IMG/VR virus record: IMGVR_UViG_3300020034_000026
Location: 1-50,889 of that record
Source of the DNA: a virus
Direction: 5' to 3' (one strand)
Length of the DNA stretch: 50,889 nt
Shown here: positions 1 through 50,889 of the stretch, one piece after another
Numbering within the stretch: position 1 is the first letter of the stretch
How the letters are laid out: the number at the start of each line of letters is the position of its first letter
The notes under the pieces: model-generated
Seen by the model: the letters and a program-made list of their open reading frames with translations, nothing else
The model's database searches: none
What the model was told of the DNA's origin: nothing
Program-made: the position numbers and the translations under genes

Positions 1-410
1 CGTAGCCCCACCAGAGCGACCGCATCGGTGACCGAGTGGGCTCGGTCATCTCCAGGATCAACTTCGTTCCCTGTGGTTTTCCATCTGTCGATTGATACAT
101 CGACAAAGATGAGTAGAGCGGTATCCCCTACTGCTACAGGGTAGGTAGTCCTGAATCCCCCACCTCCGAGAAACATGATTGGTACATTGGGGACAACGGC
201 ACGACGGTAGGCAATCCGACTACCATCTTCTCCAATCACTACTCTTCTCAGGAGTGGCTGGATGTCTGCTCTCTGAGTAGCAGAAGAGTACCTTTCAATT
301 CTGCCTGGCATGGACACGTGAAGCTCGCCAGCTAGATGAGACTCAATAGCCTTTACAATCACCTCAGAGAAAGTAGGGACCGCTCCATTGTCATCGTCAT
401 CGATGCTCAT
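1..410 (-). CDS. Baseplate spike protein, N-terminal part (continues at 50889)
   Basis: This is the first 136 codons of a Gp138-type baseplate spike, the OB-fold piercing tip at the centre of a contractile tail. The start ATG (410-408) overlaps the stop of the hub gene (ATGA). The translation shows the family pattern: VPNVPIMFLGGGGF, then YPVAVGDTALLIFVDVSIDRW, then HSVTDAVALVGL. The ORF is still open at base 1. Reading on from base 50889 continues in frame (codon CGG, then 50888 downwards) for 80 more codons, giving a 217-aa protein ending at 50646. A copy of the dispersed motif at 69-77 is read as Thr-Thr-Gly. The family call rests on pattern recognition, and the join is visible directly. 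Confidence 0.85.
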   Translation of the reverse strand, partial: MSIDDDDNGAVPTFSEVIVKAIESHLAGELHVSMPGRIERYSSATQRADIQPLLRRVVIGEDGSRIAYRRAVVPNVPIMFLGGGGFRTTYPVAVGDTALLIFVDVSIDRWKTTGNEVDPGDDRAHSVTDAVALVGL

Positions 411-1264
411 AGGGGATTCCCGTCTATCTGAGTGTGGCAGTCTGTTCCATGGGTATCGATGGTATGCCTAAGCTTCAAGACTTTGAATCGACCATGGATG
501 TATCTGGATCGAACTTCCATGGTCCCCCCTGGTACAAGTCGCGGGTACAGGAGATTCTTGACGGTGAGTATTGGAGGCTTTCCCTTTTCTGGGGGACTGC
601 CATACTCAGGTGAACCGATCATTCCACTATTGCTTCCAGGCAGAGAGCTAATCACTGCTACTTGATCCTTGCGTAGTTCTCCCTCGCCTAGAATCTGAAC
701 CGTCCCATCCTGTATCGACCACTGCTTTTGAAATGGGCGCAGAAGACGAGTCAACTCTTTGGAGATCAGTCCATCTACAACGATGCCCGATGCGACAGTG
801 GCAGTCATATCAGCCAGCAGATTGACTCTATCGAATGGGGCGCCCATGGCAGATAGAAGATCAAAGACCACGTTACGAACGGGCGTTCCCGCTCGGTACG
901 ATTGGCTCACTTGAGCGAAACGAAATGCTCTATCTCCATCACCAACTTGGATCTTGGTAACCCAAGATGTTCCATCTTTGACACTCTCACACCAGCGCAT
1001 GTCTCCTTCGAAAACTCTTTCTAAGGAACCATCAAAGCCAGCCTCAAGTCTGATGTACAGGGGCTTTTGCTGCAGTTCTCCACGAGTCTTCTCACTGAGA
1101 TTGATGACGACCAGATCACAATTGTTTGGATCTTTCCCTAGATGCTTGTCGATGTCTGCAATGATATGCAGGTCACGGATGACAATCGCATTAGGAGATT
1201 GTGAAAAGAACGATTGCGGTCTTGCAATCGTGAGAGAGACTCCTGTCTTGAAAAGCCTAGACAT
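407..1264 (-). CDS. Baseplate hub protein
   Basis: A 285-aa protein lying between the DUF6983-like plug gene and the spike. In contractile-tail phages of this type that is the position of the gpD/gp27-like hub, which carries the spike and connects tube to baseplate. The sequence starts LFKTGVSLTIARPQSFF and contains mixed beta-rich segments such as VVINLSEKTRGEL and VKNLLYPRLVPGGTMEVRS. The latter recalls the C-terminal swivel part of hub proteins. The gene overlaps its upstream neighbour by 8 bp and the spike start by 3 bp, so translational coupling is likely. The identification comes from synteny plus general character, not from a catalytic motif. Confidence 0.7.
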   Translation of the reverse strand: MSRLFKTGVSLTIARPQSFFSQSPNAIVIRDLHIIADIDKHLGKDPNNCDLVVINLSEKTRGELQQKPLYIRLEAGFDGSLERVFEGDMRWCESVKDGTSWVTKIQVGDGDRAFRFAQVSQSYRAGTPVRNVVFDLLSAMGAPFDRVNLLADMTATVASGIVVDGLISKELTRLLRPFQKQWSIQDGTVQILGEGELRKDQVAVISSLPGSNSGMIGSPEYGSPPEKGKPPILTVKNLLYPRLVPGGTMEVRSRYIHGRFKVLKLRHTIDTHGTDCHTQIDGNPL

Positions 1265-1601
1265 CGATTTCTAGATCAAGCATCTCTTGCGCTGAGAAGT
1301 AGTACACGACCACCCGGGTACCCATGTCTTCTAGAGTAGCGTCCACACCAGTGTGGGATTGATCGAACACGCGCAGAAGCCCTGGGGGGAATCGAGGATC
1401 AGTCACACGACCACCAATCGACGCCCCTAGAACTAGCTTGAGACCAGCCCTAATCATGTCTCCATCTGCGGTGAGTACATCCATGTACCAGGCTGAATCC
1501 CTAATGTTCCATCTGATATCGAGTGTGTATTGCACACCATCGAGTGCGGTCCCAACTCGATAGTTGGGCTCGTTAGGAACTAGTGGAAGAATGCCAGGCA
1601 T
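1257..1601 (-). CDS. Baseplate/tail plug-like protein (DUF6983-like)
   Basis: A 114-aa protein with a pattern typical of the small phage baseplate family DUF6983: YRVGTALDGVQYTLDIRWN, then WYMDVLTADGDMIRAGLKLV, then DPRFPPGLLRVFD. In phages with a Pam3-like baseplate this family sits between the Dit-like protein and the hub. It starts one base after the preceding gene ends and overlaps the hub gene by 8 bp. No enzyme motif is expected. The assignment is by pattern and order of genes. Confidence 0.65.
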   Translation of the reverse strand: MPGILPLVPNEPNYRVGTALDGVQYTLDIRWNIRDSAWYMDVLTADGDMIRAGLKLVLGASIGGRVTDPRFPPGLLRVFDQSHTGVDATLEDMGTRVVVYYFSAQEMLDLEIDV

Positions 1602-1602
1602 T

Positions 1603-2262
1603 CTAGAAACTTCCGCCTGCTCCCGGCACTCCGCCCCCAGAACCTACAAGAGTTCTAGTTGGGGATCCTGCATTGTGGGCAGCGGTGAACCTTTGACGTA
1701 GGTAACGCTTGCGCTCTACCTCAGCGTTATCCTCATCGATCATCTCTTGACGAGTGATGCCCCTGCTCTTGGTATACTGGTCAACTGTCATTGCATTCTC
1801 ACGGTCAAGAGCTTTACTGCCTCGATTGACCTTGTGAGCAGCAGTAGGGGTAGCCACCAGCAGAATGGTTCGTTCATTCTGAACGATGGTGATCTCTCTA
1901 AATGTAGCCCTGAACCTCAACCCATTCATCGTGGATGTAGGTGGAGTGAGATTGGTAATGAACATACTGTTGAAGACTTCTTTGCTAGTCTCAACAGAAA
2001 AGGGTTCCTTTTTTAGACGCAAGTCTTTCAGAAACGCATAGGCATCTTGTGAGGGAAGAGTGGTCGGATTCCGCCTATCCGCAAGAGCACCTATTGGATT
2101 GTCGGAAACCACACCTTCGACCTGTAGAACCGTAGGCAGTAGCTTGACGTTGTTAGTTAGATCAGAACCATCTTCGACAGGGTCACTTGTCACTTCTGAG
2201 TCGAAGGAAGGTTCCTCTGCCAGAGCAACATCAATCTCGAATCCTGCGATGAACATAGGCAT
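1603..2262 (-). CDS. Dit-like baseplate protein
   Basis: A 219-aa protein placed just after the tape measure, where distal tail (Dit-like) or T4 gp48/54-like proteins are encoded. The N-terminal half, with VKLLPTVLQVEGVVSDNPIG followed by ..AYAFLKDLRLKKEPFSVETS and FRATFREITIVQNE, matches the general layout of Dit-like N-terminal domains: residues 35-135 form a beta-rich domain that binds the tube end. The C-terminal third is charged (EDNAEVERKRYLRQRF) and ends in a glycine-rich tail. ATG at 2262; the next gene upstream ends at 2277. Confidence 0.65.
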   Translation of the reverse strand: MPMFIAGFEIDVALAEEPSFDSEVTSDPVEDGSDLTNNVKLLPTVLQVEGVVSDNPIGALADRRNPTTLPSQDAYAFLKDLRLKKEPFSVETSKEVFNSMFITNLTPPTSTMNGLRFRATFREITIVQNERTILLVATPTAAHKVNRGSKALDRENAMTVDQYTKSRGITRQEMIDEDNAEVERKRYLRQRFTAAHNAGSPTRTLVGSGGGVPGAGGSF

Positions 2263-2276
2263 TGATATCTACCTAC

Positions 2277-2894
2277 CTATCTTCCTCGCGTGGTCGCACC
2301 AGCGCGACGCATGTTCGAGTCCCAGAGCGACTGAACTGCCTTGCGCACCTCGGTACCGATGCCGCCTGCGTCGGCTCCCGGGCTGGTGTGCACGTGGATC
2401 TGAGCGCTGAACTGGGGCGCCTGCACCTCTACTGCACCTCCGCTTACACCTGCGGCCAGAGGCGTACGCGCCACGCTACCGGCGACCACAGGGGCACCGC
2501 CCTCGCCTCGGGAGATCGCCCGCGCGCGATCAAGGAACTTGTGGGGACCGTCACCGAATCCGATGACGTCTTTAAGAGCTTCTTTTATGTTGTGGGGAAT
2601 CTGTTTGATTCCATCGATCACCCACTGAAAGAACTCTGCAAACTGTTGCTTCCACCATGCGATGGATTCATCGAAGGTACGAGTTAGCCACTGGTCAAGT
2701 TTCTTGAGAGTGCTCTCCCCACCATTGACCCACTTCCATAGATCTCTGATTGCCCAGTTGACCCCTGCAATGATGGCTATCAAGGCAACAAAAGGCGCAG
2801 CCGCAGCAACCCATGCCGCAGCACTAGCAACCGCGGTAGCGATCGCAACCCCCTTAACGACCAAGAAAGTAGTGGCAAGAGTCGTCAATACCAA
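2277..2894 (-). CDS. Tape measure protein, C-terminal part (-1 frame)
   Basis: A 205-codon reading frame that looks like the second half of the tape measure. It begins with a long hydrophobic Ala/Val/Ile helix region (ATTFLVVKGVAIATAVASAA), then WAIRDLWKWVNGGE, and ends in a flexible Gly/Ala-rich tail. It overlaps the end of 2885-3850 by 10 bp in the -1 frame. The only initiators near its beginning are TTG codons without a ribosome binding site, so separate translation is unlikely. Joined to the upstream part it gives about 525 aa. The motif copy at 2485 is read Ala-Pro-Val-Val. Either a base is missing here or decoding shifts frame. Confidence 0.7.
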   Translation of the reverse strand: MVLTTLATTFLVVKGVAIATAVASAAAWVAAAAPFVALIAIIAGVNWAIRDLWKWVNGGESTLKKLDQWLTRTFDESIAWWKQQFAEFFQWVIDGIKQIPHNIKEALKDVIGFGDGPHKFLDRARAISRGEGGAPVVAGSVARTPLAAGVSGGAVEVQAPQFSAQIHVHTSPGADAGGIGTEVRKAVQSLWDSNMRRAGATTRGR

Positions 2895-3850
2895 ACTAAG
2901 ATTTTCACTGTTCTCGGAAGACTAACTATTTTCTCTGTGACCTTGCCAATGATGGTTCCGACTTTCTCCGCTACTGGCCACACGAGCTTGAAGACGCGCA
3001 GTAGTATCTCCCCTACCTTGCGTGAGATGCCTGCTATGCGCACAAGCACTGGCCAAAGTTTGTGAAAGAAGCCGACCATGGAAACAACCCATCCGCGGAT
3101 CTTGCTAGCGATGAGTTCTCTGTTTGCCTTGATCCATTCGATACTCTTGTCTGCCACTCTTTGCAGAGTAGGAATCAGAGCAGAGACCAGTGTGTTTCGA
3201 AACGCTGCTGCAGCTGTCTTGACCTTGTCTACCTTGTCGCCCCACTCCTCAAGCGAGCGGGCATCGTCACCAGACAGCCCCCCACCCAGCTCCTTGAACT
3301 CCTCGCGTAGCTTGGCAATCCCACTCCGCCCCTCATTCAGGAATGGGATCATCTCCACACCTGATCGACCAAATATCTTCATGGCCCCGGCACTCTTCAG
3401 GGCACCATTAGGTATCTTGGAGAATACCTCTGCTATATCTCCGAGCACCTCATCAGTGTTGCGAACATGCCCACTAGCGTCCTCAACAGCTATGCCCATT
3501 TCCTTGAATAGCTTTTTTGATTCCTTGCTCCCATGGATTGCCCCATCCATGTTTTTGGCAAGAAACTTCAGGCCAGTAGATAGACCCTCGGCCCCGAGTC
3601 CAGATAGCTTTCCTGCAAACTCCAGCTCCTGAAGAGTTTCAATCAGGACTCCGGTCTTCTCACTGGTCTCTACAAGACGTCCAGCTAGCTCGGCAGTGTC
3701 ATCGATGAGAGAACCGAACCATTTGATTGTCTTGAATGCAACGATGCCAATCAGTGCCCGCTTGACGTTCTCTAACAGTTTGTCTGCAGCAGAGAATGAA
3801 GGCTTATCCGCCTTCAATGTCATCTTGGCAACTAGTTCGGCAAAAGTCAT
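2885..3850 (-). CDS. Tape measure protein, N-terminal part
   Basis: A 321-aa protein directly downstream of the tail assembly chaperone frameshift extension, the usual position of the tape measure gene. Features of the family are GKLSGLGAEGLSTGLKFLAK, MKIFGRSGVEMIPFLNEG (the SAxxxFGRSGxxLLPLL-type segment) and the end of the segment, EKIVSLPRTVKI, which normally runs into a long hydrophobic helix. Here that helix is encoded in the next frame (2277-2894), and the present frame stops after ILVWY. ATG at 3850 is chosen; AGAGATAAAGA precedes it. Tape measure proteins set tail length and guide DNA ejection. Confidence 0.8.
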   Translation of the reverse strand: MTFAELVAKMTLKADKPSFSAADKLLENVKRALIGIVAFKTIKWFGSLIDDTAELAGRLVETSEKTGVLIETLQELEFAGKLSGLGAEGLSTGLKFLAKNMDGAIHGSKESKKLFKEMGIAVEDASGHVRNTDEVLGDIAEVFSKIPNGALKSAGAMKIFGRSGVEMIPFLNEGRSGIAKLREEFKELGGGLSGDDARSLEEWGDKVDKVKTAAAAFRNTLVSALIPTLQRVADKSIEWIKANRELIASKIRGWVVSMVGFFHKLWPVLVRIAGISRKVGEILLRVFKLVWPVAEKVGTIIGKVTEKIVSLPRTVKILVWY

Positions 3851-3853
3851 TCT

Positions 3854-4075
3854 TTATCTCTTGGCTCTCTGTTCAGCGATGTCTCGCGCGCGAGCTATGC
3901 AATCAAGTACACGATTGGCATCGATGACGTACCCCAGGGTCACTCGATCAAACTCAGTGATCCTTAGTTGTCCCTCCTGGACAAGTCTCCAGACGACCCA
4001 TGTATCTCGGAGATCGTCGGGGAGGATGATGGGCTCTCCTCCTTGAGACGAATAAGGAACGTACTCACGAAGTCT
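3854..4075 (-). CDS. Tail assembly chaperone, -1 frameshift extension
   Basis: A 73-codon frame without its own start. It begins at the slippery site 4081-4075 in the -1 frame of the chaperone gene and ends with TAA at 3856-3854, just before the tape measure ATG. Its translation is protein-like throughout: LREYVPYSSQGGEPIILPDD, then TWVVWRLVQEGQLRITEF and VTLGYVIDANRVLDCIARAR. It would fill the otherwise empty gap 3851-3963. The fusion product would be 223 aa (150 + 73). Tailed phages commonly make such a G/GT-type pair by -1 frameshifting; both forms bind the tape measure during tail assembly. Confidence 0.85.
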   Translation of the reverse strand, partial: RLREYVPYSSQGGEPIILPDDLRDTWVVWRLVQEGQLRITEFDRVTLGYVIDANRVLDCIARARDIAEQRAKR

Positions 4076-4524
4076 AAAAAATCGGAGAAGTTCACCTCCA
4101 AGGAAAAGCGCAGAACCTTGAAGAGACTCATCCTCTTTCCTAGAAAAGCAAAATCGATATCCCCTCCGTTAGCCAAGTCGTATCGTTTCTTCTTCCCCTC
4201 GCGTTCTACGATGACACTCACGGGTGCCAAGAGCTGGCCAATCAGCGACCGCTGCTCGTCCACGGTCAGGCGCGCAAACAGCTGATCGACCACAGGGGCC
4301 AAGGCCCCTGCGTTGATTTTGGCAAGGCCCTCACCCACCCCGCCCGCACTTTTTGAGGGCCAGAGGCCTGCCAGGCCAGCCAGAGCGGGCCCAACAATGC
4401 GAATGAGTGCGTTCGCCAGATCAAGACTCTTCATGACAGGTAGTTGATAGACAGTAACCTCAAGTCCATCAATCGTCCGAGTCTCCGACGGCATCTCAGA
4501 GGAAGATGAGGATGGGGATGCCAT
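3964..4524 (-). CDS. Tail assembly chaperone (short form)
   Basis: A 186-aa protein between the tube and tape measure genes, the conserved place of the tail assembly chaperone. The start is taken at ATG 4524-4522, which overlaps the tube gene stop (TAATG). The longer frame reaching 4584 would intrude into the tube gene. The protein contains SLDLANALIRIVGPALAGL, FARLTVDEQRSLIGQLLAPV and FLGKRMSLFKVLRFSLEVNF. In codons 148-150 lies GAT TTT TTA, where part of the ribosomes can shift to -1 and make the 223-aa form. The motif copy at 4289 is read Ala-Pro-Val-Val. Confidence 0.85.
   Translation of the reverse strand: MASPSSSSSEMPSETRTIDGLEVTVYQLPVMKSLDLANALIRIVGPALAGLAGLWPSKSAGGVGEGLAKINAGALAPVVDQLFARLTVDEQRSLIGQLLAPVSVIVEREGKKKRYDLANGGDIDFAFLGKRMSLFKVLRFSLEVNFSDFLDFVSTFLIRLKEESPSSSPTISEIHGSSGDLSRRDN
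4075..4081 (-). promoter_or_regulatory. Programmed -1 ribosomal frameshift slippery site
   Basis: On the minus strand the heptamer T TTT TTA lies in the correct phase (0-frame codons GAT TTT TTA GAC) of the tail assembly chaperone. It is a canonical X XXY YYZ slippery heptamer. The -1 frame is open from here to 3854 and the 0 frame ends at 3964. Confidence 0.85.
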
Positions 4525-4964
4525 TAGAAGCCGACCACCGAGCTTCCTGCATGGGCGGTGATCTGGGCGCAGAGGAACGCCCACTCGATCGCTCGTTGAC
4601 CATCACCGAATTCCAGGTTCGGCATCCTCTGGATTCGTGAGATAGCAGCCTCAACTACAGTGAGATTGTTTAGATCTTTCAACATGTAGTTACCGTATCC
4701 CGCAAGAGTGACTCTTCGACCCGCGTTGAAGCGGGCACTCAACAGATCATTGGAGGGGCTCTCTGCCTTGAGAGTAGTACGGATAATGCCACTCTCATTA
4801 TTGTTGATAATGAAAGTGACATCACCGGCGGGACCCACGTGGAGTTCACTGCCCTCTGCAGCATACTCGATGCTGATGAACACCCCATCCATCGGAGCCA
4901 GCAAGTCGATTCCACCCCACGACTGTGCAACTTCGCGAGGATTGTACTGTCCATAAAGAGGCAT
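4524..4964 (-). CDS. Tail tube protein (DUF3277-like)
   Basis: A 146-aa protein directly downstream of the sheath gene, the typical place of the inner tube protein of contractile tails. The pattern MPLYGQYNPREVAQSWGGID, then VTFIINNNESGIIRTTLKAESPSNDLLSAR, with TVVEAAISRIQRMPNLEFGD and a C-terminal WAFLCAQITAH segment, fits the small DUF3277-type tube family. AAAGGATAAAAG precedes ATG 4964. Its TAA overlaps the chaperone ATG. The protein should form stacked hexameric rings inside the sheath. Confidence 0.8.
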   Translation of the reverse strand: MPLYGQYNPREVAQSWGGIDLLAPMDGVFISIEYAAEGSELHVGPAGDVTFIINNNESGIIRTTLKAESPSNDLLSARFNAGRRVTLAGYGNYMLKDLNNLTVVEAAISRIQRMPNLEFGDGQRAIEWAFLCAQITAHAGSSVVGF

Positions 4965-4992
4965 CTTTTATCCTTTCTTTTTCTGCTCAGTC

Positions 4993-6351
4993 TCAGCGAG
5001 ACAGGATGATTCGGACGCCCACCTTATGGACGGCACCGGTCAACCGACCATTGGCTTCTAGCCCCGGAAAGTATCGAGCGATTCGGTCTGCTACAGACAT
5101 GTCCTCCACACGTGAGGTGATGAACTGAGGAGACTGTGGCGTCGGAGGATCATCCGAGGCGTCTGTCTCATCGATCATCACTCGATTGATGGCTCGACGG
5201 AAGGTGCCCCGAAGGGCTCCCTCAAGCTTGGTAACATCCTTGTTCGTATATGCCACCTTGGTAGGGGCGTTGAATATAACATCAGCGATGCTCTTGATGG
5301 CGTCATCCTTGATCCAGTCGATCGATCTCTGGATGTCAATGAAGTCGCCGTCCCCTGTGGTCCCGTTGAACGTGACATTGCGGCCTGCAACACGCTCGAT
5401 GGAGTTGCCATTCTTGGCTACAAGATTCCCTCTCTGAGTAGGAGTGAGGGCAACAGCGGGAACTCCGGCTAGCGTCTTCCCGAACCAAGTCTCACTGCCT
5501 GCATCCAGAGGTAGAACCTTCCCCATCCATGCGGCACCGAACATAGAAGCAGGGGAAGGATGGTAGTTGCCCATCACACGTGCGTGCGCATCGGAGGCAA
5601 TCGTATCCACGAGATCCCCACCCCCAGCAACAGTCGTAATGACCGCGCTGTCATTGGTATCGATGAGGGCAGTCTTCTCATTCGCCTCCACCCAGTCCTT
5701 TACGGCAGAGCCATAGGCAAAGGAGTTGAACATGGGGTAGACGCAGTAGAAGTCATCGTTCTCCAGACGAATAGCCGCAAGATCCGTGGCCACCCCTGGG
5801 TCAACGTGAGTCTGTGCAACAGCGAAGTCATCTACCGTAGAAACCTCGACAGAGAACCATCCCCCTGCCGCGTTAGCCGTGAGCACCAAAGTGGTGGTCC
5901 CCGTTGCCGTGTAGTTCTTCGATGCAACACCGTTGAATGCAGCAATCAGCTGGGTGACAATGGTTCCCGCTGTCGGCGATGCCGCCGAGGTAATCGACAG
6001 AACCGTGCGGCTGAAACCCTCCCCTTCTACAGTGACGTAGTAGATATGCGAGTTCCTCACCACAGGGGTAAGAATGTAGACCTGAGTTGGCGGGAGCAAA
6101 CCTCGACCGACCCGGGCATTCTGGGGATGAGGAGTCTGTGCCATGATGGCGTTGACAGCCCGCACCTCAGCGTCATCTGCGGCATACCCATCCGCCACCA
6201 TGTCAACCCCGCTAGCGTACAGACGCGAACGTTCAGAAGTTAACCATGGAGCATTGTACCCCAAGACAAAAGGAGTCCCGAACCCCAGACGAGTGAGGCC
6301 CCGAGAGTCTTTGGTAATGACCGCGTCAACGTAGTTTCTGATATCAGCCAT
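4993..6351 (-). CDS. Tail sheath protein (DUF3383-like)
   Basis: A 452-aa protein with the layout of DUF3383-type sheath proteins. The N-terminus is LTRLGFGTPFVLGYNAPW, followed by a beta-rich insertion (residues 105-185, with VTVEGEGFSRTVLSITSAA). The conserved C-terminal domain includes IDIQRSIDWIKDDAIKSIAD and ends VHKVGVRIILSR. The sheath contracts to drive the tube through the envelope. GAGGAGAGAAC precedes ATG 6351. Two copies of the dispersed motif lie inside (5352 as Thr-Thr-Gly, 6059 as Pro-Val-Val). Its presence defines the phage as a myovirus. Confidence 0.88.
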   Translation of the reverse strand: MADIRNYVDAVITKDSRGLTRLGFGTPFVLGYNAPWLTSERSRLYASGVDMVADGYAADDAEVRAVNAIMAQTPHPQNARVGRGLLPPTQVYILTPVVRNSHIYYVTVEGEGFSRTVLSITSAASPTAGTIVTQLIAAFNGVASKNYTATGTTTLVLTANAAGGWFSVEVSTVDDFAVAQTHVDPGVATDLAAIRLENDDFYCVYPMFNSFAYGSAVKDWVEANEKTALIDTNDSAVITTVAGGGDLVDTIASDAHARVMGNYHPSPASMFGAAWMGKVLPLDAGSETWFGKTLAGVPAVALTPTQRGNLVAKNGNSIERVAGRNVTFNGTTGDGDFIDIQRSIDWIKDDAIKSIADVIFNAPTKVAYTNKDVTKLEGALRGTFRRAINRVMIDETDASDDPPTPQSPQFITSRVEDMSVADRIARYFPGLEANGRLTGAVHKVGVRIILSR

Positions 6352-6376
6352 GTTCTCTCCTCACCTCAATCATCTG

Positions 6377-6958
6377 TCATGGTTCGGGAACATCAAACTC
6401 AAGAGTCTTGATCACCCCTGCATCTTCCAGATTCAGGGTGACTCCAACTCTCTCAATATAGGTGGTGTACTCTTCAACCTGAGAAGAAATGAAAGCTCTC
6501 ATCTCTGTCTGAGCGCGAGCCTCGAATCGAGCCCCAACGATTCCATCAATAGACAGGATAGGACTCCATGCGGCCACTCCGATGCCTGCATTGTTCAGTG
6601 CATAGTTCACTGAGTCTGTGAAGGAACGGGCAACGATGTTGTTCAACTCAAACTCAGGAGTAGTAGCAACATCCTCCATGTCTCCGAAGTAGCGAACCGT
6701 AATTGTCATCTCTCGCTGGCCACGAGTCTTGACAATAAGCTCTCTACCATCGGAGCCTGTAGAGTCTGGGTTATCGGCCACTACGTTGTAGTCTTGTCCA
6801 CGCGACACGATACTCATGATGGCAAAATCGATCATGGGTACCGGAGGACGAGGGGCATCCTTTGGCTGTCTGGACCAAATGACTTTGTTGACAGGTAGAC
6901 CACTACTCACAACAAGCATATGGTGAAGTGCCCGCTTGACTTGATCCCACTGAATCAT
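6377..6958 (-). CDS. Tail terminator / neck protein
   Basis: A 193-aa protein encoded between the neck proteins and the sheath. It reads as a member of the phage neck-terminator family (LIC_12616-like): VIWSRQPKDAPRPPVPMIDF near the start, then GQREMTITVRYFGD, a long helix with ELNNIVARSFTDSVNYALNN, and SQVEEYTTYIERVGVTLNLE near the end. Such proteins cap the tail and meet the head-tail connector. The start overlaps the end of the upstream gene by one base. Confidence 0.75.
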   Translation of the reverse strand: MIQWDQVKRALHHMLVVSSGLPVNKVIWSRQPKDAPRPPVPMIDFAIMSIVSRGQDYNVVADNPDSTGSDGRELIVKTRGQREMTITVRYFGDMEDVATTPEFELNNIVARSFTDSVNYALNNAGIGVAAWSPILSIDGIVGARFEARAQTEMRAFISSQVEEYTTYIERVGVTLNLEDAGVIKTLEFDVPEP

Positions 6959-8424
6959 CAGGGCACCCCAATCCGTGAGACATAGGCTCTATAGAAGCGC
7001 TGCCCAAACGCTTGCCAGTCTTCTACCTTGATAACTTCCCACTCCTCATCTTGAATGACTACTAGATCAGGGTCTCCTTGCGCGCGCGTACGCAGGCGCG
7101 TGTTTGTGTAGACAGCCTTTACCTCACTGGCACTTTGCCCCTCACGAGGGATCTCAAGCTTGCGGCCAGTGACGGGATGATGAAAGGCAACCACAGGGAA
7201 GGGAGCGCGAGCGTTTCGTATGTACGAGCCATCAACCCATGCCCCGACCGAGGCCCGTAAAACGATCAGCGTTCCAACTCCCTCGCCACCAGCGAAGGAA
7301 GCTATCGCCCCTGTGGTTGCGCCAAAATCTTCAGTCTCAAAAGCATCAACAAACATGATGCCGAATGCTTCAGAGACATCCTCAGCAAGGCCTTCAGGAA
7401 AAAAGGTACCTTGGGCAAATCCAATTGCGAAAGCTTCAGAGGTGCTCTCAGAGATGCCAACCGGATTGACGTCACCAGAGAGAGCCCCCGTAGCTTCCGA
7501 CGTGCTCTCGGCCAGGCCCAGGGCAGTAGAGGTAGCGGCCAGGGTTCCGAGCGCCTCGCTGATATCCTGTGCCAGCCCGGTGGGCAGGGCCCAGCCAACC
7601 AAGGTACCGGTCGCCTCGGAGGTGCTCTCGGCCAGCCCTGTGGTCGCCACTCGAGCGGTCCCGACACCGACGGCGTCCGAGGGTCCGTCTTGTGCAAGCC
7701 CAGCTCCGACAGCCAGCGTCGTCTCACGAATTCGTAGGATGACAGTGGCGCCAGTCGGAAAGAATGTTGCTGCGCTTGTACCAAGAGTAGCAGTATAGGC
7801 AACTGCTACGTTTGCTGTTCCTGCGGTGACCGATTGATGAGACATGAAAAACTGCATGTCATCACCAGCGGTATTCGATGCATCTCCACGCTCGACAGCT
7901 GTACCTAAAGTGATGCCAGTAGCTGTCATCACTTCTGCACCTACACCGGAAGCAACATCTCCATTGATTCCGGTAACAGCAAGGAGCATATCCCCAGACT
8001 GAATGTCTAGAGTCTGATCTGTAACGACAGACCATGGCAGAGTAGGAACTTCGTCCACTCCGCTAACACAAGCCATTGCCCATGATAGGAGGGCACTCTT
8101 GGTCCAGCGGTACATTCGACCCCGTCCGCCATTACCTCCGGGAACGGAAAGAATGAGATTGCCTGTTTCTGTGCCATCGGCAATCTTGACCATCCACTGA
8201 ACTAGTACCTGTCCAGTGTCTACTCCAGATGGGCCAAGGCCTCCGGAACGGGATCCATTGGTTAGGATCGACCAGCCAGAGGGGACCACAGGGGGAGTGG
8301 CGGGATACTTCTCTGCGATCGCTATTGTGAGAAGATCGCCAGCCGCAATGCTAGCTGGATAGGGAAGCGTGTATGACGTGCTCCCGTTTCCCTCTGCGCC
8401 AGCTGTTCCGAATGCGACAGTCAT
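6958..8424 (-). CDS. Large virion protein with ~20-residue tandem repeats and neck-like C-terminus
   Basis: A 488-aa protein in the neck region. Residues 1-235 resemble beta-sandwich domains of phage decoration or tail proteins (SYTLPYPASIAAGDLLTIAI, then GRMYRWTKSALLSW). Residues about 241-355 contain six tandem repeats of 18-22 residues with core GLAE-S/D-T/V-SEA-T/F-G (for example GLAESTSEATGTL, GLAQDISEALGTL, GLAEDVSEAFGIM). The last 100 residues (AFHHPVTGRKLEIPREGQ, then EEWEVIKVEDWQ, YRAYVSRIGV) look like a head-tail stopper/connector domain, which normally is a separate short protein. This suggests a fusion of neck protein, repeat spacer and surface domain. Three motif copies lie inside (7190, 7308, 7636), one in the first repeat junction. 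Confidence 0.6.
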   Translation of the reverse strand: MTVAFGTAGAEGNGSTSYTLPYPASIAAGDLLTIAIAEKYPATPPVVPSGWSILTNGSRSGGLGPSGVDTGQVLVQWMVKIADGTETGNLILSVPGGNGGRGRMYRWTKSALLSWAMACVSGVDEVPTLPWSVVTDQTLDIQSGDMLLAVTGINGDVASGVGAEVMTATGITLGTAVERGDASNTAGDDMQFFMSHQSVTAGTANVAVAYTATLGTSAATFFPTGATVILRIRETTLAVGAGLAQDGPSDAVGVGTARVATTGLAESTSEATGTLVGWALPTGLAQDISEALGTLAATSTALGLAESTSEATGALSGDVNPVGISESTSEAFAIGFAQGTFFPEGLAEDVSEAFGIMFVDAFETEDFGATTGAIASFAGGEGVGTLIVLRASVGAWVDGSYIRNARAPFPVVAFHHPVTGRKLEIPREGQSASEVKAVYTNTRLRTRAQGDPDLVVIQDEEWEVIKVEDWQAFGQRFYRAYVSRIGVP

Positions 8425-8457
8425 CAGACATGCAGATCAAACAAGAAAAGAAGACAA

Positions 8458-8892
8458 CTAGAGTTGACGTACAAGAATGGTAGGAACAGGTGTAACACCA
8501 TTCCCTAGTGTCACGTTGGGAGTGAGAGGACCTTTGCGTAGAAGCTTCCCAATCCCCGTGGGCGCCGTACCGACACCGAAGAAAGCGGCAACCGGACTAG
8601 CCCCAACTCCCCCCTGCGGAAAAGTCACAGGGTTGACCGGAACTGCCTCATTGATGGTCACTGTCCATCCGCCTGCAGTTCGGGGAACAGCGACACGAGC
8701 ATAGTTGGTATAGGCAACTTCACTCGTGGTTTGATCCCCACCAACGCCGGGGTCGGCAGTGTGCAGACTGATGTATAGGTTTCCTGCTACGGCACTGGGC
8801 TGCAGTCCTGCGGCATCCCCCATGAGAGAGAAAGCAACATTGTTGAACTCCAAGAGTAGGAGCCCGTTCCTCCAAGTTGTGACCATCGTCAT
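8458..8892 (-). CDS. Small virion protein (tail fibre / decoration-like)
   Basis: A 144-aa protein with the recurrent phage pattern NLYISLHTADPGVGGDQTTS followed by EVAYTNYARVAVPRTAGGW. It then has PVTFPQGGVGASPVAAFFGV and ends with ..TLGNGVTPVPTILVRQL. Proteins of this kind are often annotated as phage tail fibre or minor capsid proteins and are found in neck/head clusters. No catalytic motif is visible. It lies between two neck genes in the same direction, so a head or neck decoration role is the most likely. Confidence 0.6.
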   Translation of the reverse strand: MTMVTTWRNGLLLLEFNNVAFSLMGDAAGLQPSAVAGNLYISLHTADPGVGGDQTTSEVAYTNYARVAVPRTAGGWTVTINEAVPVNPVTFPQGGVGASPVAAFFGVGTAPTGIGKLLRKGPLTPNVTLGNGVTPVPTILVRQL

Positions 8893-8895
8893 CGC

Positions 8896-9354
8896 TTACG
8901 TTCCTTTCACAACTAGGTGGCTGATTGCGCCAACAAGACGACCAGTGTCAACCAAGGGGCGATCGCTACCCTTGCGATCAATGGTTGATTGAGCTAGCGG
9001 AGGGGGAACACCAGCCCCCTCAGTGATTGTCTTTTTCATCTCTGTTGAAACAACTAGTCCGAGAGCCTCATGAGCATTATTGAGACTCATCTTTTTGAGC
9101 ACTACAGCACGAGCTAGCTTGACCTGAGTCTCCCTGATCAGTTCTGCTTTGTCTGCGAGAGTCCTGCGCATGAAGGATCTCTCGGGAACATTGATGGTGC
9201 CAAACTCATGAAAAGCCGCAAGCTCGGCCATGGAAACACCATCATGGTCCACGGCACTAGCACTGATAACGCCTATCTTTACGTAAGCCTCTTCCTTGAG
9301 TCTCTTCTTCAGAGACTTCCACTCCTCGTCATTGACTATGATGTCATCCATCAC
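8896..9354 (-). CDS. Neck protein (gp10/virion morphogenesis-like)
   Basis: A 152-aa protein with the pattern VKIGVISASAVDHDGVSMAE, LAAFHEFGTINVPERSFMRR, and a C-terminal RPLVDTGRLVGAISHLVV. The segment with HEFGT...PxRxFxR, a long helix, and L(V/I)DTGxL is characteristic of HK97 gp10 / Mu gpG-like neck or tail completion proteins. It sits between the DUF4054-like connector and the tail terminator, which agrees. The start is ATG 9354 or the following ATG. Confidence 0.78.
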   Translation of the reverse strand: MMDDIIVNDEEWKSLKKRLKEEAYVKIGVISASAVDHDGVSMAELAAFHEFGTINVPERSFMRRTLADKAELIRETQVKLARAVVLKKMSLNNAHEALGLVVSTEMKKTITEGAGVPPPLAQSTIDRKGSDRPLVDTGRLVGAISHLVVKGT

Positions 9355-9366
9355 CCATCACTCACC

Positions 9367-9726
9367 CTAGATCAACACTACCCCTAGACCTAAGGTATCC
9401 AGAAGTGCCTGGTACTCTGCACCGTAGGGAGTTGTGCTGAGTTGACCCGACGAGCTACTCATAGCGAATGACCGTGAGATAGGACCTATCGTTTCCGATG
9501 TCACGGCCCCTGTGGTTCCCGAGATTCCCGAACGTGGTACCGATCCCAAGTGAGCCGCAAGAAAGAGACGGCCCAGGTACAAAGTCTCTGAGTCTTCCCC
9601 GCCCCACACTTCGACATTGAAGTCATTGTTGACGTACAAAAGAATGGCATTCTGCAGCAATGGGTCAACTGCAGCTAGCTGGGCGCCAACTGCTACAACT
9701 TCAGACCATGATACTATAGGTGCCAT
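9367..9726 (-). CDS. Head-tail connector (DUF4054-like)
   Basis: A 119-aa protein with the features of the DUF4054 adaptor family: LQNAILLYVNNDFNVEVWGG, then ETLYLGRLFLAAHLGSVPRS, then ITGxVTSETIGPISRSFA-like and YGAEYQALLDTLGLGVVLI. These small all-helical proteins sit under the portal ring and make the head-completion interface. The motif copy at 9507 encodes Thr-Thr-Gly in a loop. Confidence 0.8.
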   Translation of the reverse strand: MAPIVSWSEVVAVGAQLAAVDPLLQNAILLYVNNDFNVEVWGGEDSETLYLGRLFLAAHLGSVPRSGISGTTGAVTSETIGPISRSFAMSSSSGQLSTTPYGAEYQALLDTLGLGVVLI

Positions 9727-9735
9727 TTCCTAGAA

Positions 9736-9945
9736 CTACGCTTGTGCTACTCGATCATGAATGACGACGGATGACTCTTCCTGATCTCGATAAGGATGAC
9801 ACCAGCATAGAATTGATGTCGAATGTTCTCGTTCACCTTCGAACTGGGGAACGATATGAACATCATCTGGTTTGTCTTCTAGCTCCCGTACCAAGTTCTC
9901 AGGTCTACTTGTCCGTGCCTGCCTCTTCCTAAACGCCATCCGCAT
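9736..9945 (-). CDS. Hypothetical protein downstream of the capsid gene
   Basis: A 69-aa protein starting at ATG 9945 (or ATG 9939), which overlaps the last codons of the capsid gene by 17 bp. The sequence is polar: MRMAFRKRQARTSRPENLVR, then DKPDDVHIVPQFEGEREHST, SILCWCHPYRDQEESSVVIH. A frame reaching 10008 exists but would run further into the capsid gene. The short acidic/His-rich domain with CWCHP recalls small phage proteins of unknown role often found next to capsid genes. Function unknown. Confidence 0.5.
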   Translation of the reverse strand: MRMAFRKRQARTSRPENLVRELEDKPDDVHIVPQFEGEREHSTSILCWCHPYRDQEESSVVIHDRVAQA

Positions 9946-10876
9946 AGATGATCGCGCCCGGACGGTGGACGACGGTTCCCCCGGTTCGACCCATACAAAT
10001 GGTCTCAACCTTCAGGTTGTGCCACTGCGGTGGGAACTGTTCGAAGTCCTGTGGCAGAAGACCCTTGAGCACTCGTGGGTCACGTCGATAGCCAACCACT
10101 CGCTTGGTTCCACCCACGCCAGCAGTCTCCAGCTTTTCCGACTGGAAGACATTCTTGATGTAAGGGTCATTAGCTAGGAAGATGTTCATCAGGGTGTCAC
10201 CAGAGATATCATCTCGGCGAGTGATGAGACTTCCGTGGCTGGTAGTAGCTACAACGAGCGTATCGATTCTCTCGACACGATTGCTCTGCTGATAGACCTG
10301 CGCACTCAGTGCATGGAGATCCAGGAGGATCTCTGCACCAGTCTTGTCATCCCACTCGGGACTCGCATCTTCCCCATCAGGAACCGTGTACTCACGAACG
10401 GCCCCCACTCCGGTGAGTGGCTGGGTGAACAGACCAGCCATACCGACTTCGGTATCACCAGTGAGAAGGACGACGTCGAGGAATTCCTCGAAAGCGTCAC
10501 GTGCCGCAGCGGGTTTCTCCACGTCTAGACCAATGCCATTGGCTTGGGCCGTACGAAGCTCCTGAACATCCCATCCATACGCATCACCGAAATTCTTGAA
10601 GCGGGCAACTGCCGTCTTCACGAACACGTCAACGCGAGGAAAGTCATCAGACTTGCCACGTACCCACGCAGCACGTCCAACTCGGTCAAGGATCTTGTAT
10701 TCGATCTCTTCCTTGCCATTGGAAATGCCATACGAGCTAGTGGGAACAAGCACTCGTCCCATTAGCTCTGGATATTCGATTCTCTCAACTTCTCCACGTA
10801 CAGCGGCGATCTCCTGCGAAGTGAAGATCGACAGTGGAGCGTCAAGGCGTTCAAGTTCATCGAAACGATAATGCAT
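9929..10876 (-). CDS. Major capsid protein (DUF2184-like)
   Basis: A 315-aa protein whose layout matches the DUF2184 capsid family. The N-terminus has LSIFTSQEIAAVRGEVERIE, then SYGISNGKEEIEYKILDRVG, a spine-helix region with VEKPAAARDAFEEFLDVVLL, and a C-terminal GYRRDPRVLKGLLPQDFEQF and HRPGAIIYADGV. This is an HK97-fold shell protein. It lies downstream of the protease/scaffold and decoration genes, as is common. A strong ribosome binding site (AGGAGAAGAAAAG) precedes ATG 10876. No copy of the dispersed motif occurs within the gene. Confidence 0.85.
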   Translation of the reverse strand: MHYRFDELERLDAPLSIFTSQEIAAVRGEVERIEYPELMGRVLVPTSSYGISNGKEEIEYKILDRVGRAAWVRGKSDDFPRVDVFVKTAVARFKNFGDAYGWDVQELRTAQANGIGLDVEKPAAARDAFEEFLDVVLLTGDTEVGMAGLFTQPLTGVGAVREYTVPDGEDASPEWDDKTGAEILLDLHALSAQVYQQSNRVERIDTLVVATTSHGSLITRRDDISGDTLMNIFLANDPYIKNVFQSEKLETAGVGGTKRVVGYRRDPRVLKGLLPQDFEQFPPQWHNLKVETICMGRTGGTVVHRPGAIIYADGV

Positions 10877-10897
10877 CTTTTCTTCTCCTGCCTTGAC

Positions 10898-11437
10898 CTA
10901 TGATGCCAGGTTGACGAAGTCGACTTCTAGCTCAGCGATGGCCCCGGCTGAGGCAGCCGTCAACCACTCACCCTGGCCAGTGCAGTCGCGCGTGTCGGTA
11001 CCATCGGTGGCCGAGCGCAGGGCACCAGAGATCTCGGCGCCAGCGATGATTGCACGCACGTGCAAACGCTGCCCACGCGTACAGCCATTCTCGCAGATGA
11101 CCCAAATGCGACCCCTGCGCAGGATGGCCATCGTATTCTTCGGCTTGACGGCCCCGACAAAGAGCCCAGCAAACGTGTACCCCGAGTCTGCCAGGGCACT
11201 CGGAGCATAGTCGGTGCTGTAGATATGGATACCAAGGATGGTATCCAGAATGGCTTCCACGGGCTCCGCCGCCATCTTGCTGCCCGTGGCTGCACGGGCG
11301 ACAGCCGATCCGAACGGGATGGCTAGAGTGGCGTGAGTGTTGATGCCAGTGATGGTATCCTTGTCACCAACATCAGAGAGCATTCCAGGGAATGCAATGG
11401 CTGGCGCCAGAGGATACGTATCTTGGATGATAGCCAC
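10898..11437 (-). CDS. Capsid decoration/cement protein
   Basis: A 179-aa protein between the protease/scaffold and capsid genes. The sequence IQDTYPLAPAIAFPGMLSDV, then AIPFGSAVARAATGSKMAAE and GYTFAGLFVGAVKPKNTMAI, with ENGCTRGQRLHVRAIIAGAE, follows the pattern of phage structural cement proteins of the Gp24-like fold. The start is GTG 11437 with GGGAG upstream; it directly follows the preceding stop. The C-terminal third is locally GC-rich without a copy of the dispersed motif. Confidence 0.7.
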   Translation of the reverse strand: MAIIQDTYPLAPAIAFPGMLSDVGDKDTITGINTHATLAIPFGSAVARAATGSKMAAEPVEAILDTILGIHIYSTDYAPSALADSGYTFAGLFVGAVKPKNTMAILRRGRIWVICENGCTRGQRLHVRAIIAGAEISGALRSATDGTDTRDCTGQGEWLTAASAGAIAELEVDFVNLAS

Positions 11438-11440
11438 TAG

Positions 11441-12676
11441 CTATGCTCCCTTCTTCACAAAGCTCTGAGTCTTCCAGGCATCCCGACCCTTCTTGAGTCT
11501 CTCCTCACGAGCAACAAGCTCGGGATCCTTGCCGCTCACGTCCGTACGAGTGCCCCCGGACGAATGGGCTCGGACATGATCCGTGGCGTTCTGGGTCTCT
11601 TCCCGCGACTCCATCACAGAGTCATACCGGAAGTCCACGTAGTCATCGCTCTTGTCGGAAGGGATATCCTTGTTCGTCAGCTTCTTGACGATATCTTCCT
11701 TGACCTTGCGATCAGTGAGGCCATCCGTCTTGTAGTCCTTGCCCATGACTGAAGAGGCCTGTGTCTCGATTGCCATGCGCGCGCGGAGCTTGCCGGGAAT
11801 AGCCTTGATCTCCTCGGCATGATCCTTGACGAGCTTTTCACTCGTCTCCTTCAGAGTGTCTCTCTCAGCCTCGGCCTTGTCGGCACGAAGCTTCTCCGCA
11901 TCTCGAGTCTTGTTCGCCTCAACAAGACTCTTCTCAAGACTATCAACCTTGATAGTCAAAGTGCTCACCTGAGTGAGAGCTTCCGCCAGCTTCGGCAGAT
12001 CATCGGTTCCCGCCATCGTTCTTTCTCCTTGTCTACTGAAGATTGACTGAAGTCCCTGAACAATCGTATCCACAGATGGCATCTCACCATCTTCACAAGA
12101 CAACGAATCAGTGCGCATGTAGGCGCTGTCATCGTCATCATCAATGAAACTCTTTCCATCCATACGAATGGAAACAGTCTTCCCCGCGCGTCCAGCGGTC
12201 ACCACTGCAACATGGTTTCCACGGATCTTGCGCTGGACTAGATCGTAACGCTCACCCTCTGGGGTAACCCCAGGGGTGTGATCTGGCTCCATCGAGTAGC
12301 CAGACGAAATCTCTGTCTTACCCCCTTCTATCTTTTTGATGAGAATTTCATCAAAGACAGTAAGGGCACTCTTGACATGATCGTTCTCTAGATCACGGAC
12401 AACAGTCTCCCCAAGACTTCCTCGCGTATATTTGCTTGCATTGCGCGAAGTGACTTTCTCGTGAGGATGTTCATCCGTGACAGGAACTAGAGCAAAAGAG
12501 TCAAGAGTTTCTTCGGAAAATACTTCCTCAGGGGGACGATACTCTCTACTAATCTTCCCCTTGGAATCAACATAGATAAAGACACCAGTTCGACTGATGT
12601 AAGCATCGGCCCGGATCCTTCCATCATCAAGACGACGGACAGGACGAAGGGAGCCTCTGTCAAACCGGAACGCCAT
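11441..12676 (-). CDS. Prohead protease/scaffold fusion (DUF2213-like)
   Basis: A 411-aa protein. Residues 1-165 match the DUF2213 family: LDDGRIRADAYISRTGVFIY, FALVPVTDEHPHEKVTSRNA, KTEISSGYSMEPDHTPG, and DLVQRKIRGNHVAVVTAGRA. This family is a predicted prohead maturation protease (DEHPH, ISSGYS and NHVA motifs). Residues 215-310 form a coiled coil (LTIKVDSLEKSLVEANKTRD, then KAEAERDTLKETSEKLVKDH), as expected for an internal scaffold. Protease and scaffold are therefore in one chain. No clear ribosome binding site precedes ATG 12676. Confidence 0.78.
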   Translation of the reverse strand: MAFRFDRGSLRPVRRLDDGRIRADAYISRTGVFIYVDSKGKISREYRPPEEVFSEETLDSFALVPVTDEHPHEKVTSRNASKYTRGSLGETVVRDLENDHVKSALTVFDEILIKKIEGGKTEISSGYSMEPDHTPGVTPEGERYDLVQRKIRGNHVAVVTAGRAGKTVSIRMDGKSFIDDDDDSAYMRTDSLSCEDGEMPSVDTIVQGLQSIFSRQGERTMAGTDDLPKLAEALTQVSTLTIKVDSLEKSLVEANKTRDAEKLRADKAEAERDTLKETSEKLVKDHAEEIKAIPGKLRARMAIETQASSVMGKDYKTDGLTDRKVKEDIVKKLTNKDIPSDKSDDYVDFRYDSVMESREETQNATDHVRAHSSGGTRTDVSGKDPELVAREERLKKGRDAWKTQSFVKKGA

Positions 12677-12723
12677 GGCGCGGAGGATTAATTGACAAAC
12701 CCTCGACGCGTCAAGGTATTTAC

Positions 12724-13014
12724 CTACTTTTTACGGGTCCAGCGAACGACAGATCGACGCTCAATCGAATCTTTTCGCTCATTTACCAGATCGAACGCCT
12801 TGCCCGCGTGGTAGGGAGCCGATCGCCCAGCCCTACGGATCTTCTGTTCAGTGACTCCATGGAACCTAGCGATCATCTTGGGATCCACCCCCCGACCCAG
12901 TTGAACGCGAACTTGCCTGATCTCGACAGCGCTGAGACCACAGGGGAGCCCATCTCGACGTCGCTGTATGCGATGCCTAGCCTTGATCAAGTGTAGGCGA
13001 TCGGCCCTTTTCAT
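12724..13014 (-). CDS. Small basic protein, HTH-like
   Basis: A 96-aa very basic protein (MKRADRLHLIKARHRIQRRR, then GLSAVEIRQVRVQLGRGVDP, KMIARFHGVTEQKIRRAGRS). The centre looks like a helix-turn-helix: a helix, then DPKMIARFHGVTEQKIRR. DNA or RNA binding is an inference. ATG 13014 directly follows the stop of the upstream gene. The motif copy at 12937 is read Pro-Cys-Gly, one of the rare non-standard frames. Confidence 0.5.
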   Translation of the reverse strand: MKRADRLHLIKARHRIQRRRDGLPCGLSAVEIRQVRVQLGRGVDPKMIARFHGVTEQKIRRAGRSAPYHAGKAFDLVNERKDSIERRSVVRWTRKK

Positions 13015-13236
13015 CTACCTTTTCTTTCCTACCTTGACATTGGCAGTGGGAGGATCCGTCCACTTGTCATCTGAGTCATCTCCCCCGTCACGACTTGGAG
13101 GAAGTGGAATAGCACTTGGCTCCCTCCCTTCAAGATTCAGGGGCAACTGTTCCATGGGCGGTGCACTACCTCGTGCAAGACGCACCTTTTCCGCATACTC
13201 ATCTTGCACCTTCTTTTTATCATTGATTTCACTCAT
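13015..13236 (-). CDS. Small acidic/polar hypothetical protein
   Basis: A 73-aa hydrophilic protein (MSEINDKKKVQDEYAEKVRL, then PLPPSRDGGDDSDDKW). AGAGGAAAAATC gives a good ribosome binding site before ATG 13236. Its stop is immediately followed by the ATG of the next gene. It is low in hydrophobic residues and probably disordered. No family is recognised. Confidence 0.5.
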   Translation of the reverse strand: MSEINDKKKVQDEYAEKVRLARGSAPPMEQLPLNLEGREPSAIPLPPSRDGGDDSDDKWTDPPTANVKVGKKR

Positions 13237-13250
13237 GATTTTTCCTCTCT

Positions 13251-13277
13251 TGACTTGTTACCAGGGATTCGGTAACC
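13251..13277 (+). promoter_or_regulatory. Predicted promoter of the rightward gene at 13290
   Basis: TTGACT (13251-13256 region) is followed after 17 bases by TAACCT (about 13272-13277). The ATG of the only rightward gene in the head block is at 13290, about 13 bases after the -10 box. The transcript would start a few bases from the ATG, and no ribosome binding site is visible. Confidence 0.45.
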
Positions 13278-13289
13278 TAACCAGTTGAC

Positions 13290-13544
13290 ATGTCACTAAA
13301 ACAAGACGACCCAAAAGCAGCCGCAGATTTCTATCGAGCACAGAGAATCTCGGGTGAATGGCAACCCAGGTTTGGCGAAAGCCTCATGATGCTACAGACA
13401 ACCGAGCACAACAGGGATGAACTCCTGAAACTCATGCATGAAGTTGACAATGATCTGGGACCCCCTCCAGATCCCTTGACCACAGGGGCCGGGGAAGATA
13501 CCGAACATCTCCTGAAGATCATGGCCACCCCTGAGCCTCAATAG
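13290..13544 (+). CDS. Orphan rightward gene in the head block (moron-like)
   Basis: An 84-aa acidic protein on the strand opposite to all neighbours. It reads as a real protein (KAAADFYRAQRISGEWQPRF, then HNRDELLKLMHEVDNDLGPP, EDTEHLLKIMATPEPQ). It has its own predicted promoter with a nearly leaderless start, and it overlaps the end of the convergent MuF gene by 26 bp. Such single, self-transcribed genes in late operons of phages are called morons. The motif copy at 13479 is read Thr-Thr-Gly. Function unknown. The antisense frames here are less protein-like. Confidence 0.55.
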   Translation: MSLKQDDPKAAADFYRAQRISGEWQPRFGESLMMLQTTEHNRDELLKLMHEVDNDLGPPPDPLTTGAGEDTEHLLKIMATPEPQ

Positions 13545-15246
13545 CTTCGATCATAGTCATTCTCTGCTGCCCAACTATTCCTAAGTCGTCAACGAAAGCT
13601 CCAACATGCTCACGTATTGTTGTGTGGCTTGTTGATCTCTTCTTGAATATCTCTGCTGCTCTCTCAAGTCTAGTAACTGATTCGGATACGCTATCACCTG
13701 TGATGCTTTGGATAGAGCCCAGCATAGAAGTAATTTGTTTTTGGTAGGCTTGCCCAGGTGCGCGTGTCTGCAGTGACGGAAGCCCAGGGATACCGATCTC
13801 TTCCCGTACCACTTTGCGGGATAGTACCTCGGTAACCACTTCCTCCACGCGTAGTCCCCCACCGTACAGGAAGCCGTGAGTTAACGGTGGACCATGCCCA
13901 TGGATTACTTCATGGGCGATGGTTGCCACTGCGTTGATGCGTTCGCTGGCAAGACCTATCTCCGCACCTTTGAACAGAGTACCTGCAGCCGAATGTTCAA
14001 AGAATTCTGAAGCTCTCTTAGCTACTTTGGGATTTATCCTAATGTTTGATGACCCAATGGCATGGTCCGCTTGTACCCCTGGGTCTAACCATTTAACAGC
14101 TACACTAGGGGTAAAAGCTGCATCGGAATTGTGCAGACCCCGCTTTGCCATGATGGCATCGAAGTTCTCCCGCACAACTACGGCTTCTGCAGAGATGCCT
14201 ACCTCAGTAAGCCCGCCCAGAGCAGCAGCGATCTCAACCGCACTAGATGCCCCGGCCACCATCCCTACAACCACAGGGGCCACGATCACTGGCGTCGGCA
14301 CTGGCGCCGGTGCTGGCTCAGGTAGGGGCTCGACCACCGGTGCGGGCTCAGGAACCAGAGGGGGTATGTCGGGCTCGACAGGCTCAGCGGGCTCGACCGT
14401 TTCCTCGGGTTCCTCTGGGGACTCTTCTACCTCATCCAGAATGTCATCTAGGACAGGGTCGGGGAAACAGCGGCAGTTGATGGGTTGACCGGGATGCCCA
14501 TCTTCTGGCGGGTCATCCCACTCAAAGATTTCTCCATCACGCTGGGCATGTTCATCTCGCACACGTTCATCATGAACAGTGCGCCAGAAGTACCGCTTGA
14601 TCCCTATCTCAGTTTGACGGGTACGGTTGAGGTTCCCGTAGAACTTCCCTACCTGATCTCTGGCAATCAGTCGCGCGCGATCGCGACCGAACCCTAGGCG
14701 GTTCTCTAGGTCTTCTGCGATGTCCCCGTGCAACTTCCCTGTGGTCACTCCACTAGTGATAGTACGCTCTATGTCACCAATCATCTTAGTGGGAATGTCT
14801 TTGATGAGAGCGACATTCTCAGCGGTGAATGTCTCGATCATTCCTCCGATCTTGCGATCAAGGAACTGAATATCGATGCCTAAGCCAGCCTCTATCTGTT
14901 TCGATAGCTGCCTACTCTGGTATCTACTAGTCTTGTCCGCGACTAGGGCAGCAACACTTTCTATATTTTGAGTGTTGAGTACAACCTTGTCGCGCGCACG
15001 TTGCGCGAGAACGGCAATGGTCCGAGCTTCGCCCTGGTCATGCTTTAGATCATCTGCAGCCTGAGCAAGTAGTCGAGGCGCCGCATCCAGTAGAGGCTGC
15101 AGAGCTTTCTCTGTACGATCTACTAGACCAAGTAAGATCGCAGCATACTCACCTTCGATGAGGCGAGGGGGTACTTGCTTGGGTACCTTGCGCCGCCTTT
15201 TGGCAAGGCTGTCACTTATCCCCCGAAGTAAGATACTAAGAGCCAC
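13519..15246 (-). CDS. MuF-like minor head protein with C-terminal zincin-like domain
   Basis: A 575-aa protein. Residues about 90-260 are a phage Mu gpF-like minor head domain, ending in the typical GIKRYFWRTVHDERVRDEHA, then GHPGQPINCRCFPDP. A Pro/Glu-rich linker follows (residues about 275-325). The C-terminal domain (about 340-575) contains IAHEVIHGHGPP at about 443-454, an HExxH zinc-metallopeptidase signature, and a downstream RVEEVVTEVLSRKVV helix with a possible third acidic ligand. MuF proteins with extra C-terminal enzyme domains are known in phages; they are packaged in the head and may be injected. The zinc peptidase role is inferred from the motif. The start is ATG 15246, with a 1-base gap to the portal stop. 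Confidence 0.75.
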   Translation of the reverse strand: MALSILLRGISDSLAKRRRKVPKQVPPRLIEGEYAAILLGLVDRTEKALQPLLDAAPRLLAQAADDLKHDQGEARTIAVLAQRARDKVVLNTQNIESVAALVADKTSRYQSRQLSKQIEAGLGIDIQFLDRKIGGMIETFTAENVALIKDIPTKMIGDIERTITSGVTTGKLHGDIAEDLENRLGFGRDRARLIARDQVGKFYGNLNRTRQTEIGIKRYFWRTVHDERVRDEHAQRDGEIFEWDDPPEDGHPGQPINCRCFPDPVLDDILDEVEESPEEPEETVEPAEPVEPDIPPLVPEPAPVVEPLPEPAPAPVPTPVIVAPVVVGMVAGASSAVEIAAALGGLTEVGISAEAVVVRENFDAIMAKRGLHNSDAAFTPSVAVKWLDPGVQADHAIGSSNIRINPKVAKRASEFFEHSAAGTLFKGAEIGLASERINAVATIAHEVIHGHGPPLTHGFLYGGGLRVEEVVTEVLSRKVVREEIGIPGLPSLQTRAPGQAYQKQITSMLGSIQSITGDSVSESVTRLERAAEIFKKRSTSHTTIREHVGAFVDDLGIVGQQRMTMIEAIEAQGWP

Positions 15247-15247
15247 G

Positions 15248-16885
15248 TTATCCGCGGCGCCTCTTGCCCCTGCCTTTGCTCTTGTACTTTCTTCTCTTGC
15301 TATCCTCTACAATGTCCGCTTCCTCGTCATCATCTTCACCTTTAATGGGAAGTCCATTCTCATCGACTCCGGCGGAGATCATCTTCTTTGCCTGTTCAGT
15401 CTTGATCTTTAGAGCATCCTCGATCTCATCGATATCCACGTTAGTATCCAGACTAAAACGTGCACTGGAGAATCTACTCTTGGTTACATCGATGGGGCGA
15501 ATGACTCCTTCGCGGATGTAGTTGATGTCTGCTGTACTCTGAGTGAGGTGAGTCTCGGCTCGTTCCTTCTCCGTCGGTTGCCACAGGGGGCGATAGGTAA
15601 TGTCCCAACTGAGTGGTTCTTCAGCCCCAAGTTTCTTGAAGACGAATCGAGTAACAGTCTCGACAGTAGAGGTTAGCTCTCGGCCTTGCGCAGCCTTGAC
15701 TCTGTCATAGAAGAATCGTACATCGCTGTCACCCGTGGCGTTCAACCCCCCTGGGCTGATTCCAAAAAGCCGAGTGACTGGTATGTCTGCAACCGCCGCA
15801 GTCCTCTGCATCCACAGAGTCATCATCTCAGGAAGCTGAGAAAGATTGACACTCTTCCTCTCAAAATCCTCTTGCTTGTCCAGGAGCATGAGGCGGAAGT
15901 TACTTCGAAACATGTCAATAGCAGTCATGCGATTGACAAAGATATCATTCTTCCCGCGTCCTACCATATCAGCAAGCTTATCCATCTTGATGATATCGAG
16001 ACTCATCACTTCGATCAATGCTGCAGCATTAGCCCACGTAAGGCCGAAGTCTCGCAAGACTTCGTGAGCAGCAGTGAGAGTGTTGTCCCCCCACCCAGGC
16101 AGCACCCCACTCAAGTACCCTCGAGTGACTTTCTTCCCTGAAAAAGTCGATAGCCTAGACTCATGAATCTGAATAGGCTGGCTGTTGCGTTCCCCTGTGG
16201 TTGACGCAAGCTCCCAAATCTTGACCTTGCCATACTTGGCTTCCCTAGGCTCGCTGTATCTTTCCTTGGGAGTGAGGAACTGGGGCTCTATGAAGTTGAG
16301 AAATTGAACATCAGTGACACGATCTATGTCCAGAGGAGTTGACCATCGCGAGATGTTCTCCGCCCCATCAAGAGTACCATAGATGGTCGCCCCTCCACCA
16401 AAGGCTCTCTTCCATGCAGAACACCAGTAGAGAGCATCATTGAGCTCTAGGTCATCCCAGACACCATGAACATCTGTCTGTAGATCAGTCTCTTCCCCAG
16501 GTACATCAAGGTCAAAGCCCTCACGCAACATCTCTTCAGGCCAGACCTCAATGATCTTGGAAGCAATGTCATTGCTACGCCATAGATCAATGGCAGTGTC
16601 TGTGTTGACAGTTGTAGTCGGTTGGACGAGGTAGGATTGACGCTTGTCCCGGACCGTCCCCATGGCAGTCTGCAGAGACATCCACCCATCACCACGCAAC
16701 TGATCCCGCAGCCCATCGAGGCGATCCTCGATGCGAGCGGCGTCGCCGGTGCCAGCTCGCGCGCGCGGGGGTGGGTGCAGGGGCGGGCGCCCGTCCGGGT
16801 TGGGCGACTCACCCCCCTTTTGCCACCCAGGATTGCCCCTCTTGCCGTTTCTGCCCGCAGGAGGGGAGCTATTTTGTTTTCCCAC
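15248..16885 (-). CDS. Portal protein (DUF1073-like)
   Basis: A 545-aa protein of the DUF1073-type portal family. Typical segments are DLWRSNDIASKIIEVWPEEM, LREGFDLDVP, WKRAFGGGATIYG, FSGKKVTRGYLSGVLPGWGD, MLLDKQEDFERKSVNLSQLP and VTRLFGISPGGLNATGDSDV. The portal forms the dodecameric DNA gate and docks the terminase. The N-terminal 55 residues are basic and Pro/Gly-rich; the C-terminus is strongly charged (KRRKYKSKGRGKRRRG). It follows the large terminase gene after a small zinc-ribbon gene. The motif copy at 16192 encodes Thr-Thr-Gly; an imperfect copy lies at 15581. Confidence 0.88.
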   Translation of the reverse strand: MGKQNSSPPAGRNGKRGNPGWQKGGESPNPDGRPPLHPPPRARAGTGDAARIEDRLDGLRDQLRGDGWMSLQTAMGTVRDKRQSYLVQPTTTVNTDTAIDLWRSNDIASKIIEVWPEEMLREGFDLDVPGEETDLQTDVHGVWDDLELNDALYWCSAWKRAFGGGATIYGTLDGAENISRWSTPLDIDRVTDVQFLNFIEPQFLTPKERYSEPREAKYGKVKIWELASTTGERNSQPIQIHESRLSTFSGKKVTRGYLSGVLPGWGDNTLTAAHEVLRDFGLTWANAAALIEVMSLDIIKMDKLADMVGRGKNDIFVNRMTAIDMFRSNFRLMLLDKQEDFERKSVNLSQLPEMMTLWMQRTAAVADIPVTRLFGISPGGLNATGDSDVRFFYDRVKAAQGRELTSTVETVTRFVFKKLGAEEPLSWDITYRPLWQPTEKERAETHLTQSTADINYIREGVIRPIDVTKSRFSSARFSLDTNVDIDEIEDALKIKTEQAKKMISAGVDENGLPIKGEDDDEEADIVEDSKRRKYKSKGRGKRRRG

Positions 16886-16908
16886 GGATCAAATTCTTAA
16901 CCGATCGT

Positions 16909-17058
16909 CTAGGTCGAGGGCAAGCCCCGATGCGTCCGAGGGCACTGGGCCCCGCCAAGCCATATACGCCAGCCATTTTTCATGGCTTCGTCTAAGGTGG
17001 CAACTATCTTCTTTCCACAGAGAACGCAGACGATCGTATTCTTGACTCTCTTAGGCAT
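16909..17058 (-). CDS. Small zinc-ribbon protein
   Basis: A 49-aa gene between the portal and large terminase genes. ATG is at 17058 and TAG at 16911-16909. The translation begins MPKRVKNTIVCVLCGKKI and continues with DEAMKNGWRIWLGGAQCPRT. A CxxC pair near residue 11, a GW..WLGG segment and a later Cys suggest a small zinc-binding domain of the kind often seen in phage genomes. The upstream ribosome binding site is weak (AGTAAC). Function unknown. Confidence 0.55.
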   Translation of the reverse strand: MPKRVKNTIVCVLCGKKIVATLDEAMKNGWRIWLGGAQCPRTHRGLPST

Positions 17059-17082
17059 TGTTACTTTTACTTTTTACTTTAC

Positions 17083-18609
17083 TTACATCTGTCCGAGCAT
17101 GATGGTTCGAAGTTCATCGATGTTCTGAGACCCATAGATGATGCCTTGAGAAGTAGCATCTACACGGTCATTCTTGCGACCTAGCTTGGGGAAGGTGTTC
17201 CACTCATGGAACCACTTGCCTAGCCATGGTGCGCCCTCGGGAATAACCACCTGTCCTGCTTTGACCACAGGGACAATCGCGTTGCCACGAGCTTCCTTGC
17301 CACCTTCGGGATCTACTTCGATGATGCCGCGAACCTTTTTGAACAGATGATTGACAATGGCCGAGCCATTAGCCTTCGCTTCCACAAGTACACGACCAAT
17401 GCGATTGTCTCCTTCGGTTACTGCAACGATGTTCTCGCATGTCTCATCGAAGGTCATATGGTCGGTGTAGTCTTCCAAGACAAACACAAGGGCATCAAGA
17501 AAGCCTAGCTTTACCATCCCTACTCTAGAGCCCGTGTCAATCTTTTTGAAGGCTGCGTCTACCGACAACAGAATCGCATCGAAGTCATCATCATCAGGAA
17601 GTATGATAGAGCTATTTGAATTGCAACCCTTTGGGCGAACGTAAGCTCTGTTATCCCCTTTACGCTTCCAGAAGTTCCACCATGTCTGCTTAAACATGCC
17701 ACCGCCGCGAGGTGCGGGCGCCTGTTGAAACTGGGCAGCTGTAGCGTAGGGACCCATGGCTTTCTTGTCGCGCTCAACTACTTCACGAGTCATCTTCTCA
17801 GGCCACAGAAGCTCATTGTCCAGAGTACGTGGATCCTGAAAGAACAGCCGCTCGTTGATGTACACAAAGCACTTGCGATCTGGTTCGAATTCCATAGGCA
17901 GCATGAGGTGCGTGTACCCAAGCTGTGCCTCGAGGATATGACCGCTTACATCAGAGTCACCAACACGCTGCATAATGACGATGATCGCAGACTTCTGCGC
18001 ATCGGCTAGCCGAGTGGGCAACACCTCATCAAACCACAGGAGGACCTCTTTCTGCTTAGCCTCCGATTCCCCTTCTTTGATGTTGTGGGGGTCATCAACA
18101 ATGACGCGATCGGCTCTCTCACCGGTACCTAGACCACCAACCGAAGAGGCAATCTTCCACCCCATCTTGTTGGTGTCGAATCGAATCTTGGAGTTCTGAT
18201 CTCCGACAACATGAAAACGATCACCCCACCGGGACTGATACCACTTACTCTGGATGATGTTTCGAGAACGGCGGTTGTCTCTCTTAGTCAACTCATGGGA
18301 ATACGACATGCACAGGTATCGTAGCCCTGCATGATTCTTTGGGCCCCACTCCCACGTCGGCCAAAAGACTTCAGTCGATAGACTTTTCATCAGCCCCGGA
18401 GGCTCATTGATGAGAAGCCTGTTGATATGACCCGCAGATACCGCGCTCAGATGGTCATTGACTGCATCTTGATGCCACCCAGGAATCATGTCTCGGGTAG
18501 GCTCAACAATATGCCACGCCAGGCGCGAGTAAGCCGATAGGCTCTCAGCGCTATCAATGATATCTAGCTGTCGTAGAGTCTCTTCAGGATCTAAATCAAA
18601 AGCGTACAC
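17083..18609 (-). CDS. terL: Terminase large subunit
   Basis: A 508-aa packaging motor. The N-terminal ATPase has NRLLINEPPGLMKSL (Walker A type, about residues 61-75) and ADRVIVDDPHNI (Walker B, about 165). IIVIMQRVGDSDVSGHIL matches the coupling motif region. The C-terminal nuclease domain begins near ILLSVDAAFKKID (about residue 344) with a later acidic site in RKNDRVDATSQGI. The gene lies three bases after the small subunit. The motif copy at 17264 encodes Pro-Val-Val. A 30-bp stretch at 18188-18217 is duplicated at 23805-23834. No sequence clue tells cos from headful packaging. Confidence 0.93.
   Translation of the reverse strand: MYAFDLDPEETLRQLDIIDSAESLSAYSRLAWHIVEPTRDMIPGWHQDAVNDHLSAVSAGHINRLLINEPPGLMKSLSTEVFWPTWEWGPKNHAGLRYLCMSYSHELTKRDNRRSRNIIQSKWYQSRWGDRFHVVGDQNSKIRFDTNKMGWKIASSVGGLGTGERADRVIVDDPHNIKEGESEAKQKEVLLWFDEVLPTRLADAQKSAIIVIMQRVGDSDVSGHILEAQLGYTHLMLPMEFEPDRKCFVYINERLFFQDPRTLDNELLWPEKMTREVVERDKKAMGPYATAAQFQQAPAPRGGGMFKQTWWNFWKRKGDNRAYVRPKGCNSNSSIILPDDDDFDAILLSVDAAFKKIDTGSRVGMVKLGFLDALVFVLEDYTDHMTFDETCENIVAVTEGDNRIGRVLVEAKANGSAIVNHLFKKVRGIIEVDPEGGKEARGNAIVPVVKAGQVVIPEGAPWLGKWFHEWNTFPKLGRKNDRVDATSQGIIYGSQNIDELRTIMLGQM
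18188..18217 (+). repeat. 30-bp repeat, donor copy inside terL
   Basis: These 30 bases, beginning TTGGAGTTCTG and ending CAACATGAAAA, recur exactly at 23805-23834. The terL copy is in continuous coding sequence, so it is likely the donor. Confidence 0.85.
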
Positions 18610-18612
18610 AAT

Positions 18613-19047
18613 CTACTCGTCATCACTGGACTCAGAGTCTCGCTTGACTCGAGTCTTCAGTAGGATGTTTCGTAGATCCTGGCGTTCCTTGGGACCGAGT
18701 TTCTCAAGGTCCATGGTCTGAATCGGACCACCATCGGCACCGGTATGCTGCATGATGACAGTGTCGGTCTGTCCGAGATACTGGCGCCCCAGCCACTTGG
18801 CCATGGCCGCGTTGCCGTGCGCCAGGATCATCTGCGAGCGGCGCAGTCCCACAAGTCCCTGTTGACGCCCGTCTTCCCAGGCCTGAGCGGCGCGCGCATC
18901 GTATTTCAGGATCCGCTTGAACCATTTGACGCGAACCCCAAAGAATCCCGCCGCTTCCCGTTCAGTCACCTGAAGCATGGACAGCTTGCGGATTTCACTA
19001 ACCTTGATCTCTTTGCGCGGCACGCCCCGAGTATACCCACGACGCAC
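18613..19047 (-). CDS. terS: Terminase small subunit
   Basis: A 144-aa protein immediately upstream of terL. The N-terminus is basic with a helix-turn-helix-like region (KVSEIRKLSMLQVTEREAAG, then FFGVRVKWFKRILKYDARAA). Next come WEDGRQQGLVGLRRSQMILA and HGNAAMAKWLGRQYLGQTD, a pattern very typical of small terminases. The C-terminus is acidic. It recognises the packaging site and regulates TerL. The start could be ATG 19047 or GTG 19023. Confidence 0.88.
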   Translation of the reverse strand: MRRGYTRGVPRKEIKVSEIRKLSMLQVTEREAAGFFGVRVKWFKRILKYDARAAQAWEDGRQQGLVGLRRSQMILAHGNAAMAKWLGRQYLGQTDTVIMQHTGADGGPIQTMDLEKLGPKERQDLRNILLKTRVKRDSESSDDE

Positions 19048-19054
19048 AAAAAGA

Positions 19055-19093
19055 CAAAGGGCCCAGTAGGTTCCGAATCACCTGAGCCCTTTG
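19055..19093 (-). terminator. Stem-loop upstream of the terminase genes
   Basis: CAAAGGGCCCAG (19055-19066) pairs with CTGAGCCCTTTG (19082-19093) with one non-pairing position and a 15-base loop. On the minus strand the stem is followed by TCTTTTTG, as in an intrinsic terminator. It would separate the early leftward genes from the terminase/head operon. Confidence 0.5.
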
Positions 19094-19230
19094 CCTTTAC
19101 TTCTTTTTGTCTTGTATGGTCTTCCTTGGGGATAGACACTTTCAGCTTACACCATTGGCACCCTCTTCTTATTTATTTTTTAGGTTTACAAGAATGAGAA
19201 AGAGGACTATTCCCCTTCCTTCACCCGCCT

Positions 19231-19749
19231 TCACCAGTAAGCGTTGTACGGGATGGGATCCCCAGGAGATATACCCAACTTGGCTTTCAAGTCTCTGATC
19301 TCTGCTTTCATTTGAGAGATCGCTAGTAGGTCATCCATGATCTGCATCTGCAGCTTGTGAATTTCCTCATGCGCTGCATCGACGTGCGAGGGGACACGCA
19401 TCAGAACATCGTAGGCAACCTGCAGGTCATGGCGAAGTTCAGAAGAAGCCCTCTCGCTGTGACGCCCACGATCGATCATCTGAAAGATCGCAGCAAGACT
19501 CTTCTCTTCCTCGCGAGTCCTGATGATGTTTTTCATGCACCATCGACAGCTTTCCTCATCCTCGCGATCAGACATGGACTGAGGTGCAGACTTCGTTTCC
19601 TCTGTTTCATTCTTGAGAACATCCATCACGAAGTTATGCAGCTGATTCTTGATCTCTTCGACAGTACCCTCGAGAATGATCGGCTTAATTTCCTTCCCCC
19701 CAAACGTGAAAGTTACACCTTCCTCATTCGGCTTTTCTGGATCACTCAT
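19231..19749 (-). CDS. Hypothetical coiled-coil protein
   Basis: A 172-aa protein. ATG 19749 is chosen because it overlaps the stop of the upstream gene (ATGA); a frame extends further up to 19800 but inside that gene. The acidic N-terminus (MSDPEKPNEEGVTFTF) is followed by a Cys pair (ESCRWCMKNIIRTREE) and a long C-terminal helix with heptad character (EIHKLQMQIMDDLLAISQMK, then AEIRDLKAKLGISPGD). No family is recognised; its position between early regulators and terminase gives no firm role. Confidence 0.6.
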   Translation of the reverse strand: MSDPEKPNEEGVTFTFGGKEIKPIILEGTVEEIKNQLHNFVMDVLKNETEETKSAPQSMSDREDEESCRWCMKNIIRTREEEKSLAAIFQMIDRGRHSERASSELRHDLQVAYDVLMRVPSHVDAAHEEIHKLQMQIMDDLLAISQMKAEIRDLKAKLGISPGDPIPYNAYW

Positions 19750-20117
19750 AGCTTGACCATTCCTCTCACGATGAGATCGGTTGCGATGGCACGTGCACAC
19801 TCACACAAGATGCCCTCGGGAATCTTGCACGACGGCAGTTGATACTCGTTGATGCGTCGCAGCCCATTCTCGACAGCCTGCACTACGGCATCAGAGCACA
19901 GCGTGTGGCCATCCTCCCCGTGGTCAACATGGACATGGACCTGGGTATCCATGGTACCGAAGTCCACGCCTACATCCGTCAAGTCGAACCTGAGTTGCCG
20001 GGAAACCACAGGGGGGCCATCCGCGAGATCGGAAAGGGACTGTTCTGAGGGACTGCTCAGACGCTCTGAAAGAGAAAGATTGTCATACCCCGGGAAAGGG
20101 GCGTAGCGGAAACTCAT
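19746..20117 (-). CDS. Hypothetical protein
   Basis: A 123-aa protein (MSFRYAPFPGYDNLSLSERL, LRFDLTDVGVDFGTMDTQVH, VHVDHGEDGHTLCSDAVVQA). A central His/Asp-rich segment could bind metal. The C-terminal helix CECARAIATDLIVRGMVKL ends the protein. The stop overlaps the start of the next gene. The motif copy at 20005 encodes Pro-Val-Val. Not recognised. Confidence 0.55.
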   Translation of the reverse strand: MSFRYAPFPGYDNLSLSERLSSPSEQSLSDLADGPPVVSRQLRFDLTDVGVDFGTMDTQVHVHVDHGEDGHTLCSDAVVQAVENGLRRINEYQLPSCKIPEGILCECARAIATDLIVRGMVKL

Positions 20118-20151
20118 TTGGTTGGGCCTTTTGGTGAGAGTGAGGTGAGAG

Positions 20152-20301
20152 TTAGGGAGATGCTTCTAGAAGTCTTCTGATCAGTTCGGAGAGACTGATA
20201 TCTTGCCTCGATGCTTTTGCAAGATATTTGGCATGTTGTTCGACAGTTACCCTAGAACGAATCGTGCGCGTTTTGGCAGGTAAGCTATCAGACACCTCCA
20301 T
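20152..20301 (-). CDS. Ribbon-helix-helix (Arc/CopG-like) repressor
   Basis: A 49-aa gene with ATG at 20301 and TAA at 20154-20152. The translation MEVSDSLPAKTRTIRSRVTV then EQHAKYLAKASRQDISLSEL and IRRLLEASP has the ribbon-helix-helix order: a basic beta strand (RTIRSRVT), helix A (VEQHAKYLAKASR), a turn, and helix B (SLSELIRRLLEAS). Arc/CopG proteins bind operators as dimers through the strand. A palindrome TGTAGCTACA overlaps the -10 box of its own predicted promoter 30 bases upstream. The same palindrome lies over the rightward early promoter at 21321-21332, so autoregulation and control of that promoter are likely. The ribosome binding site is weak. Confidence 0.75.
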   Translation of the reverse strand: MEVSDSLPAKTRTIRSRVTVEQHAKYLAKASRQDISLSELIRRLLEASP

Positions 20302-20330
20302 CTGCTTTTCTTTCTTAGTGATGGCCTGAG

Positions 20331-20359
20331 ACTGTAGCTACATCGTCGCGCTAGGTCAA
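20331..20359 (-). promoter_or_regulatory. Predicted promoter with operator for the RHH repressor
   Basis: On the minus strand, TTGACC (20359-20354), a 17-bp spacer and TACAGT (20336-20331) form a near-consensus promoter. The 10-bp palindrome TGTAGCTACA (20333-20342) covers the upstream edge of the -10 box. The repressor ATG is at 20301. Confidence 0.6.
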
Positions 20360-20647
20360 CTCGGAAACCACGGCTTCCGCTAGATCCCGCAGATCGCGTA
20401 GCTTGGCGCGCATTCGAGCGATGGTCACACGGCGCGCCCGCGCGTACTCAGGCGCCCCAGCTCGGCGGTTCCAGCGTGTCTTGCACAACCCCTCGCTAGG
20501 TCCCTTCACCATGGGAAGCGCAGGACACCATGTCGTGAGGCATCGAACTACCCATCCATAGCCCCGGGATGGATCGATTTCCTGCCAAACCACAGGGGCC
20601 ATCCCACAGAAGGGACAACTTTTTATCTTCTCCGATGTAGACTTCAT
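20351..20647 (-). CDS. Lar-like zinc-ribbon protein
   Basis: A 98-aa protein; start at ATG 20647 with GGAAG upstream. It contains SCPFCGMAPVVWQEIDPSRG, then WVVRCLTTWCPALP and CKTRWNRRA. CPFCG, a second Cys pair and a terminal W-N-R-R are the marks of the Lar (restriction alleviation) type zinc-ribbon family, which is common in phages. In the Rac prophage Lar modulates type I restriction; whether this one does is unknown. The motif copy at 20589 lies within the ribbon as Ala-Pro-Val-Val. The C-terminal half is GC-rich and basic. Confidence 0.65.
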   Translation of the reverse strand: MKSTSEKIKSCPFCGMAPVVWQEIDPSRGYGWVVRCLTTWCPALPMVKGPSEGLCKTRWNRRAGAPEYARARRVTIARMRAKLRDLRDLAEAVVSELT

Positions 20648-20844
20648 TCTTTCTTCCCTTCCCTCATGGAATCGAGATAGCGATAGCCATACCATTCGGA
20701 CCTATCTTTGGTAGCCTCATTGAATGCCTCTAGGCACCGGATCAAGTATTTGGCTAGGATGAAATCAGGGGTATCACTCTCCTTTTCTTTGCTGGTTCTG
20801 TTCAGTAGTCTACCCAATTCAATCTCAAAATCACTTACACTCAT
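20644..20844 (-). CDS. Hypothetical protein
   Basis: A 66-aa protein; ATG 20844 overlaps the stop of the upstream gene (ATGA), and GGAAGGAG lies about 13 bases before it. Sequence: MSVSDFEIELGRLLNRTSKE, FILAKYLIRCLEAFNEATKD, RSEWYGYRYLDS. Helical; the YLIRCLEAFNEATKDRSEWYG pattern is seen in small phage proteins of unknown function. Confidence 0.55.
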   Translation of the reverse strand: MSVSDFEIELGRLLNRTSKEKESDTPDFILAKYLIRCLEAFNEATKDRSEWYGYRYLDSMREGKKE

Positions 20845-21233
20845 TCTGATGAATTCTCCTTCCACTCGTTATGTCTATCGTATTTTTGCCAGCCAGTTTG
20901 GCGCATCGCCTCGGCAAAAGCAGCGAACAAACGATCGTTAACCCTATCACTTACCTGTGCTTGCCATGAGCTAATTAGATCCTCCCGGTAGTACATCTTG
21001 TACACCGAGTTTGTGTACCACGTGATCTCAGCGTGGGCAAAGACCTGCATGATAGTGATCGACTCACCATCGTGATCTTCCTCTACCTCGATTTCTAAGT
21101 CGAGCGTCCCATCGGCCCATCGAGTCACACAGTAGGTGTGAGCTCTGTAGGAGAACTCCATGAGGTGAACGAGACCACTGTCCTCCTGTGCGGTTATCCC
21201 CACCTCCGATACTCGAATCTTGTGCTTTGGCAT
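20841..21233 (-). CDS. Hypothetical protein, first gene of the leftward block
   Basis: A 130-aa acidic protein (SGLVHLMEFSYRAHTYCVTR, TLDLEIEVEEDHDGESITIM, VNDRLFAAFAEAMRQTGWQK). It is preceded by CGGAAGT and a predicted promoter (TTGCTT, 18 bp, GATAAT). It is the first gene of the leftward transcript and diverges from the gene at 21340. Not recognised. Confidence 0.6.
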   Translation of the reverse strand: MPKHKIRVSEVGITAQEDSGLVHLMEFSYRAHTYCVTRWADGTLDLEIEVEEDHDGESITIMQVFAHAEITWYTNSVYKMYYREDLISSWQAQVSDRVNDRLFAAFAEAMRQTGWQKYDRHNEWKENSSE

Positions 21234-21240
21234 ACTTCCG

Positions 21241-21270
21241 ATTATCCGTTATCCCAGAGAAGAAAAGCAA
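21241..21270 (-). promoter_or_regulatory. Predicted leftward early promoter
   Basis: On the minus strand, TTGCTT (21270-21265), an 18-bp spacer and GATAAT (21246-21241) lie just upstream of the gene starting at 21233. Confidence 0.5.
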
Positions 21271-21305
21271 GACTATCATCAGAAAAGTATCTCCAAAGAT
21301 TTTTC

Positions 21306-21334
21306 TTGCGTGTGGCTACATTGTAGCTACAATG
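21306..21334 (+). promoter_or_regulatory. Predicted rightward early promoter with palindromic operator
   Basis: TTGCGT (21306-21311), 16 bp, TACAAT (21328-21333). The perfect 16-bp palindrome CATTGTAGCTACAATG (21319-21334) covers the -10 box. Its core TGTAGCTACA also overlaps the -10 of the RHH repressor promoter. A start about 7 bp downstream of the -10 would coincide with ATG 21340, giving a leaderless transcript. Confidence 0.6.
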
Positions 21335-21339
21335 CCCGT

Positions 21340-21471
21340 ATGCCCCAGCCCAAGTCAACTCCCGAGATTCCCAATGTTATTCACACGTTGGTCCAGAAGT
21401 ACATCGAGGATGCAAAGACCGCATCCCAGAGAATCGACATCCTCCTGAGAAATCTTTCAAAAAGAATTTGA
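21340..21471 (+). CDS. Small helical protein at the rightward promoter
   Basis: A 43-aa frame (MPQPKSTPEIPNVIHTLVQK, then YIEDAKTASQRIDILLRNLS). It starts at the predicted transcription start, has no ribosome binding site, and is a single amphipathic helix. It is the first frame of the rightward transcript. Whether it is translated is uncertain. Confidence 0.4.
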   Translation: MPQPKSTPEIPNVIHTLVQKYIEDAKTASQRIDILLRNLSKRI

Positions 21472-21484
21472 CTAATCTCCCCCC

Positions 21485-22786
21485 ATGATGCACACTGAGG
21501 ACATGAACAAGATGACGAACCGGACCAGCAACGTTTCTTCTTTCAGCATCGCGGGCCAGGCCGCGGCTGGCGAGGGCGCCATGGCCGGCTGGCGTGGCCA
21601 GAGCAAGCTCTCCCACCAGAGCATCCTTGCGGGTCTGGAGAGCGCAAGTCTTCCGTCCAACTGGGCCCCGAAGGTGAAGAGTCCGATCGCTCAGGCTGGC
21701 CACGCGGTGCGCCTGCTCAACAACAAGAGCTATGTCGTGCGCCGCGACAAGACCGCTGATCTCTCCCCCGTCAAGGGTCTCGCCCGCACCTGCGATGCGC
21801 GATGGTCGATTGGCAAGGCGCTGCAGGGGAAGAACGTGGGCGACGCCATGGGCCCCCTGGTCTGCACGGTCGAGGTAAGTGGCACCACCCTCACCTACAA
21901 GGGGGACGACAAGCTCGGAGAGAGCATCCTGGCCACCTTCAACGGCCTCATGGACAACCAAGTTCATCAGGCAGGTGACGTCACCACCTGGATTTCAGAT
22001 CTTCTGTGGAACCATTGCGGTGCCACCGGCCTGGGCCTGGGCTACTACATCCCCCAGACGGGCAAGACGCTGGCGCAGAAGATCACCGACATGGTGGCGT
22101 CACTGGGCTGGGGAACCAACTGGATCAACCCCCTCCTTCCGATTGCCACAAGCGATCAGCTCAAGCTCGGCATCGCAAGGAGTCTGGCGGATGACGTCAA
22201 GAGCATCGGCGCCACCCTGAACACCTACATCGAAAAGAACGAGATGGACGCGGGCAAGGCAGGTCTCCTCCTCAACAAGACGACCACCATCCAGGATCGT
22301 CTCACGAGCTACCGCCTTTTCTGCGGCGAGGAAGCGATGGACTCCACCATCCGAATTCTCAACTCTCTGATCGAGACTCTCAACACCTACATCGACGACA
22401 CCAGCAAGAGGTTCGCTCTCCTCGACATCAAGAGCATCCGAGAGATCACCGCAGACAACGTTCGTACCCTGAACATCGATGAGAACACCTCCCTCAAGCT
22501 CAGCGCCAAGTCGTCAACCCCGGTGAAGGATCTCCTGGCCCGCATGGACTCTTGTACCTCCCTGGGCGCTCTCCGCCCGCTGGGTGAGTCGCTGCGCACC
22601 TACCCCGAGGGCCCAAGCAAGGAAGCCCTCCGCAAGGCCTACCGCGCGGCTCAGGAGCGCATCGTCAAGCTCCCCACGGCCACTGCCACCCCCATCGTCC
22701 GCACCCCTGCCAAGCCCACCCAGCCCGCCGAGCCCCAGGAGCCCAGCGACGCGGACACGCGGTTCTCCCTGATCGAGATGGACTAA
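21485..22786 (+). CDS. Codon-biased 433-aa early protein of unknown function
   Basis: A 433-aa protein whose codons end almost always in C or G, unlike its neighbours, which suggests strong expression. It contains FSIAGQAAAGEGAMAGWRGQ, LNNKSYVVRRDKTADLSPVK, LARTCDARWSIGKALQGKNV, then GATGLGLGYYIPQTGKTLAQ and several helical stretches with NTYIEKNEMDAGKAGLLLNK. The C-terminal 40 residues are Pro/Thr/Ala-rich. It may belong to the hypothetical family DUF6744, which I cannot verify. No ribosome binding site precedes ATG 21485; GAGG lies 11 bases before the in-frame ATG 21512, an alternative start. A strong hairpin follows at 22801-22850. Confidence 0.7.
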   Translation: MMHTEDMNKMTNRTSNVSSFSIAGQAAAGEGAMAGWRGQSKLSHQSILAGLESASLPSNWAPKVKSPIAQAGHAVRLLNNKSYVVRRDKTADLSPVKGLARTCDARWSIGKALQGKNVGDAMGPLVCTVEVSGTTLTYKGDDKLGESILATFNGLMDNQVHQAGDVTTWISDLLWNHCGATGLGLGYYIPQTGKTLAQKITDMVASLGWGTNWINPLLPIATSDQLKLGIARSLADDVKSIGATLNTYIEKNEMDAGKAGLLLNKTTTIQDRLTSYRLFCGEEAMDSTIRILNSLIETLNTYIDDTSKRFALLDIKSIREITADNVRTLNIDENTSLKLSAKSSTPVKDLLARMDSCTSLGALRPLGESLRTYPEGPSKEALRKAYRAAQERIVKLPTATATPIVRTPAKPTQPAEPQEPSDADTRFSLIEMD

Positions 22787-22800
22787 GATAAAACTTCCAT

Positions 22801-22850
22801 GGTTGGGCAAGGTTAAGAAAGAGCAAAATCTTTCTTAATCTTGCTTGACC
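22801..22850 (+). terminator. Strong terminator-like hairpin
   Basis: Bases 22801-22822 pair with 22829-22850 over 22 positions around a 6-base loop (GCAAAA). All pairs are Watson-Crick or G-U in the rightward RNA, the inner ten (TTAAGAAAGA/TCTTTCTTAA) perfectly. AATCTTT follows. It ends, or protects the 3' end of, the transcript of the codon-biased gene. Confidence 0.65.
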
Positions 22851-22882
22851 AATCTTTCCCAATGATGCAAGGATACTAAATC

Positions 22883-23158
22883 ATGAACACGCACCCAGAA
22901 CTTCGCATCGACGTCACCATGCAAGATATCCAAAAGGGTCAACCCAAAACGGCTTGCGATTGCCCAGTCGCTCTAGCCATCAAGAGGAACCCAAAGGTAG
23001 TCAACGCAATCGTAACCTACGATAAGATCACAGTATTCATACATGACCAAGCTTGGTATGATATGGAGGTACCGGAGATAGTTGGGCACTTCCTCAACAA
23101 GTTCGACAGATACGAGCTTGTGGAACCCTTCTCCTTCACGCTAGATCTAACCAAATGA
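22883..23158 (+). CDS. CxCP-ALAI family protein, paralogue 1
   Basis: A 91-aa protein, first of three tandem related genes. Shared plan: (I/V)xVTxxxIxxG at the start, then ACDCPVALAIKRNPKVVNAI (C-x-C-P-x-A-L-A-I), a beta strand with aromatic residues (ITVFIHDQAWYDMEV), then VGHFLNKFDRYELVEPFSFT. The two Cys could bind metal or a partner. Its end overlaps paralogue 2 by 4 bp. Similar small proteins occur in other phages without known function. Confidence 0.65.
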   Translation: MNTHPELRIDVTMQDIQKGQPKTACDCPVALAIKRNPKVVNAIVTYDKITVFIHDQAWYDMEVPEIVGHFLNKFDRYELVEPFSFTLDLTK

Positions 23159-23502
23159 ATCTAAAGACCATGACCATGACCGACGTCAAGAAATTATTTA
23201 TCATCGTCACCCAGGAGCATATCGACAAGGGTATCCCCAGGGATTCCTGCAAGTGTCCGATAGCCCTAGCCATCATGGATCATCCAGATGTAACCAAGGT
23301 ACTCATAAGCTATGCTTACATCGTCTTCAGGCTCACCGATGGGGCATACTATCGAGTAATGACTGATGATTTCATAAAAAACTTCCTGGATAGGTTCGAT
23401 TCGGGGGACGCTATCTACATCTCCTCCCCGTTCTCTTTCTTCCTGCCTCTGATAAAGGCCCCCTCCCATTCCATCCACTATAAGGACGAGGCATCCATAT
23501 GA
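23155..23502 (+). CDS. CxCP-ALAI family protein, paralogue 2
   Basis: A 115-aa protein (LFIIVTQEHIDKGIPRDSCK, CPIALAIMDHPDVTKVLISY, FIKNFLDRFDSGDAIYISSP, FSFFLPLI). It follows the same plan as its neighbours: VTQEHIDKG, C-x-CPIALAI, a beta strand, F..RFD and a terminal PFSFFL. It has a short C-terminal extension (HSIHYKDEASI). It overlaps both neighbours by 4 bp, so translation is probably coupled. Confidence 0.65.
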   Translation: MNLKTMTMTDVKKLFIIVTQEHIDKGIPRDSCKCPIALAIMDHPDVTKVLISYAYIVFRLTDGAYYRVMTDDFIKNFLDRFDSGDAIYISSPFSFFLPLIKAPSHSIHYKDEASI

Positions 23503-23816
23503 TAATCAACGTAACCGCCCTCCATATCATCACTGGAGTAGGCAGGAGTTCCGAGGAGTGCCCCGTCGCTCTAGCGGTGAAGGAAGCAACGAGAGCCTTC
23601 CGAGTTACAGTTACACTCAACGATATCAGTATCAGGCAAACCATCAATGATATCTATGAGTCCATAAGTACCCCAGATGTAGCTAGGCAGTTCATCGCAC
23701 GATTCGACCAGCAAGCCCTACACAACCCCGAACGTTACCCCGGGCACTTCAAGCCCTTCTTCTTCTTCATTTATCCCCATGAAAAATCAACTCGATACAG
23801 GACTTTGGAGTTCTGA
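23499..23816 (+). CDS. CxCP-ALAI family protein, paralogue 3
   Basis: A 105-aa protein (IINVTALHIITGVGRSSEEC, PVALAVKEATRAFRVTVTLN, VARQFIARFDQQ, FKPFFFFIYP). Same plan as the two upstream genes, but only one Cys of the C-x-CP motif is kept (SSEECPVALAV). The last codons and stop (LEF*) come from a 30-bp segment that is identical to part of terL (see the repeat entry). The original C-terminus was therefore probably replaced. Confidence 0.65.
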   Translation: MIINVTALHIITGVGRSSEECPVALAVKEATRAFRVTVTLNDISIRQTINDIYESISTPDVARQFIARFDQQALHNPERYPGHFKPFFFFIYPHEKSTRYRTLEF

Positions 23817-23842
23817 TCTCCGACAACATGAAAAATCAACTC
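23778..23842 (+). repeat. Template-switch-like junction: 16-bp direct repeat around a 30-bp copy of terL
   Basis: CATGAAAAATCAACTC occurs at 23778-23793 and 23827-23842, and a further CAGGACTT follows each copy. Between them, bases 23805-23834 are identical to 18188-18217 inside terL (same strand as written, antisense to terL). The copied piece ends with ATGAAAA, which is also the start of the next gene. This pattern fits copying that jumped to terL and back through short homologies. It supplies the stop of paralogue 3 and the start of the 23828 gene. Confidence 0.8.
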
Positions 23843-24064
23843 AATGAAAATCAGGACTTGAAACCATTGACACCTGCACAGAGAACTCAGCGAGTCAAGG
23901 AGTGGGCCAAGATCTACAAGAAAGAAGCGATGCACCTAACGAGCAACAAAGTCCTTGAGAAGTTCCTTCTCATGATTTATGATGAGGCCTACCTTGAAGG
24001 TCTCTTTTCAGGAATGACTCGGGAAAAGAAGAGAGGAAAAGCCTGTGCCTTCGGACACGAGTAA
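23828..24064 (+). CDS. Hypothetical helical protein
   Basis: A 78-aa basic, helical protein (MKNQLNENQDLKPLTPAQRT, QRVKEWAKIYKKEAMHLTSN, KVLEKFLLMIYDEAYLEGLF). Its ATG lies at the end of the 30-bp segment shared with terL, and no ribosome binding site is at normal distance. It overlaps the following gene by 20 bp. Not recognised. Confidence 0.55.
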   Translation: MKNQLNENQDLKPLTPAQRTQRVKEWAKIYKKEAMHLTSNKVLEKFLLMIYDEAYLEGLFSGMTREKKRGKACAFGHE

Positions 24065-24635
24065 AGAAGAAAAGAAGGACACAAGTCCACTGATTCTAGA
24101 TGACCCGTACATCGCAGAAGATGTCACCGACAATCCCGAGATACGCAAGAAAATAAATGATTGGTTTCAGAGTACATACGAAAAGGAATGGGCGCTAGAA
24201 CAACAGAGAAAGTACGTAGAATCCCTGGAAGAGAAGATAGCAGTACTCATCAGGGAGAATGAAGCGCAGGCAGAGAAGATCAGAAAGATGCGTAAGGAGG
24301 GTGGCCACTTCCGCAAGTACCATCTTCTCCTCAATCCTCTAGACCCAGAAGTCGTCTGCGGCCGCGCCTACACCATAGGTATGAAAGTCAAGCACAACAC
24401 TCGAGACTTCATGCTTAGTGATATCGTAAGGTGTAAAAACTGCACAAGGCACCGCCCCATGCACTCAACCACAGGGGCCACGCCAGTAGGAGCCGCAGCT
24501 GAGCCCCTCGACTCAGGGGATAGAATCTTCCCATGCTGCGGGTATGTCATGTCGCGTCATGAGTACAACCAGTTCAAGTATCAACCCCAGTGCCCCAGAT
24601 GTACCAAAGATCCAGACCGCAAGTTCTTTACTTAG
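24045..24635 (+). CDS. Coiled-coil / zinc-ribbon protein
   Basis: A 196-aa protein starting at GTG 24045 with GAGAGG upstream. The N-terminus is acidic. Residues 45-90 form a coiled coil (EQQRKYVESLEEKIAVLIRE, then NEAQAEKIRKMRKEGG). The C-terminal part has Cys pairs, DIVRCKNCTRHRPM, then IFPCCGYVMSRHEYNQF and QCPRCTKD, which suggest two zinc sites. The motif copy at 24468 (Thr-Thr-Gly-Ala) sits in the loop between them. DNA- or protein-binding is a reasonable guess; no family name is secure. Confidence 0.6.
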   Translation: MPSDTSKEEKKDTSPLILDDPYIAEDVTDNPEIRKKINDWFQSTYEKEWALEQQRKYVESLEEKIAVLIRENEAQAEKIRKMRKEGGHFRKYHLLLNPLDPEVVCGRAYTIGMKVKHNTRDFMLSDIVRCKNCTRHRPMHSTTGATPVGAAAEPLDSGDRIFPCCGYVMSRHEYNQFKYQPQCPRCTKDPDRKFFT

Positions 24636-24663
24636 CAAAACGAAACGAAAGACAAAGGCCACA

Positions 24664-24915
24664 ATGAACATCTCTGATATCATAGCTGCAGCCATCACTG
24701 TTTTCCGTGACATGTCCATCATCACCATCGATGGACCCCCACAGGATGGCATAGGCACCTATACCCCCAACTTCGCAGATGACCCACTCCTGCGCACAGT
24801 CCTCATCACGTCGATCATCGACCATATCCACACCACGTTCGGAGTTCAGATTACATGCATCGAGCGCCCCCCGAATCAAATGCAGCTGCAGATCCAAGGA
24901 AATATCCAGGTATGA
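24664..24915 (+). CDS. Hypothetical protein
   Basis: An 83-aa protein; ATG 24664 is chosen (AAAGG upstream) because the longer frame lies inside the previous gene. Sequence MNISDIIAAAITVFRDMSII, TPNFADDPLLRTVLITSIID, HIHTTFGVQITCIERPPNQM. The stop overlaps the next start (ATGA). Not recognised. Confidence 0.55.
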   Translation: MNISDIIAAAITVFRDMSIITIDGPPQDGIGTYTPNFADDPLLRTVLITSIIDHIHTTFGVQITCIERPPNQMQLQIQGNIQV

Positions 24916-25352
24916 AACCAACAGACCCAAACTCCGAGATTGAGCGCATCGTGAACGAAGCGATCGCTCGCTGGAACATCGGAAAAAGTGGCCTGAGTTT
25001 TCGAGAAAATATCCTCCTCGCCGTCGAAGCCGCCCGCGAGCTGGGCCGGGCTGAAAAACCTCTAGCCGTGACGGTAGGTCAATACAAGCTCTTGGAGGCA
25101 GTTGGGCCTGAACTGGACCGGATGCTCGCCGACTCCAAGACCGAGGGGGCGCGTGAGGAACGCGAGACGATCATGCGGACCGACAAGCCGTGGCCGCTCG
25201 TCTCGATCGTCGAGACACTTGCCAACTCGGTCCAACACTATCTGTTAGCGCACGACTGCGATCACCATGGATGGGAGTCCTTGAGGGAGGCGGGGGAGGC
25301 GTCCATCGCGGCGGATGAATGGACTGCCGCCAACCGCGCCTGCGGCGACTAA
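24912..25352 (+). CDS. Hypothetical protein, last of the rightward early block
   Basis: A 146-aa helical protein (SEIERIVNEAIARWNIGKSG, LSFRENILLAVEAARELGRA, VSIVETLANSVQHYLLAHDC, EAGEASIAADEWTAANRACG). ATG 24912 overlaps the upstream stop. Its GC content is higher than that of its neighbours. A hairpin terminator follows at 25441. Not recognised. Confidence 0.6.
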   Translation: MKPTDPNSEIERIVNEAIARWNIGKSGLSFRENILLAVEAARELGRAEKPLAVTVGQYKLLEAVGPELDRMLADSKTEGAREERETIMRTDKPWPLVSIVETLANSVQHYLLAHDCDHHGWESLREAGEASIAADEWTAANRACGD

Positions 25353-25440
25353 TTTGATCCCCGCGCATCCAGAGGAAAAACAAATTAGCCCCCCGTAGAA
25401 GCCTCCAAAAACAAATTTCCCGCGCAAGAGCGAAAAGAAA

Positions 25441-25472
25441 AAAGGCGCCCTACCCAAAGGTAGGCGCCTTTT
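25441..25472 (+). terminator. Bidirectional intrinsic terminator
   Basis: AAAGGCGCCCTACC pairs with GGTAGGCGCCTTTT (one bulged C) around a short CAAA loop, flanked by an A-run and a T-run. It separates the convergent genes ending at 25352 and 25508. Confidence 0.8.
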
Positions 25473-25507
25473 CTCATTTCAACTGTAAGGCCTTTTCTAA
25501 TTTCTTT

Positions 25508-25966
25508 TTACTTTTCTTCCCTATGTTTCGTGCTGCTAGCCATACCTGTCTCTTCTGAGTCCGCACCAGAGCGATCAAGCGCAGGCATTTTATCCGTATC
25601 CCCCTCCCTATCCACCTCTATAACCTCACCTTTTCTTTTCTCTTTCTTCTCTTGGGGCACTTCCCGAACAACAATGCTTCGAAATCCATCTGAAACACTG
25701 CCGCTTTTCTTCAAGATTCCTATCACTCCAGACAACTCCAGTTGCAGCCGCATGACGTCAACGCACAACCTTTCGCATGTACCCTGCAACTCCATGATGC
25801 GATTTTCAGCTGCATTCAGCCGATCTCGTTCCGATTCATCCCCCACCCCACCACCCGCACCGGCGTCTGCACCCGCGCCCGAGCCAGCGCCTACGGGTGG
25901 TGTCACACGTAGGGGCCGCGTAGGCCCACTCCCCCCACGCCTACTACCTCGCCCACTTTCAGACAT
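25508..25966 (-). CDS. Hypothetical protein with Gly/Ala-rich N-terminus and coiled coil
   Basis: A 152-aa protein; ATG 25966 has GGAGG 8 bases upstream. The first 55 residues are low-complexity (SGRGSRRGGSGPTRPLR, then VGAGSGAGADAGAGGGVGDE). A coiled coil follows (RDRLNAAENRIMELQGTCER, LCVDVMRLQLELSGVIGILK). The C-terminus is charged. It overlaps the preceding zinc-motif gene by 8 bp. Function unknown. Confidence 0.5.
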   Translation of the reverse strand: MSESGRGSRRGGSGPTRPLRVTPPVGAGSGAGADAGAGGGVGDESERDRLNAAENRIMELQGTCERLCVDVMRLQLELSGVIGILKKSGSVSDGFRSIVVREVPQEKKEKRKGEVIEVDREGDTDKMPALDRSGADSEETGMASSTKHREEK

Positions 25967-26153
25967 CGGTCTGCCTCCACTTGGCATAGGCATGGGGCCA
26001 CAGGCGACACTCACGCGTCTGGCAGTGCTTGGCATCCGGTATAGACCCCCCTACACACTCCACACAGAACAGCCGAATTGCGGTACTCTTTCGCTTGAGG
26101 GCAAGCTCTGCAAGTCGTGGATTTTTCTTATCCATTTCCTCGCGTAGAGTCAT
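25959..26153 (-). CDS. Small Cys-rich (zinc-binding) phage protein
   Basis: A 64-aa protein (MTLREEMDKKNPRLAELALK, RLFCVECVGGSIPDAKHCQT, RECRLWPHAYAKWRQTDV). The spacing C-x2-C-x(2)-GG-x(n)-C-x4-C-x-L-W-P is a recurrent phage motif for a small zinc-binding domain of unknown function. ATG 26153 overlaps the stop of the upstream 55-aa gene. Confidence 0.6.
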   Translation of the reverse strand: MTLREEMDKKNPRLAELALKRKSTAIRLFCVECVGGSIPDAKHCQTRECRLWPHAYAKWRQTDV

Positions 26154-26317
26154 GGCTGAGATGCCTCCCTAGGTGTCCATCCTAGGTCCAAACGAGCACT
26201 GAATCTACTGCGGGGCACCCCATTGGCTTTGCACTCCGCACGGTAGCGGTCCCATAGCCCTTTACGCTGTCGCAGGATCAAGTCCTGCCATGCCCACCAA
26301 ATCGTCGCGCTCGTCAT
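26150..26317 (-). CDS. 55-aa Trp/Arg-rich small protein
   Basis: A 55-aa gene: ATG 26317, TGA 26152-26150 overlapping the next ATG, with a near-perfect ribosome binding site (AGGAGGGG, 3-5 bases before ATG). The translation MTSATIWWAWQDLILRQRKG, LWDRYRAECKANGVPRSRFS, ARLDLGWTPREASQP is helical and basic. The coupling and ribosome binding site make it a convincing gene. Not recognised. Confidence 0.6.
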   Translation of the reverse strand: MTSATIWWAWQDLILRQRKGLWDRYRAECKANGVPRSRFSARLDLGWTPREASQP

Positions 26318-26445
26318 GACCCCTCCTGCGTTTGTTAAAAGTAACTCTGTTCTGCACCGGAAACCTGATTCACTGCCGATTTCAGCGTACCCCGCCAGGT
26401 GGCAGCCCGCAAATTGAAAGTACCCCTCTGGTGCACGTGCGAGCG

Positions 26446-26856
26446 TTATTTTCTCTTCCTACGAGTTTCGCGGGCGATGTCTCGGGCGAGCTTTTCCAGA
26501 ATTGCATTCACGCGCGGCACCTCGGCAGCGGTGTAGCGCCACCCCGCCTCACGGCCACGCGCACCCAGGCGCCCAGCCCGTAGCGCAGAGCGGGCCCTGT
26601 GTGGGGGTACATCCGCATCTGCACACAGGTGCAAGAGGCTGGTGTGGTCCGGCCACAGCCCAGCGTTGACCACAGGGGCCAGGTCTTCCTGCACCTCAGG
26701 GTCAACGTCGCTTTCGTCTTCTGCATTTTCCTCATCCGAGGAATCGATATCTTCTGTGTCAACATCATCGGCATCCCAGCCTGCCTCAGTTTCCAGCAGG
26801 GCACCAACATTGGCAGTCTTCTTTGCAGCAGGCTTCACGTAAGTTTTCTTGGCCAT
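26446..26856 (-). CDS. Acidic-linker protein with HTH-like C-terminal domain
   Basis: A 136-aa protein; ATG 26856 (MAKKTYVKPAAKKTANVGAL) is preferred because GGAAGG lies at 9 bases, while it abuts the other ATG (26865). A basic start is followed by a very acidic stretch (residues 25-60). The C-terminal 70 residues resemble a helix-turn-helix with wing (TSLLHLCADADVPPHRARSA, LRAGRLGARGREAGWRYTAA, EVPRVNAILEKLARDIARE). The motif copy at 26669 encodes Ala-Pro-Val-Val at the junction of linker and domain. Likely DNA-binding; the C-terminal part is GC-rich. Confidence 0.55.
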   Translation of the reverse strand: MAKKTYVKPAAKKTANVGALLETEAGWDADDVDTEDIDSSDEENAEDESDVDPEVQEDLAPVVNAGLWPDHTSLLHLCADADVPPHRARSALRAGRLGARGREAGWRYTAAEVPRVNAILEKLARDIARETRRKRK

Positions 26857-26861
26857 AAAAT

Positions 26862-27263
26862 TCATCCTTCCCTTTCTTGAATCAAATCATCGGAGACCAC
26901 AGGGGCCACGGAGGTCACGGGTGAAATATACTCGTTCCTCAAGTTTGCGTAACGTCGCAAAGCTTGCTTGTAAGTCAAGTCTGCTTCTCCTGGACCTGTA
27001 AGACCTACAAGAATCGACGATGCCCCAAACTGAAGAATCGACTCAACTACGACACAGCAAGAAAAGCTATCGCAGACCACAGGGGCCAAGGTCACCTCAC
27101 GAGTGTTCACACGACACCAGGCCACGACAGGCATCGTAATCAGGTCTGGCAAACCTCCGGGTCCATCTGTCCCGGTAGCCGCACTTTTCATGAAGTAGGC
27201 TTTCCATCCTACCGCGGGTAGAAAACCCCCATACCTACCTCTCGAGTTCTTTTCATTCATCAT
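26862..27263 (-). CDS. Hypothetical protein carrying two dispersed motifs
   Basis: A 133-aa protein (SRGRYGGFLPAVGWKAYFMK, MPVVAWCRVNTREVTLAPVV, FGASSILVGLTGPGEADLTY, KQALRRYANLRNEYISPV). It has two copies of the dispersed motif (26896 and 27076), both read Ala-Pro-Val-Val. It follows the next gene upstream without a gap. Function unknown. Confidence 0.5.
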   Translation of the reverse strand: MMNEKNSRGRYGGFLPAVGWKAYFMKSAATGTDGPGGLPDLITMPVVAWCRVNTREVTLAPVVCDSFSCCVVVESILQFGASSILVGLTGPGEADLTYKQALRRYANLRNEYISPVTSVAPVVSDDLIQEREG

Positions 27264-27527
27264 CTAAAAAACATCCTCAAGTCCTGCCCATTCATCATCT
27301 GAATCAAACCTCCCATCATATATGGAATATTTCTTCTCTTGTTTCATGACTAGATGTTGCACCATAATTGTTGCAGCCCTTTCGCATCTTACGTAAGTAC
27401 AAGACTGTCGTACAAATTCCTCTTGGTTTGGTTCTGTAATGAATGGTTTTTGTTTGCCCATCAAACAACAGGTAACCTGAACAATGAGACCTGTCTCAAA
27501 CTCCATTTTTCGCCTTTTTTCATCCAT
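27264..27527 (-). CDS. Hypothetical protein next to the candidate origin
   Basis: An 87-aa protein (MDEKRRKMEFETGLIVQVTC, CLMGKQKPFITEPNQEEFVR, QSCTYVRCERAATIMVQHLV, MKQEKKYSIYDGRF). It contains several Cys residues without clear zinc spacing. It is the first gene downstream (leftward) of the 27.53-27.94 kb non-coding region. Not recognised. Confidence 0.5.
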   Translation of the reverse strand: MDEKRRKMEFETGLIVQVTCCLMGKQKPFITEPNQEEFVRQSCTYVRCERAATIMVQHLVMKQEKKYSIYDGRFDSDDEWAGLEDVF

Positions 27528-27940
27528 CGATCTTTCCCCATTCGTCCCTAGTTAAAAAAAGTGTTGCACAAACTACGATTGGCTTCCGTCTCGTGTGATA
27601 ACTCACTGTATCGAGTATGCTAACCCATTGGCATATCAATAATATCGCACACTTAATCGCTCAACGCGTTACGCGTTAACACACCCCGGTACTGAGTGCT
27701 TTGTAGTATATATATATGTTATTATTATTGTATTAACAAAGAACATGGGTATTTTTGTTCTTTGCGCTTTGTGTCGAGTTGACCTTTGTGCCCCCTTGAC
27801 AAAGGTCAACTCACAAAGAACAGCTTACCCCCAATGTTCCTTGTCATGTTCTTTGTGAAGCTACCTGTAATCATTCTAGTTTCCCCCCTAAACAGGGTAC
27901 AAAGGTCCCAATTCCCCCCTGCTAGAAGACCCCCTCGATT
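27528..27940. other. AT-rich iteron region, candidate replication origin
   Basis: This 413-base non-coding stretch lies directly downstream of the primase-helicase gene. It contains a 3 x AACGCGTT/ACGCGTT cluster (27663-27677) and an AT-rich tract with TATATATATA and TTATTATTATT (27700-27735). CAAAGAACA (or its complement) occurs four times exactly: 27737-27745, 27756-27764, 27814-27822 and 27847-27855. A variant lies at 27835-27843. Among them is a perfect 14-bp inverted repeat (27776-27789 / 27799-27812) whose arms carry the related CAAAGGTCA. Iterons plus an easily melted tract next to a replication gene suggest an origin. A transcriptional control region is the alternative. Confidence 0.6.
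27776..27812. repeat. 14-bp perfect inverted repeat
   Basis: GAGTTGACCTTTGT (27776-27789) and ACAAAGGTCAACTC (27799-27812) with a 9-base spacer, inside the candidate origin. It can form a hairpin or serve as a dimer binding site. Confidence 0.9.
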
Positions 27941-30055
27941 TCAGCCCCCCGAGACGACGGGCAGCGACCACGTCCAGAATTTCTGGTGACCCCGTCTTGG
28001 CCCCTTCGGCAGGGTAACAACTCCAATAGTCTTTGCTGCTCTTTTCAAGGTTTCCCAAGAAAATGATAACTCCGTTTCGGCAAGCCTTTTCACAGCACCG
28101 ATATTCATAGGGCCATCCGCTAGTTTCGATCGTAGCCATTCTGCTGCGCTACTACGAATCGCCGCGCGGCCCCCGCGTACTCCACCTTTATGCTGATTTT
28201 TGACAACATAATCGGCACTAAGTTCACTTACATCGGGGCACCATTCGAAACAAGTCCCTTGTTTTATGACTACTTTACGTGAATTTATGCATGTAGCAGA
28301 GTAAAAAGTCTCTTCCCGAATTCGATACATTTGACCGGGGGGGATAAGATCCGTACGAACATTGTTATTCTTCCCGTTCCATACCCCACTGTAATCCTCT
28401 TCAAAGTATTTCCCTTCTTTTATTTTGGCAACTACCATTCCGTTACGAGCGGTATTACCAAAGGCTGCAGAACCCATACTTTTATTAACAACAGTAGTCT
28501 TTTCATCAGTCCCTTTGTTAAAGTGATTGACAAGGATCATTGCACACCCCACTTCTGCAGCAAGTTTCTTAAGCAGAAGCATTGCATTGGTTACTTCATT
28601 AGCGCGATGAGTATCTGTACCTGCAAGATACGAGTGAATCGTATCAAGTATTACTAGCTTAGGCTTAAACTCTACAACTTCACGAGCAAAATCCGCAAAG
28701 GTATCCATATCAGTTAAGCTAAAACTCTCACTGTACAGGGCCCATCGCTGTTCCCCGAGGGGTTTCCATTTTCTTCTAAAGCCGTTTCGTACAGCTTGTA
28801 TATGACGATCAATATAGGTACGACAATCAAGCTTTGTAAATCTCTCGTCTAGGATATCTTCCCCAGTTTCTTGGGTGCAGATCATTACCTTACCCATAAT
28901 CCCACTAGGTTGTAATGATGGCATCGTATCAGTGGTACCATCTAGAACATGCTTAGCTATCTCAAAAGCTAACCATGATTTGCAGCTATCCCCATACCCT
29001 GTCATCATGGATAATTCACCTACCCGAACATAGGGGAACCATATCCATGGACCGCGCCGAGTATCCAAGTCTTCTACCCCTTTTAACTTGCTAACCCACC
29101 CATCGGTACCTCCCTTGCCTTTCCCCTCCCCACGAATGATGGCATCTATTTTCTCCTCTTTCTTGCGTTCAACAATACTAGGGTCTTTACTCCACGACGA
29201 TTCTATCGCACGACGTAATCCATCGACTCCGCGAGACTCATACTTAGCAGCCCAAGAGTTTCCGCGTAAAACATCTTCAACTCCATCTAAATCAAATTTT
29301 GCCTCACGTAACCCGCGTACTAGAAGATGGAAAACATCACTTCTATTACCTTTTGTTGCAGGTCTCTTAAGTATCTGTTGCAGACGTGGGGGTACCCTAG
29401 CTTTCAGTACACCACTAGAGTTCACACGAGCGGTAACCTCATCAATGGGGGGAATCAGTCTCTCTAGTTCTCCTAGGGTGTACGTAGGTCCATCACTCCA
29501 TATCATGCGCCCATGATGCGGAGGTGAGTACAACCCCTTTACGGGATCCCCATAGTTAACAGTCCCAGGAACACGTAATACCTGATTCTGTTTCCAGCAC
29601 GCACGATCGGCTCGTAAGTAGTATGTAAGGCGCTTGTTGAGATCCTCGGTCATGTACCCATCCGAGATGATCCACACACCTTGCCACTTACCAGCAGATG
29701 TCTCCCACGCCATCGTAGGCAGGGGCACAACATCAGCAGGACCAGCCCCACCATCCATATCAACCCATAGAAATCCAGGGGCGAGACACCCTTGTTTTTG
29801 GGCGCCGATCTCTATGTTATCCGCCCCGGCACACTGCCAGTAGATGTTATCCCCAGCGTGGGATGAAATACATTCCAAAAGCTCAGTCTTTAACTGATTC
29901 TTGGAAAACCACCGTCCAGATGAAAATTGCCCCGCAGGACTCTTCCAGCACAGGCGATACCAGGCACCCGTCCCTTTCTCCTTCCACAGAGTCTGAAAGA
30001 GGTATTCCAGGTCCGCCGAGCTTCCATTAGTAGATAGCCCATTGGCTCCAGCCAT
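27941..30055 (-). CDS. Primase-helicase
   Basis: A 704-aa protein. The N-terminal 220 residues look like an archaeo-eukaryotic-type primase domain: CLAPGFLWVDMDGGAG at about 92-107 (acidic catalytic pair), then WQGVWIISDG and QNQVLRVPGTVNYGDP. The C-terminal half is a RecA-like helicase/ATPase: GELSMMTGYGDSCKSWLAFE (Walker A GYGDSCKS, about 355), VMICTQETGEDILDERF, KLVILDTIHSYLAGTDTHRA (Walker B) and AMILVNHFNKGTDEKTTVVN. It should prime and unwind at the replication fork. It is encoded opposite to the polymerase and holds no copy of the dispersed motif. GAGGGGAAG precedes ATG 30055. Confidence 0.82.
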   Translation of the reverse strand: MAGANGLSTNGSSADLEYLFQTLWKEKGTGAWYRLCWKSPAGQFSSGRWFSKNQLKTELLECISSHAGDNIYWQCAGADNIEIGAQKQGCLAPGFLWVDMDGGAGPADVVPLPTMAWETSAGKWQGVWIISDGYMTEDLNKRLTYYLRADRACWKQNQVLRVPGTVNYGDPVKGLYSPPHHGRMIWSDGPTYTLGELERLIPPIDEVTARVNSSGVLKARVPPRLQQILKRPATKGNRSDVFHLLVRGLREAKFDLDGVEDVLRGNSWAAKYESRGVDGLRRAIESSWSKDPSIVERKKEEKIDAIIRGEGKGKGGTDGWVSKLKGVEDLDTRRGPWIWFPYVRVGELSMMTGYGDSCKSWLAFEIAKHVLDGTTDTMPSLQPSGIMGKVMICTQETGEDILDERFTKLDCRTYIDRHIQAVRNGFRRKWKPLGEQRWALYSESFSLTDMDTFADFAREVVEFKPKLVILDTIHSYLAGTDTHRANEVTNAMLLLKKLAAEVGCAMILVNHFNKGTDEKTTVVNKSMGSAAFGNTARNGMVVAKIKEGKYFEEDYSGVWNGKNNNVRTDLIPPGQMYRIREETFYSATCINSRKVVIKQGTCFEWCPDVSELSADYVVKNQHKGGVRGGRAAIRSSAAEWLRSKLADGPMNIGAVKRLAETELSFSWETLKRAAKTIGVVTLPKGPRRGHQKFWTWSLPVVSGG

Positions 30056-30385
30056 CTACTTCCCCTCACGACGCTTGCCGCGCCACGTCCATCCTCGGGT
30101 ACGAACCGCGCCAGGCCCAACCTCATGGGAGGGGGGAGCACCAAGGCCCCACTTGGAAGATCGGCGGTAGCGATGGTTCATTATGATCACCTCAGCTACC
30201 GCGTTGGTGACGTACCATCTCCCACCGTAACGGAATGCTTCAGGAATCAACCCTCGTTTTATTCGTATGCGAATTGCTTGAGGAGAGATCTTTAACTCTT
30301 GCGCCAACTCTGTGATTGACGTATGATCCGATCGTACGAAAGAACCATCGTTAACAACGGACCGGTACCTAGAAGACAAATTCAC
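30056..30385 (-). CDS. Helix-turn-helix DNA-binding protein
   Basis: A protein of about 109 aa. GTG 30385 is chosen because AAGGGGGG lies just upstream; the open frame extends to 30439. The segment HTSITELAQELKISPQAIRI, then RIKRGLIPEAFRYGGRWYVT is an excisionase/MerR-type winged helix-turn-helix. The C-terminus is basic and Gly-rich (KWGLGAPPSHEVGPG, TRGWTWRGKRREGK). It lies at the divergent promoter region, followed by the primase-helicase, so it may regulate this region or assist replication initiation. Confidence 0.65.
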   Translation of the reverse strand: MNLSSRYRSVVNDGSFVRSDHTSITELAQELKISPQAIRIRIKRGLIPEAFRYGGRWYVTNAVAEVIIMNHRYRRSSKWGLGAPPSHEVGPGAVRTRGWTWRGKRREGK

Positions 30386-30395
30386 AATCCCCCCC

Positions 30396-30424
30396 TTGAC
30401 TTTCAGACGAGCCGACCACACTAT
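30396..30424 (+). promoter_or_regulatory. Predicted rightward promoter upstream of the 187-aa gene
   Basis: TTGACT (30396-30401), 17-bp spacer, CACTAT (30419-30424). The -35 is good and the -10 is poor. It lies in the divergent region before the gene at 30497. Confidence 0.35.
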
Positions 30425-30496
30425 CCAAATCAGCAGCACCGCGCAACCCTTTTAGGTAACCCCTCACAATCACACACAAAAAGGACACACAACATC

Positions 30497-31060
30497 ATGG
30501 CCATCATCAAGACCAGCAACGTCAAGACCGTCACCGCCAAGACCAACGGATCCACCCCGCAGAAGCAGACCAGCACCGACAAGGACAAGGACAAGGACAA
30601 GCCCACCAAGGCCAAGAAGGGTCGTGGCGACTACGACAACCTTCCCCCGGCGCAAAAGGCACACGTGCAGGTCCTCTCCCTTGCCAAGAAGCTTGGCCAG
30701 GCTCACGAGCGCCTGAGCAAGTGGGATGACGATGAGGCGAACAACATCTCCGCCGCTGCCCAGGAGCTGGGTGAGGCTCTCACCAGGGTGAACAGCGCAG
30801 CCGAGCACTACGGCAACGTGTCCGCCGACTACGTCCGTGGGGGCCAGGCGACTGCCGCTCGGGTGGACGTGGGAGACATCGTCGCCATGAGGGAGAAATT
30901 CCGCGCCGCCTACACTTCCTCCGGTGTCCCCGAGGAGGATCTGGTCAAGCTCAAGGTCGTAGCTGTCTCCGATGGTGGTATGGTCCGCCTCAAGGCCCCT
31001 ACCTCCAAGATGGACCTCATGCTCTCCCGCCGCATGATCGAGGTGCCCATCCAGGCGTGA
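30497..31060 (+). CDS. Codon-biased Lys-rich protein of the replication block
   Basis: A 187-aa protein; ATG 30497 has AAAAAGGA upstream. The first 55 residues are basic and low-complexity (KTSNVKTVTAKTNGSTPQKQ, TSTDKDKDKDKPTKAKKGRG). Residues 65-120 are helical (LSLAKKLGQAHERLSKWDDD, AAQELGEALTRVNSAAEHYG). The C-terminal 60 residues look like a small beta barrel (VDVGDIVAMREKFRAAY, LVKLKVVAVSDGGMVRLKAP). Codons end mostly in C or G, as in the 433-aa early gene, and a strong terminator follows; both suggest an abundant protein. Nucleic-acid binding is a guess. Confidence 0.6.
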   Translation: MAIIKTSNVKTVTAKTNGSTPQKQTSTDKDKDKDKPTKAKKGRGDYDNLPPAQKAHVQVLSLAKKLGQAHERLSKWDDDEANNISAAAQELGEALTRVNSAAEHYGNVSADYVRGGQATAARVDVGDIVAMREKFRAAYTSSGVPEEDLVKLKVVAVSDGGMVRLKAPTSKMDLMLSRRMIEVPIQA

Positions 31061-31106
31061 GGCTCCCCGACCCAAAGGTGCACACAAAGTAAAAAGGCCC
31101 CTAGTC

Positions 31107-31140
31107 AAGCTCTACCACTCCCCTGTGGTAGGGCTTTTCT
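31107..31140 (+). terminator. Intrinsic terminator containing the dispersed motif
   Basis: AAGCTCTACCAC (31107-31118) pairs with GTGGTAGGGCTT (31125-31136) around loop TCCCCT, followed by TTCTAGTTTT. The loop plus the right arm contain CCCCTGTGGT (31120-31129). It ends the transcript of the 187-aa gene. Confidence 0.75.
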
Positions 31141-31161
31141 AGTTTTACCTATCAAGGATTC

Positions 31162-33549
31162 ATGCCACTTCTCTACGACCCGAACTGTACGAGATGCCCT
31201 CTGAGTAACCAGGCATTCTCTGTGTGCCTGCAGGGTAACGGACCACTCAACTCTAAGGCTCTCATCCTGTCGCAAGCTCCGTCCAGGTTCGATGATCTGA
31301 ATGGAGTGACCCTGGCAGGATCCCAGGCCAAGATCCTGAACCAAGCTCTGGCAGAGGTAGGCCTCCACAGGGCCACCATGCGCGCGACCAATCTCGTGCG
31401 CTGCCTACCCCCAGGTGATCGCCCCCCGACCGCGGCTGAGCAGCGCGCCTGTCGCCCCTACCTCGACAGTGAGCTAGAAGCCAGCGGCGCCACCCACGTG
31501 CTGCTGTTGGGCGCTGTTCCCCTGAGAGCGGTGACCACAGGGGCCAAGCTGCCCAAGCAACTGCGCGGGCGACCATTCACTCATGCAGGAAAAACCTACC
31601 TCCCCACGTTCCATCCGAATTATATCGTAAGATCCCCAAGGGCGAGATCCCAGCTGATCTCAGACCTAAGATTGTTCAAGTCTCTCATCGATGGAACGCA
31701 CAAGGAGGAACGCTTATCTATTGAGTATGTCACCCTTGACAACTTCACTACGTTCCTCTCCTACCTCCAAGGTGTGGTCTCACTAGATATAGAGACAACA
31801 TCACTGTATCCGTGGGCAGAAGATGCCAAGATTGTCTCTATCGGAGTTGGCACAAGACAGGCCCAGTACATATGGCCTATCAACTACCCTAGCCATCCCC
31901 TGTGGTCATATACATCCCCACGAGTAAAGCAGTTGATGGTGCAGAAACTCGTGCAGGCCCTAAGAATCTGTGAAGTAGCCACTCAATTCGGGAAGTTTGA
32001 CTCACTGTTTTTCAAGGTCATCTATGATGTAAACATCATTCCAGATATTGACACTGGACTGATGCACTACTCCATAGACGAAAACTCACCTCATGACCTT
32101 GAGTACTTGTCTCAGTCCTACTACGGCACCCCAGCATACGATGTTCCTCTGGAGACCAAGCATGGTAAGGATGGAGACATCGTAAAGCACGCCACTTACC
32201 TTGCCAAGGATCTAAAGTACACACGGAAGCTCTGCTTTGACATACGCAAGGATCTGGACAACCAGCCCAGCTCAAGGAAGATCTACGATACCCTCACCTT
32301 TCCAGTGTCGAAGATCTATCGGCAGATTGAGCTTAACGGTGTCCCTATCGACGTTCCCCGCATGGGTGAGGTAAAAACTCATCTAGAGAATCAGATCCAA
32401 GAGTCAACCTCAGCCCTAGATAAGATCGTCCCAGGGGTGAACTGGGCAAGCCACAAGCAAGTGGCAGTAGCCTTGTTCGATACGCTGGAACTACCGAGCC
32501 TGAAGGCTACCAAAAAGGGTGGGGATTCTGCAGATGAGTCTGTCCTACTGCAGATAGATCATCCCGTAGCTACTGCACTCTTGAAGCATCGCAGGGCGAA
32601 AAAGCTCCTGGGTACCTACATCAAGGGATGGGGACCCTATCTTGTAGGCGGAAGAATTCATCCCACCTTCAAGATTCACGGAACGGTAACATCAAGACCA
32701 TCCTGTGAACATCCGAACATTCAGCAGACAGACAGAGATCCTATCATCAGATCTCTGATCGCATCAGATGACCTAGACTGGGAAATAGTAGAGGTAGACC
32801 TATCCCAGGCAGAGCTTAGAATTACCGCGCACTGTTCCGGTGATAAGCGAATGAAGCGAATCTTTCAAGAGGGGGGTGACATCCACTCTGTTACCGCTTC
32901 AGAGATTCTAGAGATAGCTATCAACCTGATCACTAGCGAACAACGGTTCATAGCAAAGTCATTAAACTTTGGTCTCATTTATGGGATGTTCTGGAAAAAG
33001 CTAATCATCTATGCCCGAGATAACTACGGAGTGCACCTCACTCCGCGTCAAGCTCAGGACTTCAGAAACCGATTCTTCAGGCTGTACGCTTCCCTGCTAC
33101 CCTGGCACGAGAGAACGAGAAAATTCGTCCGCGCCAATGGATGGGTGCGGAACCTGTCCGGCAGAGTGAGAAGACTTCCTCTGGCACAGCTGCAGTATGA
33201 TTCCCCAGAGCGCGGGGAAGCCGAGAGACAAGCCATCAACTCGCCCATCCAGTCATTCGTGAGTGACATGGTACTCTCCTCCCTCATCATGGCAGACCAG
33301 GAGTTCACCTTAGACAATGTTAGAATTATTGCCACGGTACACGACTCCGTCTTAGCTCAAGTACATAAGTCTTACATCCCAGAGTACGCAGAGAAGATGT
33401 CAAGCTTCATAACCCATCCATTTATCCTAGATGAGTGGCGTATCAAGCTTGACGTTCCGATGGTGGCTGATGTCAAAATCGGCCCCTGGTCCAAAGGCAT
33501 CTCACTCGAGAAATGGATGCAACAATCACAAAAAGGAAAGGATTTTTAA
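31162..33549 (+). CDS. Uracil-DNA glycosylase-like domain fused to family A DNA polymerase
   Basis: A 795-aa protein. Residues 1-180 resemble family 4/5 uracil-DNA glycosylases: CTRCPLS, LILSQAPSRFDDLNGVTLAG, NLVRCLPPGDRPPTAAEQRA with the following CRPYL, and LPTFHPNYIVRSP. The four iron-sulphur Cys appear kept, but the usual GEAPG motif is SQAPS, so glycosylase activity is doubtful. A 3'-5' exonuclease follows (VVSLDIETTSLYPW, about 205). The polymerase domain has motif A VDLSQAELRITAH (about 543), motif B RFIAKSLNFGLIYG (about 594) and motif C VHDSVLAQV (about 725). This is the replicative polymerase. UDG-like/PolA fusions are known from SPO1-like phages. Confidence 0.88.
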   Translation: MPLLYDPNCTRCPLSNQAFSVCLQGNGPLNSKALILSQAPSRFDDLNGVTLAGSQAKILNQALAEVGLHRATMRATNLVRCLPPGDRPPTAAEQRACRPYLDSELEASGATHVLLLGAVPLRAVTTGAKLPKQLRGRPFTHAGKTYLPTFHPNYIVRSPRARSQLISDLRLFKSLIDGTHKEERLSIEYVTLDNFTTFLSYLQGVVSLDIETTSLYPWAEDAKIVSIGVGTRQAQYIWPINYPSHPLWSYTSPRVKQLMVQKLVQALRICEVATQFGKFDSLFFKVIYDVNIIPDIDTGLMHYSIDENSPHDLEYLSQSYYGTPAYDVPLETKHGKDGDIVKHATYLAKDLKYTRKLCFDIRKDLDNQPSSRKIYDTLTFPVSKIYRQIELNGVPIDVPRMGEVKTHLENQIQESTSALDKIVPGVNWASHKQVAVALFDTLELPSLKATKKGGDSADESVLLQIDHPVATALLKHRRAKKLLGTYIKGWGPYLVGGRIHPTFKIHGTVTSRPSCEHPNIQQTDRDPIIRSLIASDDLDWEIVEVDLSQAELRITAHCSGDKRMKRIFQEGGDIHSVTASEILEIAINLITSEQRFIAKSLNFGLIYGMFWKKLIIYARDNYGVHLTPRQAQDFRNRFFRLYASLLPWHERTRKFVRANGWVRNLSGRVRRLPLAQLQYDSPERGEAERQAINSPIQSFVSDMVLSSLIMADQEFTLDNVRIIATVHDSVLAQVHKSYIPEYAEKMSSFITHPFILDEWRIKLDVPMVADVKIGPWSKGISLEKWMQQSQKGKDF

Positions 33550-33554
33550 AAGTC

Positions 33555-34598
33555 ATGCCAACGTCACTGAAAGTCTGGGACCCTACATGGGCAATCAATC
33601 AATCGCGGGTGGCCATCGCAAGGCACTGCCCCCAAGCTCACCAGTATCACTATATCGAAAACCTAGTCCCGGTGAAGAATCCGAGACCGTTCGCTTTCGG
33701 CACCCTAGCCCACAAGGTACTTGAGACCTACGCTGAGACAGGATCATCCTTGCAAGCTCTGGAAGAGATTCGTAAGGTCTCTCCTGAAGACTTCCGCATG
33801 TTCTCAGAAGAAAAGGAGTACTACGGAGACATCCTCAATGACATATACGACATCATGTATGAGTATTTTCGGACATGGAACCCGAGGGAGTTCAAGTTCA
33901 TCAAGGTCGCAGAGAGAAACTCAGAGCATGAGTTCTGCACAGACATCTTGTACAAAGGCAAAAAGTTCAAGGTCAAGGGTACCATCGATGCCATCGTGCA
34001 GACCACCAATGGCAAGATCTGGCTAGTCGAAAACAAGACGTTCGGAACCTCTTTACCGAGTGAGGACGATCGATGGCGTAATCTTCAGACCAGCGTCTAC
34101 ATCAAGATTGCGCTGAAGCTCAAGATGGCCAAGCGCATTGATGGAATCCTGTGGAACTACATCTTGAGTAAGCCCCCAACCGTTCCTCAAGAGTTGAGGG
34201 ATGGGAGACTATCTCAGCGAGAGATCATCACACTTCCTAGCGTAGTCGAGCGCGAGCTGGGTGCCCGCTCCCTGCTCTCCTCCCCGAGCTACACCAAGCT
34301 CCGGGCCATGGCCGAGACGGGCCGCGGTCGCTACTTCCAGCGCATCTACAACCCGGTGGCGGCCCCTGTGGTTGACGCTCTGTGGCGCGGGTTCCTTGAC
34401 ACCGCTCTACTGATTGTAGATAATCGATTGCCGAATTACCGCAACATAGGCCGCCACTGCGGATGGTGCCAGTATGAGAGACTCTGCCGCACCGACTTGA
34501 CGGGAGGAGACCTCGAGTATGTTAAAGAGAAAGAGTACAAGGCTGGCGACGAAGATCAGCCCGGGAGCAAGAAACATCTCCCAGGTGATACTCAGTAA
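33555..34598 (+). CDS. RecB/Cas4-like PD-(D/E)XK nuclease
   Basis: A 347-aa protein (ATG 33555; an in-frame ATG at 33513 would overlap the polymerase). The nuclease core is KVKGTIDAIVQTTNGKIWLV followed by ENKT (about 140-160), then WRNLQTSVYIKIALKLKMAK. Near the C-terminus, NIGRHCGWCQYERLCRTDL gives Cys residues that, with an upstream Cys, could hold an iron-sulphur cluster as in Cas4/AddB-like exonucleases. It lies between the polymerase and a RecA-like ATPase, so it is probably a recombination exonuclease. Residues 245-275 are encoded by a GC-rich patch next to the motif copy at 34363. Confidence 0.78.
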   Translation: MPTSLKVWDPTWAINQSRVAIARHCPQAHQYHYIENLVPVKNPRPFAFGTLAHKVLETYAETGSSLQALEEIRKVSPEDFRMFSEEKEYYGDILNDIYDIMYEYFRTWNPREFKFIKVAERNSEHEFCTDILYKGKKFKVKGTIDAIVQTTNGKIWLVENKTFGTSLPSEDDRWRNLQTSVYIKIALKLKMAKRIDGILWNYILSKPPTVPQELRDGRLSQREIITLPSVVERELGARSLLSSPSYTKLRAMAETGRGRYFQRIYNPVAAPVVDALWRGFLDTALLIVDNRLPNYRNIGRHCGWCQYERLCRTDLTGGDLEYVKEKEYKAGDEDQPGSKKHLPGDTQ

Positions 34599-35349
34599 GC
34601 CTGGTAGAGACGAGTTCAGATCGTACGTCTTGTACGGTAGAAGCGGTACGGGAAAGACTACTCTGGCCGCATCATGGCCAAAGAAGCTAGTTCTGTTCGA
34701 TGTCAATGATAAGGGTACAGACTCTATCTCAGACATTCACGACGATGATATTGACATCATCAATGTTCGTTCCTGGGATGACTTCGAGGCTGGCTATTGG
34801 TACGTCTACGAGAAATCAAAAGACTACAGCACAGTCATCGTAGATACCGTATCTCAGCTGCAGCAGATCCTGGTGTATGAGATGTCGAAGAACAAGGACA
34901 AGCCTGGTCACTGGGGAACCATGACCAGGCAGGCGTGGGGCGACCTAACCTCCAAGATGAAAACGTGGATCACCTACTTCAGAGATCTACCTATGGAAGT
35001 TGTCTTTATCGCACAAGATAGAGTCTTTTCTGGGGATGAGGAGTCTGATGACAACCATATGATCGACCCGGAGGTAGGCCCAGCACTATCTCCTAGCGTA
35101 GCCAAGCATCTCAACGCCAGCGCTCACGTCATTGTCAACACTTTCATCAGAAGGAGAATCGTCAAGACCAAGCCCATCAAAGGCAAGTCCCAAAAGATAG
35201 AGAAGATCGACTACTGCCTCCGAGTAGGTCCGAATCCAATCTATGCCACCAAGTTTCGCAAGCCCAAGAGCATCATCCTCCCATCTGTCTTGAGCAATCC
35301 AGACTACGACAAGATCCGTTCCATCATGCTTCCCGAAAAGAAAGAATAA
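34519..35349 (+). CDS. RecA-like ATPase (Sak4-like, AAA)
   Basis: A 276-aa protein starting at ATG 34519 with GGAGGAG upstream, overlapping the nuclease gene by 80 bp. SYVLYGRSGTGKTTLAASWP (about 36-55) is a Walker A motif, KDYSTVIVDTVSQLQQ a Walker B, and DLPMEVVFIAQDRVFSGDEE follows. The layout agrees with phage nucleotide-binding/Sak4-type single-strand annealing proteins, which usually sit by a RecB-like exonuclease and an ssDNA-binding protein, as here. Confidence 0.78.
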   Translation: MLKRKSTRLATKISPGARNISQVILSKPGRDEFRSYVLYGRSGTGKTTLAASWPKKLVLFDVNDKGTDSISDIHDDDIDIINVRSWDDFEAGYWYVYEKSKDYSTVIVDTVSQLQQILVYEMSKNKDKPGHWGTMTRQAWGDLTSKMKTWITYFRDLPMEVVFIAQDRVFSGDEESDDNHMIDPEVGPALSPSVAKHLNASAHVIVNTFIRRRIVKTKPIKGKSQKIEKIDYCLRVGPNPIYATKFRKPKSIILPSVLSNPDYDKIRSIMLPEKKE

Positions 35350-35364
35350 AAAGGAAAAGAAAAC

Positions 35365-36171
35365 ATGCCAATCAACAATAAGAACAAGGCTCCCCATCGC
35401 AAGGTGAAGACCAATGTCATCAAGGTTGACTTCACCGACACCGACAAGCGGGTACTCCTACCCGAAGGAGACTACCGATTCCGCGTCGGAGAGGTGACCC
35501 AGGAAGTTGGCGCAGAGTCTCAGAAGGATTACCTGAAGTGGATACTTGTCGTCATCGACGATGACGACAAGCTCAATGGACAGAAGCTGTACTACCAGAC
35601 CAGTCTACAGCCTCAGTCCCTCTGGGTTCTCCGGGATCTACTTGAGGCTCTGGGGATCGAAACGGCACAGGACGAATTCGAGATCGATCTGGATGACGTG
35701 ATCGACCGTGAGGCAGTGGCCTCCGTCTTCCACGAGCGCTGGGAGGGCAAGGACAGATCCAAGGTCTCCCAGATCACCCCCTTCGATCCCGATGACGTGT
35801 CCCCTGTGGTCAACGATGATGGTGAGGAAGAGGAGGGGGAAGCCGAAGTAGTCGAAGAGGAAGAGGAGGAAGCCCTCCCTCCCCCCAAGAAGCAGACGAC
35901 CACAGGGAAAGAGTACAAGTCCAGCAAGAAAGCAGCCCAGCCGGACCCGGAGCCTGAAGAGGAAGCCGAGGAAGAGGCAGAGGGGGAAGAGGGAACGGAA
36001 GTCCAGATGGTCACCGCGACGGAGGTGAATGCCATGGACGATGACGAGTTGAATGATCTCGTCACGGTGTTCGGCCTATCCAAGAGCCTCAAGGTTGTTC
36101 GCCCAGCCAAGCTCAAGAAGAGTCGAGTCATCGCCGCTCTGGAAAAGGCAGAACTCCTGTCCGAGGAGTAG
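35365..36171 (+). CDS. DUF669-like ssDNA-binding protein candidate with acidic tail
   Basis: A 268-aa protein with AGGAAAAGAAAAC before ATG 35365. Residues 20-140 resemble DUF669-type phage proteins (VLLPEGDYRFRVGEVTQEVG, DYLKWILVVIDDDDKLNGQK, LYYQTSLQPQSLWVLRDLLE, ALGI), which occur next to Sak4 ATPases and are thought to bind single-stranded DNA. Residues 145-215 are extremely acidic, as in SSB tails. The last 50 residues are a SAP-like helical domain (MDDDELNDLVTVFGLSKSLK, SRVIAALEKAELLSE). Two motif copies, at 35801 (Pro-Val-Val) and 35899 (Thr-Thr-Gly), lie in the linker. Confidence 0.68.
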   Translation: MPINNKNKAPHRKVKTNVIKVDFTDTDKRVLLPEGDYRFRVGEVTQEVGAESQKDYLKWILVVIDDDDKLNGQKLYYQTSLQPQSLWVLRDLLEALGIETAQDEFEIDLDDVIDREAVASVFHERWEGKDRSKVSQITPFDPDDVSPVVNDDGEEEEGEAEVVEEEEEEALPPPKKQTTTGKEYKSSKKAAQPDPEPEEEAEEEAEGEEGTEVQMVTATEVNAMDDDELNDLVTVFGLSKSLKVVRPAKLKKSRVIAALEKAELLSEE

Positions 36172-36176
36172 AGACA

Positions 36177-36275
36177 GTGACTTTCTGGGAACTGTTGGCC
36201 ATCATATGGATCGTTGTCTACCTTGTCGCAGTGATCCTTTTCTTTGCCATAACTAGCAAAGATAGGCATGACTAA
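36177..36275 (+). CDS. 32-aa membrane microprotein
   Basis: GTG 36177 has GAGGAG 8 bases upstream; TAA 36273-36275 overlaps the next ATG (TAATG). The translation MTFWELLAIIWIVVYLVAVI then LFFAITSKDRHD is one transmembrane helix with a polar C-terminus. The good ribosome binding site and stop-start overlap argue for translation. Function unknown. Confidence 0.55.
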   Translation: MTFWELLAIIWIVVYLVAVILFFAITSKDRHD

Positions 36276-36544
36276 TGTCCATAGACAACCTAGTTCTACC
36301 CCATCCAGAACCTTGGAAAGCTACGGAGTGGACCTACAAAGGTAGGATCTTCCGTTTAGTGCTTACAGTGGAAAACAAGTTTACCATAGAACATGTTACT
36401 AGGGATTCTCTAGGGTTTTCCAAGTGGGAAATTCTCCATACCTACGAGATAAATGGGATAGAAGAATTCTCCAATGACCATGTAGATCTTCTCACCACTG
36501 CAATCATATCCTTGGTCAATGATAAACTAGAGCACGTTTGTTGA
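36275..36544 (+). CDS. Hypothetical protein
   Basis: An 89-aa protein (PHPEPWKATEWTYKGRIFRL, VLTVENKFTIEHVTRDSLGF, VDLLTTAIISLVNDKLEHVC). Beta-rich, with a C-terminal helix. The ATG overlaps the microprotein stop. The DNA is more AT-rich than upstream. Not recognised. Confidence 0.55.
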   Translation: MSIDNLVLPHPEPWKATEWTYKGRIFRLVLTVENKFTIEHVTRDSLGFSKWEILHTYEINGIEEFSNDHVDLLTTAIISLVNDKLEHVC

Positions 36545-36547
36545 CCA

Positions 36548-36859
36548 ATGGCTTCGCAGGCTGAAAGCAGGCTGTCACGTAAAATCAGAAAGACTCTGGA
36601 AGAAAAGTATCCAGAGTCTTTCTGGTTTAAACTGCATATCTCACGATTCCAGCAGTCGGGAATCCCAGACATTATCGGATGCGTGGATGGAGTTCCCATC
36701 GCTCTTGAAACAAAGATGCCGGGCGCCCCAGGGGCAACCAAGATCCAGGAGCGCACTCATAAGAAGATGAGAAAGGCTGGGTACTACGTATACGTAATCA
36801 CTAGTGTTCTTTCGGCACTGGAAGTAGTAGACCAAACACTAAGCTATAAGCACCCATGA
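36548..36859 (+). CDS. VRR-NUC domain nuclease
   Basis: A 103-aa protein with the complete VRR-NUC pattern: ESFWFKLHISRFQQSGIPDI (catalytic GxPD), IGCVDGVPIALETKMPGAPG (E-x-K), ATKIQERTHKKMRKAGYYVY and VITSVLSAL. Phage VRR-NUC proteins are structure-specific nucleases (Holliday junction resolvase-like) and often stand beside a SNF2-type helicase, as here (2-base gap). Confidence 0.85.
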   Translation: MASQAESRLSRKIRKTLEEKYPESFWFKLHISRFQQSGIPDIIGCVDGVPIALETKMPGAPGATKIQERTHKKMRKAGYYVYVITSVLSALEVVDQTLSYKHP

Positions 36860-36860
36860 T

Positions 36861-38246
36861 ATGAACACCATCTCATCCCAGCTGTTGCCTCATCAAACCC
36901 AGGCCTTAGACTTCGCCCTCAATAAGATCTGTTCTGCTCTGTACCTTGAGCAAGGATTGGGCAAGACATGGGTAGCGGCTGGGATGATCGAGAAACTCAT
37001 AAACCAGGGTCTCATAGTATCTTACGATGTTCAGATACTAGTCATCTGCAACAAATCTAACTTGATATCTACCTGGGTCACTACACTTAAGAAGATTCAG
37101 GGACTTGATATCTACCTCAACTGGCCTGAGTTCAAAGATGCCTCCGGGCACAGAGTCTTGATTGTCAACTACGAGAAGATGATCGATCGACGGATGCCCG
37201 CGGGAATCATCAAGGGACTTGTCTCAAAGGTACAAAAAAGAACATTCGATTTGATCGTGTACGATGAGTGTCATCGCCTAAAAGATAGGGGCTCCAAGCA
37301 CTCAAGAGTCGCAGCACGCCTCAAGTCGATTTACAAGCTAGCCTTGAGTGGCACTCCCCTAGAGCAGAAACCAATGGATCTGTTCGGACAAATGCGGTTC
37401 CTGGATAAAGACCTATTAGGAACCTTCACACAGTTCTCCCAAGAGTTTCTCCGCCCCTGTGGTTACATGGGCATGGAATGGGAGATGCGTCCCACTAAAT
37501 ACAAAGCATTCAAAAACCTCATCTCTCCGCATATCTTGCGTATGACAAAGAAAGAGACTCTGAATCTCCCTGTGCTTACCATCAAGAAAGTACCTGTCCT
37601 ACTCCTAGGTAAGCAGCGCAAGATCTACAACGAGCTACGAGATGAAATGGTAGCTGATCTATCTAGGGGTCAAGTCACGGCACCCATGGCCATGACCAAG
37701 ATCCTACGCTTGCAGCAAGTCTGTGGCGGCTTCGTACCGAACGATGATGGAGACGTGATGACCACAGGGGAAGCGAAGCTCCGCAAGCTGGGCGTCCTAC
37801 TCAGGCGGCTCCCCTCCCCTGTGGTCATCTTCTGCCGCTTCCTGAGCGAGGTGAACGCTGTGCTGGGCTCCCTCAACGGCCACCAAAGGGACACCGGTCG
37901 AGCCTGGAAGATTGACGGCTCAGTGGGTGAGAAGGGTCGCGCGGAAATTCTACGTAAGTTTCAGGCTGGACAAGTTGACTACTTGGTCTGCCAGATCAAG
38001 ACAGGAGGGGTAGGGGTAGACTTGTATGCAGCTAACTCAGCCATCATCTACTCTCAGACTTGGTCCAGCATAGACAACGATCAGGCTATCTCGAGACTGC
38101 ATCGAATGATGCAGGAGAGACCAGTAACCATCTACAAGCTTGTGGCAGTGGATACCGTAGATGAGGATATCAACGATGCCATTGACTACAAGAGAGATGT
38201 TATCAAGTATGTACTCAAAGGACTAAACAAAACATGTCTAGGGTAA
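36861..38246 (+). CDS. SNF2-family DEAD/DEAH-like helicase
   Basis: A 461-aa protein: LLPHQTQALDFALNKICSAL (Q-motif-like), YLEQGLGKTWVAAGMIEKLI (Walker A), FDLIVYDECHRLKDRGSKHS (DECH, motif II, about 133), ALSGTPLEQKPMDLFGQMRF (motif III), and C-terminal GQVDYLVCQIKTGGVGVDLY, SQTWSSIDNDQAISRLHRMM (motifs V and VI). It should translocate on DNA and act with the VRR-NUC nuclease in recombination or replication restart. Three motif copies lie within it (37454, 37761, 37816); the last two form an inverted pair 46 bases apart in a GC-rich patch. Confidence 0.85.
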   Translation: MNTISSQLLPHQTQALDFALNKICSALYLEQGLGKTWVAAGMIEKLINQGLIVSYDVQILVICNKSNLISTWVTTLKKIQGLDIYLNWPEFKDASGHRVLIVNYEKMIDRRMPAGIIKGLVSKVQKRTFDLIVYDECHRLKDRGSKHSRVAARLKSIYKLALSGTPLEQKPMDLFGQMRFLDKDLLGTFTQFSQEFLRPCGYMGMEWEMRPTKYKAFKNLISPHILRMTKKETLNLPVLTIKKVPVLLLGKQRKIYNELRDEMVADLSRGQVTAPMAMTKILRLQQVCGGFVPNDDGDVMTTGEAKLRKLGVLLRRLPSPVVIFCRFLSEVNAVLGSLNGHQRDTGRAWKIDGSVGEKGRAEILRKFQAGQVDYLVCQIKTGGVGVDLYAANSAIIYSQTWSSIDNDQAISRLHRMMQERPVTIYKLVAVDTVDEDINDAIDYKRDVIKYVLKGLNKTCLG

Positions 38247-38491
38247 ACCCTGCAATCTATACAGTGGAAGACATAGCTAAGGTCTTGAAGATCGAACCTG
38301 TCACTGTCCGCTACAGACTTCGCAGTAAAGGAATCCTGAAGAATAAGGATACCGGTATGTATGGGTGGAATGATTGGGGAGAGTTCACCAAGGTGTGCAT
38401 CTTCCTTTCAGAAAACCTTGACTCAAACGTCAAGTTTATCGAGATGACAAAGAGACTGAAGTCCATCTACATAAAGCCAACCCCACCATGA
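38234..38491 (+). CDS. Helix-turn-helix protein
   Basis: An 85-aa protein overlapping the helicase end by 13 bp. PAIYTVEDIAKVLKIEPVTV, then RYRLRSKGILKNKDTGMYGW is a MerR/excisionase-like helix-turn-helix with wing; residues 55-85 form a helix. It may be a small regulator or an accessory replication protein. Confidence 0.6.
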   Translation: MSRVNPAIYTVEDIAKVLKIEPVTVRYRLRSKGILKNKDTGMYGWNDWGEFTKVCIFLSENLDSNVKFIEMTKRLKSIYIKPTPP

Positions 38492-38703
38492 AGGCTAATA
38501 CTCCTTACGTAGTGGAGAAAGGTACACCTCGAACCATTGGCTCTAGTGATTTTCGATACTTCATAGTGCATCAAAAATCGGATGCTACTGTAGTCTCCAC
38601 CTACAGTAAAGTTAATGCCGAGATGATTTGTGATGCCCTCAACTCCTTTGACCCAGATGGTGAAATCTACATGTCAAAGATCCGCAAGTGGAGCGATCTG
38701 TGA
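38488..38703 (+). CDS. Hypothetical protein
   Basis: A 71-aa protein (GTPRTIGSSDFRYFIVHQKS, DATVVSTYSKVNAEMICDAL, NSFDPDGEIYMSKIRKWSDL). A small alpha/beta domain; the FRYFIVHQKSDATVVSTYSKVNAEMICDAL-type pattern is common in small phage proteins. It overlaps both neighbours by a few bases. Function unknown. Confidence 0.55.
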   Translation: MKANTPYVVEKGTPRTIGSSDFRYFIVHQKSDATVVSTYSKVNAEMICDALNSFDPDGEIYMSKIRKWSDL

Positions 38704-38942
38704 TTTGCATCCGCTGCGGTAAGGGTGAGGCAAGTGTGATGGACACACGTAATAGGGTAGCTCCGAGTCCATACGTCTATCGCCACAGAACGTGTGATGA
38801 GTGCGGACACAAGTTTCAGACTATCGAGATCCCCATCGATACGATCTCGGGTGTGGTCACCATCCCTGTCATGGGGCTTCCCAAGGGAAAGCGCCCAGCC
38901 TCTGGTGTACCCATTCTGATCGTAGACCCGCCAGAGAAGTAG
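38700..38942 (+). CDS. NrdR-type zinc-ribbon protein
   Basis: An 80-aa protein; GTG 38700 has GGAG 6 bases upstream and overlaps the previous stop (GTGA); GTG 38688 is an alternative. ICIRCGKGEASVMDTRNRVA, then YVYRHRTCDECGHKFQTIEI matches the zinc ribbon of the ribonucleotide reductase repressor NrdR (CxxC, V-x-D-(S/T)-R, R-R-x-x-C-xx-C-x-x-(K/R)-F-x-T). The ATP-cone that senses nucleotides is absent, so it is a stand-alone DNA-binding ribbon. Confidence 0.72.
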   Translation: MICIRCGKGEASVMDTRNRVAPSPYVYRHRTCDECGHKFQTIEIPIDTISGVVTIPVMGLPKGKRPASGVPILIVDPPEK

Positions 38943-38953
38943 TACCCATACCC

Positions 38954-39295
38954 ATGCCTCCCAATGCAGACGCTGTCATCATGCGATTGATCAGGTACGT
39001 ACACAACCACAGGGGGGTGCATGATTTCTGCAGCGTCAAGGATTGCTGGCTACTCAGCAAGCTTTCGAACCTGGCGGAGACAGCGCGCATGGTGGGCAGC
39101 AACGAGCGTCAAGACGATATCGTCAAGTGGCTACACAGCATCGGTCAAGAGGAGATAGCCGCAAGAATCGACGAGCATATGTTCAGTCGAGACTTTCAAA
39201 AATACAATGAAATCGGATCCGAGAAAGTCATCGTTGACTCATCAATCACAGATCTAAACAGACCAGAAAAAGGCAAAGGCGCAGACGAACCATGA
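38954..39295 (+). CDS. Hypothetical protein
   Basis: A 113-aa protein; ATG 38954 is chosen because the longer frame is antisense-like within the zinc-ribbon gene. MPPNADAVIMRLIRYVHNHR, CWLLSKLSNLAETARMVGSN, ERQDDIVKWLHSIGQEEIAA: helical, with a charged C-terminus. The motif copy at 39006 is read Asn-His-Arg-Gly, an exception to the two common frames. Confidence 0.5.
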   Translation: MPPNADAVIMRLIRYVHNHRGVHDFCSVKDCWLLSKLSNLAETARMVGSNERQDDIVKWLHSIGQEEIAARIDEHMFSRDFQKYNEIGSEKVIVDSSITDLNRPEKGKGADEP

Positions 39296-40413
39296 TGGAT
39301 GATCCTCAAGAGTATGAGCTTATCAAGGTTGGATACGTTGCTCACCCCGTGTCTGGCAACGTTGAACAGAACTTGGCTAACATGGATCGTTGGCTGCGAT
39401 GGCTAGTTGCTGCTCATGACGATTGGGGTTTCTGCATCCCCTGGTATGCCTACGTATCAGCATTCATGGGATGGGAGTCCCTCTATCGTAATACGGGAAT
39501 GAGAGATGACAAAGCCATCCTCATTCGATGCGACGCTATCTTCCTGGTAGGGGGAAGGATCAGCGACGGCATGAAGGAGGAACTCGACGTTGCAATCTAT
39601 AACAGGATGGATATCTACGACTATACTCACTTGGGTACCTACCCACCTGATGCCAATCCTAGACCTAGGCCTAGACCCAATATACAGATTTCAAGTCAAA
39701 CTCTTGTTCCTGGATCCCTAGAGTCTGAGGCTGTATCAATTACTCTGGGGGGCATTACCAGCAACATCAAATACAACATCGATACACCACAGGAGCAACC
39801 CATGCCAGTTATTGCGCCGTTAGGCCACACCTTGATCCCCATCTCTTTTGACGACCTGCGAAGGGCATCGAAATGGAGACTCCCCCTGTTCAAGAATCGA
39901 CGAGGGGGGCTAGCTCACTCCAAGCCGGACGGCTCCGACTGGACCATCTCTCAGTGGCTGCAGGCAGTGCTCGGGGAGCTGGGTGAGTTTGCCAACCTGC
40001 ACAAAAAGTTCTTCCGGGGAGACTTCCAGGATGAACAGGAATTCTTGCTTCAAGCTGGCAAGGAGCTGGCAGACATCGTCATCTATCTAGATATCCTGGC
40101 GATGCAACTCACCCTAGATCTTGGGCGTGAGGTAGCAGCCAAGTTCAATGAGGTGTCTGAACGCATCGGCTGCAACATCTTCCTAGGGACCCCCACCCTG
40201 AACACAGAGAGCGAAGCCCAGAGAATAAAAGATGCAGCCTATGCAGACATGGCCAAAAAAGAGCAAGCATTGGTCAAAGAAGTGGCCGCCTGCAATAATC
40301 GGATCATGGAACTTGCACAAGAAAATGACAGGATAAAGACAGAACTACTCTTCCAAAGCAATAAAGCAAAACTCTTGGGTGATGTAATCGCAGATCTCAG
40401 ACCCGATACCTAG
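39292..40413 (+). CDS. DUF4406-like plus MazG-like fusion protein
   Basis: A 373-aa protein with two apparent enzyme domains. Residues 1-115 (KVGYVAHPVSGNVEQNLANM, WGFCIPWYAYVSAFMGWESL, IRCDAIFLVGGRISDGMKEE, LDVA) resemble DUF4406/nucleoside deoxyribosyltransferase-like domains. Residues 195-300 (DWTISQWLQAVLGELGEFAN, EFLLQAGKELADIVIYLDIL) carry MazG-type ELGE and ExxD metal motifs for nucleotide pyrophosphohydrolysis. A Pro/Arg linker and a C-terminal coiled coil complete it. Both domains act on nucleotides, so it may sanitise or remodel the nucleotide pool during infection. Confidence 0.7.
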   Translation: MMDDPQEYELIKVGYVAHPVSGNVEQNLANMDRWLRWLVAAHDDWGFCIPWYAYVSAFMGWESLYRNTGMRDDKAILIRCDAIFLVGGRISDGMKEELDVAIYNRMDIYDYTHLGTYPPDANPRPRPRPNIQISSQTLVPGSLESEAVSITLGGITSNIKYNIDTPQEQPMPVIAPLGHTLIPISFDDLRRASKWRLPLFKNRRGGLAHSKPDGSDWTISQWLQAVLGELGEFANLHKKFFRGDFQDEQEFLLQAGKELADIVIYLDILAMQLTLDLGREVAAKFNEVSERIGCNIFLGTPTLNTESEAQRIKDAAYADMAKKEQALVKEVAACNNRIMELAQENDRIKTELLFQSNKAKLLGDVIADLRPDT

Positions 40414-40424
40414 GATGACCTAGG

Positions 40425-40946
40425 ATGAAAAACAAAATCAAGATTCGTAGAACAATGGCTAGTGTTAAATTGACACTCTCGTGTGGGCATTACATCATCT
40501 ATTCATCCATTTTGACCATCCCAGAATTCATCACCATGAAATGCGGGAATCCGAAATGCATCAAGAGAGCACTGAGAAAGCAAAGGAATAGAGATAGGAT
40601 CTCGGCAATCTTGACTCAAGGTAGAGTGAGCATCCTACTAGGTACAGTGGCGGCTATCTTTATGTACCTAAACCAAGGACTCACCCCATACGTCATGTCC
40701 AAAGTATGGCTGATGTCTGTAGGTATCTCTGCAATAGTATGTTGTAGGTTCAAGAAACTTCCGTGGGGTAGTGGGTGGCACGGTCTTGGGGGACCTGTAC
40801 CGATGTCTAGACTGAATCCCTACCCTGTCGCAAGAATACAAAGAATGGGAGCAAGATGGCCAATCGTCCGGTACCTCCGGGGGTACCCAAGAAACGAGTT
40901 CACAAAACCACGTCAACTGAATGGCCGCCACAGGAGAGGTTGTTGA
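40425..40946 (+). CDS. Two-helix membrane protein, holin candidate
   Basis: A 173-aa protein. After a Cys-containing N-terminus (LSCGHYIIYSSIL, MKCGNPKCIKRALRKQ), two transmembrane helices are visible (RVSILLGTVAAIFMYLNQGL and VMSKVWLMSVGISAIVCC), then a basic, Pro/Gly-rich tail. It ends 14 bases before the endolysin start, the usual place for a holin, but the long basic tail is unusual. The start lies after a tandem ACCTAGGATG repeat (40404-40423). The holin role is inferred only from position and helices. Confidence 0.5.
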   Translation: MKNKIKIRRTMASVKLTLSCGHYIIYSSILTIPEFITMKCGNPKCIKRALRKQRNRDRISAILTQGRVSILLGTVAAIFMYLNQGLTPYVMSKVWLMSVGISAIVCCRFKKLPWGSGWHGLGGPVPMSRLNPYPVARIQRMGARWPIVRYLRGYPRNEFTKPRQLNGRHRRGC

Positions 40947-40960
40947 AGCAAGGAAGTGAC

Positions 40961-41716
40961 ATGACCATCAATCTGAACATCTCTCCCATCGCCAATCAAG
41001 AGGATGACCTAGTCCCCGATAGGGAGCGCCGTAACTCTGTCTTTGGCCTGGCAGTCCATACCACAGGGGGAGGGATCTTAGAGGAGGCCAAAAAGGATGG
41101 CGTCAACATCCAAGGTCCAGATCTCATCTGGTATATCATCAAATACTATGCCAGGGCCAAGTACTCCTGCAACTACATCATTCACTACGATGGCAAGATC
41201 TATCAAGTCACTCACGATGATAGACGAGTCTCCCATATAGGTGTTGATGTTCCAGAGAGAGACAAGTATCTCTCTGGCAAGTGGATCACCCAGGTGCCAA
41301 AGACTCCCCTACTTCTGTGGCAAAAGACTTGGCAGGGAAAGTCAAGCCCCCAAGTTCTCTTCCCCAACCACTTCCCCAACGATGACTACGTCGGAGCCGA
41401 GATGCCGATCCTGGCCACGCCGCGAGCCAACGGGCTTCGCTACACGGACGAACAACACCACTCGGTCGCACGCCTGGCCATCGACCTGTGGCGACGCCAC
41501 GGCTGGCCCAGGGAGACCCTGGTGCAGGCCTCCAAGGACTCCCGGGCGCTCCCCTGTGGTCGCCTGCTGGGTCACGAGGACCTGGATGCCTTCGGGCGCT
41601 GGCAGGCGACCGGGGGGTGGGACCCAGGCGCTCTACGGCCGCGCCCCTGGTGGAGCTGGCCGCTGGTCCGGTTCTTCCTGCAACTGGAATTAGCCAACCA
41701 AACCCTTGCAACCTAG
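40961..41716 (+). CDS. N-acetylmuramoyl-L-alanine amidase endolysin
   Basis: A 251-aa protein; ATG 40961 is chosen for its AAGGAAG ribosome binding site (an open frame extends to 40856). The amidase_2/PGRP-like pattern is visible: VFGLAVHTTGGGILEEAKKD (first zinc His), then YSCNYIIHYDGKIYQVTHDD, HIGVDVPERD, YTDEQHHSVARLAIDL, and LLGHEDLDAFGRWQATGGWD, P-G (second His and the D-P-G end). It cuts peptidoglycan at lysis. The last third is encoded by a GC-rich patch with the motif copy at 41551 (Pro-Cys-Gly); another copy at 41060 forms the Thr-Thr-Gly of the catalytic HTTGGG segment. Confidence 0.82.
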   Translation: MTINLNISPIANQEDDLVPDRERRNSVFGLAVHTTGGGILEEAKKDGVNIQGPDLIWYIIKYYARAKYSCNYIIHYDGKIYQVTHDDRRVSHIGVDVPERDKYLSGKWITQVPKTPLLLWQKTWQGKSSPQVLFPNHFPNDDYVGAEMPILATPRANGLRYTDEQHHSVARLAIDLWRRHGWPRETLVQASKDSRALPCGRLLGHEDLDAFGRWQATGGWDPGALRPRPWWSWPLVRFFLQLELANQTLAT

Positions 41717-41791
41717 GGTCCAGCCGGCTATCCTATCAGGGCGGAAAACTCGGTGCTTTTGGCATGAGTACCGAGGCTCCTTCCCTCCTTT

Positions 41792-41829
41792 CCCTCCCTC
41801 TGGTTTACTGGCCTTTTCCAGGGGGAGGG
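41792..41829. terminator. Hairpin between convergent genes
   Basis: CCCTCCCTCTGG (41792-41803) pairs with CCAGGGGGAGGG (41818-41829), one wobble position, 14-base loop, followed by AAAGACTTTTC. A shorter stem (CTCGGT/ACCGAG) lies just before it. Together they separate the endolysin from the leftward block. Confidence 0.5.
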
Positions 41830-41850
41830 AAAGACTTTTCTACCTCTACT

Positions 41851-42156
41851 CTACTTCTCTGAAGATGACGGAGGGTGAGTAGGCGATGGAGACTTCTTTC
41901 CCTTCGAAGTCTCTCGCCTGAGGCTCTCGGCAACGGCAGGATCAACATCTTGAGTTTGCTTGCTGGAGTTCCGCAGGCCCTCAAGATAGTTGTTCGCCTC
42001 TTGCTGAGTAGTGAACTGGGGCTCGGGGCTCAGGCTTTCCCCAGAGTCCGTGTCATAGACTTCGTATCTCTGATTAACATTGATACGAGTGTCCATCGGC
42101 TTTTCCTTGAGAGCTTGGGCCTCTTGTGCAGACGCTTCCCTCTTGTCCTTGTCCAT
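41851..42156 (-). CDS. Small charged hypothetical protein
   Basis: A 101-aa hydrophilic protein; ATG 42156 has AAAGG 8 bases upstream. MDKDKREASAQEAQALKEKP, INVNQRYEVYDTDSGESLSP, QEANNYLEGLRNSSKQTQDV. It has a small beta-like core followed by a disordered Ser/Pro-rich tail. Last gene of the leftward virion block. Not recognised. Confidence 0.5.
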   Translation of the reverse strand: MDKDKREASAQEAQALKEKPMDTRINVNQRYEVYDTDSGESLSPEPQFTTQQEANNYLEGLRNSSKQTQDVDPAVAESLRRETSKGKKSPSPTHPPSSSEK

Positions 42157-42161
42157 CGATA

Positions 42162-42596
42162 TCACCCTTTCTGAATGTATACAAAGATCCAGATGATCCC
42201 TAGGATTAGTCCTGCGATCATCAGTCCGATCATGAGATGAAAAGCTACAACAAAGTCTCGTAAGGTCTTTGTCAAAAGAGCCATATGACGTATCAACGTT
42301 CCCGTAGGAACGATGGTAGACGTCATCATCTTAGTTTCTCGATCGACCATCGGGGGTGAGGGATTCATCTGTCGTGTGGACTCTTGGCTAGGGCGCCCCC
42401 CCGCCGCAAGCGCCACCGCTTCCTCTGCTGCCCGGCTCATCACCCCCGCAGGTACCCGCTCAGGCAAGGCGAACAGGCTTCCGTCCCCGGCTACAGCTGT
42501 GCTGTACCCTGGTAGAGGCGGGGGTGGCAGGGGTGCAGGCGGGGGTACCGGAGGGGATGAGGGAGCGGGCGGGGGAAGCTTGGTGGTTTTTGCCAC
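42162..42596 (-). CDS. Pro-rich protein with C-terminal transmembrane helix
   Basis: A 144-aa protein with a Pro-rich start (PAPSSPPVPPPAPLPPPPLP) and a C-terminal transmembrane helix (FHLMIGLMIAGLILGIIWIF). Such an N-out/C-in tail-anchored layout could fit a lysis protein, but no spanin or holin motif is clear. The start is 2 bases after the next gene ends. Confidence 0.5.
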   Translation of the reverse strand: MAKTTKLPPPAPSSPPVPPPAPLPPPPLPGYSTAVAGDGSLFALPERVPAGVMSRAAEEAVALAAGGRPSQESTRQMNPSPPMVDRETKMMTSTIVPTGTLIRHMALLTKTLRDFVVAFHLMIGLMIAGLILGIIWIFVYIQKG

Positions 42597-42598
42597 AC

Positions 42599-42841
42599 CT
42601 AGTTCTCTTCCTCTTCGCTGTCATCAGCAACACTGGTCGAGCGCAGGCTCTCCAGAGTTCTCATCAGCCTAGCCCGAGTGGACAGAAGATCATCGGTGAT
42701 CTCTGGATAGTCGTCTGCCAGTGACGTGCTGATTTTGCGAAGCATTTCCTCCATTTGGAGGATCTGCGCACCTGCGATTATCAGCCTGGCATCATGCGGG
42801 GATGTTGCCATGCTGAGCCCCATGTCGATCAAGTCCAGCAT
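42599..42841 (-). CDS. Small helical hypothetical protein
   Basis: An 80-aa helical protein (MATSPHDARLIIAGAQILQM, EEMLRKISTSLADDYPEITD, DLLSTRARLMRTLESLRSTS) with an acidic end. It lies just downstream of an intergenic copy of the dispersed motif (42860). Function unknown. Confidence 0.5.
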   Translation of the reverse strand: MLDLIDMGLSMATSPHDARLIIAGAQILQMEEMLRKISTSLADDYPEITDDLLSTRARLMRTLESLRSTSVADDSEEEEN

Positions 42842-42895
42842 TTGAGCATGTATTACCCCACCACAGGGGTATTGCGCAAGCTGAAAAATGAATCG

Positions 42896-43291
42896 TCATC
42901 CGCAAGTTTTTGATAATAACAACATAGAAAGAATCGTTAAGCACACAAGTATAAAGCCTCTAGTATGCCGACAAATTCTTTCTAATCCTTGAATCTGCAT
43001 GAATATCGAATTGCATCGATCGCTCATGACTCCGGCTACTCTCTCAAGACTCTGCTGAGATACCATGCCAGGCAAAGGCATTATCACAGGTACATCACTT
43101 ACATTACTTACATCACTTACCTCAGTCACTACCTCTGCATCATCTACAGCTGGCCACGTATCACTCTCTGTAGGAGATGATAAGGATGGGGGTGGTAAAG
43201 GTAAGGATATCCTTGTCATCTTAGAACCCTTGGAGTAGTACTCAACAGCCCCTTTAAGGCCCCTCTGGAAAGAGTATCTACTCCTAGCCAC
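42896..43291 (-). CDS. Membrane-anchored protein with 9-bp repeat segment
   Basis: A 131-aa protein from GTG 43291; ATG 43219 (AAGGG 8 bases upstream) is an alternative. The centre is Ser/Val/Asp-rich (EVVTEVSDVSNVSDVPVI), encoded by 9-bp tandem repeats at 43091-43127. The C-terminus has a transmembrane helix (FILVCLTILSMLLLSKTCG) preceded by Cys residues. Possible virion or lysis accessory protein; not recognised. Confidence 0.45.
   Translation of the reverse strand: MARSRYSFQRGLKGAVEYYSKGSKMTRISLPLPPPSLSSPTESDTWPAVDDAEVVTEVSDVSNVSDVPVIMPLPGMVSQQSLERVAGVMSDRCNSIFMQIQGLERICRHTRGFILVCLTILSMLLLSKTCG
43091..43127 (+). repeat. 9-bp tandem repeat inside a gene
   Basis: Units of the form CATYACTTA occur about four times (TACATCACTTACATTACTTA and onward). 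They encode a Val-Ser-Asp/Asn series on the minus strand. Confidence 0.7.
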
Positions 43292-43298
43292 CTTTACC

Positions 43299-43766
43299 TT
43301 ATAGCTTTCCTAGAGGAGGAAGCTTGACGGTAGTATTCTCGTTACCATTCTTTTTGGTAGCAACAGGAGTGGTAAGACTTTTCAGCTCAACCATCTCTGA
43401 AAGTTTCTTGGCGGCTTTGTCCATTCTGTCTGCCGCAGGTCCAGACAAGGAAGCCATGGCAGAGTTGAAGATTGCTTTACTATGGGAATCCCATAGGGAG
43501 ACAAAAATCTCATCCACAATCTTTCCGATCTGAGGGGTGAAAGTCCATCCTGCACCGATGATAGCCGCTTCCCCCCAGTTCAGGAATAGCTTGCGAGCTT
43601 CCGCCTTGTCGGTCGGCATGAATTGAACAACCTGAGAAAAGACGGCACGAGTCACTTTCTTGATCTGTTCGGTAGTGGCATCATGCTTTCTTTTCATGTA
43701 GTCAAACACTCTCTCTATAACCAGAGGAATGGGAATGAGTGAGAGTAGCCACTGAGGATCCATCAT
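43299..43766 (-). CDS. Hypothetical membrane-associated protein
   Basis: A 155-aa protein with a hydrophobic N-terminus (PQWLLSLIPIPLVIERVFDY), then helical segments (IKKVTRAVFSQVVQFMPTDK, KLFLNWGEAAIIGAGWTFTP, FNSAMASLSGPAADRMDKAA). A holin-like role is possible because of the N-terminal helix. The start overlaps the upstream stop (ATGA). Not recognised. Confidence 0.5.
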   Translation of the reverse strand: MMDPQWLLSLIPIPLVIERVFDYMKRKHDATTEQIKKVTRAVFSQVVQFMPTDKAEARKLFLNWGEAAIIGAGWTFTPQIGKIVDEIFVSLWDSHSKAIFNSAMASLSGPAADRMDKAAKKLSEMVELKSLTTPVATKKNGNENTTVKLPPLGKL

Positions 43767-44209
43767 GGTTGCTTTACCTCCGGGGTAGGGGCTTGGGTGG
43801 GCGCTACAGGCAAGGGACTGGTAGGGGATGGGACAACCACAGGGGCCCGATTTGCTTTCTTCAAGCGACGAGCGTCTGCCTTCGGAAGATTGCGAGCTAG
43901 CACTGCTTTGATGATTGCAAGGTCGGCAATGATCGCATCGATCTTGTCACCCTGATCTTGATCTGTATCTTCCTTCGCTGCCTGATCTCTGATGATGCGC
44001 GTGCTAACGACCTTGGCTTGCTTGGCTACCGCATCCGTGTTGTCAAGTGACTCGTTCGTCTCGACGACTTTATCCTCAACCTTAGTGCTCTTGTAGTAAG
44101 CACCTCCACCGAGACCCCCTGCCCCTAGAAGAACACTAACGATAAAGACTGCCCAAGACTTCTTGACCGGTATGTAGAACGTCCGATCATTGTCTCTCTC
44201 AAACATCAT
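43763..44209 (-). CDS. Membrane protein with coiled periplasmic part
   Basis: A 148-aa protein; ATG 44209 overlaps the stop of the upstream gene (ATGA). One transmembrane helix near the start (SWAVFIVSVLLGAGGLGGGA) is followed by a helical domain (NTDAVAKQAKVVSTRIIRDQ, KIDAIIADLAIIKAVLARNL) and a Pro-rich tail with the motif copy at 43836 (Ala-Pro-Val-Val). The inner-membrane anchor plus helical and Pro-rich regions recall i-spanins, but this is only an analogy. Confidence 0.5.
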   Translation of the reverse strand: MMFERDNDRTFYIPVKKSWAVFIVSVLLGAGGLGGGAYYKSTKVEDKVVETNESLDNTDAVAKQAKVVSTRIIRDQAAKEDTDQDQGDKIDAIIADLAIIKAVLARNLPKADARRLKKANRAPVVVPSPTSPLPVAPTQAPTPEVKQP

Positions 44210-45048
44210 GGATTCCGGGGGCGGTTCCATATGATAATAGCTCCTCGGATGATGTCTGCCGCAATCGCGGGAGCCTGGTACTCCATCTGGTAGACGCCAG
44301 GAATCAGCACAGTGTCGGGAAAGTTGAAAGTCCGCGGCCCCTCCCCTGTGGTTGACACAGTGATGGTCGAGACGATCGCGCTTCCGATTCCTCCGCTGTC
44401 GATCTTGTGCAATCTTAGGAGTCTGTTGCCAGCTTCATTGGCCTCACCATGAATGATGACGGACAACAGCTGGGCACCTTCCATGATTGGTACAGGGATA
44501 TGCAGGCGACCATTGTTGGCAACAAGCCACCCTCCTGCATCTACTCCTGTAGAAGTGAGGTAGGAGCAAGCTGCAGGAGTTGGAGTATTCATCATGCAGG
44601 CAGCGATACCCAGACGATCACTCACAGTGAAGTAATTGCGATCGGACTGGAGATCTCCACCAACATCCATGGGTCCAGCAAACTCGGCCCCACCGGTAGA
44701 GAACAGAAGTGCCCCATTCAGGATCGATATCTCATCATTGAAAGTAACGTTACCGTTGATCTCGACAGCATTCTCGAAACCACAGGGGCCCTGAACTTCA
44801 AGTTCTCCCTCAATGGCTAGGTTCCCGTCTCCGGTACCATCGGCATTGATGCTATGGTTCCCGAAGAGTACTCCATCCCGGAGGTACTCTTGCCACTGAA
44901 AATCCAGGTTGGCTAGCCAATTGAAGTACTCAGCTGGAGGTGCAACTTCACCGGCGAGCCATCCACTATCTTTCTTGATCGATGGGGGCTCAACGATCAG
45001 ACCCCCAACGTTTGCCCATCGTCCAACTTGTGTCGGCTTGACTGCCAT
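44206..45048 (-). CDS. Tail-associated beta-helix-like virion protein
   Basis: A 280-aa protein starting KPTQVGRWANVGGLIVEPPS, then SGWLAGEVAPPAEYFNWLAN (a phrase typical of phage tail proteins that attach by their N-terminus). Next are repeated short beta strands (NLAIEGELEVQGPCGFENAV, EINGNVTFNDEISILNGALL), and a C-terminal beta domain. It is probably a short tail fibre or accessory receptor-binding protein. Two motif copies lie inside (44343, Thr-Thr-Gly; 44779, Pro-Cys-Gly). Confidence 0.65.
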   Translation of the reverse strand: MAVKPTQVGRWANVGGLIVEPPSIKKDSGWLAGEVAPPAEYFNWLANLDFQWQEYLRDGVLFGNHSINADGTGDGNLAIEGELEVQGPCGFENAVEINGNVTFNDEISILNGALLFSTGGAEFAGPMDVGGDLQSDRNYFTVSDRLGIAACMMNTPTPAACSYLTSTGVDAGGWLVANNGRLHIPVPIMEGAQLLSVIIHGEANEAGNRLLRLHKIDSGGIGSAIVSTITVSTTGEGPRTFNFPDTVLIPGVYQMEYQAPAIAADIIRGAIIIWNRPRNP

Positions 45049-45072
45049 AGGTATCTATCTCCTTACCTAAAC

Positions 45073-45741
45073 TCAGTTGGAGCGGGCGCCCCCGAGAATG
45101 CCAGAATCGAATCCTGGGCCATCATTGAACGTAAACATGTCTTCTGTAGGAGCGGGTGAAAACTCCATGACTGTTCTCACCCCTGCTGAAGTAGCAGCAC
45201 CCAGGAACATGATGAGTTGATCCGCTTGTTCGACACCCACAATCATATCTGTGAAGTCGATCAGCTGAGTTGCCGGTGGTGAGATCGTGTAGACAAGAAT
45301 CCCGGCCCCACTAGACAACACAAGACGAGCTATATGGAGCAACTCTTCTGGTGTACCACTACTCTGATTGACCAGAATTCTGGCATTGATGAGATTGAGG
45401 TACTCTGGATCAGTCAACGTTCCACGATCTCGTTGTCCAACAATCCTACCGATGACATTCAGCTGTTCCCCTTCTGAAGTGGTAAGGGAACGGTTGTGAA
45501 GCATTTGGCAGAACATCTCTTCTATCTGTTGAACCGGTGCAATAAAAGCACTCAGCAGAGCTTGAATTTTGGGGCGACGGAATCTCTCAATCAGTCTTTC
45601 GAGGGCTTGAGCAGTGTGGTCATGGATGCAAAGATCAGCACCTATGACCACAGGGGGGATGTCATCGTCATCTCCACCACCAAGGGGACCGAACAGTCCG
45701 CCCCACTCGGAGAATCCCCAGTATCCGTCACCCCAGCTCAT
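45073..45741 (-). CDS. Baseplate protein, tail protein I-like (DUF2612)
   Basis: A 222-aa protein with the DUF2612 pattern: FIAPVQQIEEMFCQMLHNRS, GEQLNVIGRIVGQRDRGTLT, DPEYLNLINARILVNQSSGT, PEELLHIARLVL. This family, like P2 gpI, lies at the outer baseplate and holds the fibres. The N-terminus is WGDGYWGFSEWGG. In this phage it lies after the large tailspike rather than between J and the fibre. The motif copy at 45647 encodes Pro-Pro-Val-Val. Confidence 0.75.
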   Translation of the reverse strand: MSWGDGYWGFSEWGGLFGPLGGGDDDDIPPVVIGADLCIHDHTAQALERLIERFRRPKIQALLSAFIAPVQQIEEMFCQMLHNRSLTTSEGEQLNVIGRIVGQRDRGTLTDPEYLNLINARILVNQSSGTPEELLHIARLVLSSGAGILVYTISPPATQLIDFTDMIVGVEQADQLIMFLGAATSAGVRTVMEFSPAPTEDMFTFNDGPGFDSGILGGARSN

Positions 45742-45744
45742 TGG

Positions 45745-48700
45745 TTACCATCCAAATGCGGTCAACGAATTGGCTGCATTGTCGATAGCTTCTGCAGCGG
45801 CACCGGTGAATACCCATTGCCGCAGACAGAAAGCAACAGGACTGGTTCCCGTACCCCCACCGATACCCTTGAAAGAACCATCGGTCACAGTGGCATTGTA
45901 AGTGCCTGTGATGGTCTCATAGGGAGTACGTACTCTAACTCTTCCAGCCGTACGATTGTACGCAGCAAGGATAGGAAGAACATGACGCCTATGATCCACA
46001 AGTCCGTCCGTCGTCACTCCTGCGCAGTTGATACGTAGGATTCCTGTCGATTGTACAGCGACCCAAAGCGGTGTTCCTGAAGTAGCACCGATGACATAGA
46101 ACTCCCGCGCGGCACCAGCACTAATAAACTGCCACCATCCATAGAAAGCAACACTGGTAGAGTTGGGGTTGTAGAGAGCTTGATTGGAGAAGATGAATCT
46201 CTGAGTTGCTACCTCAGTGAATCCCACCCCATTCTCGGCCCACCCAATAATGTCATTGACAAAGGTGGGGCTAGCGTTTGCGTCCAGAGTTGCCGCGCCT
46301 ACCACAGGGGCCAGGGGCGTGGAGGCATCCTGCATCAACCATCCAGCGGTCGGCGAGGGGAGCGCAGGGTCGGCTCCGGTGAACTCTGCAGCTGTGGCGG
46401 GGATGACCCCGGTGCCCCAGTTGCCAGCCTCGCGCGTGTACACGGTACGGCTCTTGAAGGCCCCCGTGAGCCGGCGCGCGGTCGATCCATCGGGCGCGGA
46501 AAACGGCGGGTCTGAGTCCGCCGAGTAGATGTAGTCGCCGACGGTACCGAGTCCCTGTCCTCCACCAATCTGAATGATGGGGGCTACGGCAATACCATCG
46601 ATGCCAGTACCATCACCCGTGTTCCCACAGATGAATGGTACACGCGGCAAGGCACCAAATCCTCCGATACCGCCAAGCTTCACCTTTCCGCTAGTGATGC
46701 CACGATAGTGATTGAAAGTAATCTGAAGCCCCTCGATGCCGAATGTACTAGACACCGATAGACCATTGACTAGTACGCCTGGGCCACGATTGACGATCAG
46801 ATTGCCCTGAAACAGAACGTTGTCTGATCGAATACTGTTGGCATTGATGATGACAGACTGAGGAATCGATCCACTCGTGTGCCTATGCGTGAACTCGTTG
46901 CCCTGAACCATCAGCTCGGGAACGTTTTCAAAGTTGGCGCATGGAGCGATCCCGAACTGCTCAATCTTGTTTCCCTGAAACTGAACCTGCGCAGGATTCG
47001 ATCCACCTGTAGCAGCAATCAGGACTGCCTCATTGTCTGTGTCACTCACCGGTCGCGTGATGGTGTTGCCACGGAAAATGAGCTTGTTGAAAGTAGACCG
47101 GAACGACACTACAGGCTGGTTGTGGTTACTCGGAGGCTCAATGATGTTGTCCTCAAACAACATGTTGCTGCAGTCGAGTGCGTCAATACATCCTGCAACG
47201 CGGTTGCGCGCAAAGATGAACGAGGAGTTTGGATGGGTGTTATTGAGCCCGGTAAGAGTGACAGCAATAGTTCCTGCTGTACTTTCGATGATGTTGTCGC
47301 AGATGATCGATCGACGCGGTGATGTATTCTCTGGATTCGATCCACCCGTGGGCTCATGGTCAATTGCCTGGTCTCCAGTGTTACGGAATCGATTTCCGAT
47401 AATCATATAGTCGTCAACATTGCGCTGCAGACCAATACCGCTTCGATTGCAGTAGTTAAAGTCACAGTGAGCAATGAGGATGTTGACAACACCACCAATG
47501 ACATCTCCACCGACGGCATGAAAACGCCACGTCACCCCACCATCGTTGATAGAACTACCAGTCCCCGTAGGAGCGGTGACCCCTGTCGTGCCAGCAGACA
47601 AAGCTTCATAGACATTTCCCGCGTTGGTGCGGTAGCCACCGAGTCCAACGACGCTCCCTGTGGTCCATGCCACGGGATGCCCCAAGGGCGCACCAACCAT
47701 CTGAATGGCATCACCAGGACTATTGTAGAACCAGCAGTTGGTGATGCTAACACCATCGACCAAACCTAGATCCGTGCTGTTCCCGCCGAACCGGAGATTG
47801 TGAGTTTGTTCCTCGATGTTGGTGAGATTGGCAACGTTGCCATCAAATGCCATGTCTCGGAAACTGATTCGAGAACAGTTGCCATGGACATAGACTCCAT
47901 ACCAAGTTCCGTCACCACCATCACCAGTCATTTTGATGATGGAACCGGGGCCTTCACCTACGATCTCGAAATCGTGGACGTTGTGAAGAATGACCGCTCC
48001 AAGGTCTTCCGCACGAGGAGTGAGATAGACACCTTTGGGAATAAAGATTCCCCGGAGACCATTGGCTTTGGCGAAATCAATAGCAGCCTGAATCGCTGCA
48101 AGGTCATCCGTTGCCCCATCGCCCACCGCTCCGCCAGCGTAGGCCACGTCTCTGATGTTGGCGTGGGTCCCCGCCCCACCCCCTCCGCTCCCCGGGGGCC
48201 CGGGCTCCCCTGGTTCGCCTGGGTCCCCCTGCTCTCCCTGCGGTCCTTCGAGCCCAACCACGTCGATCCAGTCGGGCACCCCAGCAGTCAACGAAAGGAT
48301 CTGTCCGTTGGACCCAGGAGCTAGGCGAGTGACTCGGCCAGCGCCATTTGCATACCAAACGGTGCCGGATGCAGCCCCTGCCAGCTGCCCTAGATCCGTC
48401 TTCTCATTCGTAGTCGGGATACGGGGGACTGCTGCCTCGAACAGAGATAGAGCAGCCTTCTCCCCGGTGGTCGGAAGCCTTGCATCAACATCTCTGATGA
48501 GTTGATCTTGCTCGATGTCCCATCCAGTGAATTGGAGGCTCTCTCCTCTACCAGGAATCCTCCTCCCATTTGGAAGTAGAACAGCAATAGCTCCCTGCGT
48601 ACTCTTGAATCTTGTGGCATCAGATGGATCCGTTTCGAATGATGACTCTTCTCCTTCACCATCACTAAAGGTGTACTTGAGAAGATAGGTCCCTGATACG

Positions 48701-48930
48701 TCAAGCGGGAACGTTGCCGAGGCAGATGTACTACCAGTCAAGACAGAAGATGACCCCGGGGGACGAACCAGGGCCCACTGCCGAGTCCCTGCACCTGCGT
48801 TGCTTGGGTCGGTTGCCGTCGCTGTAACTGAACCACCTGCGATCAGCGAGGCAGGGAACGCGCGGGACTGCCCACCGATGCCGGCACTCTGGCCAGCAAC
48901 GTCAAGCTTGATCGTGATTGGATTGGCCAT
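45745..48930 (-). CDS. Tailspike/tail fibre with collagen-like hinge and pectate lyase-like beta-helix
   Basis: A 1061-aa protein; ATG 48930 is chosen (directly after the J stop). Residues 1-110 form an Ig/PKD-like domain (GSVTATATDPSNAGAGTRQW, SGTYLLKYTFSDGEG). Around 230-255 is a collagen-like Gly-X-Y stretch (GPQGEQGDPGEPGEPGPPG). Then RDVAYAGGAVGDGATDDLAA, IQAAIDFAKANGLRGIFIPK begins a pectate_lyase_3-type right-handed beta-helix (about 260-800) with many N/GN-turn repeats (for example RFRNTGDQAI, FARNRVAGCIDAL). A C-terminal domain follows. It should be the receptor-binding protein and may degrade surface glycans. Motif copies at 46301 and 47656. Confidence 0.8.
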   Translation of the reverse strand: MANPITIKLDVAGQSAGIGGQSRAFPASLIAGGSVTATATDPSNAGAGTRQWALVRPPGSSSVLTGSTSASATFPLDVSGTYLLKYTFSDGEGEESSFETDPSDATRFKSTQGAIAVLLPNGRRIPGRGESLQFTGWDIEQDQLIRDVDARLPTTGEKAALSLFEAAVPRIPTTNEKTDLGQLAGAASGTVWYANGAGRVTRLAPGSNGQILSLTAGVPDWIDVVGLEGPQGEQGDPGEPGEPGPPGSGGGGAGTHANIRDVAYAGGAVGDGATDDLAAIQAAIDFAKANGLRGIFIPKGVYLTPRAEDLGAVILHNVHDFEIVGEGPGSIIKMTGDGGDGTWYGVYVHGNCSRISFRDMAFDGNVANLTNIEEQTHNLRFGGNSTDLGLVDGVSITNCWFYNSPGDAIQMVGAPLGHPVAWTTGSVVGLGGYRTNAGNVYEALSAGTTGVTAPTGTGSSINDGGVTWRFHAVGGDVIGGVVNILIAHCDFNYCNRSGIGLQRNVDDYMIIGNRFRNTGDQAIDHEPTGGSNPENTSPRRSIICDNIIESTAGTIAVTLTGLNNTHPNSSFIFARNRVAGCIDALDCSNMLFEDNIIEPPSNHNQPVVSFRSTFNKLIFRGNTITRPVSDTDNEAVLIAATGGSNPAQVQFQGNKIEQFGIAPCANFENVPELMVQGNEFTHRHTSGSIPQSVIINANSIRSDNVLFQGNLIVNRGPGVLVNGLSVSSTFGIEGLQITFNHYRGITSGKVKLGGIGGFGALPRVPFICGNTGDGTGIDGIAVAPIIQIGGGQGLGTVGDYIYSADSDPPFSAPDGSTARRLTGAFKSRTVYTREAGNWGTGVIPATAAEFTGADPALPSPTAGWLMQDASTPLAPVVGAATLDANASPTFVNDIIGWAENGVGFTEVATQRFIFSNQALYNPNSTSVAFYGWWQFISAGAAREFYVIGATSGTPLWVAVQSTGILRINCAGVTTDGLVDHRRHVLPILAAYNRTAGRVRVRTPYETITGTYNATVTDGSFKGIGGGTGTSPVAFCLRQWVFTGAAAEAIDNAANSLTAFGW

Positions 48931-48931
48931 C

Positions 48932-50269
48932 TTATGGAGTCCCATCGGTTGCGATGACAATAATGCGGCTACTATCATACAGAGCTAGTTGCCGCAAACT
49001 CATTGGTAGAACAGCGGTACCCGCAGGACTAGGGGAAAATCCAACTCGAACATCAGTGACATTCAGAACTCCCTGAACCTTAAATGCTTGTCCTGAGATT
49101 GCGCTAGGGACAACATCCCGTCCAGACTCTTGGTTATCCCCGTAGTCAATGATGGCCCTCACCACAGCCGCACTGCCTGGGTATACTCGTCTATCCTTTT
49201 GCAAGGCAACACTGATGTAAACAGGTATCTCAGTAGGACGAGTATGGAAGATGTCTTGTACCGTTCCTTCACTGTCGATGATGGTGCCGGCTATACTTCC
49301 GAAAGTTGGGATACCACCAGAGACACAAGCCCAGAGAGTATCTCTGATATCTTGGTCCACCCCTCCACGTACGAGCGCCTCTACGGAATGGGGTGGTAGA
49401 CCAAAGGCATCATAGTAGTCTGTTGAATTCTTGAAGACGCTAGCAGCGATCACTCCAGGTAGGCGAAGCAGTCGTGCACGGATCGCATCAGGAGGGGAAG
49501 TCCCCTTCCCTGCAGTCTCTTGACCACGACGGATGCGTAAACTTTCGTTCGATTCCTTCGATCGCCCCAAGTCTGCATCTAGAAGATTCCGAACGCTCTG
49601 CAGACCACCAACGGCAGTCACAATTTCATTGATAGTGTTGGCTAACCCAAGAATGGCATCTAGCTCAACAGACTCTATCGGGGTATCGATGACAGCCGTT
49701 CCCTCACCGATGTACCTCCACGATACCGATCCATCGACGACCACAGGGAGGTCCGTCGTAGGCCCCCCGCTGGCTGCACTCACTCCATCGAAGAGTGCTT
49801 GGTAGACACGCGACGCATTAGTGACTCTGTCACCTTGGCTGTATCCAGTGCTGGCTATCCATGCAGTAGCAGCGACCAGCGTAATTGCCCCTATGGTCTG
49901 AAATTCTTTGCCAGTGACTTCGACAGCAAACTTGGTTCGGATAGGAACTACTGTTCCGGGGCTACCGGTGAGAGTCTCTATCACAGTCGATGGGGTGGGC
50001 AGTCTTGGCTCAGTCCCAGTGATAGCCGAGACCTGAACCAAAGACTCATCCACTGCTGCATCAGGATCAGCCGATGCGTTGACTGCCTGCCCAAACTGGC
50101 AGAGCAAAGCAAGACGTTCAGAGAAGATAGAGATCAGGTGGCCCACCAGACTCTTGTCTTCCAGAGCTTCTACTGGAATGGACAGAACTCCAGCTATACT
50201 ACTCCTCAGTCCTGCAGCTATCTCTTCCTGAGTCTCGATAACCAACCCTTGGGGAGTAAGAGCAATCAT
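48932..50269 (-). CDS. Baseplate J-like protein
   Basis: A 445-aa protein: LVIETQEEIAAGLRSSIAGV, LCQFGQAVNASADPDAAVDE, LVQVSAITGTEPRLPTPSTV, VPIRTKFAVEVTGKEFQTIG, then NTINEIVTAVGGLQSVRNLL, SNESLRIRRGQETAGKGTSP and PGVIAASVFKN. This is the classical P2 gpJ / T4 gp6 wedge pattern. A beta insertion around residues 130-210 holds the motif copy at 49740 (Pro-Val-Val). ATG 50269 follows the gp25-like stop without a gap. Confidence 0.88.
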   Translation of the reverse strand: MIALTPQGLVIETQEEIAAGLRSSIAGVLSIPVEALEDKSLVGHLISIFSERLALLCQFGQAVNASADPDAAVDESLVQVSAITGTEPRLPTPSTVIETLTGSPGTVVPIRTKFAVEVTGKEFQTIGAITLVAATAWIASTGYSQGDRVTNASRVYQALFDGVSAASGGPTTDLPVVVDGSVSWRYIGEGTAVIDTPIESVELDAILGLANTINEIVTAVGGLQSVRNLLDADLGRSKESNESLRIRRGQETAGKGTSPPDAIRARLLRLPGVIAASVFKNSTDYYDAFGLPPHSVEALVRGGVDQDIRDTLWACVSGGIPTFGSIAGTIIDSEGTVQDIFHTRPTEIPVYISVALQKDRRVYPGSAAVVRAIIDYGDNQESGRDVVPSAISGQAFKVQGVLNVTDVRVGFSPSPAGTAVLPMSLRQLALYDSSRIIVIATDGTP

Positions 50270-50641
50270 CTAGATACTCCTTTGGAAGTTGACTTTACCG
50301 AGTTCAGTGATAGCTACTATGTCAACGTCAAGTTTGCGTGTGCTTGTATTGAAATTGACAGTGAGTTTGTCGATGCCAGTGACGGCAAGACTTGTAAGAG
50401 TTGCATCTCGAAAGATAGACAGTGCTCGAACCTGCCTGAACTTGTGGCCCAGCAACTCCTGAAAGTAGGGAACACCCTGCTCTAGATTGTTGAACCATTC
50501 CCCAAGAAACGTGGAGATGGAGATATCCAGAAGTTGGCGAACACCAATGGATCCGAGAGCAAAATGCAACTGCCCCCCTGTGGTATCCAAGTCCCCATCA
50601 CTCTCAGAGAGCAGGATATCGAGTCTATCATTCTCAGTCAT
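50270..50641 (-). CDS. Baseplate wedge protein gp25/gpW-like
   Basis: A 123-aa protein; ATG 50641 has AAGG upstream. RLDILLSESDGDLDTTGGQL, then RQLLDISISTFLGEWFNNLE, QGVPYFQELLG and a terminal LDVDIVAITELGKVNF is the T4 gp25 / P2 gpW / DUF2634-like pattern (FLGEWxxxxxxGVPY). It connects sheath and baseplate wedge. The motif copy at 50575 encodes Thr-Thr-Gly. Confidence 0.82.
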   Translation of the reverse strand: MTENDRLDILLSESDGDLDTTGGQLHFALGSIGVRQLLDISISTFLGEWFNNLEQGVPYFQELLGHKFRQVRALSIFRDATLTSLAVTGIDKLTVNFNTSTRKLDVDIVAITELGKVNFQRSI

Positions 50642-50645
50642 GTAT

Positions 50646-50889
50646 CTATCGTACCTTTGCAATGGTAGACAGATAGCTAGCGTTACCAGCCTTGAAGGTA
50701 GTAATGACCGCTCGTAACGCAGTGGCTGCAGGACCCCCGCCCGGGATCGCTGCGATGGCCGTGGCGATGGCGTCCAGCACCAAGTTCTCGGCCGCGCGGT
50801 ACGCCGGCGCGAGGATGGTGGGCTGGGCCCCCGCCCCTCCTACACGGATCTCGGTGGCGGAGTACTCAACCACAGGGCCCCCGTCCATC
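50646..50889 (-). CDS. Baseplate spike protein, C-terminal part (continues from base 1)
   Basis: The last 81 codons of the Gp138-type spike that starts at 410. The codon spanning the window ends is CGG, followed by MDGGPVVEYSATEIRVGGAG and AQPTILAPAYRAAENLVLDA; the gene stops at 50648-50646. The frame has no start of its own with a ribosome binding site in the window; the ATG at 50888 is internal. The motif copy at 50869 encodes Pro-Val-Val just after the OB-fold. The protein is 217 aa in all. Confidence 0.82.
   Translation of the reverse strand, partial: MDGGPVVEYSATEIRVGGAGAQPTILAPAYRAAENLVLDAIATAIAAIPGGGPAATALRAVITTFKAGNASYLSTIAKVR

Follow-up and report, generated by a model that had tools for sequence, protein, structure and literature searches.

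The window, a 50,889-nucleotide viral sequence analyzed over its full length (IMG/VR record IMGVR_UViG_3300020034_000026), carries a candidate primase gene, a set of replication genes, and 44 exact copies of the DNA word ACCACAGGG (Table 1). The word appears 27 times on the plus strand and 17 times on the minus strand, where about 0.5 copies are expected, and its longer forms ACCACAGGGG and ACCACAGGGGCC are present in 35 and 14 exact copies, respectively. These counts agree exactly with those of a first-pass annotation of the same DNA, which had recommended a comparison with a Markov model. A third-order model predicts 0.49 copies of the 9-mer and 0.16 of the 10-mer, and thus the excess (44 vs. 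0.49) persists. Conservation extends into the flanks to give RACCACAGGGR, with a purine preceding the word in 37 of 43 cases and following it in 42 of 43. Variants with one mismatch are close to chance (18 vs. 12.2 expected), and therefore the word is sharp.

Table 1. Features of the window. For word copies, the strand is that of ACCACAGGG; GTG and CCCTGTGGT lie on the opposite strand. Tripeptides encoded by the word are in one-letter code.
Feature	Position	Strand	Context
RepB-type archaeo-eukaryotic primase fused to AAA_25 (RepA/DnaB-like) helicase (by sequence)	27941..30055	-	proposed word reader
DNA polymerase A with N-terminal uracil-DNA glycosylase domain	31162..33549	+	replication module of primase
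Cas4/RecB-like PD-(D/E)XK nuclease	33513..34598	+	replication module of primase
Sak4-like RecA-fold protein	34519..35349	+	replication module of primase
DUF669 protein	35365..36171	+	replication module; single-strand binding annotation in a relative
SNF2-type helicase	36861..38246	+	replication module of primase
word	69..77	-	coding, TTG
word	2485..2493	+	coding, PVV
word	4289..4297	+	coding, PVV
word	5353..5361	-	coding, TTG, tail sheath
word	6059..6067	+	coding, PVV, tail sheath
word	7190..7198	+	coding, PVV
word	7309..7317	-	coding, TTG
word	7636..7644	-	coding, TTG
word	8285..8293	+	coding, PVV
word	9508..9516	-	coding, TTG
word	12937..12945	+	coding, PCG
word	13479..13487	+	intergenic
word	14270..14278	+	coding, PVV
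word	14737..14745	-	coding, TTG
word	16193..16201	-	coding, TTG, portal
word	17264..17272	+	coding, PVV, large terminase
word	20005..20013	+	coding, PVV
word	20589..20597	+	coding, PVV
word	24468..24476	+	coding, TTG
word	26669..26677	+	coding, PVV
word	26896..26904	+	coding, PVV
word	27076..27084	+	coding, PVV
word	31121..31129	-	intergenic
word	31534..31542	+	coding, TTG, DNA polymerase
word	31898..31906	-	coding, LWS, DNA polymerase
word	34364..34372	-	coding, PVV, Cas4-like nuclease
word	35802..35810	-	coding, PVV
word	35899..35907	+	coding, TTG
word	37455..37463	-	coding, PCG, SNF2 helicase
word	37761..37769	+	coding, TTG, SNF2 helicase
word	37817..37825	-	coding, PVV, SNF2 helicase
word	39006..39014	+	coding, HRG
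word	41060..41068	+	coding, TTG, amidase
word	41552..41560	-	coding, PCG, amidase
word	42860..42868	+	intergenic
word	43836..43844	+	coding, PVV
word	44344..44352	-	coding, TTG
word	44779..44787	+	coding, PCG
word	45647..45655	+	coding, PVV
word	46301..46309	+	coding, PVV, tail spike
word	47656..47664	-	coding, TTG, tail spike
word	49740..49748	+	coding, PVV, baseplate
word	50576..50584	-	coding, TTG, baseplate
word	50869..50877	+	coding, PVV, ORF running off window end

Our gene calls place 41 copies within coding sequence and three between genes. The coding copies are read as Pro-Val-Val (20), Thr-Thr-Gly (15), Pro-Cys-Gly (4), Leu-Trp-Ser (1), and His-Arg-Gly (1); the 42 genic copies, 36 of them Pro-Val-Val or Thr-Thr-Gly, given earlier become 41 and 35 here solely through differences in gene calling. 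In these two predominant frames, positions 3, 6, and 9 of the word coincide with the wobble positions of four-fold degenerate codons.

Several observations establish that the DNA word itself is under selection and that the proteins accommodate the resulting Pro-Val-Val and Thr-Thr-Gly, as the first-pass annotation had proposed. Synonymous codon shuffling yields a mean of 1.06 genic copies and a maximum of 5 (500 shuffles) compared to 39 observed. The word spells 19 of the 23 Pro-Val-Val and 14 of the 16 Thr-Thr-Gly tripeptides, which is nearly the whole excess of both. Moreover, the encoded tripeptide is identical in just 4 of 214 homologous positions, and this lack of conservation indicates selection on DNA and leads us to reject conservation at the protein level. 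Thus, neither of the two outcomes that had been named as contrary evidence, the loss of the excess under a Markov model or the conservation of the peptides through other codons, was observed. The tripeptides had also been regarded as short insertions. However, at the 18 word sites with alignable homologues the differences are mostly substitutions, with gaps in only 28 of the 214 aligned cells, and so an insertion element is likewise rejected.

Within the window, the orientation of the word does not follow transcription (25 vs. 19, p=0.45). It is therefore very improbable that the copies are repressor sites or stoperators with a role in silencing the genome, even though around 30 dispersed asymmetric sites are found in some temperate phages and the stoperators of mycobacteriophages similarly place tens of such sites in one phage. 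Mycobacteriophage stoperators mostly lie between genes and follow the direction of transcription, whereas only 3 of the 44 words are intergenic, and the word follows the primase, as described below. The spacing of the word in the window alone is not significantly even (p=0.21), nor is its GTG-strand bias significant (17:27, p=0.17), and neither GC skew nor word orientation indicates an origin in the window.

The protein encoded at 27941..30055 in Table 1 matches phrog_3123 (E=2e-50) and Pfam AAA_25 (E=4e-16), and its match to RepB_primase (E=0.002) is below the cut-off of that family, which is exceeded by the corresponding proteins of Muddy, Shrew, PMBT14, HerculesXL, and G112. A profile of the primase family (17 members including the window) matches RepB' of RSF1010 (PDB 3h20, E=4e-7; 3h25, E=4e-6). 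Among these 17 sequences, D99 and D101 of the catalytic DxD motif are invariant, and L160, R161, P163, G164, and N167 of the RxPGTxN segment are invariant or nearly so. The best PDB match by Foldseek of a poor model of the primase domain is again RepB' (3h20), with an E value of only 0.1. Where a helix-bundle domain would be expected behind the catalytic domain, residues of approximately 220-290 are modelled as helices with pLDDT values of 72-81, within a model that is poor overall (pLDDT 44.5, three-sequence input). Judged by its sequence, we assign the protein to the RepB-type archaeo-eukaryotic primases.

The word follows this primase, and not the host or the virion genes. On the strand opposite ACCACAGGG, the core of the word is TGTG[G/C]. 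We assembled 22 phages that carry a RepB-type primase like that of the window and that were not chosen by word. When all 2080 hexamers are ranked by over-representation, ones containing TGTG[G/C] are among the first three in 18 of these 22 phages and in none of 42 primase-less sequences (p=2e-12). Thus, the word, which had been said to fit nothing known, is one dialect of a TGTG[G/C] motif common to phages with RepB-type primases, and we found no case more extreme than that of the window. A T precedes GTG in all TGTG[G/C] words and in the word of BP63, TTGTGGGT. The dialects cluster on the primase tree, requiring 6 changes compared to a shuffled mean of 12.1 (0 of 200 shuffles as low). Across 22 phages the words are spaced more evenly than random (combined p=2e-9), and in several relatives the GTG-strand bias is independent of gene direction (Muddy, 32:8; Emalyn, 34:9). 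The genome G119 has structural genes like those of the window (30-51% identity), and neither a primase nor such a dominant word was detected in it. TerL and portal relatives are without the word.

The association is not without exceptions. Kradal and Pan2 carry the primase and have no clear word, and CN1A carries it with just CCGTGCG; hence not every phage with such a primase has a word. However, a primase that reads only GTG needs no word enrichment, and so universal presence is not a defining property of priming sites in general, although these exceptions do limit the rule. Conversely, STP12 and G105 carry the word and no primase was detected in them, but STP12 is apparently truncated where the gene is expected and G105 is a fragment.

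These comparisons also bear on whether the phage simply mirrors a host-wide word, such as an uptake sequence, a HIP1-like repeat, or a host Chi site. In its density, about one copy per 1.15 kb, and in its preference for frames that encode mild amino acids, the word does recall the uptake sequences (USS/DUS). However, one word family is found in phages of unrelated hosts, and the flanks vary between phages even on one host. For example, Curtobacterium phages use TCCACACC or AGCACAGG, the former being present in 37 copies in Shrew and 4 in Nonagon. Similarly, among Microbacterium phages, GGCCACAC occurs 40 times in HerculesXL and twice in Triscuit, and the words of CMP1 and CN1A differ although these phages share a host. 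Near-miss copies are also not in clear excess, in contrast to uptake sequences. Scans of viral and bacterial collections for two copies in the same orientation revealed no host: among the matches listed, collagen-like repeats made up most of those in viral contigs, and the bacterial ones inspected were GGGCAACCACAGGGGG...TTGCCCCTAC inverted-repeat elements. Furthermore, a phage-like excess of the word was absent from 20 genomes sampled within the phylum to which a Desulfobacterales bacterium belongs, and literature searches for the word itself returned primer-like noise. We consequently regard a host-wide word as highly improbable.

The replication module is mostly inherited together. Other members of the module were weighed as readers of the word. 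One possibility is a Chi-like signal, wherein the Cas4/RecB-like nuclease and the SNF2 helicase would degrade DNA ends to the word and Sak4 would then load for recombination-dependent replication. Like Chi, the word is short, asymmetric, dispersed in both orientations, and mostly within genes, and about one GT-rich word per kb would suit such a role; known Chi sites, however, are read by the host RecBCD or AddAB, whereas this word follows a phage primase. Nearly all phages with the word also have Sak4 and a Cas4-like nuclease, BP63 has both Sak4 and a word, and Sak4 was not detected in Kradal, Pan2, or CN1A, the three phages that carry the primase and show no TGTG[G/C] word. A rule in which Sak4 decides had an equally good fit at first, but CMP1 and CGphi29 led us to reject it. 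The Clavibacter phage CMP1 has its own dominant word, CTGTGCCT (16 copies vs. 0.63 expected), along with the primase and the SNF2 helicase, while Sak4, a Cas4 of the window type, and PolA were not detected, which argues against a Chi-like signal of this module. CMP1 is not free of recombination genes: an annealing protein and an exonuclease, both from other families, are annotated in it. Molivia, Jojan60, and Nonagon also have the word without the window-type Cas4 nuclease, and CGphi29, which has a Toprim (DnaG-type) primase, and Mcat18 carry Sak4 and no word. On this evidence we consider a Chi-like signal unlikely.

Even less probable is that the copies are binding sites for another module protein and serve to restart forks or condense DNA; the SNF2 helicase and the single-strand binding protein of the phage are examples. 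All phages in which a TGTG[G/C] word and the primase were both detected, CMP1 among them, have the SNF2 helicase. However, SNF2-bearing, primase-less sequences, such as G011, G019, CGphi29, and Mcat18, are without a TGTG[G/C] word, as are CN1A and Pan2, which have both proteins, and no sequence-specific precedent was found in this analysis.

We propose instead that each copy probably serves as a lagging-strand initiation site for the RepB-type primase-helicase of the phage. Among the functions listed in the first-pass annotation, priming is thus favored, and recombination, condensation, and anti-defense are less so. On the template strand, the site would read 5'-Y CCC T GTG GT Y-3'. GTGGT would be bound by a putative helix-bundle domain of the primase, and primer synthesis by the catalytic domain would begin opposite T to give pppA-G-G-G-R. 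At about one per kb in both orientations, such sites would be the start points for Okazaki-type fragments, which would explain why the genome keeps exact copies and the proteins tolerate Pro-Val-Val or Thr-Thr-Gly. We infer the binding of the word by the primase, the primer sequence, and the use on the lagging strand.

The pRN1 primase requires only a 5'-GTG in the template and places its first dinucleotide across from the two bases immediately 5' of that GTG (PMC8076596). RepB' recognizes GTG in ssiA, with one 40-nt ssi site per strand of RSF1010 (PMC4434180), and the NrS-1 primase recognizes GTGG or GTGA (PMC8718748). The primase of the window shares its family with pRN1 ORF904, RSF1010 RepB' (by profile), and NrS-1 PrimPol, archaeo-eukaryotic primases that possess a helix-bundle domain, and its putative site shares their GTG, which is invariant in the word. 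In this superfamily, the published primases initiate opposite the base that precedes GTG; that base is T here, and so the predicted primer would begin with an A and read pppAGGG. Unlike in pRN1 and RSF1010, sites of the window type span 6-11 bases with conserved flanks, are lineage-specific, and number in the tens across the genome. In number and spacing, the words are similar to the primase sites of T7 (5'-(G/T)2GTC-3'), which are likewise preferred starts for a phage-encoded primase; T7 uses approximately 6-37 active sites per genome and makes Okazaki fragments of about 1-6 kb (PMC12839067). However, the T7 primase is of the DnaG/zinc-domain type, and its trinucleotide core occurs 504 times in the lagging-strand region, whereas in the window the enriched word is already as dense as required.

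More broadly, and with somewhat less assurance, we favor the view that phages with RepB-type primases have genome-wide priming vocabularies. These would consist of extended, lineage-specific words that surround a T-GTG core and measure about 6-11 bases. Strong selection in coding DNA would keep them at about one copy per kb, and each word would co-evolve with its primase as a dialect.

In the usual view, primases start at three-base signals that are far more common than needed and that do not by themselves explain how phages choose the starts of Okazaki fragments. If our proposal is correct, then these sites can be long, sharp, evenly spaced, lineage-specific, and strong enough to shape protein sequence, and the start sites of a replication enzyme could be read directly from the genome sequence. 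For work on phage motifs, the findings are also a warning that the replisome of the phage, rather than the host, can be the source of an enriched word. Because Muddy, Shrew, HerculesXL, PMBT14, and Serbin are tractable in the laboratory, site choice, primase specificity, and the co-evolution of word and primase would be testable in this family.

The word ACCACAGGG is strongly enriched in the window. A recount reproduced the copy numbers of the first-pass annotation, namely 44 for ACCACAGGG (27 plus, 17 minus), 35 for its 10-mer form, and 14 for its 12-mer form, and the excess survives correction with a third-order Markov model, which predicts 0.49 copies of ACCACAGGG. With conserved flanks, the full word in the window reads RACCACAGGGR, and one-mismatch variants are near chance (18 compared to 12.2 expected).

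Synonymous-codon shuffling within window genes yielded 1.06 genic words (maximum 5, 500 shuffles) compared to 39 observed. The tripeptide PVV occurs 23 times in window proteins (4.5 expected) and TTG 16 times (5.2 expected), with 19 and 14 of these, respectively, spelled by the word. Homologues could be aligned at 18 word sites, and only 4 of the 214 resulting cells keep the same tripeptide. Thus, as originally proposed, selection acts on DNA and the proteins accommodate it, through synonymous and amino-acid changes. The accompanying idea that the tripeptides are insertions mostly fails, given gaps in just 28 of the 214 cells.

With genes for sheath, portal, terminase, and baseplate, the 50,889-base virus record that makes up the window belongs to a contractile-tailed phage. 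Its replication module comprises a primase-helicase, PolA, a Cas4-like nuclease, Sak4, DUF669, and an SNF2 helicase. The baseplate-region ORF is in frame across both window ends, so the window probably holds a complete genome in circularly permuted form.

Coordinates of individual features in the window and in viral fragment G105
Feature	Sequence	Positions	Strand	Remarks
Primase-helicase (RepB-type, AAA_25)	Window	27941-30055	-	
DNA polymerase A	Window	31162-33549		N-terminal uracil-DNA glycosylase superfamily domain (Pfam UDG E=1e-21)
Baseplate-region ORF	Window	1-410 + 50663-50889	-	Runs off position 1, resumes in frame from 50889 downward
985-aa protein	G105	13979-16936		No match in Pfam or PHROG

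The word does not accompany virion genes. It is absent from TerL and portal relatives. The best structural relative (G119, IMGVR_UViG_3300038379_000063) matches the window's sheath, portal, capsid, and baseplate genes; in it, the word occurs once, and relatives of the primase, the Cas4-like nuclease, and Sak4 were not detected. Separately, TerL relatives (L014, L027, L028, L031; whole contigs G006, G019, G020, G023) are enriched for an 8-base palindrome, GTTTAAAC, with 11-29 copies in each contig. About half lie within ORFs, and some sit in longer inverted repeats such as AGAGCGTTTAAACGCTCT. The palindromes are probably operator-like or form a different class of word.

The word instead tracks the replication module. 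Scanning for inverted word pairs recovered contig G094 (20 copies) and the smaller G096 and G102, among which the related dialects ACCACAGG and CACCACAGG occur. All three share replication genes with the window, and the only structural match is TerL in G094. Among published phages picked solely by PolA, Cas4, or primase homology, CTGTGG or GTGTGG is the first or second hexamer in MW202455, a Desulfofustis phage, MW202777, PMBT14 (GTGTGG, 73 compared to 21.7 expected), Serbin, Strzyga, and Yersinia P744, and likewise in Gibbous, Muddy, Emalyn, HerculesXL, Triscuit, Lebethron, JacoRen57, and Shrew (GGTGTGGA, 36 compared to 1.7). Phages with more distant primases have TGTGC words: Molivia (GTGTGC, 107 compared to 31), Jojan60 (CTGTGC, 87 compared to 29), and Nonagon (AGCACAGG, 22 compared to 0.9). 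Leaving out every sequence found through the word, a [CG]TGTG[GC] hexamer ranks in the top three in 18 of 22 primase-positive phages and in none of 42 sequences without the primase (p=2e-12).

Two further records deserve mention. In viral fragment G105 (L361-L362), the word GACCACA occurs 74 times compared to 11 expected; the Cas4 and Sak4 genes of this fragment are divergent, and it has no recognisable primase. The 36-kb Pseudomonas phage STP12 (L375, OR754314) seems truncated despite its "complete" label, because just 3.9 kb precede polA at the left end, near the expected place of its relatives' primase gene, and no primase was found in the record.

A host-wide word is argued against by the spread of the family over phages of Pseudomonas, Serratia, Yersinia, Brevundimonas, Desulfofustis, and several actinobacteria, and by differing words in phages sharing a host: GGCCACAC (40 in HerculesXL, 2 in Triscuit), TCCACACC (37 in Shrew, 4 in Nonagon), and AGGCACAG (16 in CMP1, 1 in CN1A). 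Genomes of cyanobacteria, Gemmatimonadota, and other groups (L152, L156, L164, L203, L232, L259, and L262) contain a dispersed inverted-repeat element that has GGGCAACCACAGGGGGATTGCCCCTAC-like units; ACCACAGGG inside it is a coincidence.

The genes of the module are usually inherited together, and few cases discriminate between its proteins as readers of the word. The primase half is common to word carriers, and the helicase half varies, being AAA_25 in most of them, the window included, and DUF3987 in G096, G112, and Nonagon. CMP1 has the primase, an SNF2 helicase, and a dominant word, CTGTGCCT (16 compared to 0.63); Sak4, window-type Cas4, and PolA were not detected, and its record lists an annealing protein and exonuclease, both of other families. 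CGphi29 (Sak4, Toprim primase) and Mcat18 (Sak4) have no word. It is unlikely that the words are a Chi-like signal rather than primase initiation sites.

Word types change 6 times on the primase tree compared to 12.1 for shuffled labels, and the window primase sits on a long branch, in keeping with the longer, sharper word of the window; the window Sak4 shares 47-55% identity with its counterparts in phages that have a plain CCTGTGG word. Salmonella phage BP63 (L390), whose primase falls below the profile threshold used but has a weak DUF3987 match, carries a dispersed, very evenly spaced word, TTGTGGGT (30 compared to 1.5; CV 0.63, p=0.001). Exceptions to the pairing of primase and word are Kradal and Pan2 (no clear word) and CN1A (CCGTGCG only). 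Gordonia phage DumpTruck (L392), encoding a Prim-Pol (PF09250) primase, Cas4, and Sak4, has a different dispersed word, CTGGCGGA (30 compared to 3.9), possibly another primase dialect.

A profile of the primase family matches RepB′, the RSF1010 primase of solved structure, and the predicted structure model of the window primase is poor. Published primases of this superfamily read GTG in the template with their helix-bundle domain and begin synthesis opposite the bases immediately 5′ of it, as described for pRN1 (PMC8076596), RepB′ (PMC4434180), and NrS-1, which prefers GTGG or GTGA (PMC8718748). Because T precedes GTG in every strong TGTG[G/C] word found, primers would begin with A followed by G or C, such as pppAGGG (window) or pppACC (Muddy or Shrew).

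Most carriers have about 0.5-1.5 words per kb, beside T7 Okazaki fragments of about 1-6 kb (PMC12839067), and spacing is even (combined p=2e-9, 22 phages), which would fit sites that must not lie too far apart. Several relatives show a GTG-strand bias whichever way their genes run (Muddy 32:8, Emalyn 34:9, Lebethron 34:11, STP12 9:32), as would be expected of a replication-direction signal; the window ratio of 17:27 is not significant.

From these sequence patterns, we predict that the words are probably lagging-strand initiation sites of the RepB-type phage primase. A limited search of open-access literature found no earlier report of such words, which does not prove absence. Primase sites as such are already known; the predicted sites would be new in being long, lineage-specific, and genome-wide.

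Follow-up and report, generated by a model that had tools for sequence, protein, structure and literature searches.

How did a piece of the terminase gene come to lie between two early genes of a phage, and does it do anything there? The window analysed here is a virus record from IMG/VR, taken over its whole length of 50,889 bases. Its minus-strand genes include terL, portal and tail sheath, and the early genes on the plus strand include DNA polymerase A, helicase, Sak4 and exonuclease, among others. The DNA polymerase A (31162-33549) is fused in one protein with an N-terminal uracil-DNA-glycosylase-superfamily domain (PF03167, E 1.3e-21). Three phrog_19191 paralogues lie in tandem at 22883-23816, upstream of the gene that we call gene 4; paralogues 2 and 3 are 37% and 29% identical to paralogue 1. 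No function is assigned to this family, whose members here are joined by stop/start overlaps and share a CPxALA motif and, at the C-terminus, PFxF. Distant relatives occur on six IMG/VR contigs (31-35% best-segment identity) and, weakly, in Gordonia phages. The seam between paralogue 3 and gene 4 carries the terL-like segment, and the features that bear on its origin are collected in Table 1.

Table 1. Features of the paralogue 3-gene 4 seam, its donor and the Sak4-like and exonuclease genes (window coordinates).
Feature	Coordinates	Strand	Basis or remark
Putative templated insert, 30 bp	23805..23834	+	identity to 18188-18217 in terL
Right-junction microhomology, 8 nt	23827..23834	+	CATGAAAA
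Donor, terL codons for FHVVGDQNSK (residues 132-141)	18188..18217	-	aligns with TerL relatives
Copy 1 of gene 4 start	23778..23805	+	CATGAAAAATCAACTC GATA CAGGACTT
Copy 2, functional gene 4 start	23827..23859	+	CATGAAAAATCAACTC AATGAAAAT CAGGACTT
terL, terminase large subunit (donor gene)	17083..18609	-	phrog_38 E 1.8e-73
Paralogue 3	23499..23816	+	phrog_19191
Gene 4, 78-aa orphan 3' of the scar	23828..24064	+	start ATG 23828
Sak4-like single-strand annealing protein	34519..35349	+	phrog_124 E 1.2e-36; PF13479
PD-(D/E)XK exonuclease, adjoining Sak4	33513..34598	+	phrog_1218 E 3.1e-42

The original prediction had described 30 bases at the seam as identical to a segment of terL, and the identity is exact, with 30 of 30 positions matching in the same orientation. 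This is the longest exact repeat within the window. It was recovered by a blastn self-search of the window with an E value of 5.5e-8, and in 30 sequences simulated under an order-2 Markov model the longest repeat measured 14-19, against the 30 observed. The edges of the match are abrupt, as the 40-base flanks of the two copies show only 25% and 15% identity. The flanks being unrelated, the 30-mer is not what remains of a longer duplication but an isolated ectopic copy, and we rejected paralogy of the terL region and the early-gene seam on the same figures.

The direction of copying can be read from the coding content. The peptide FHVVGDQNSK lies just upstream of the conserved SVGGxGTGER of TerL, and its counterparts in the nearest TerL relatives are FHFTGDQNAK (L003) and FQIAGDQNAK (L004). 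Because the 30-mer encodes a native, alignable part of TerL, terL served as donor and the seam between the early genes as acceptor, the direction that had been proposed; the donor expected elsewhere for a templated insertion is thereby identified. Within the insert, positions 23806-23826 can be assigned to terL alone, and 23827-23834 are common to terL and the gene-start copy. The 30-mer is present twice in the window and absent from 13 phage genomes at up to three mismatches, and exact searches for its 22-nt core gave no hit in IMG/VR or in a GTDB genome collection of 84,980 species, both of which may have lacked close neighbours of the window. A dispersed repeat or mobile element was therefore rejected: occurrence of the element at many sites, which the original prediction had named as the sign of a true repeat, was looked for in these collections and not found.

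The acceptor is itself duplicated, with CATGAAAAATCAACTC beginning at 23778 and again at 23827. The 16-bp direct repeat previously noted here (23778-23793/23827-23842) is real and can be extended to 23796/23845, with agreement at 18 of 19 positions, and the second repeated sequence noted with it, CAGGACTT, indeed recurs at 23798-23805 and 23852-23859. The insert sits exactly between the two halves, so that it is surrounded by the kind of acceptor duplication that an imperfect return would leave. The halves are unequal between CTC and CAGG, where copy 1 reads GATA (23794-23797) and copy 2 reads AATGAAAAT (23843-23851). This amounts to a 5-nt gap and two substitutions, next to 30 and 16 bp that are perfect. 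A third template for the GATA stretch was sought in the window, which offers only 11-mers elsewhere, at about chance level. Being 5 nt shorter, copy 1 could not start gene 4 in frame.

We compared the two junctions with random joins of terL to the acceptor region, leaving out the 30-mer itself. The right-hand overlap of 8 nt, CATGAAAA, has a P value of 1.7e-4 for an overlap of at least 8, which fits the proposed return at ATGAAAA. The left-hand overlap is a single nucleotide (23805, the last base of copy 1 and the first of the 30-mer), with a P value of 0.43 for at least 1; the sequences meeting there are CTTTGGAG in the scar and TCTTGGAG in terL. This indicates that the right joint was guided by homology, whereas the left joint was not demonstrably so, and the 'CTT/TTGGAG' homology formerly suggested for it was overstated, since it comes down to that one shared base.

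From the arrangement of these sequences we consider it likely that the scar records a single error of illegitimate recombination or of replication in the phage. While the gene 4 start was being copied, the growing strand would have quit its template after CAGGACTT, copied 22-30 nt of terL, 5.6 kb off and in the same orientation, and re-entered at CATGAAAA, a match of 8 nt lying some 30 nt upstream of the point of departure. The outcome would be a short tandem duplication (approximately 33 bp) carrying a templated insert of 22-30 bp. Leftward synthesis, departing first at CATGAAAA, would yield an identical product. The divergence between copies 1 and 2 may have arisen in the same event or afterwards; with a 5-nt gap and two substitutions lying beside perfect stretches, a single clean event does not give a full account. 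The template-switch reading of the original prediction is thus retained in its direction, its duplication and its return point, but not in its left microhomology or as one perfectly clean event, the copies being different. The sequence structure, the donor direction and the microhomology on the right are shown, whereas a single event, a replicative mechanism and any role of the phage's Sak4-like protein are inferred. Sak4 anneals single-stranded DNA (PMC5928155), and the Sak4-like annealing protein of the window is a possible agent of scar formation.

The consequences for the flanking genes appear to be slight. The insert was said to supply the stop of paralogue 3 and to lead into the next gene, and this is borne out: the protein ends in PHEKSTRYRTLEF and its TGA stop (23814-23816) falls within the insert, ahead of the gene 4 ATG. 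Its last residues, RYRTLEF, together with the stop, come from copy 1 and the insert. The altered tail lies outside the conserved part of the protein, because the homologues extend little beyond the PF(E/S)F motif. Both flanking frames are usable. Since paralogue 3 still stops 11 nt upstream of the ATG of gene 4, which is intact, the scar is probably near neutral. When the duplication and the insert are removed from the sequence, paralogue 3 would instead finish in PHEKSTQ within the start of gene 4, and this predicted overlap resembles the ATGA overlaps between paralogues 1 and 2 and between paralogues 2 and 3.

So plausible an overlapping gene pair would also be expected if the phage itself had a direct junction between paralogue 3 and gene 4 and the scar were a chimera of library preparation, whole-genome amplification or metagenome assembly. 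The window is an IMG/VR virus contig and hence probably a metagenome assembly, and a recent artefact would be expected to show a perfect 30/30 match without decay. However, had the graph been misjoined at a 30-bp repeat, the path would continue into terL on one side, whereas here it returns within 30 bp, and a duplication with internal differences (GATA versus AATGAAAAT) is not made by a simple chimera. We therefore regard an artefact as unlikely and the scar as probably genuine.

Those internal differences, set beside a perfect terL copy, are also what would remain if the gene start had first been duplicated in tandem and terL DNA had been inserted later. Two independent events would rarely coincide, however, in placing the insert exactly at the duplication boundary with an 8-nt overlap, and we consider this history very unlikely. 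Finally, the copying accident might have given the phage a functional antisense element: an early plus-strand transcript would pair with terL mRNA, and duplex formation with RNase III-type cleavage would depress TerL synthesis in the early phase of infection. The orientation suits such pairing, since the insert is on the plus strand and terL on the minus strand, so that 30 nt of an early transcript would match terL mRNA as a perfect complement; this requires no selection, however, and the opposite orientation was no less likely to arise by chance. The pairing site lies within the coding sequence and not at a ribosome site, and the insert has no significant hairpin and neither promoter nor terminator, so that we give the idea hardly any credence. 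The notion that the scar forms an RNA hairpin or attenuator was likewise rejected (fold z -0.56), as was that of a promoter or terminator made by the insert, counts matching those in shuffled sequences. The scar shows no sign of function.

To find the ancestral junction in related phages, the comparison called for by the original prediction, we searched IMG/VR, INPHARED and the 84,980 GTDB genomes at the protein and DNA levels. The queries were gene 4 and the next gene, paralogue 3 and the paralogue alignment, and the DNA polymerase. None of these collections yielded a contig with the paralogue 3-gene 4 pair, and the phrog_19191 homologues found have other genes downstream. Rarity was gauged on a small sample of 28 genomes or stretches (1.27 Mb), made up of 13 named phages and 15 IMG/VR relatives in terL. 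An isolated copy of coding sequence of at least 24 bp, more than 2 kb from its source, was found in 0 of the 28, and a broader survey of 102 shorter loci, filtered for low complexity, showed no such repeat of at least 24 bp. Exact repeats of at least 27 bp with a spacing above 1 kb occur in 3 of the 28. In CRP-902 (W04), a 30-mer recurs at a distance of 1.5 kb, its flanks showing weak similarity (45% and 35%), and is probably an internal repeat, and a 27-mer that precedes two gene starts looks regulatory. The repeats of W07 are embedded in longer similar stretches (left flanks 60-85% identity), and an AT-rich 33-mer of G008 looks like a gene-start region. The second-longest repeat of our own window is a 20/20 match between 6119-6138, in the tail sheath gene on the minus strand, and 35028-35047, in the Sak4-like gene on the plus strand. 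We rejected it as a second scar (E 0.015; a few of the 28 genomes or stretches compared contain isolated 20-21-mers too), and it is probably due to chance.

The terL-derived scar is rare yet mechanistically ordinary. If real, it is a well-preserved templated-insertion scar in a phage, in which the donor, the direction and one junction are readable from a single genome. It shows a gene seam rewritten, with a new C-terminus and stop on one side and a new leader on the other, and both genes surviving. The contribution is a small one, to the evolution of phage gene junctions, and not a new system.

Among known processes, template switching or MMBIR is recognised in the literature by junctions of microhomology that lead into short segments copied from other places (PMC2621351). 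The scar resembles such insertions in its short copy from a distant site, the microhomology at one of its junctions and its acceptor duplication; it differs in that they are described mostly from human, yeast and cancer genomes, whereas here the setting is a phage, one junction has a 1-nt overlap and there is no known ancestor. RecA-independent joins form in E. coli at less than 25 nt of homology (PMC2621351). Illegitimate recombination of this kind, in E. coli and phage, shares with the scar its short-homology joints and its bacterial or phage setting, but classically it yields simple deletions or excisions that have a single joint, whereas the scar has two joints and filler. In phage T4, templated mutation at ectopic imperfect repeats changes a few bases. 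There too, phage DNA is copied from an ectopic partial match; the difference is one of extent, a few bases in T4 against a 30-bp filler with a duplication here.
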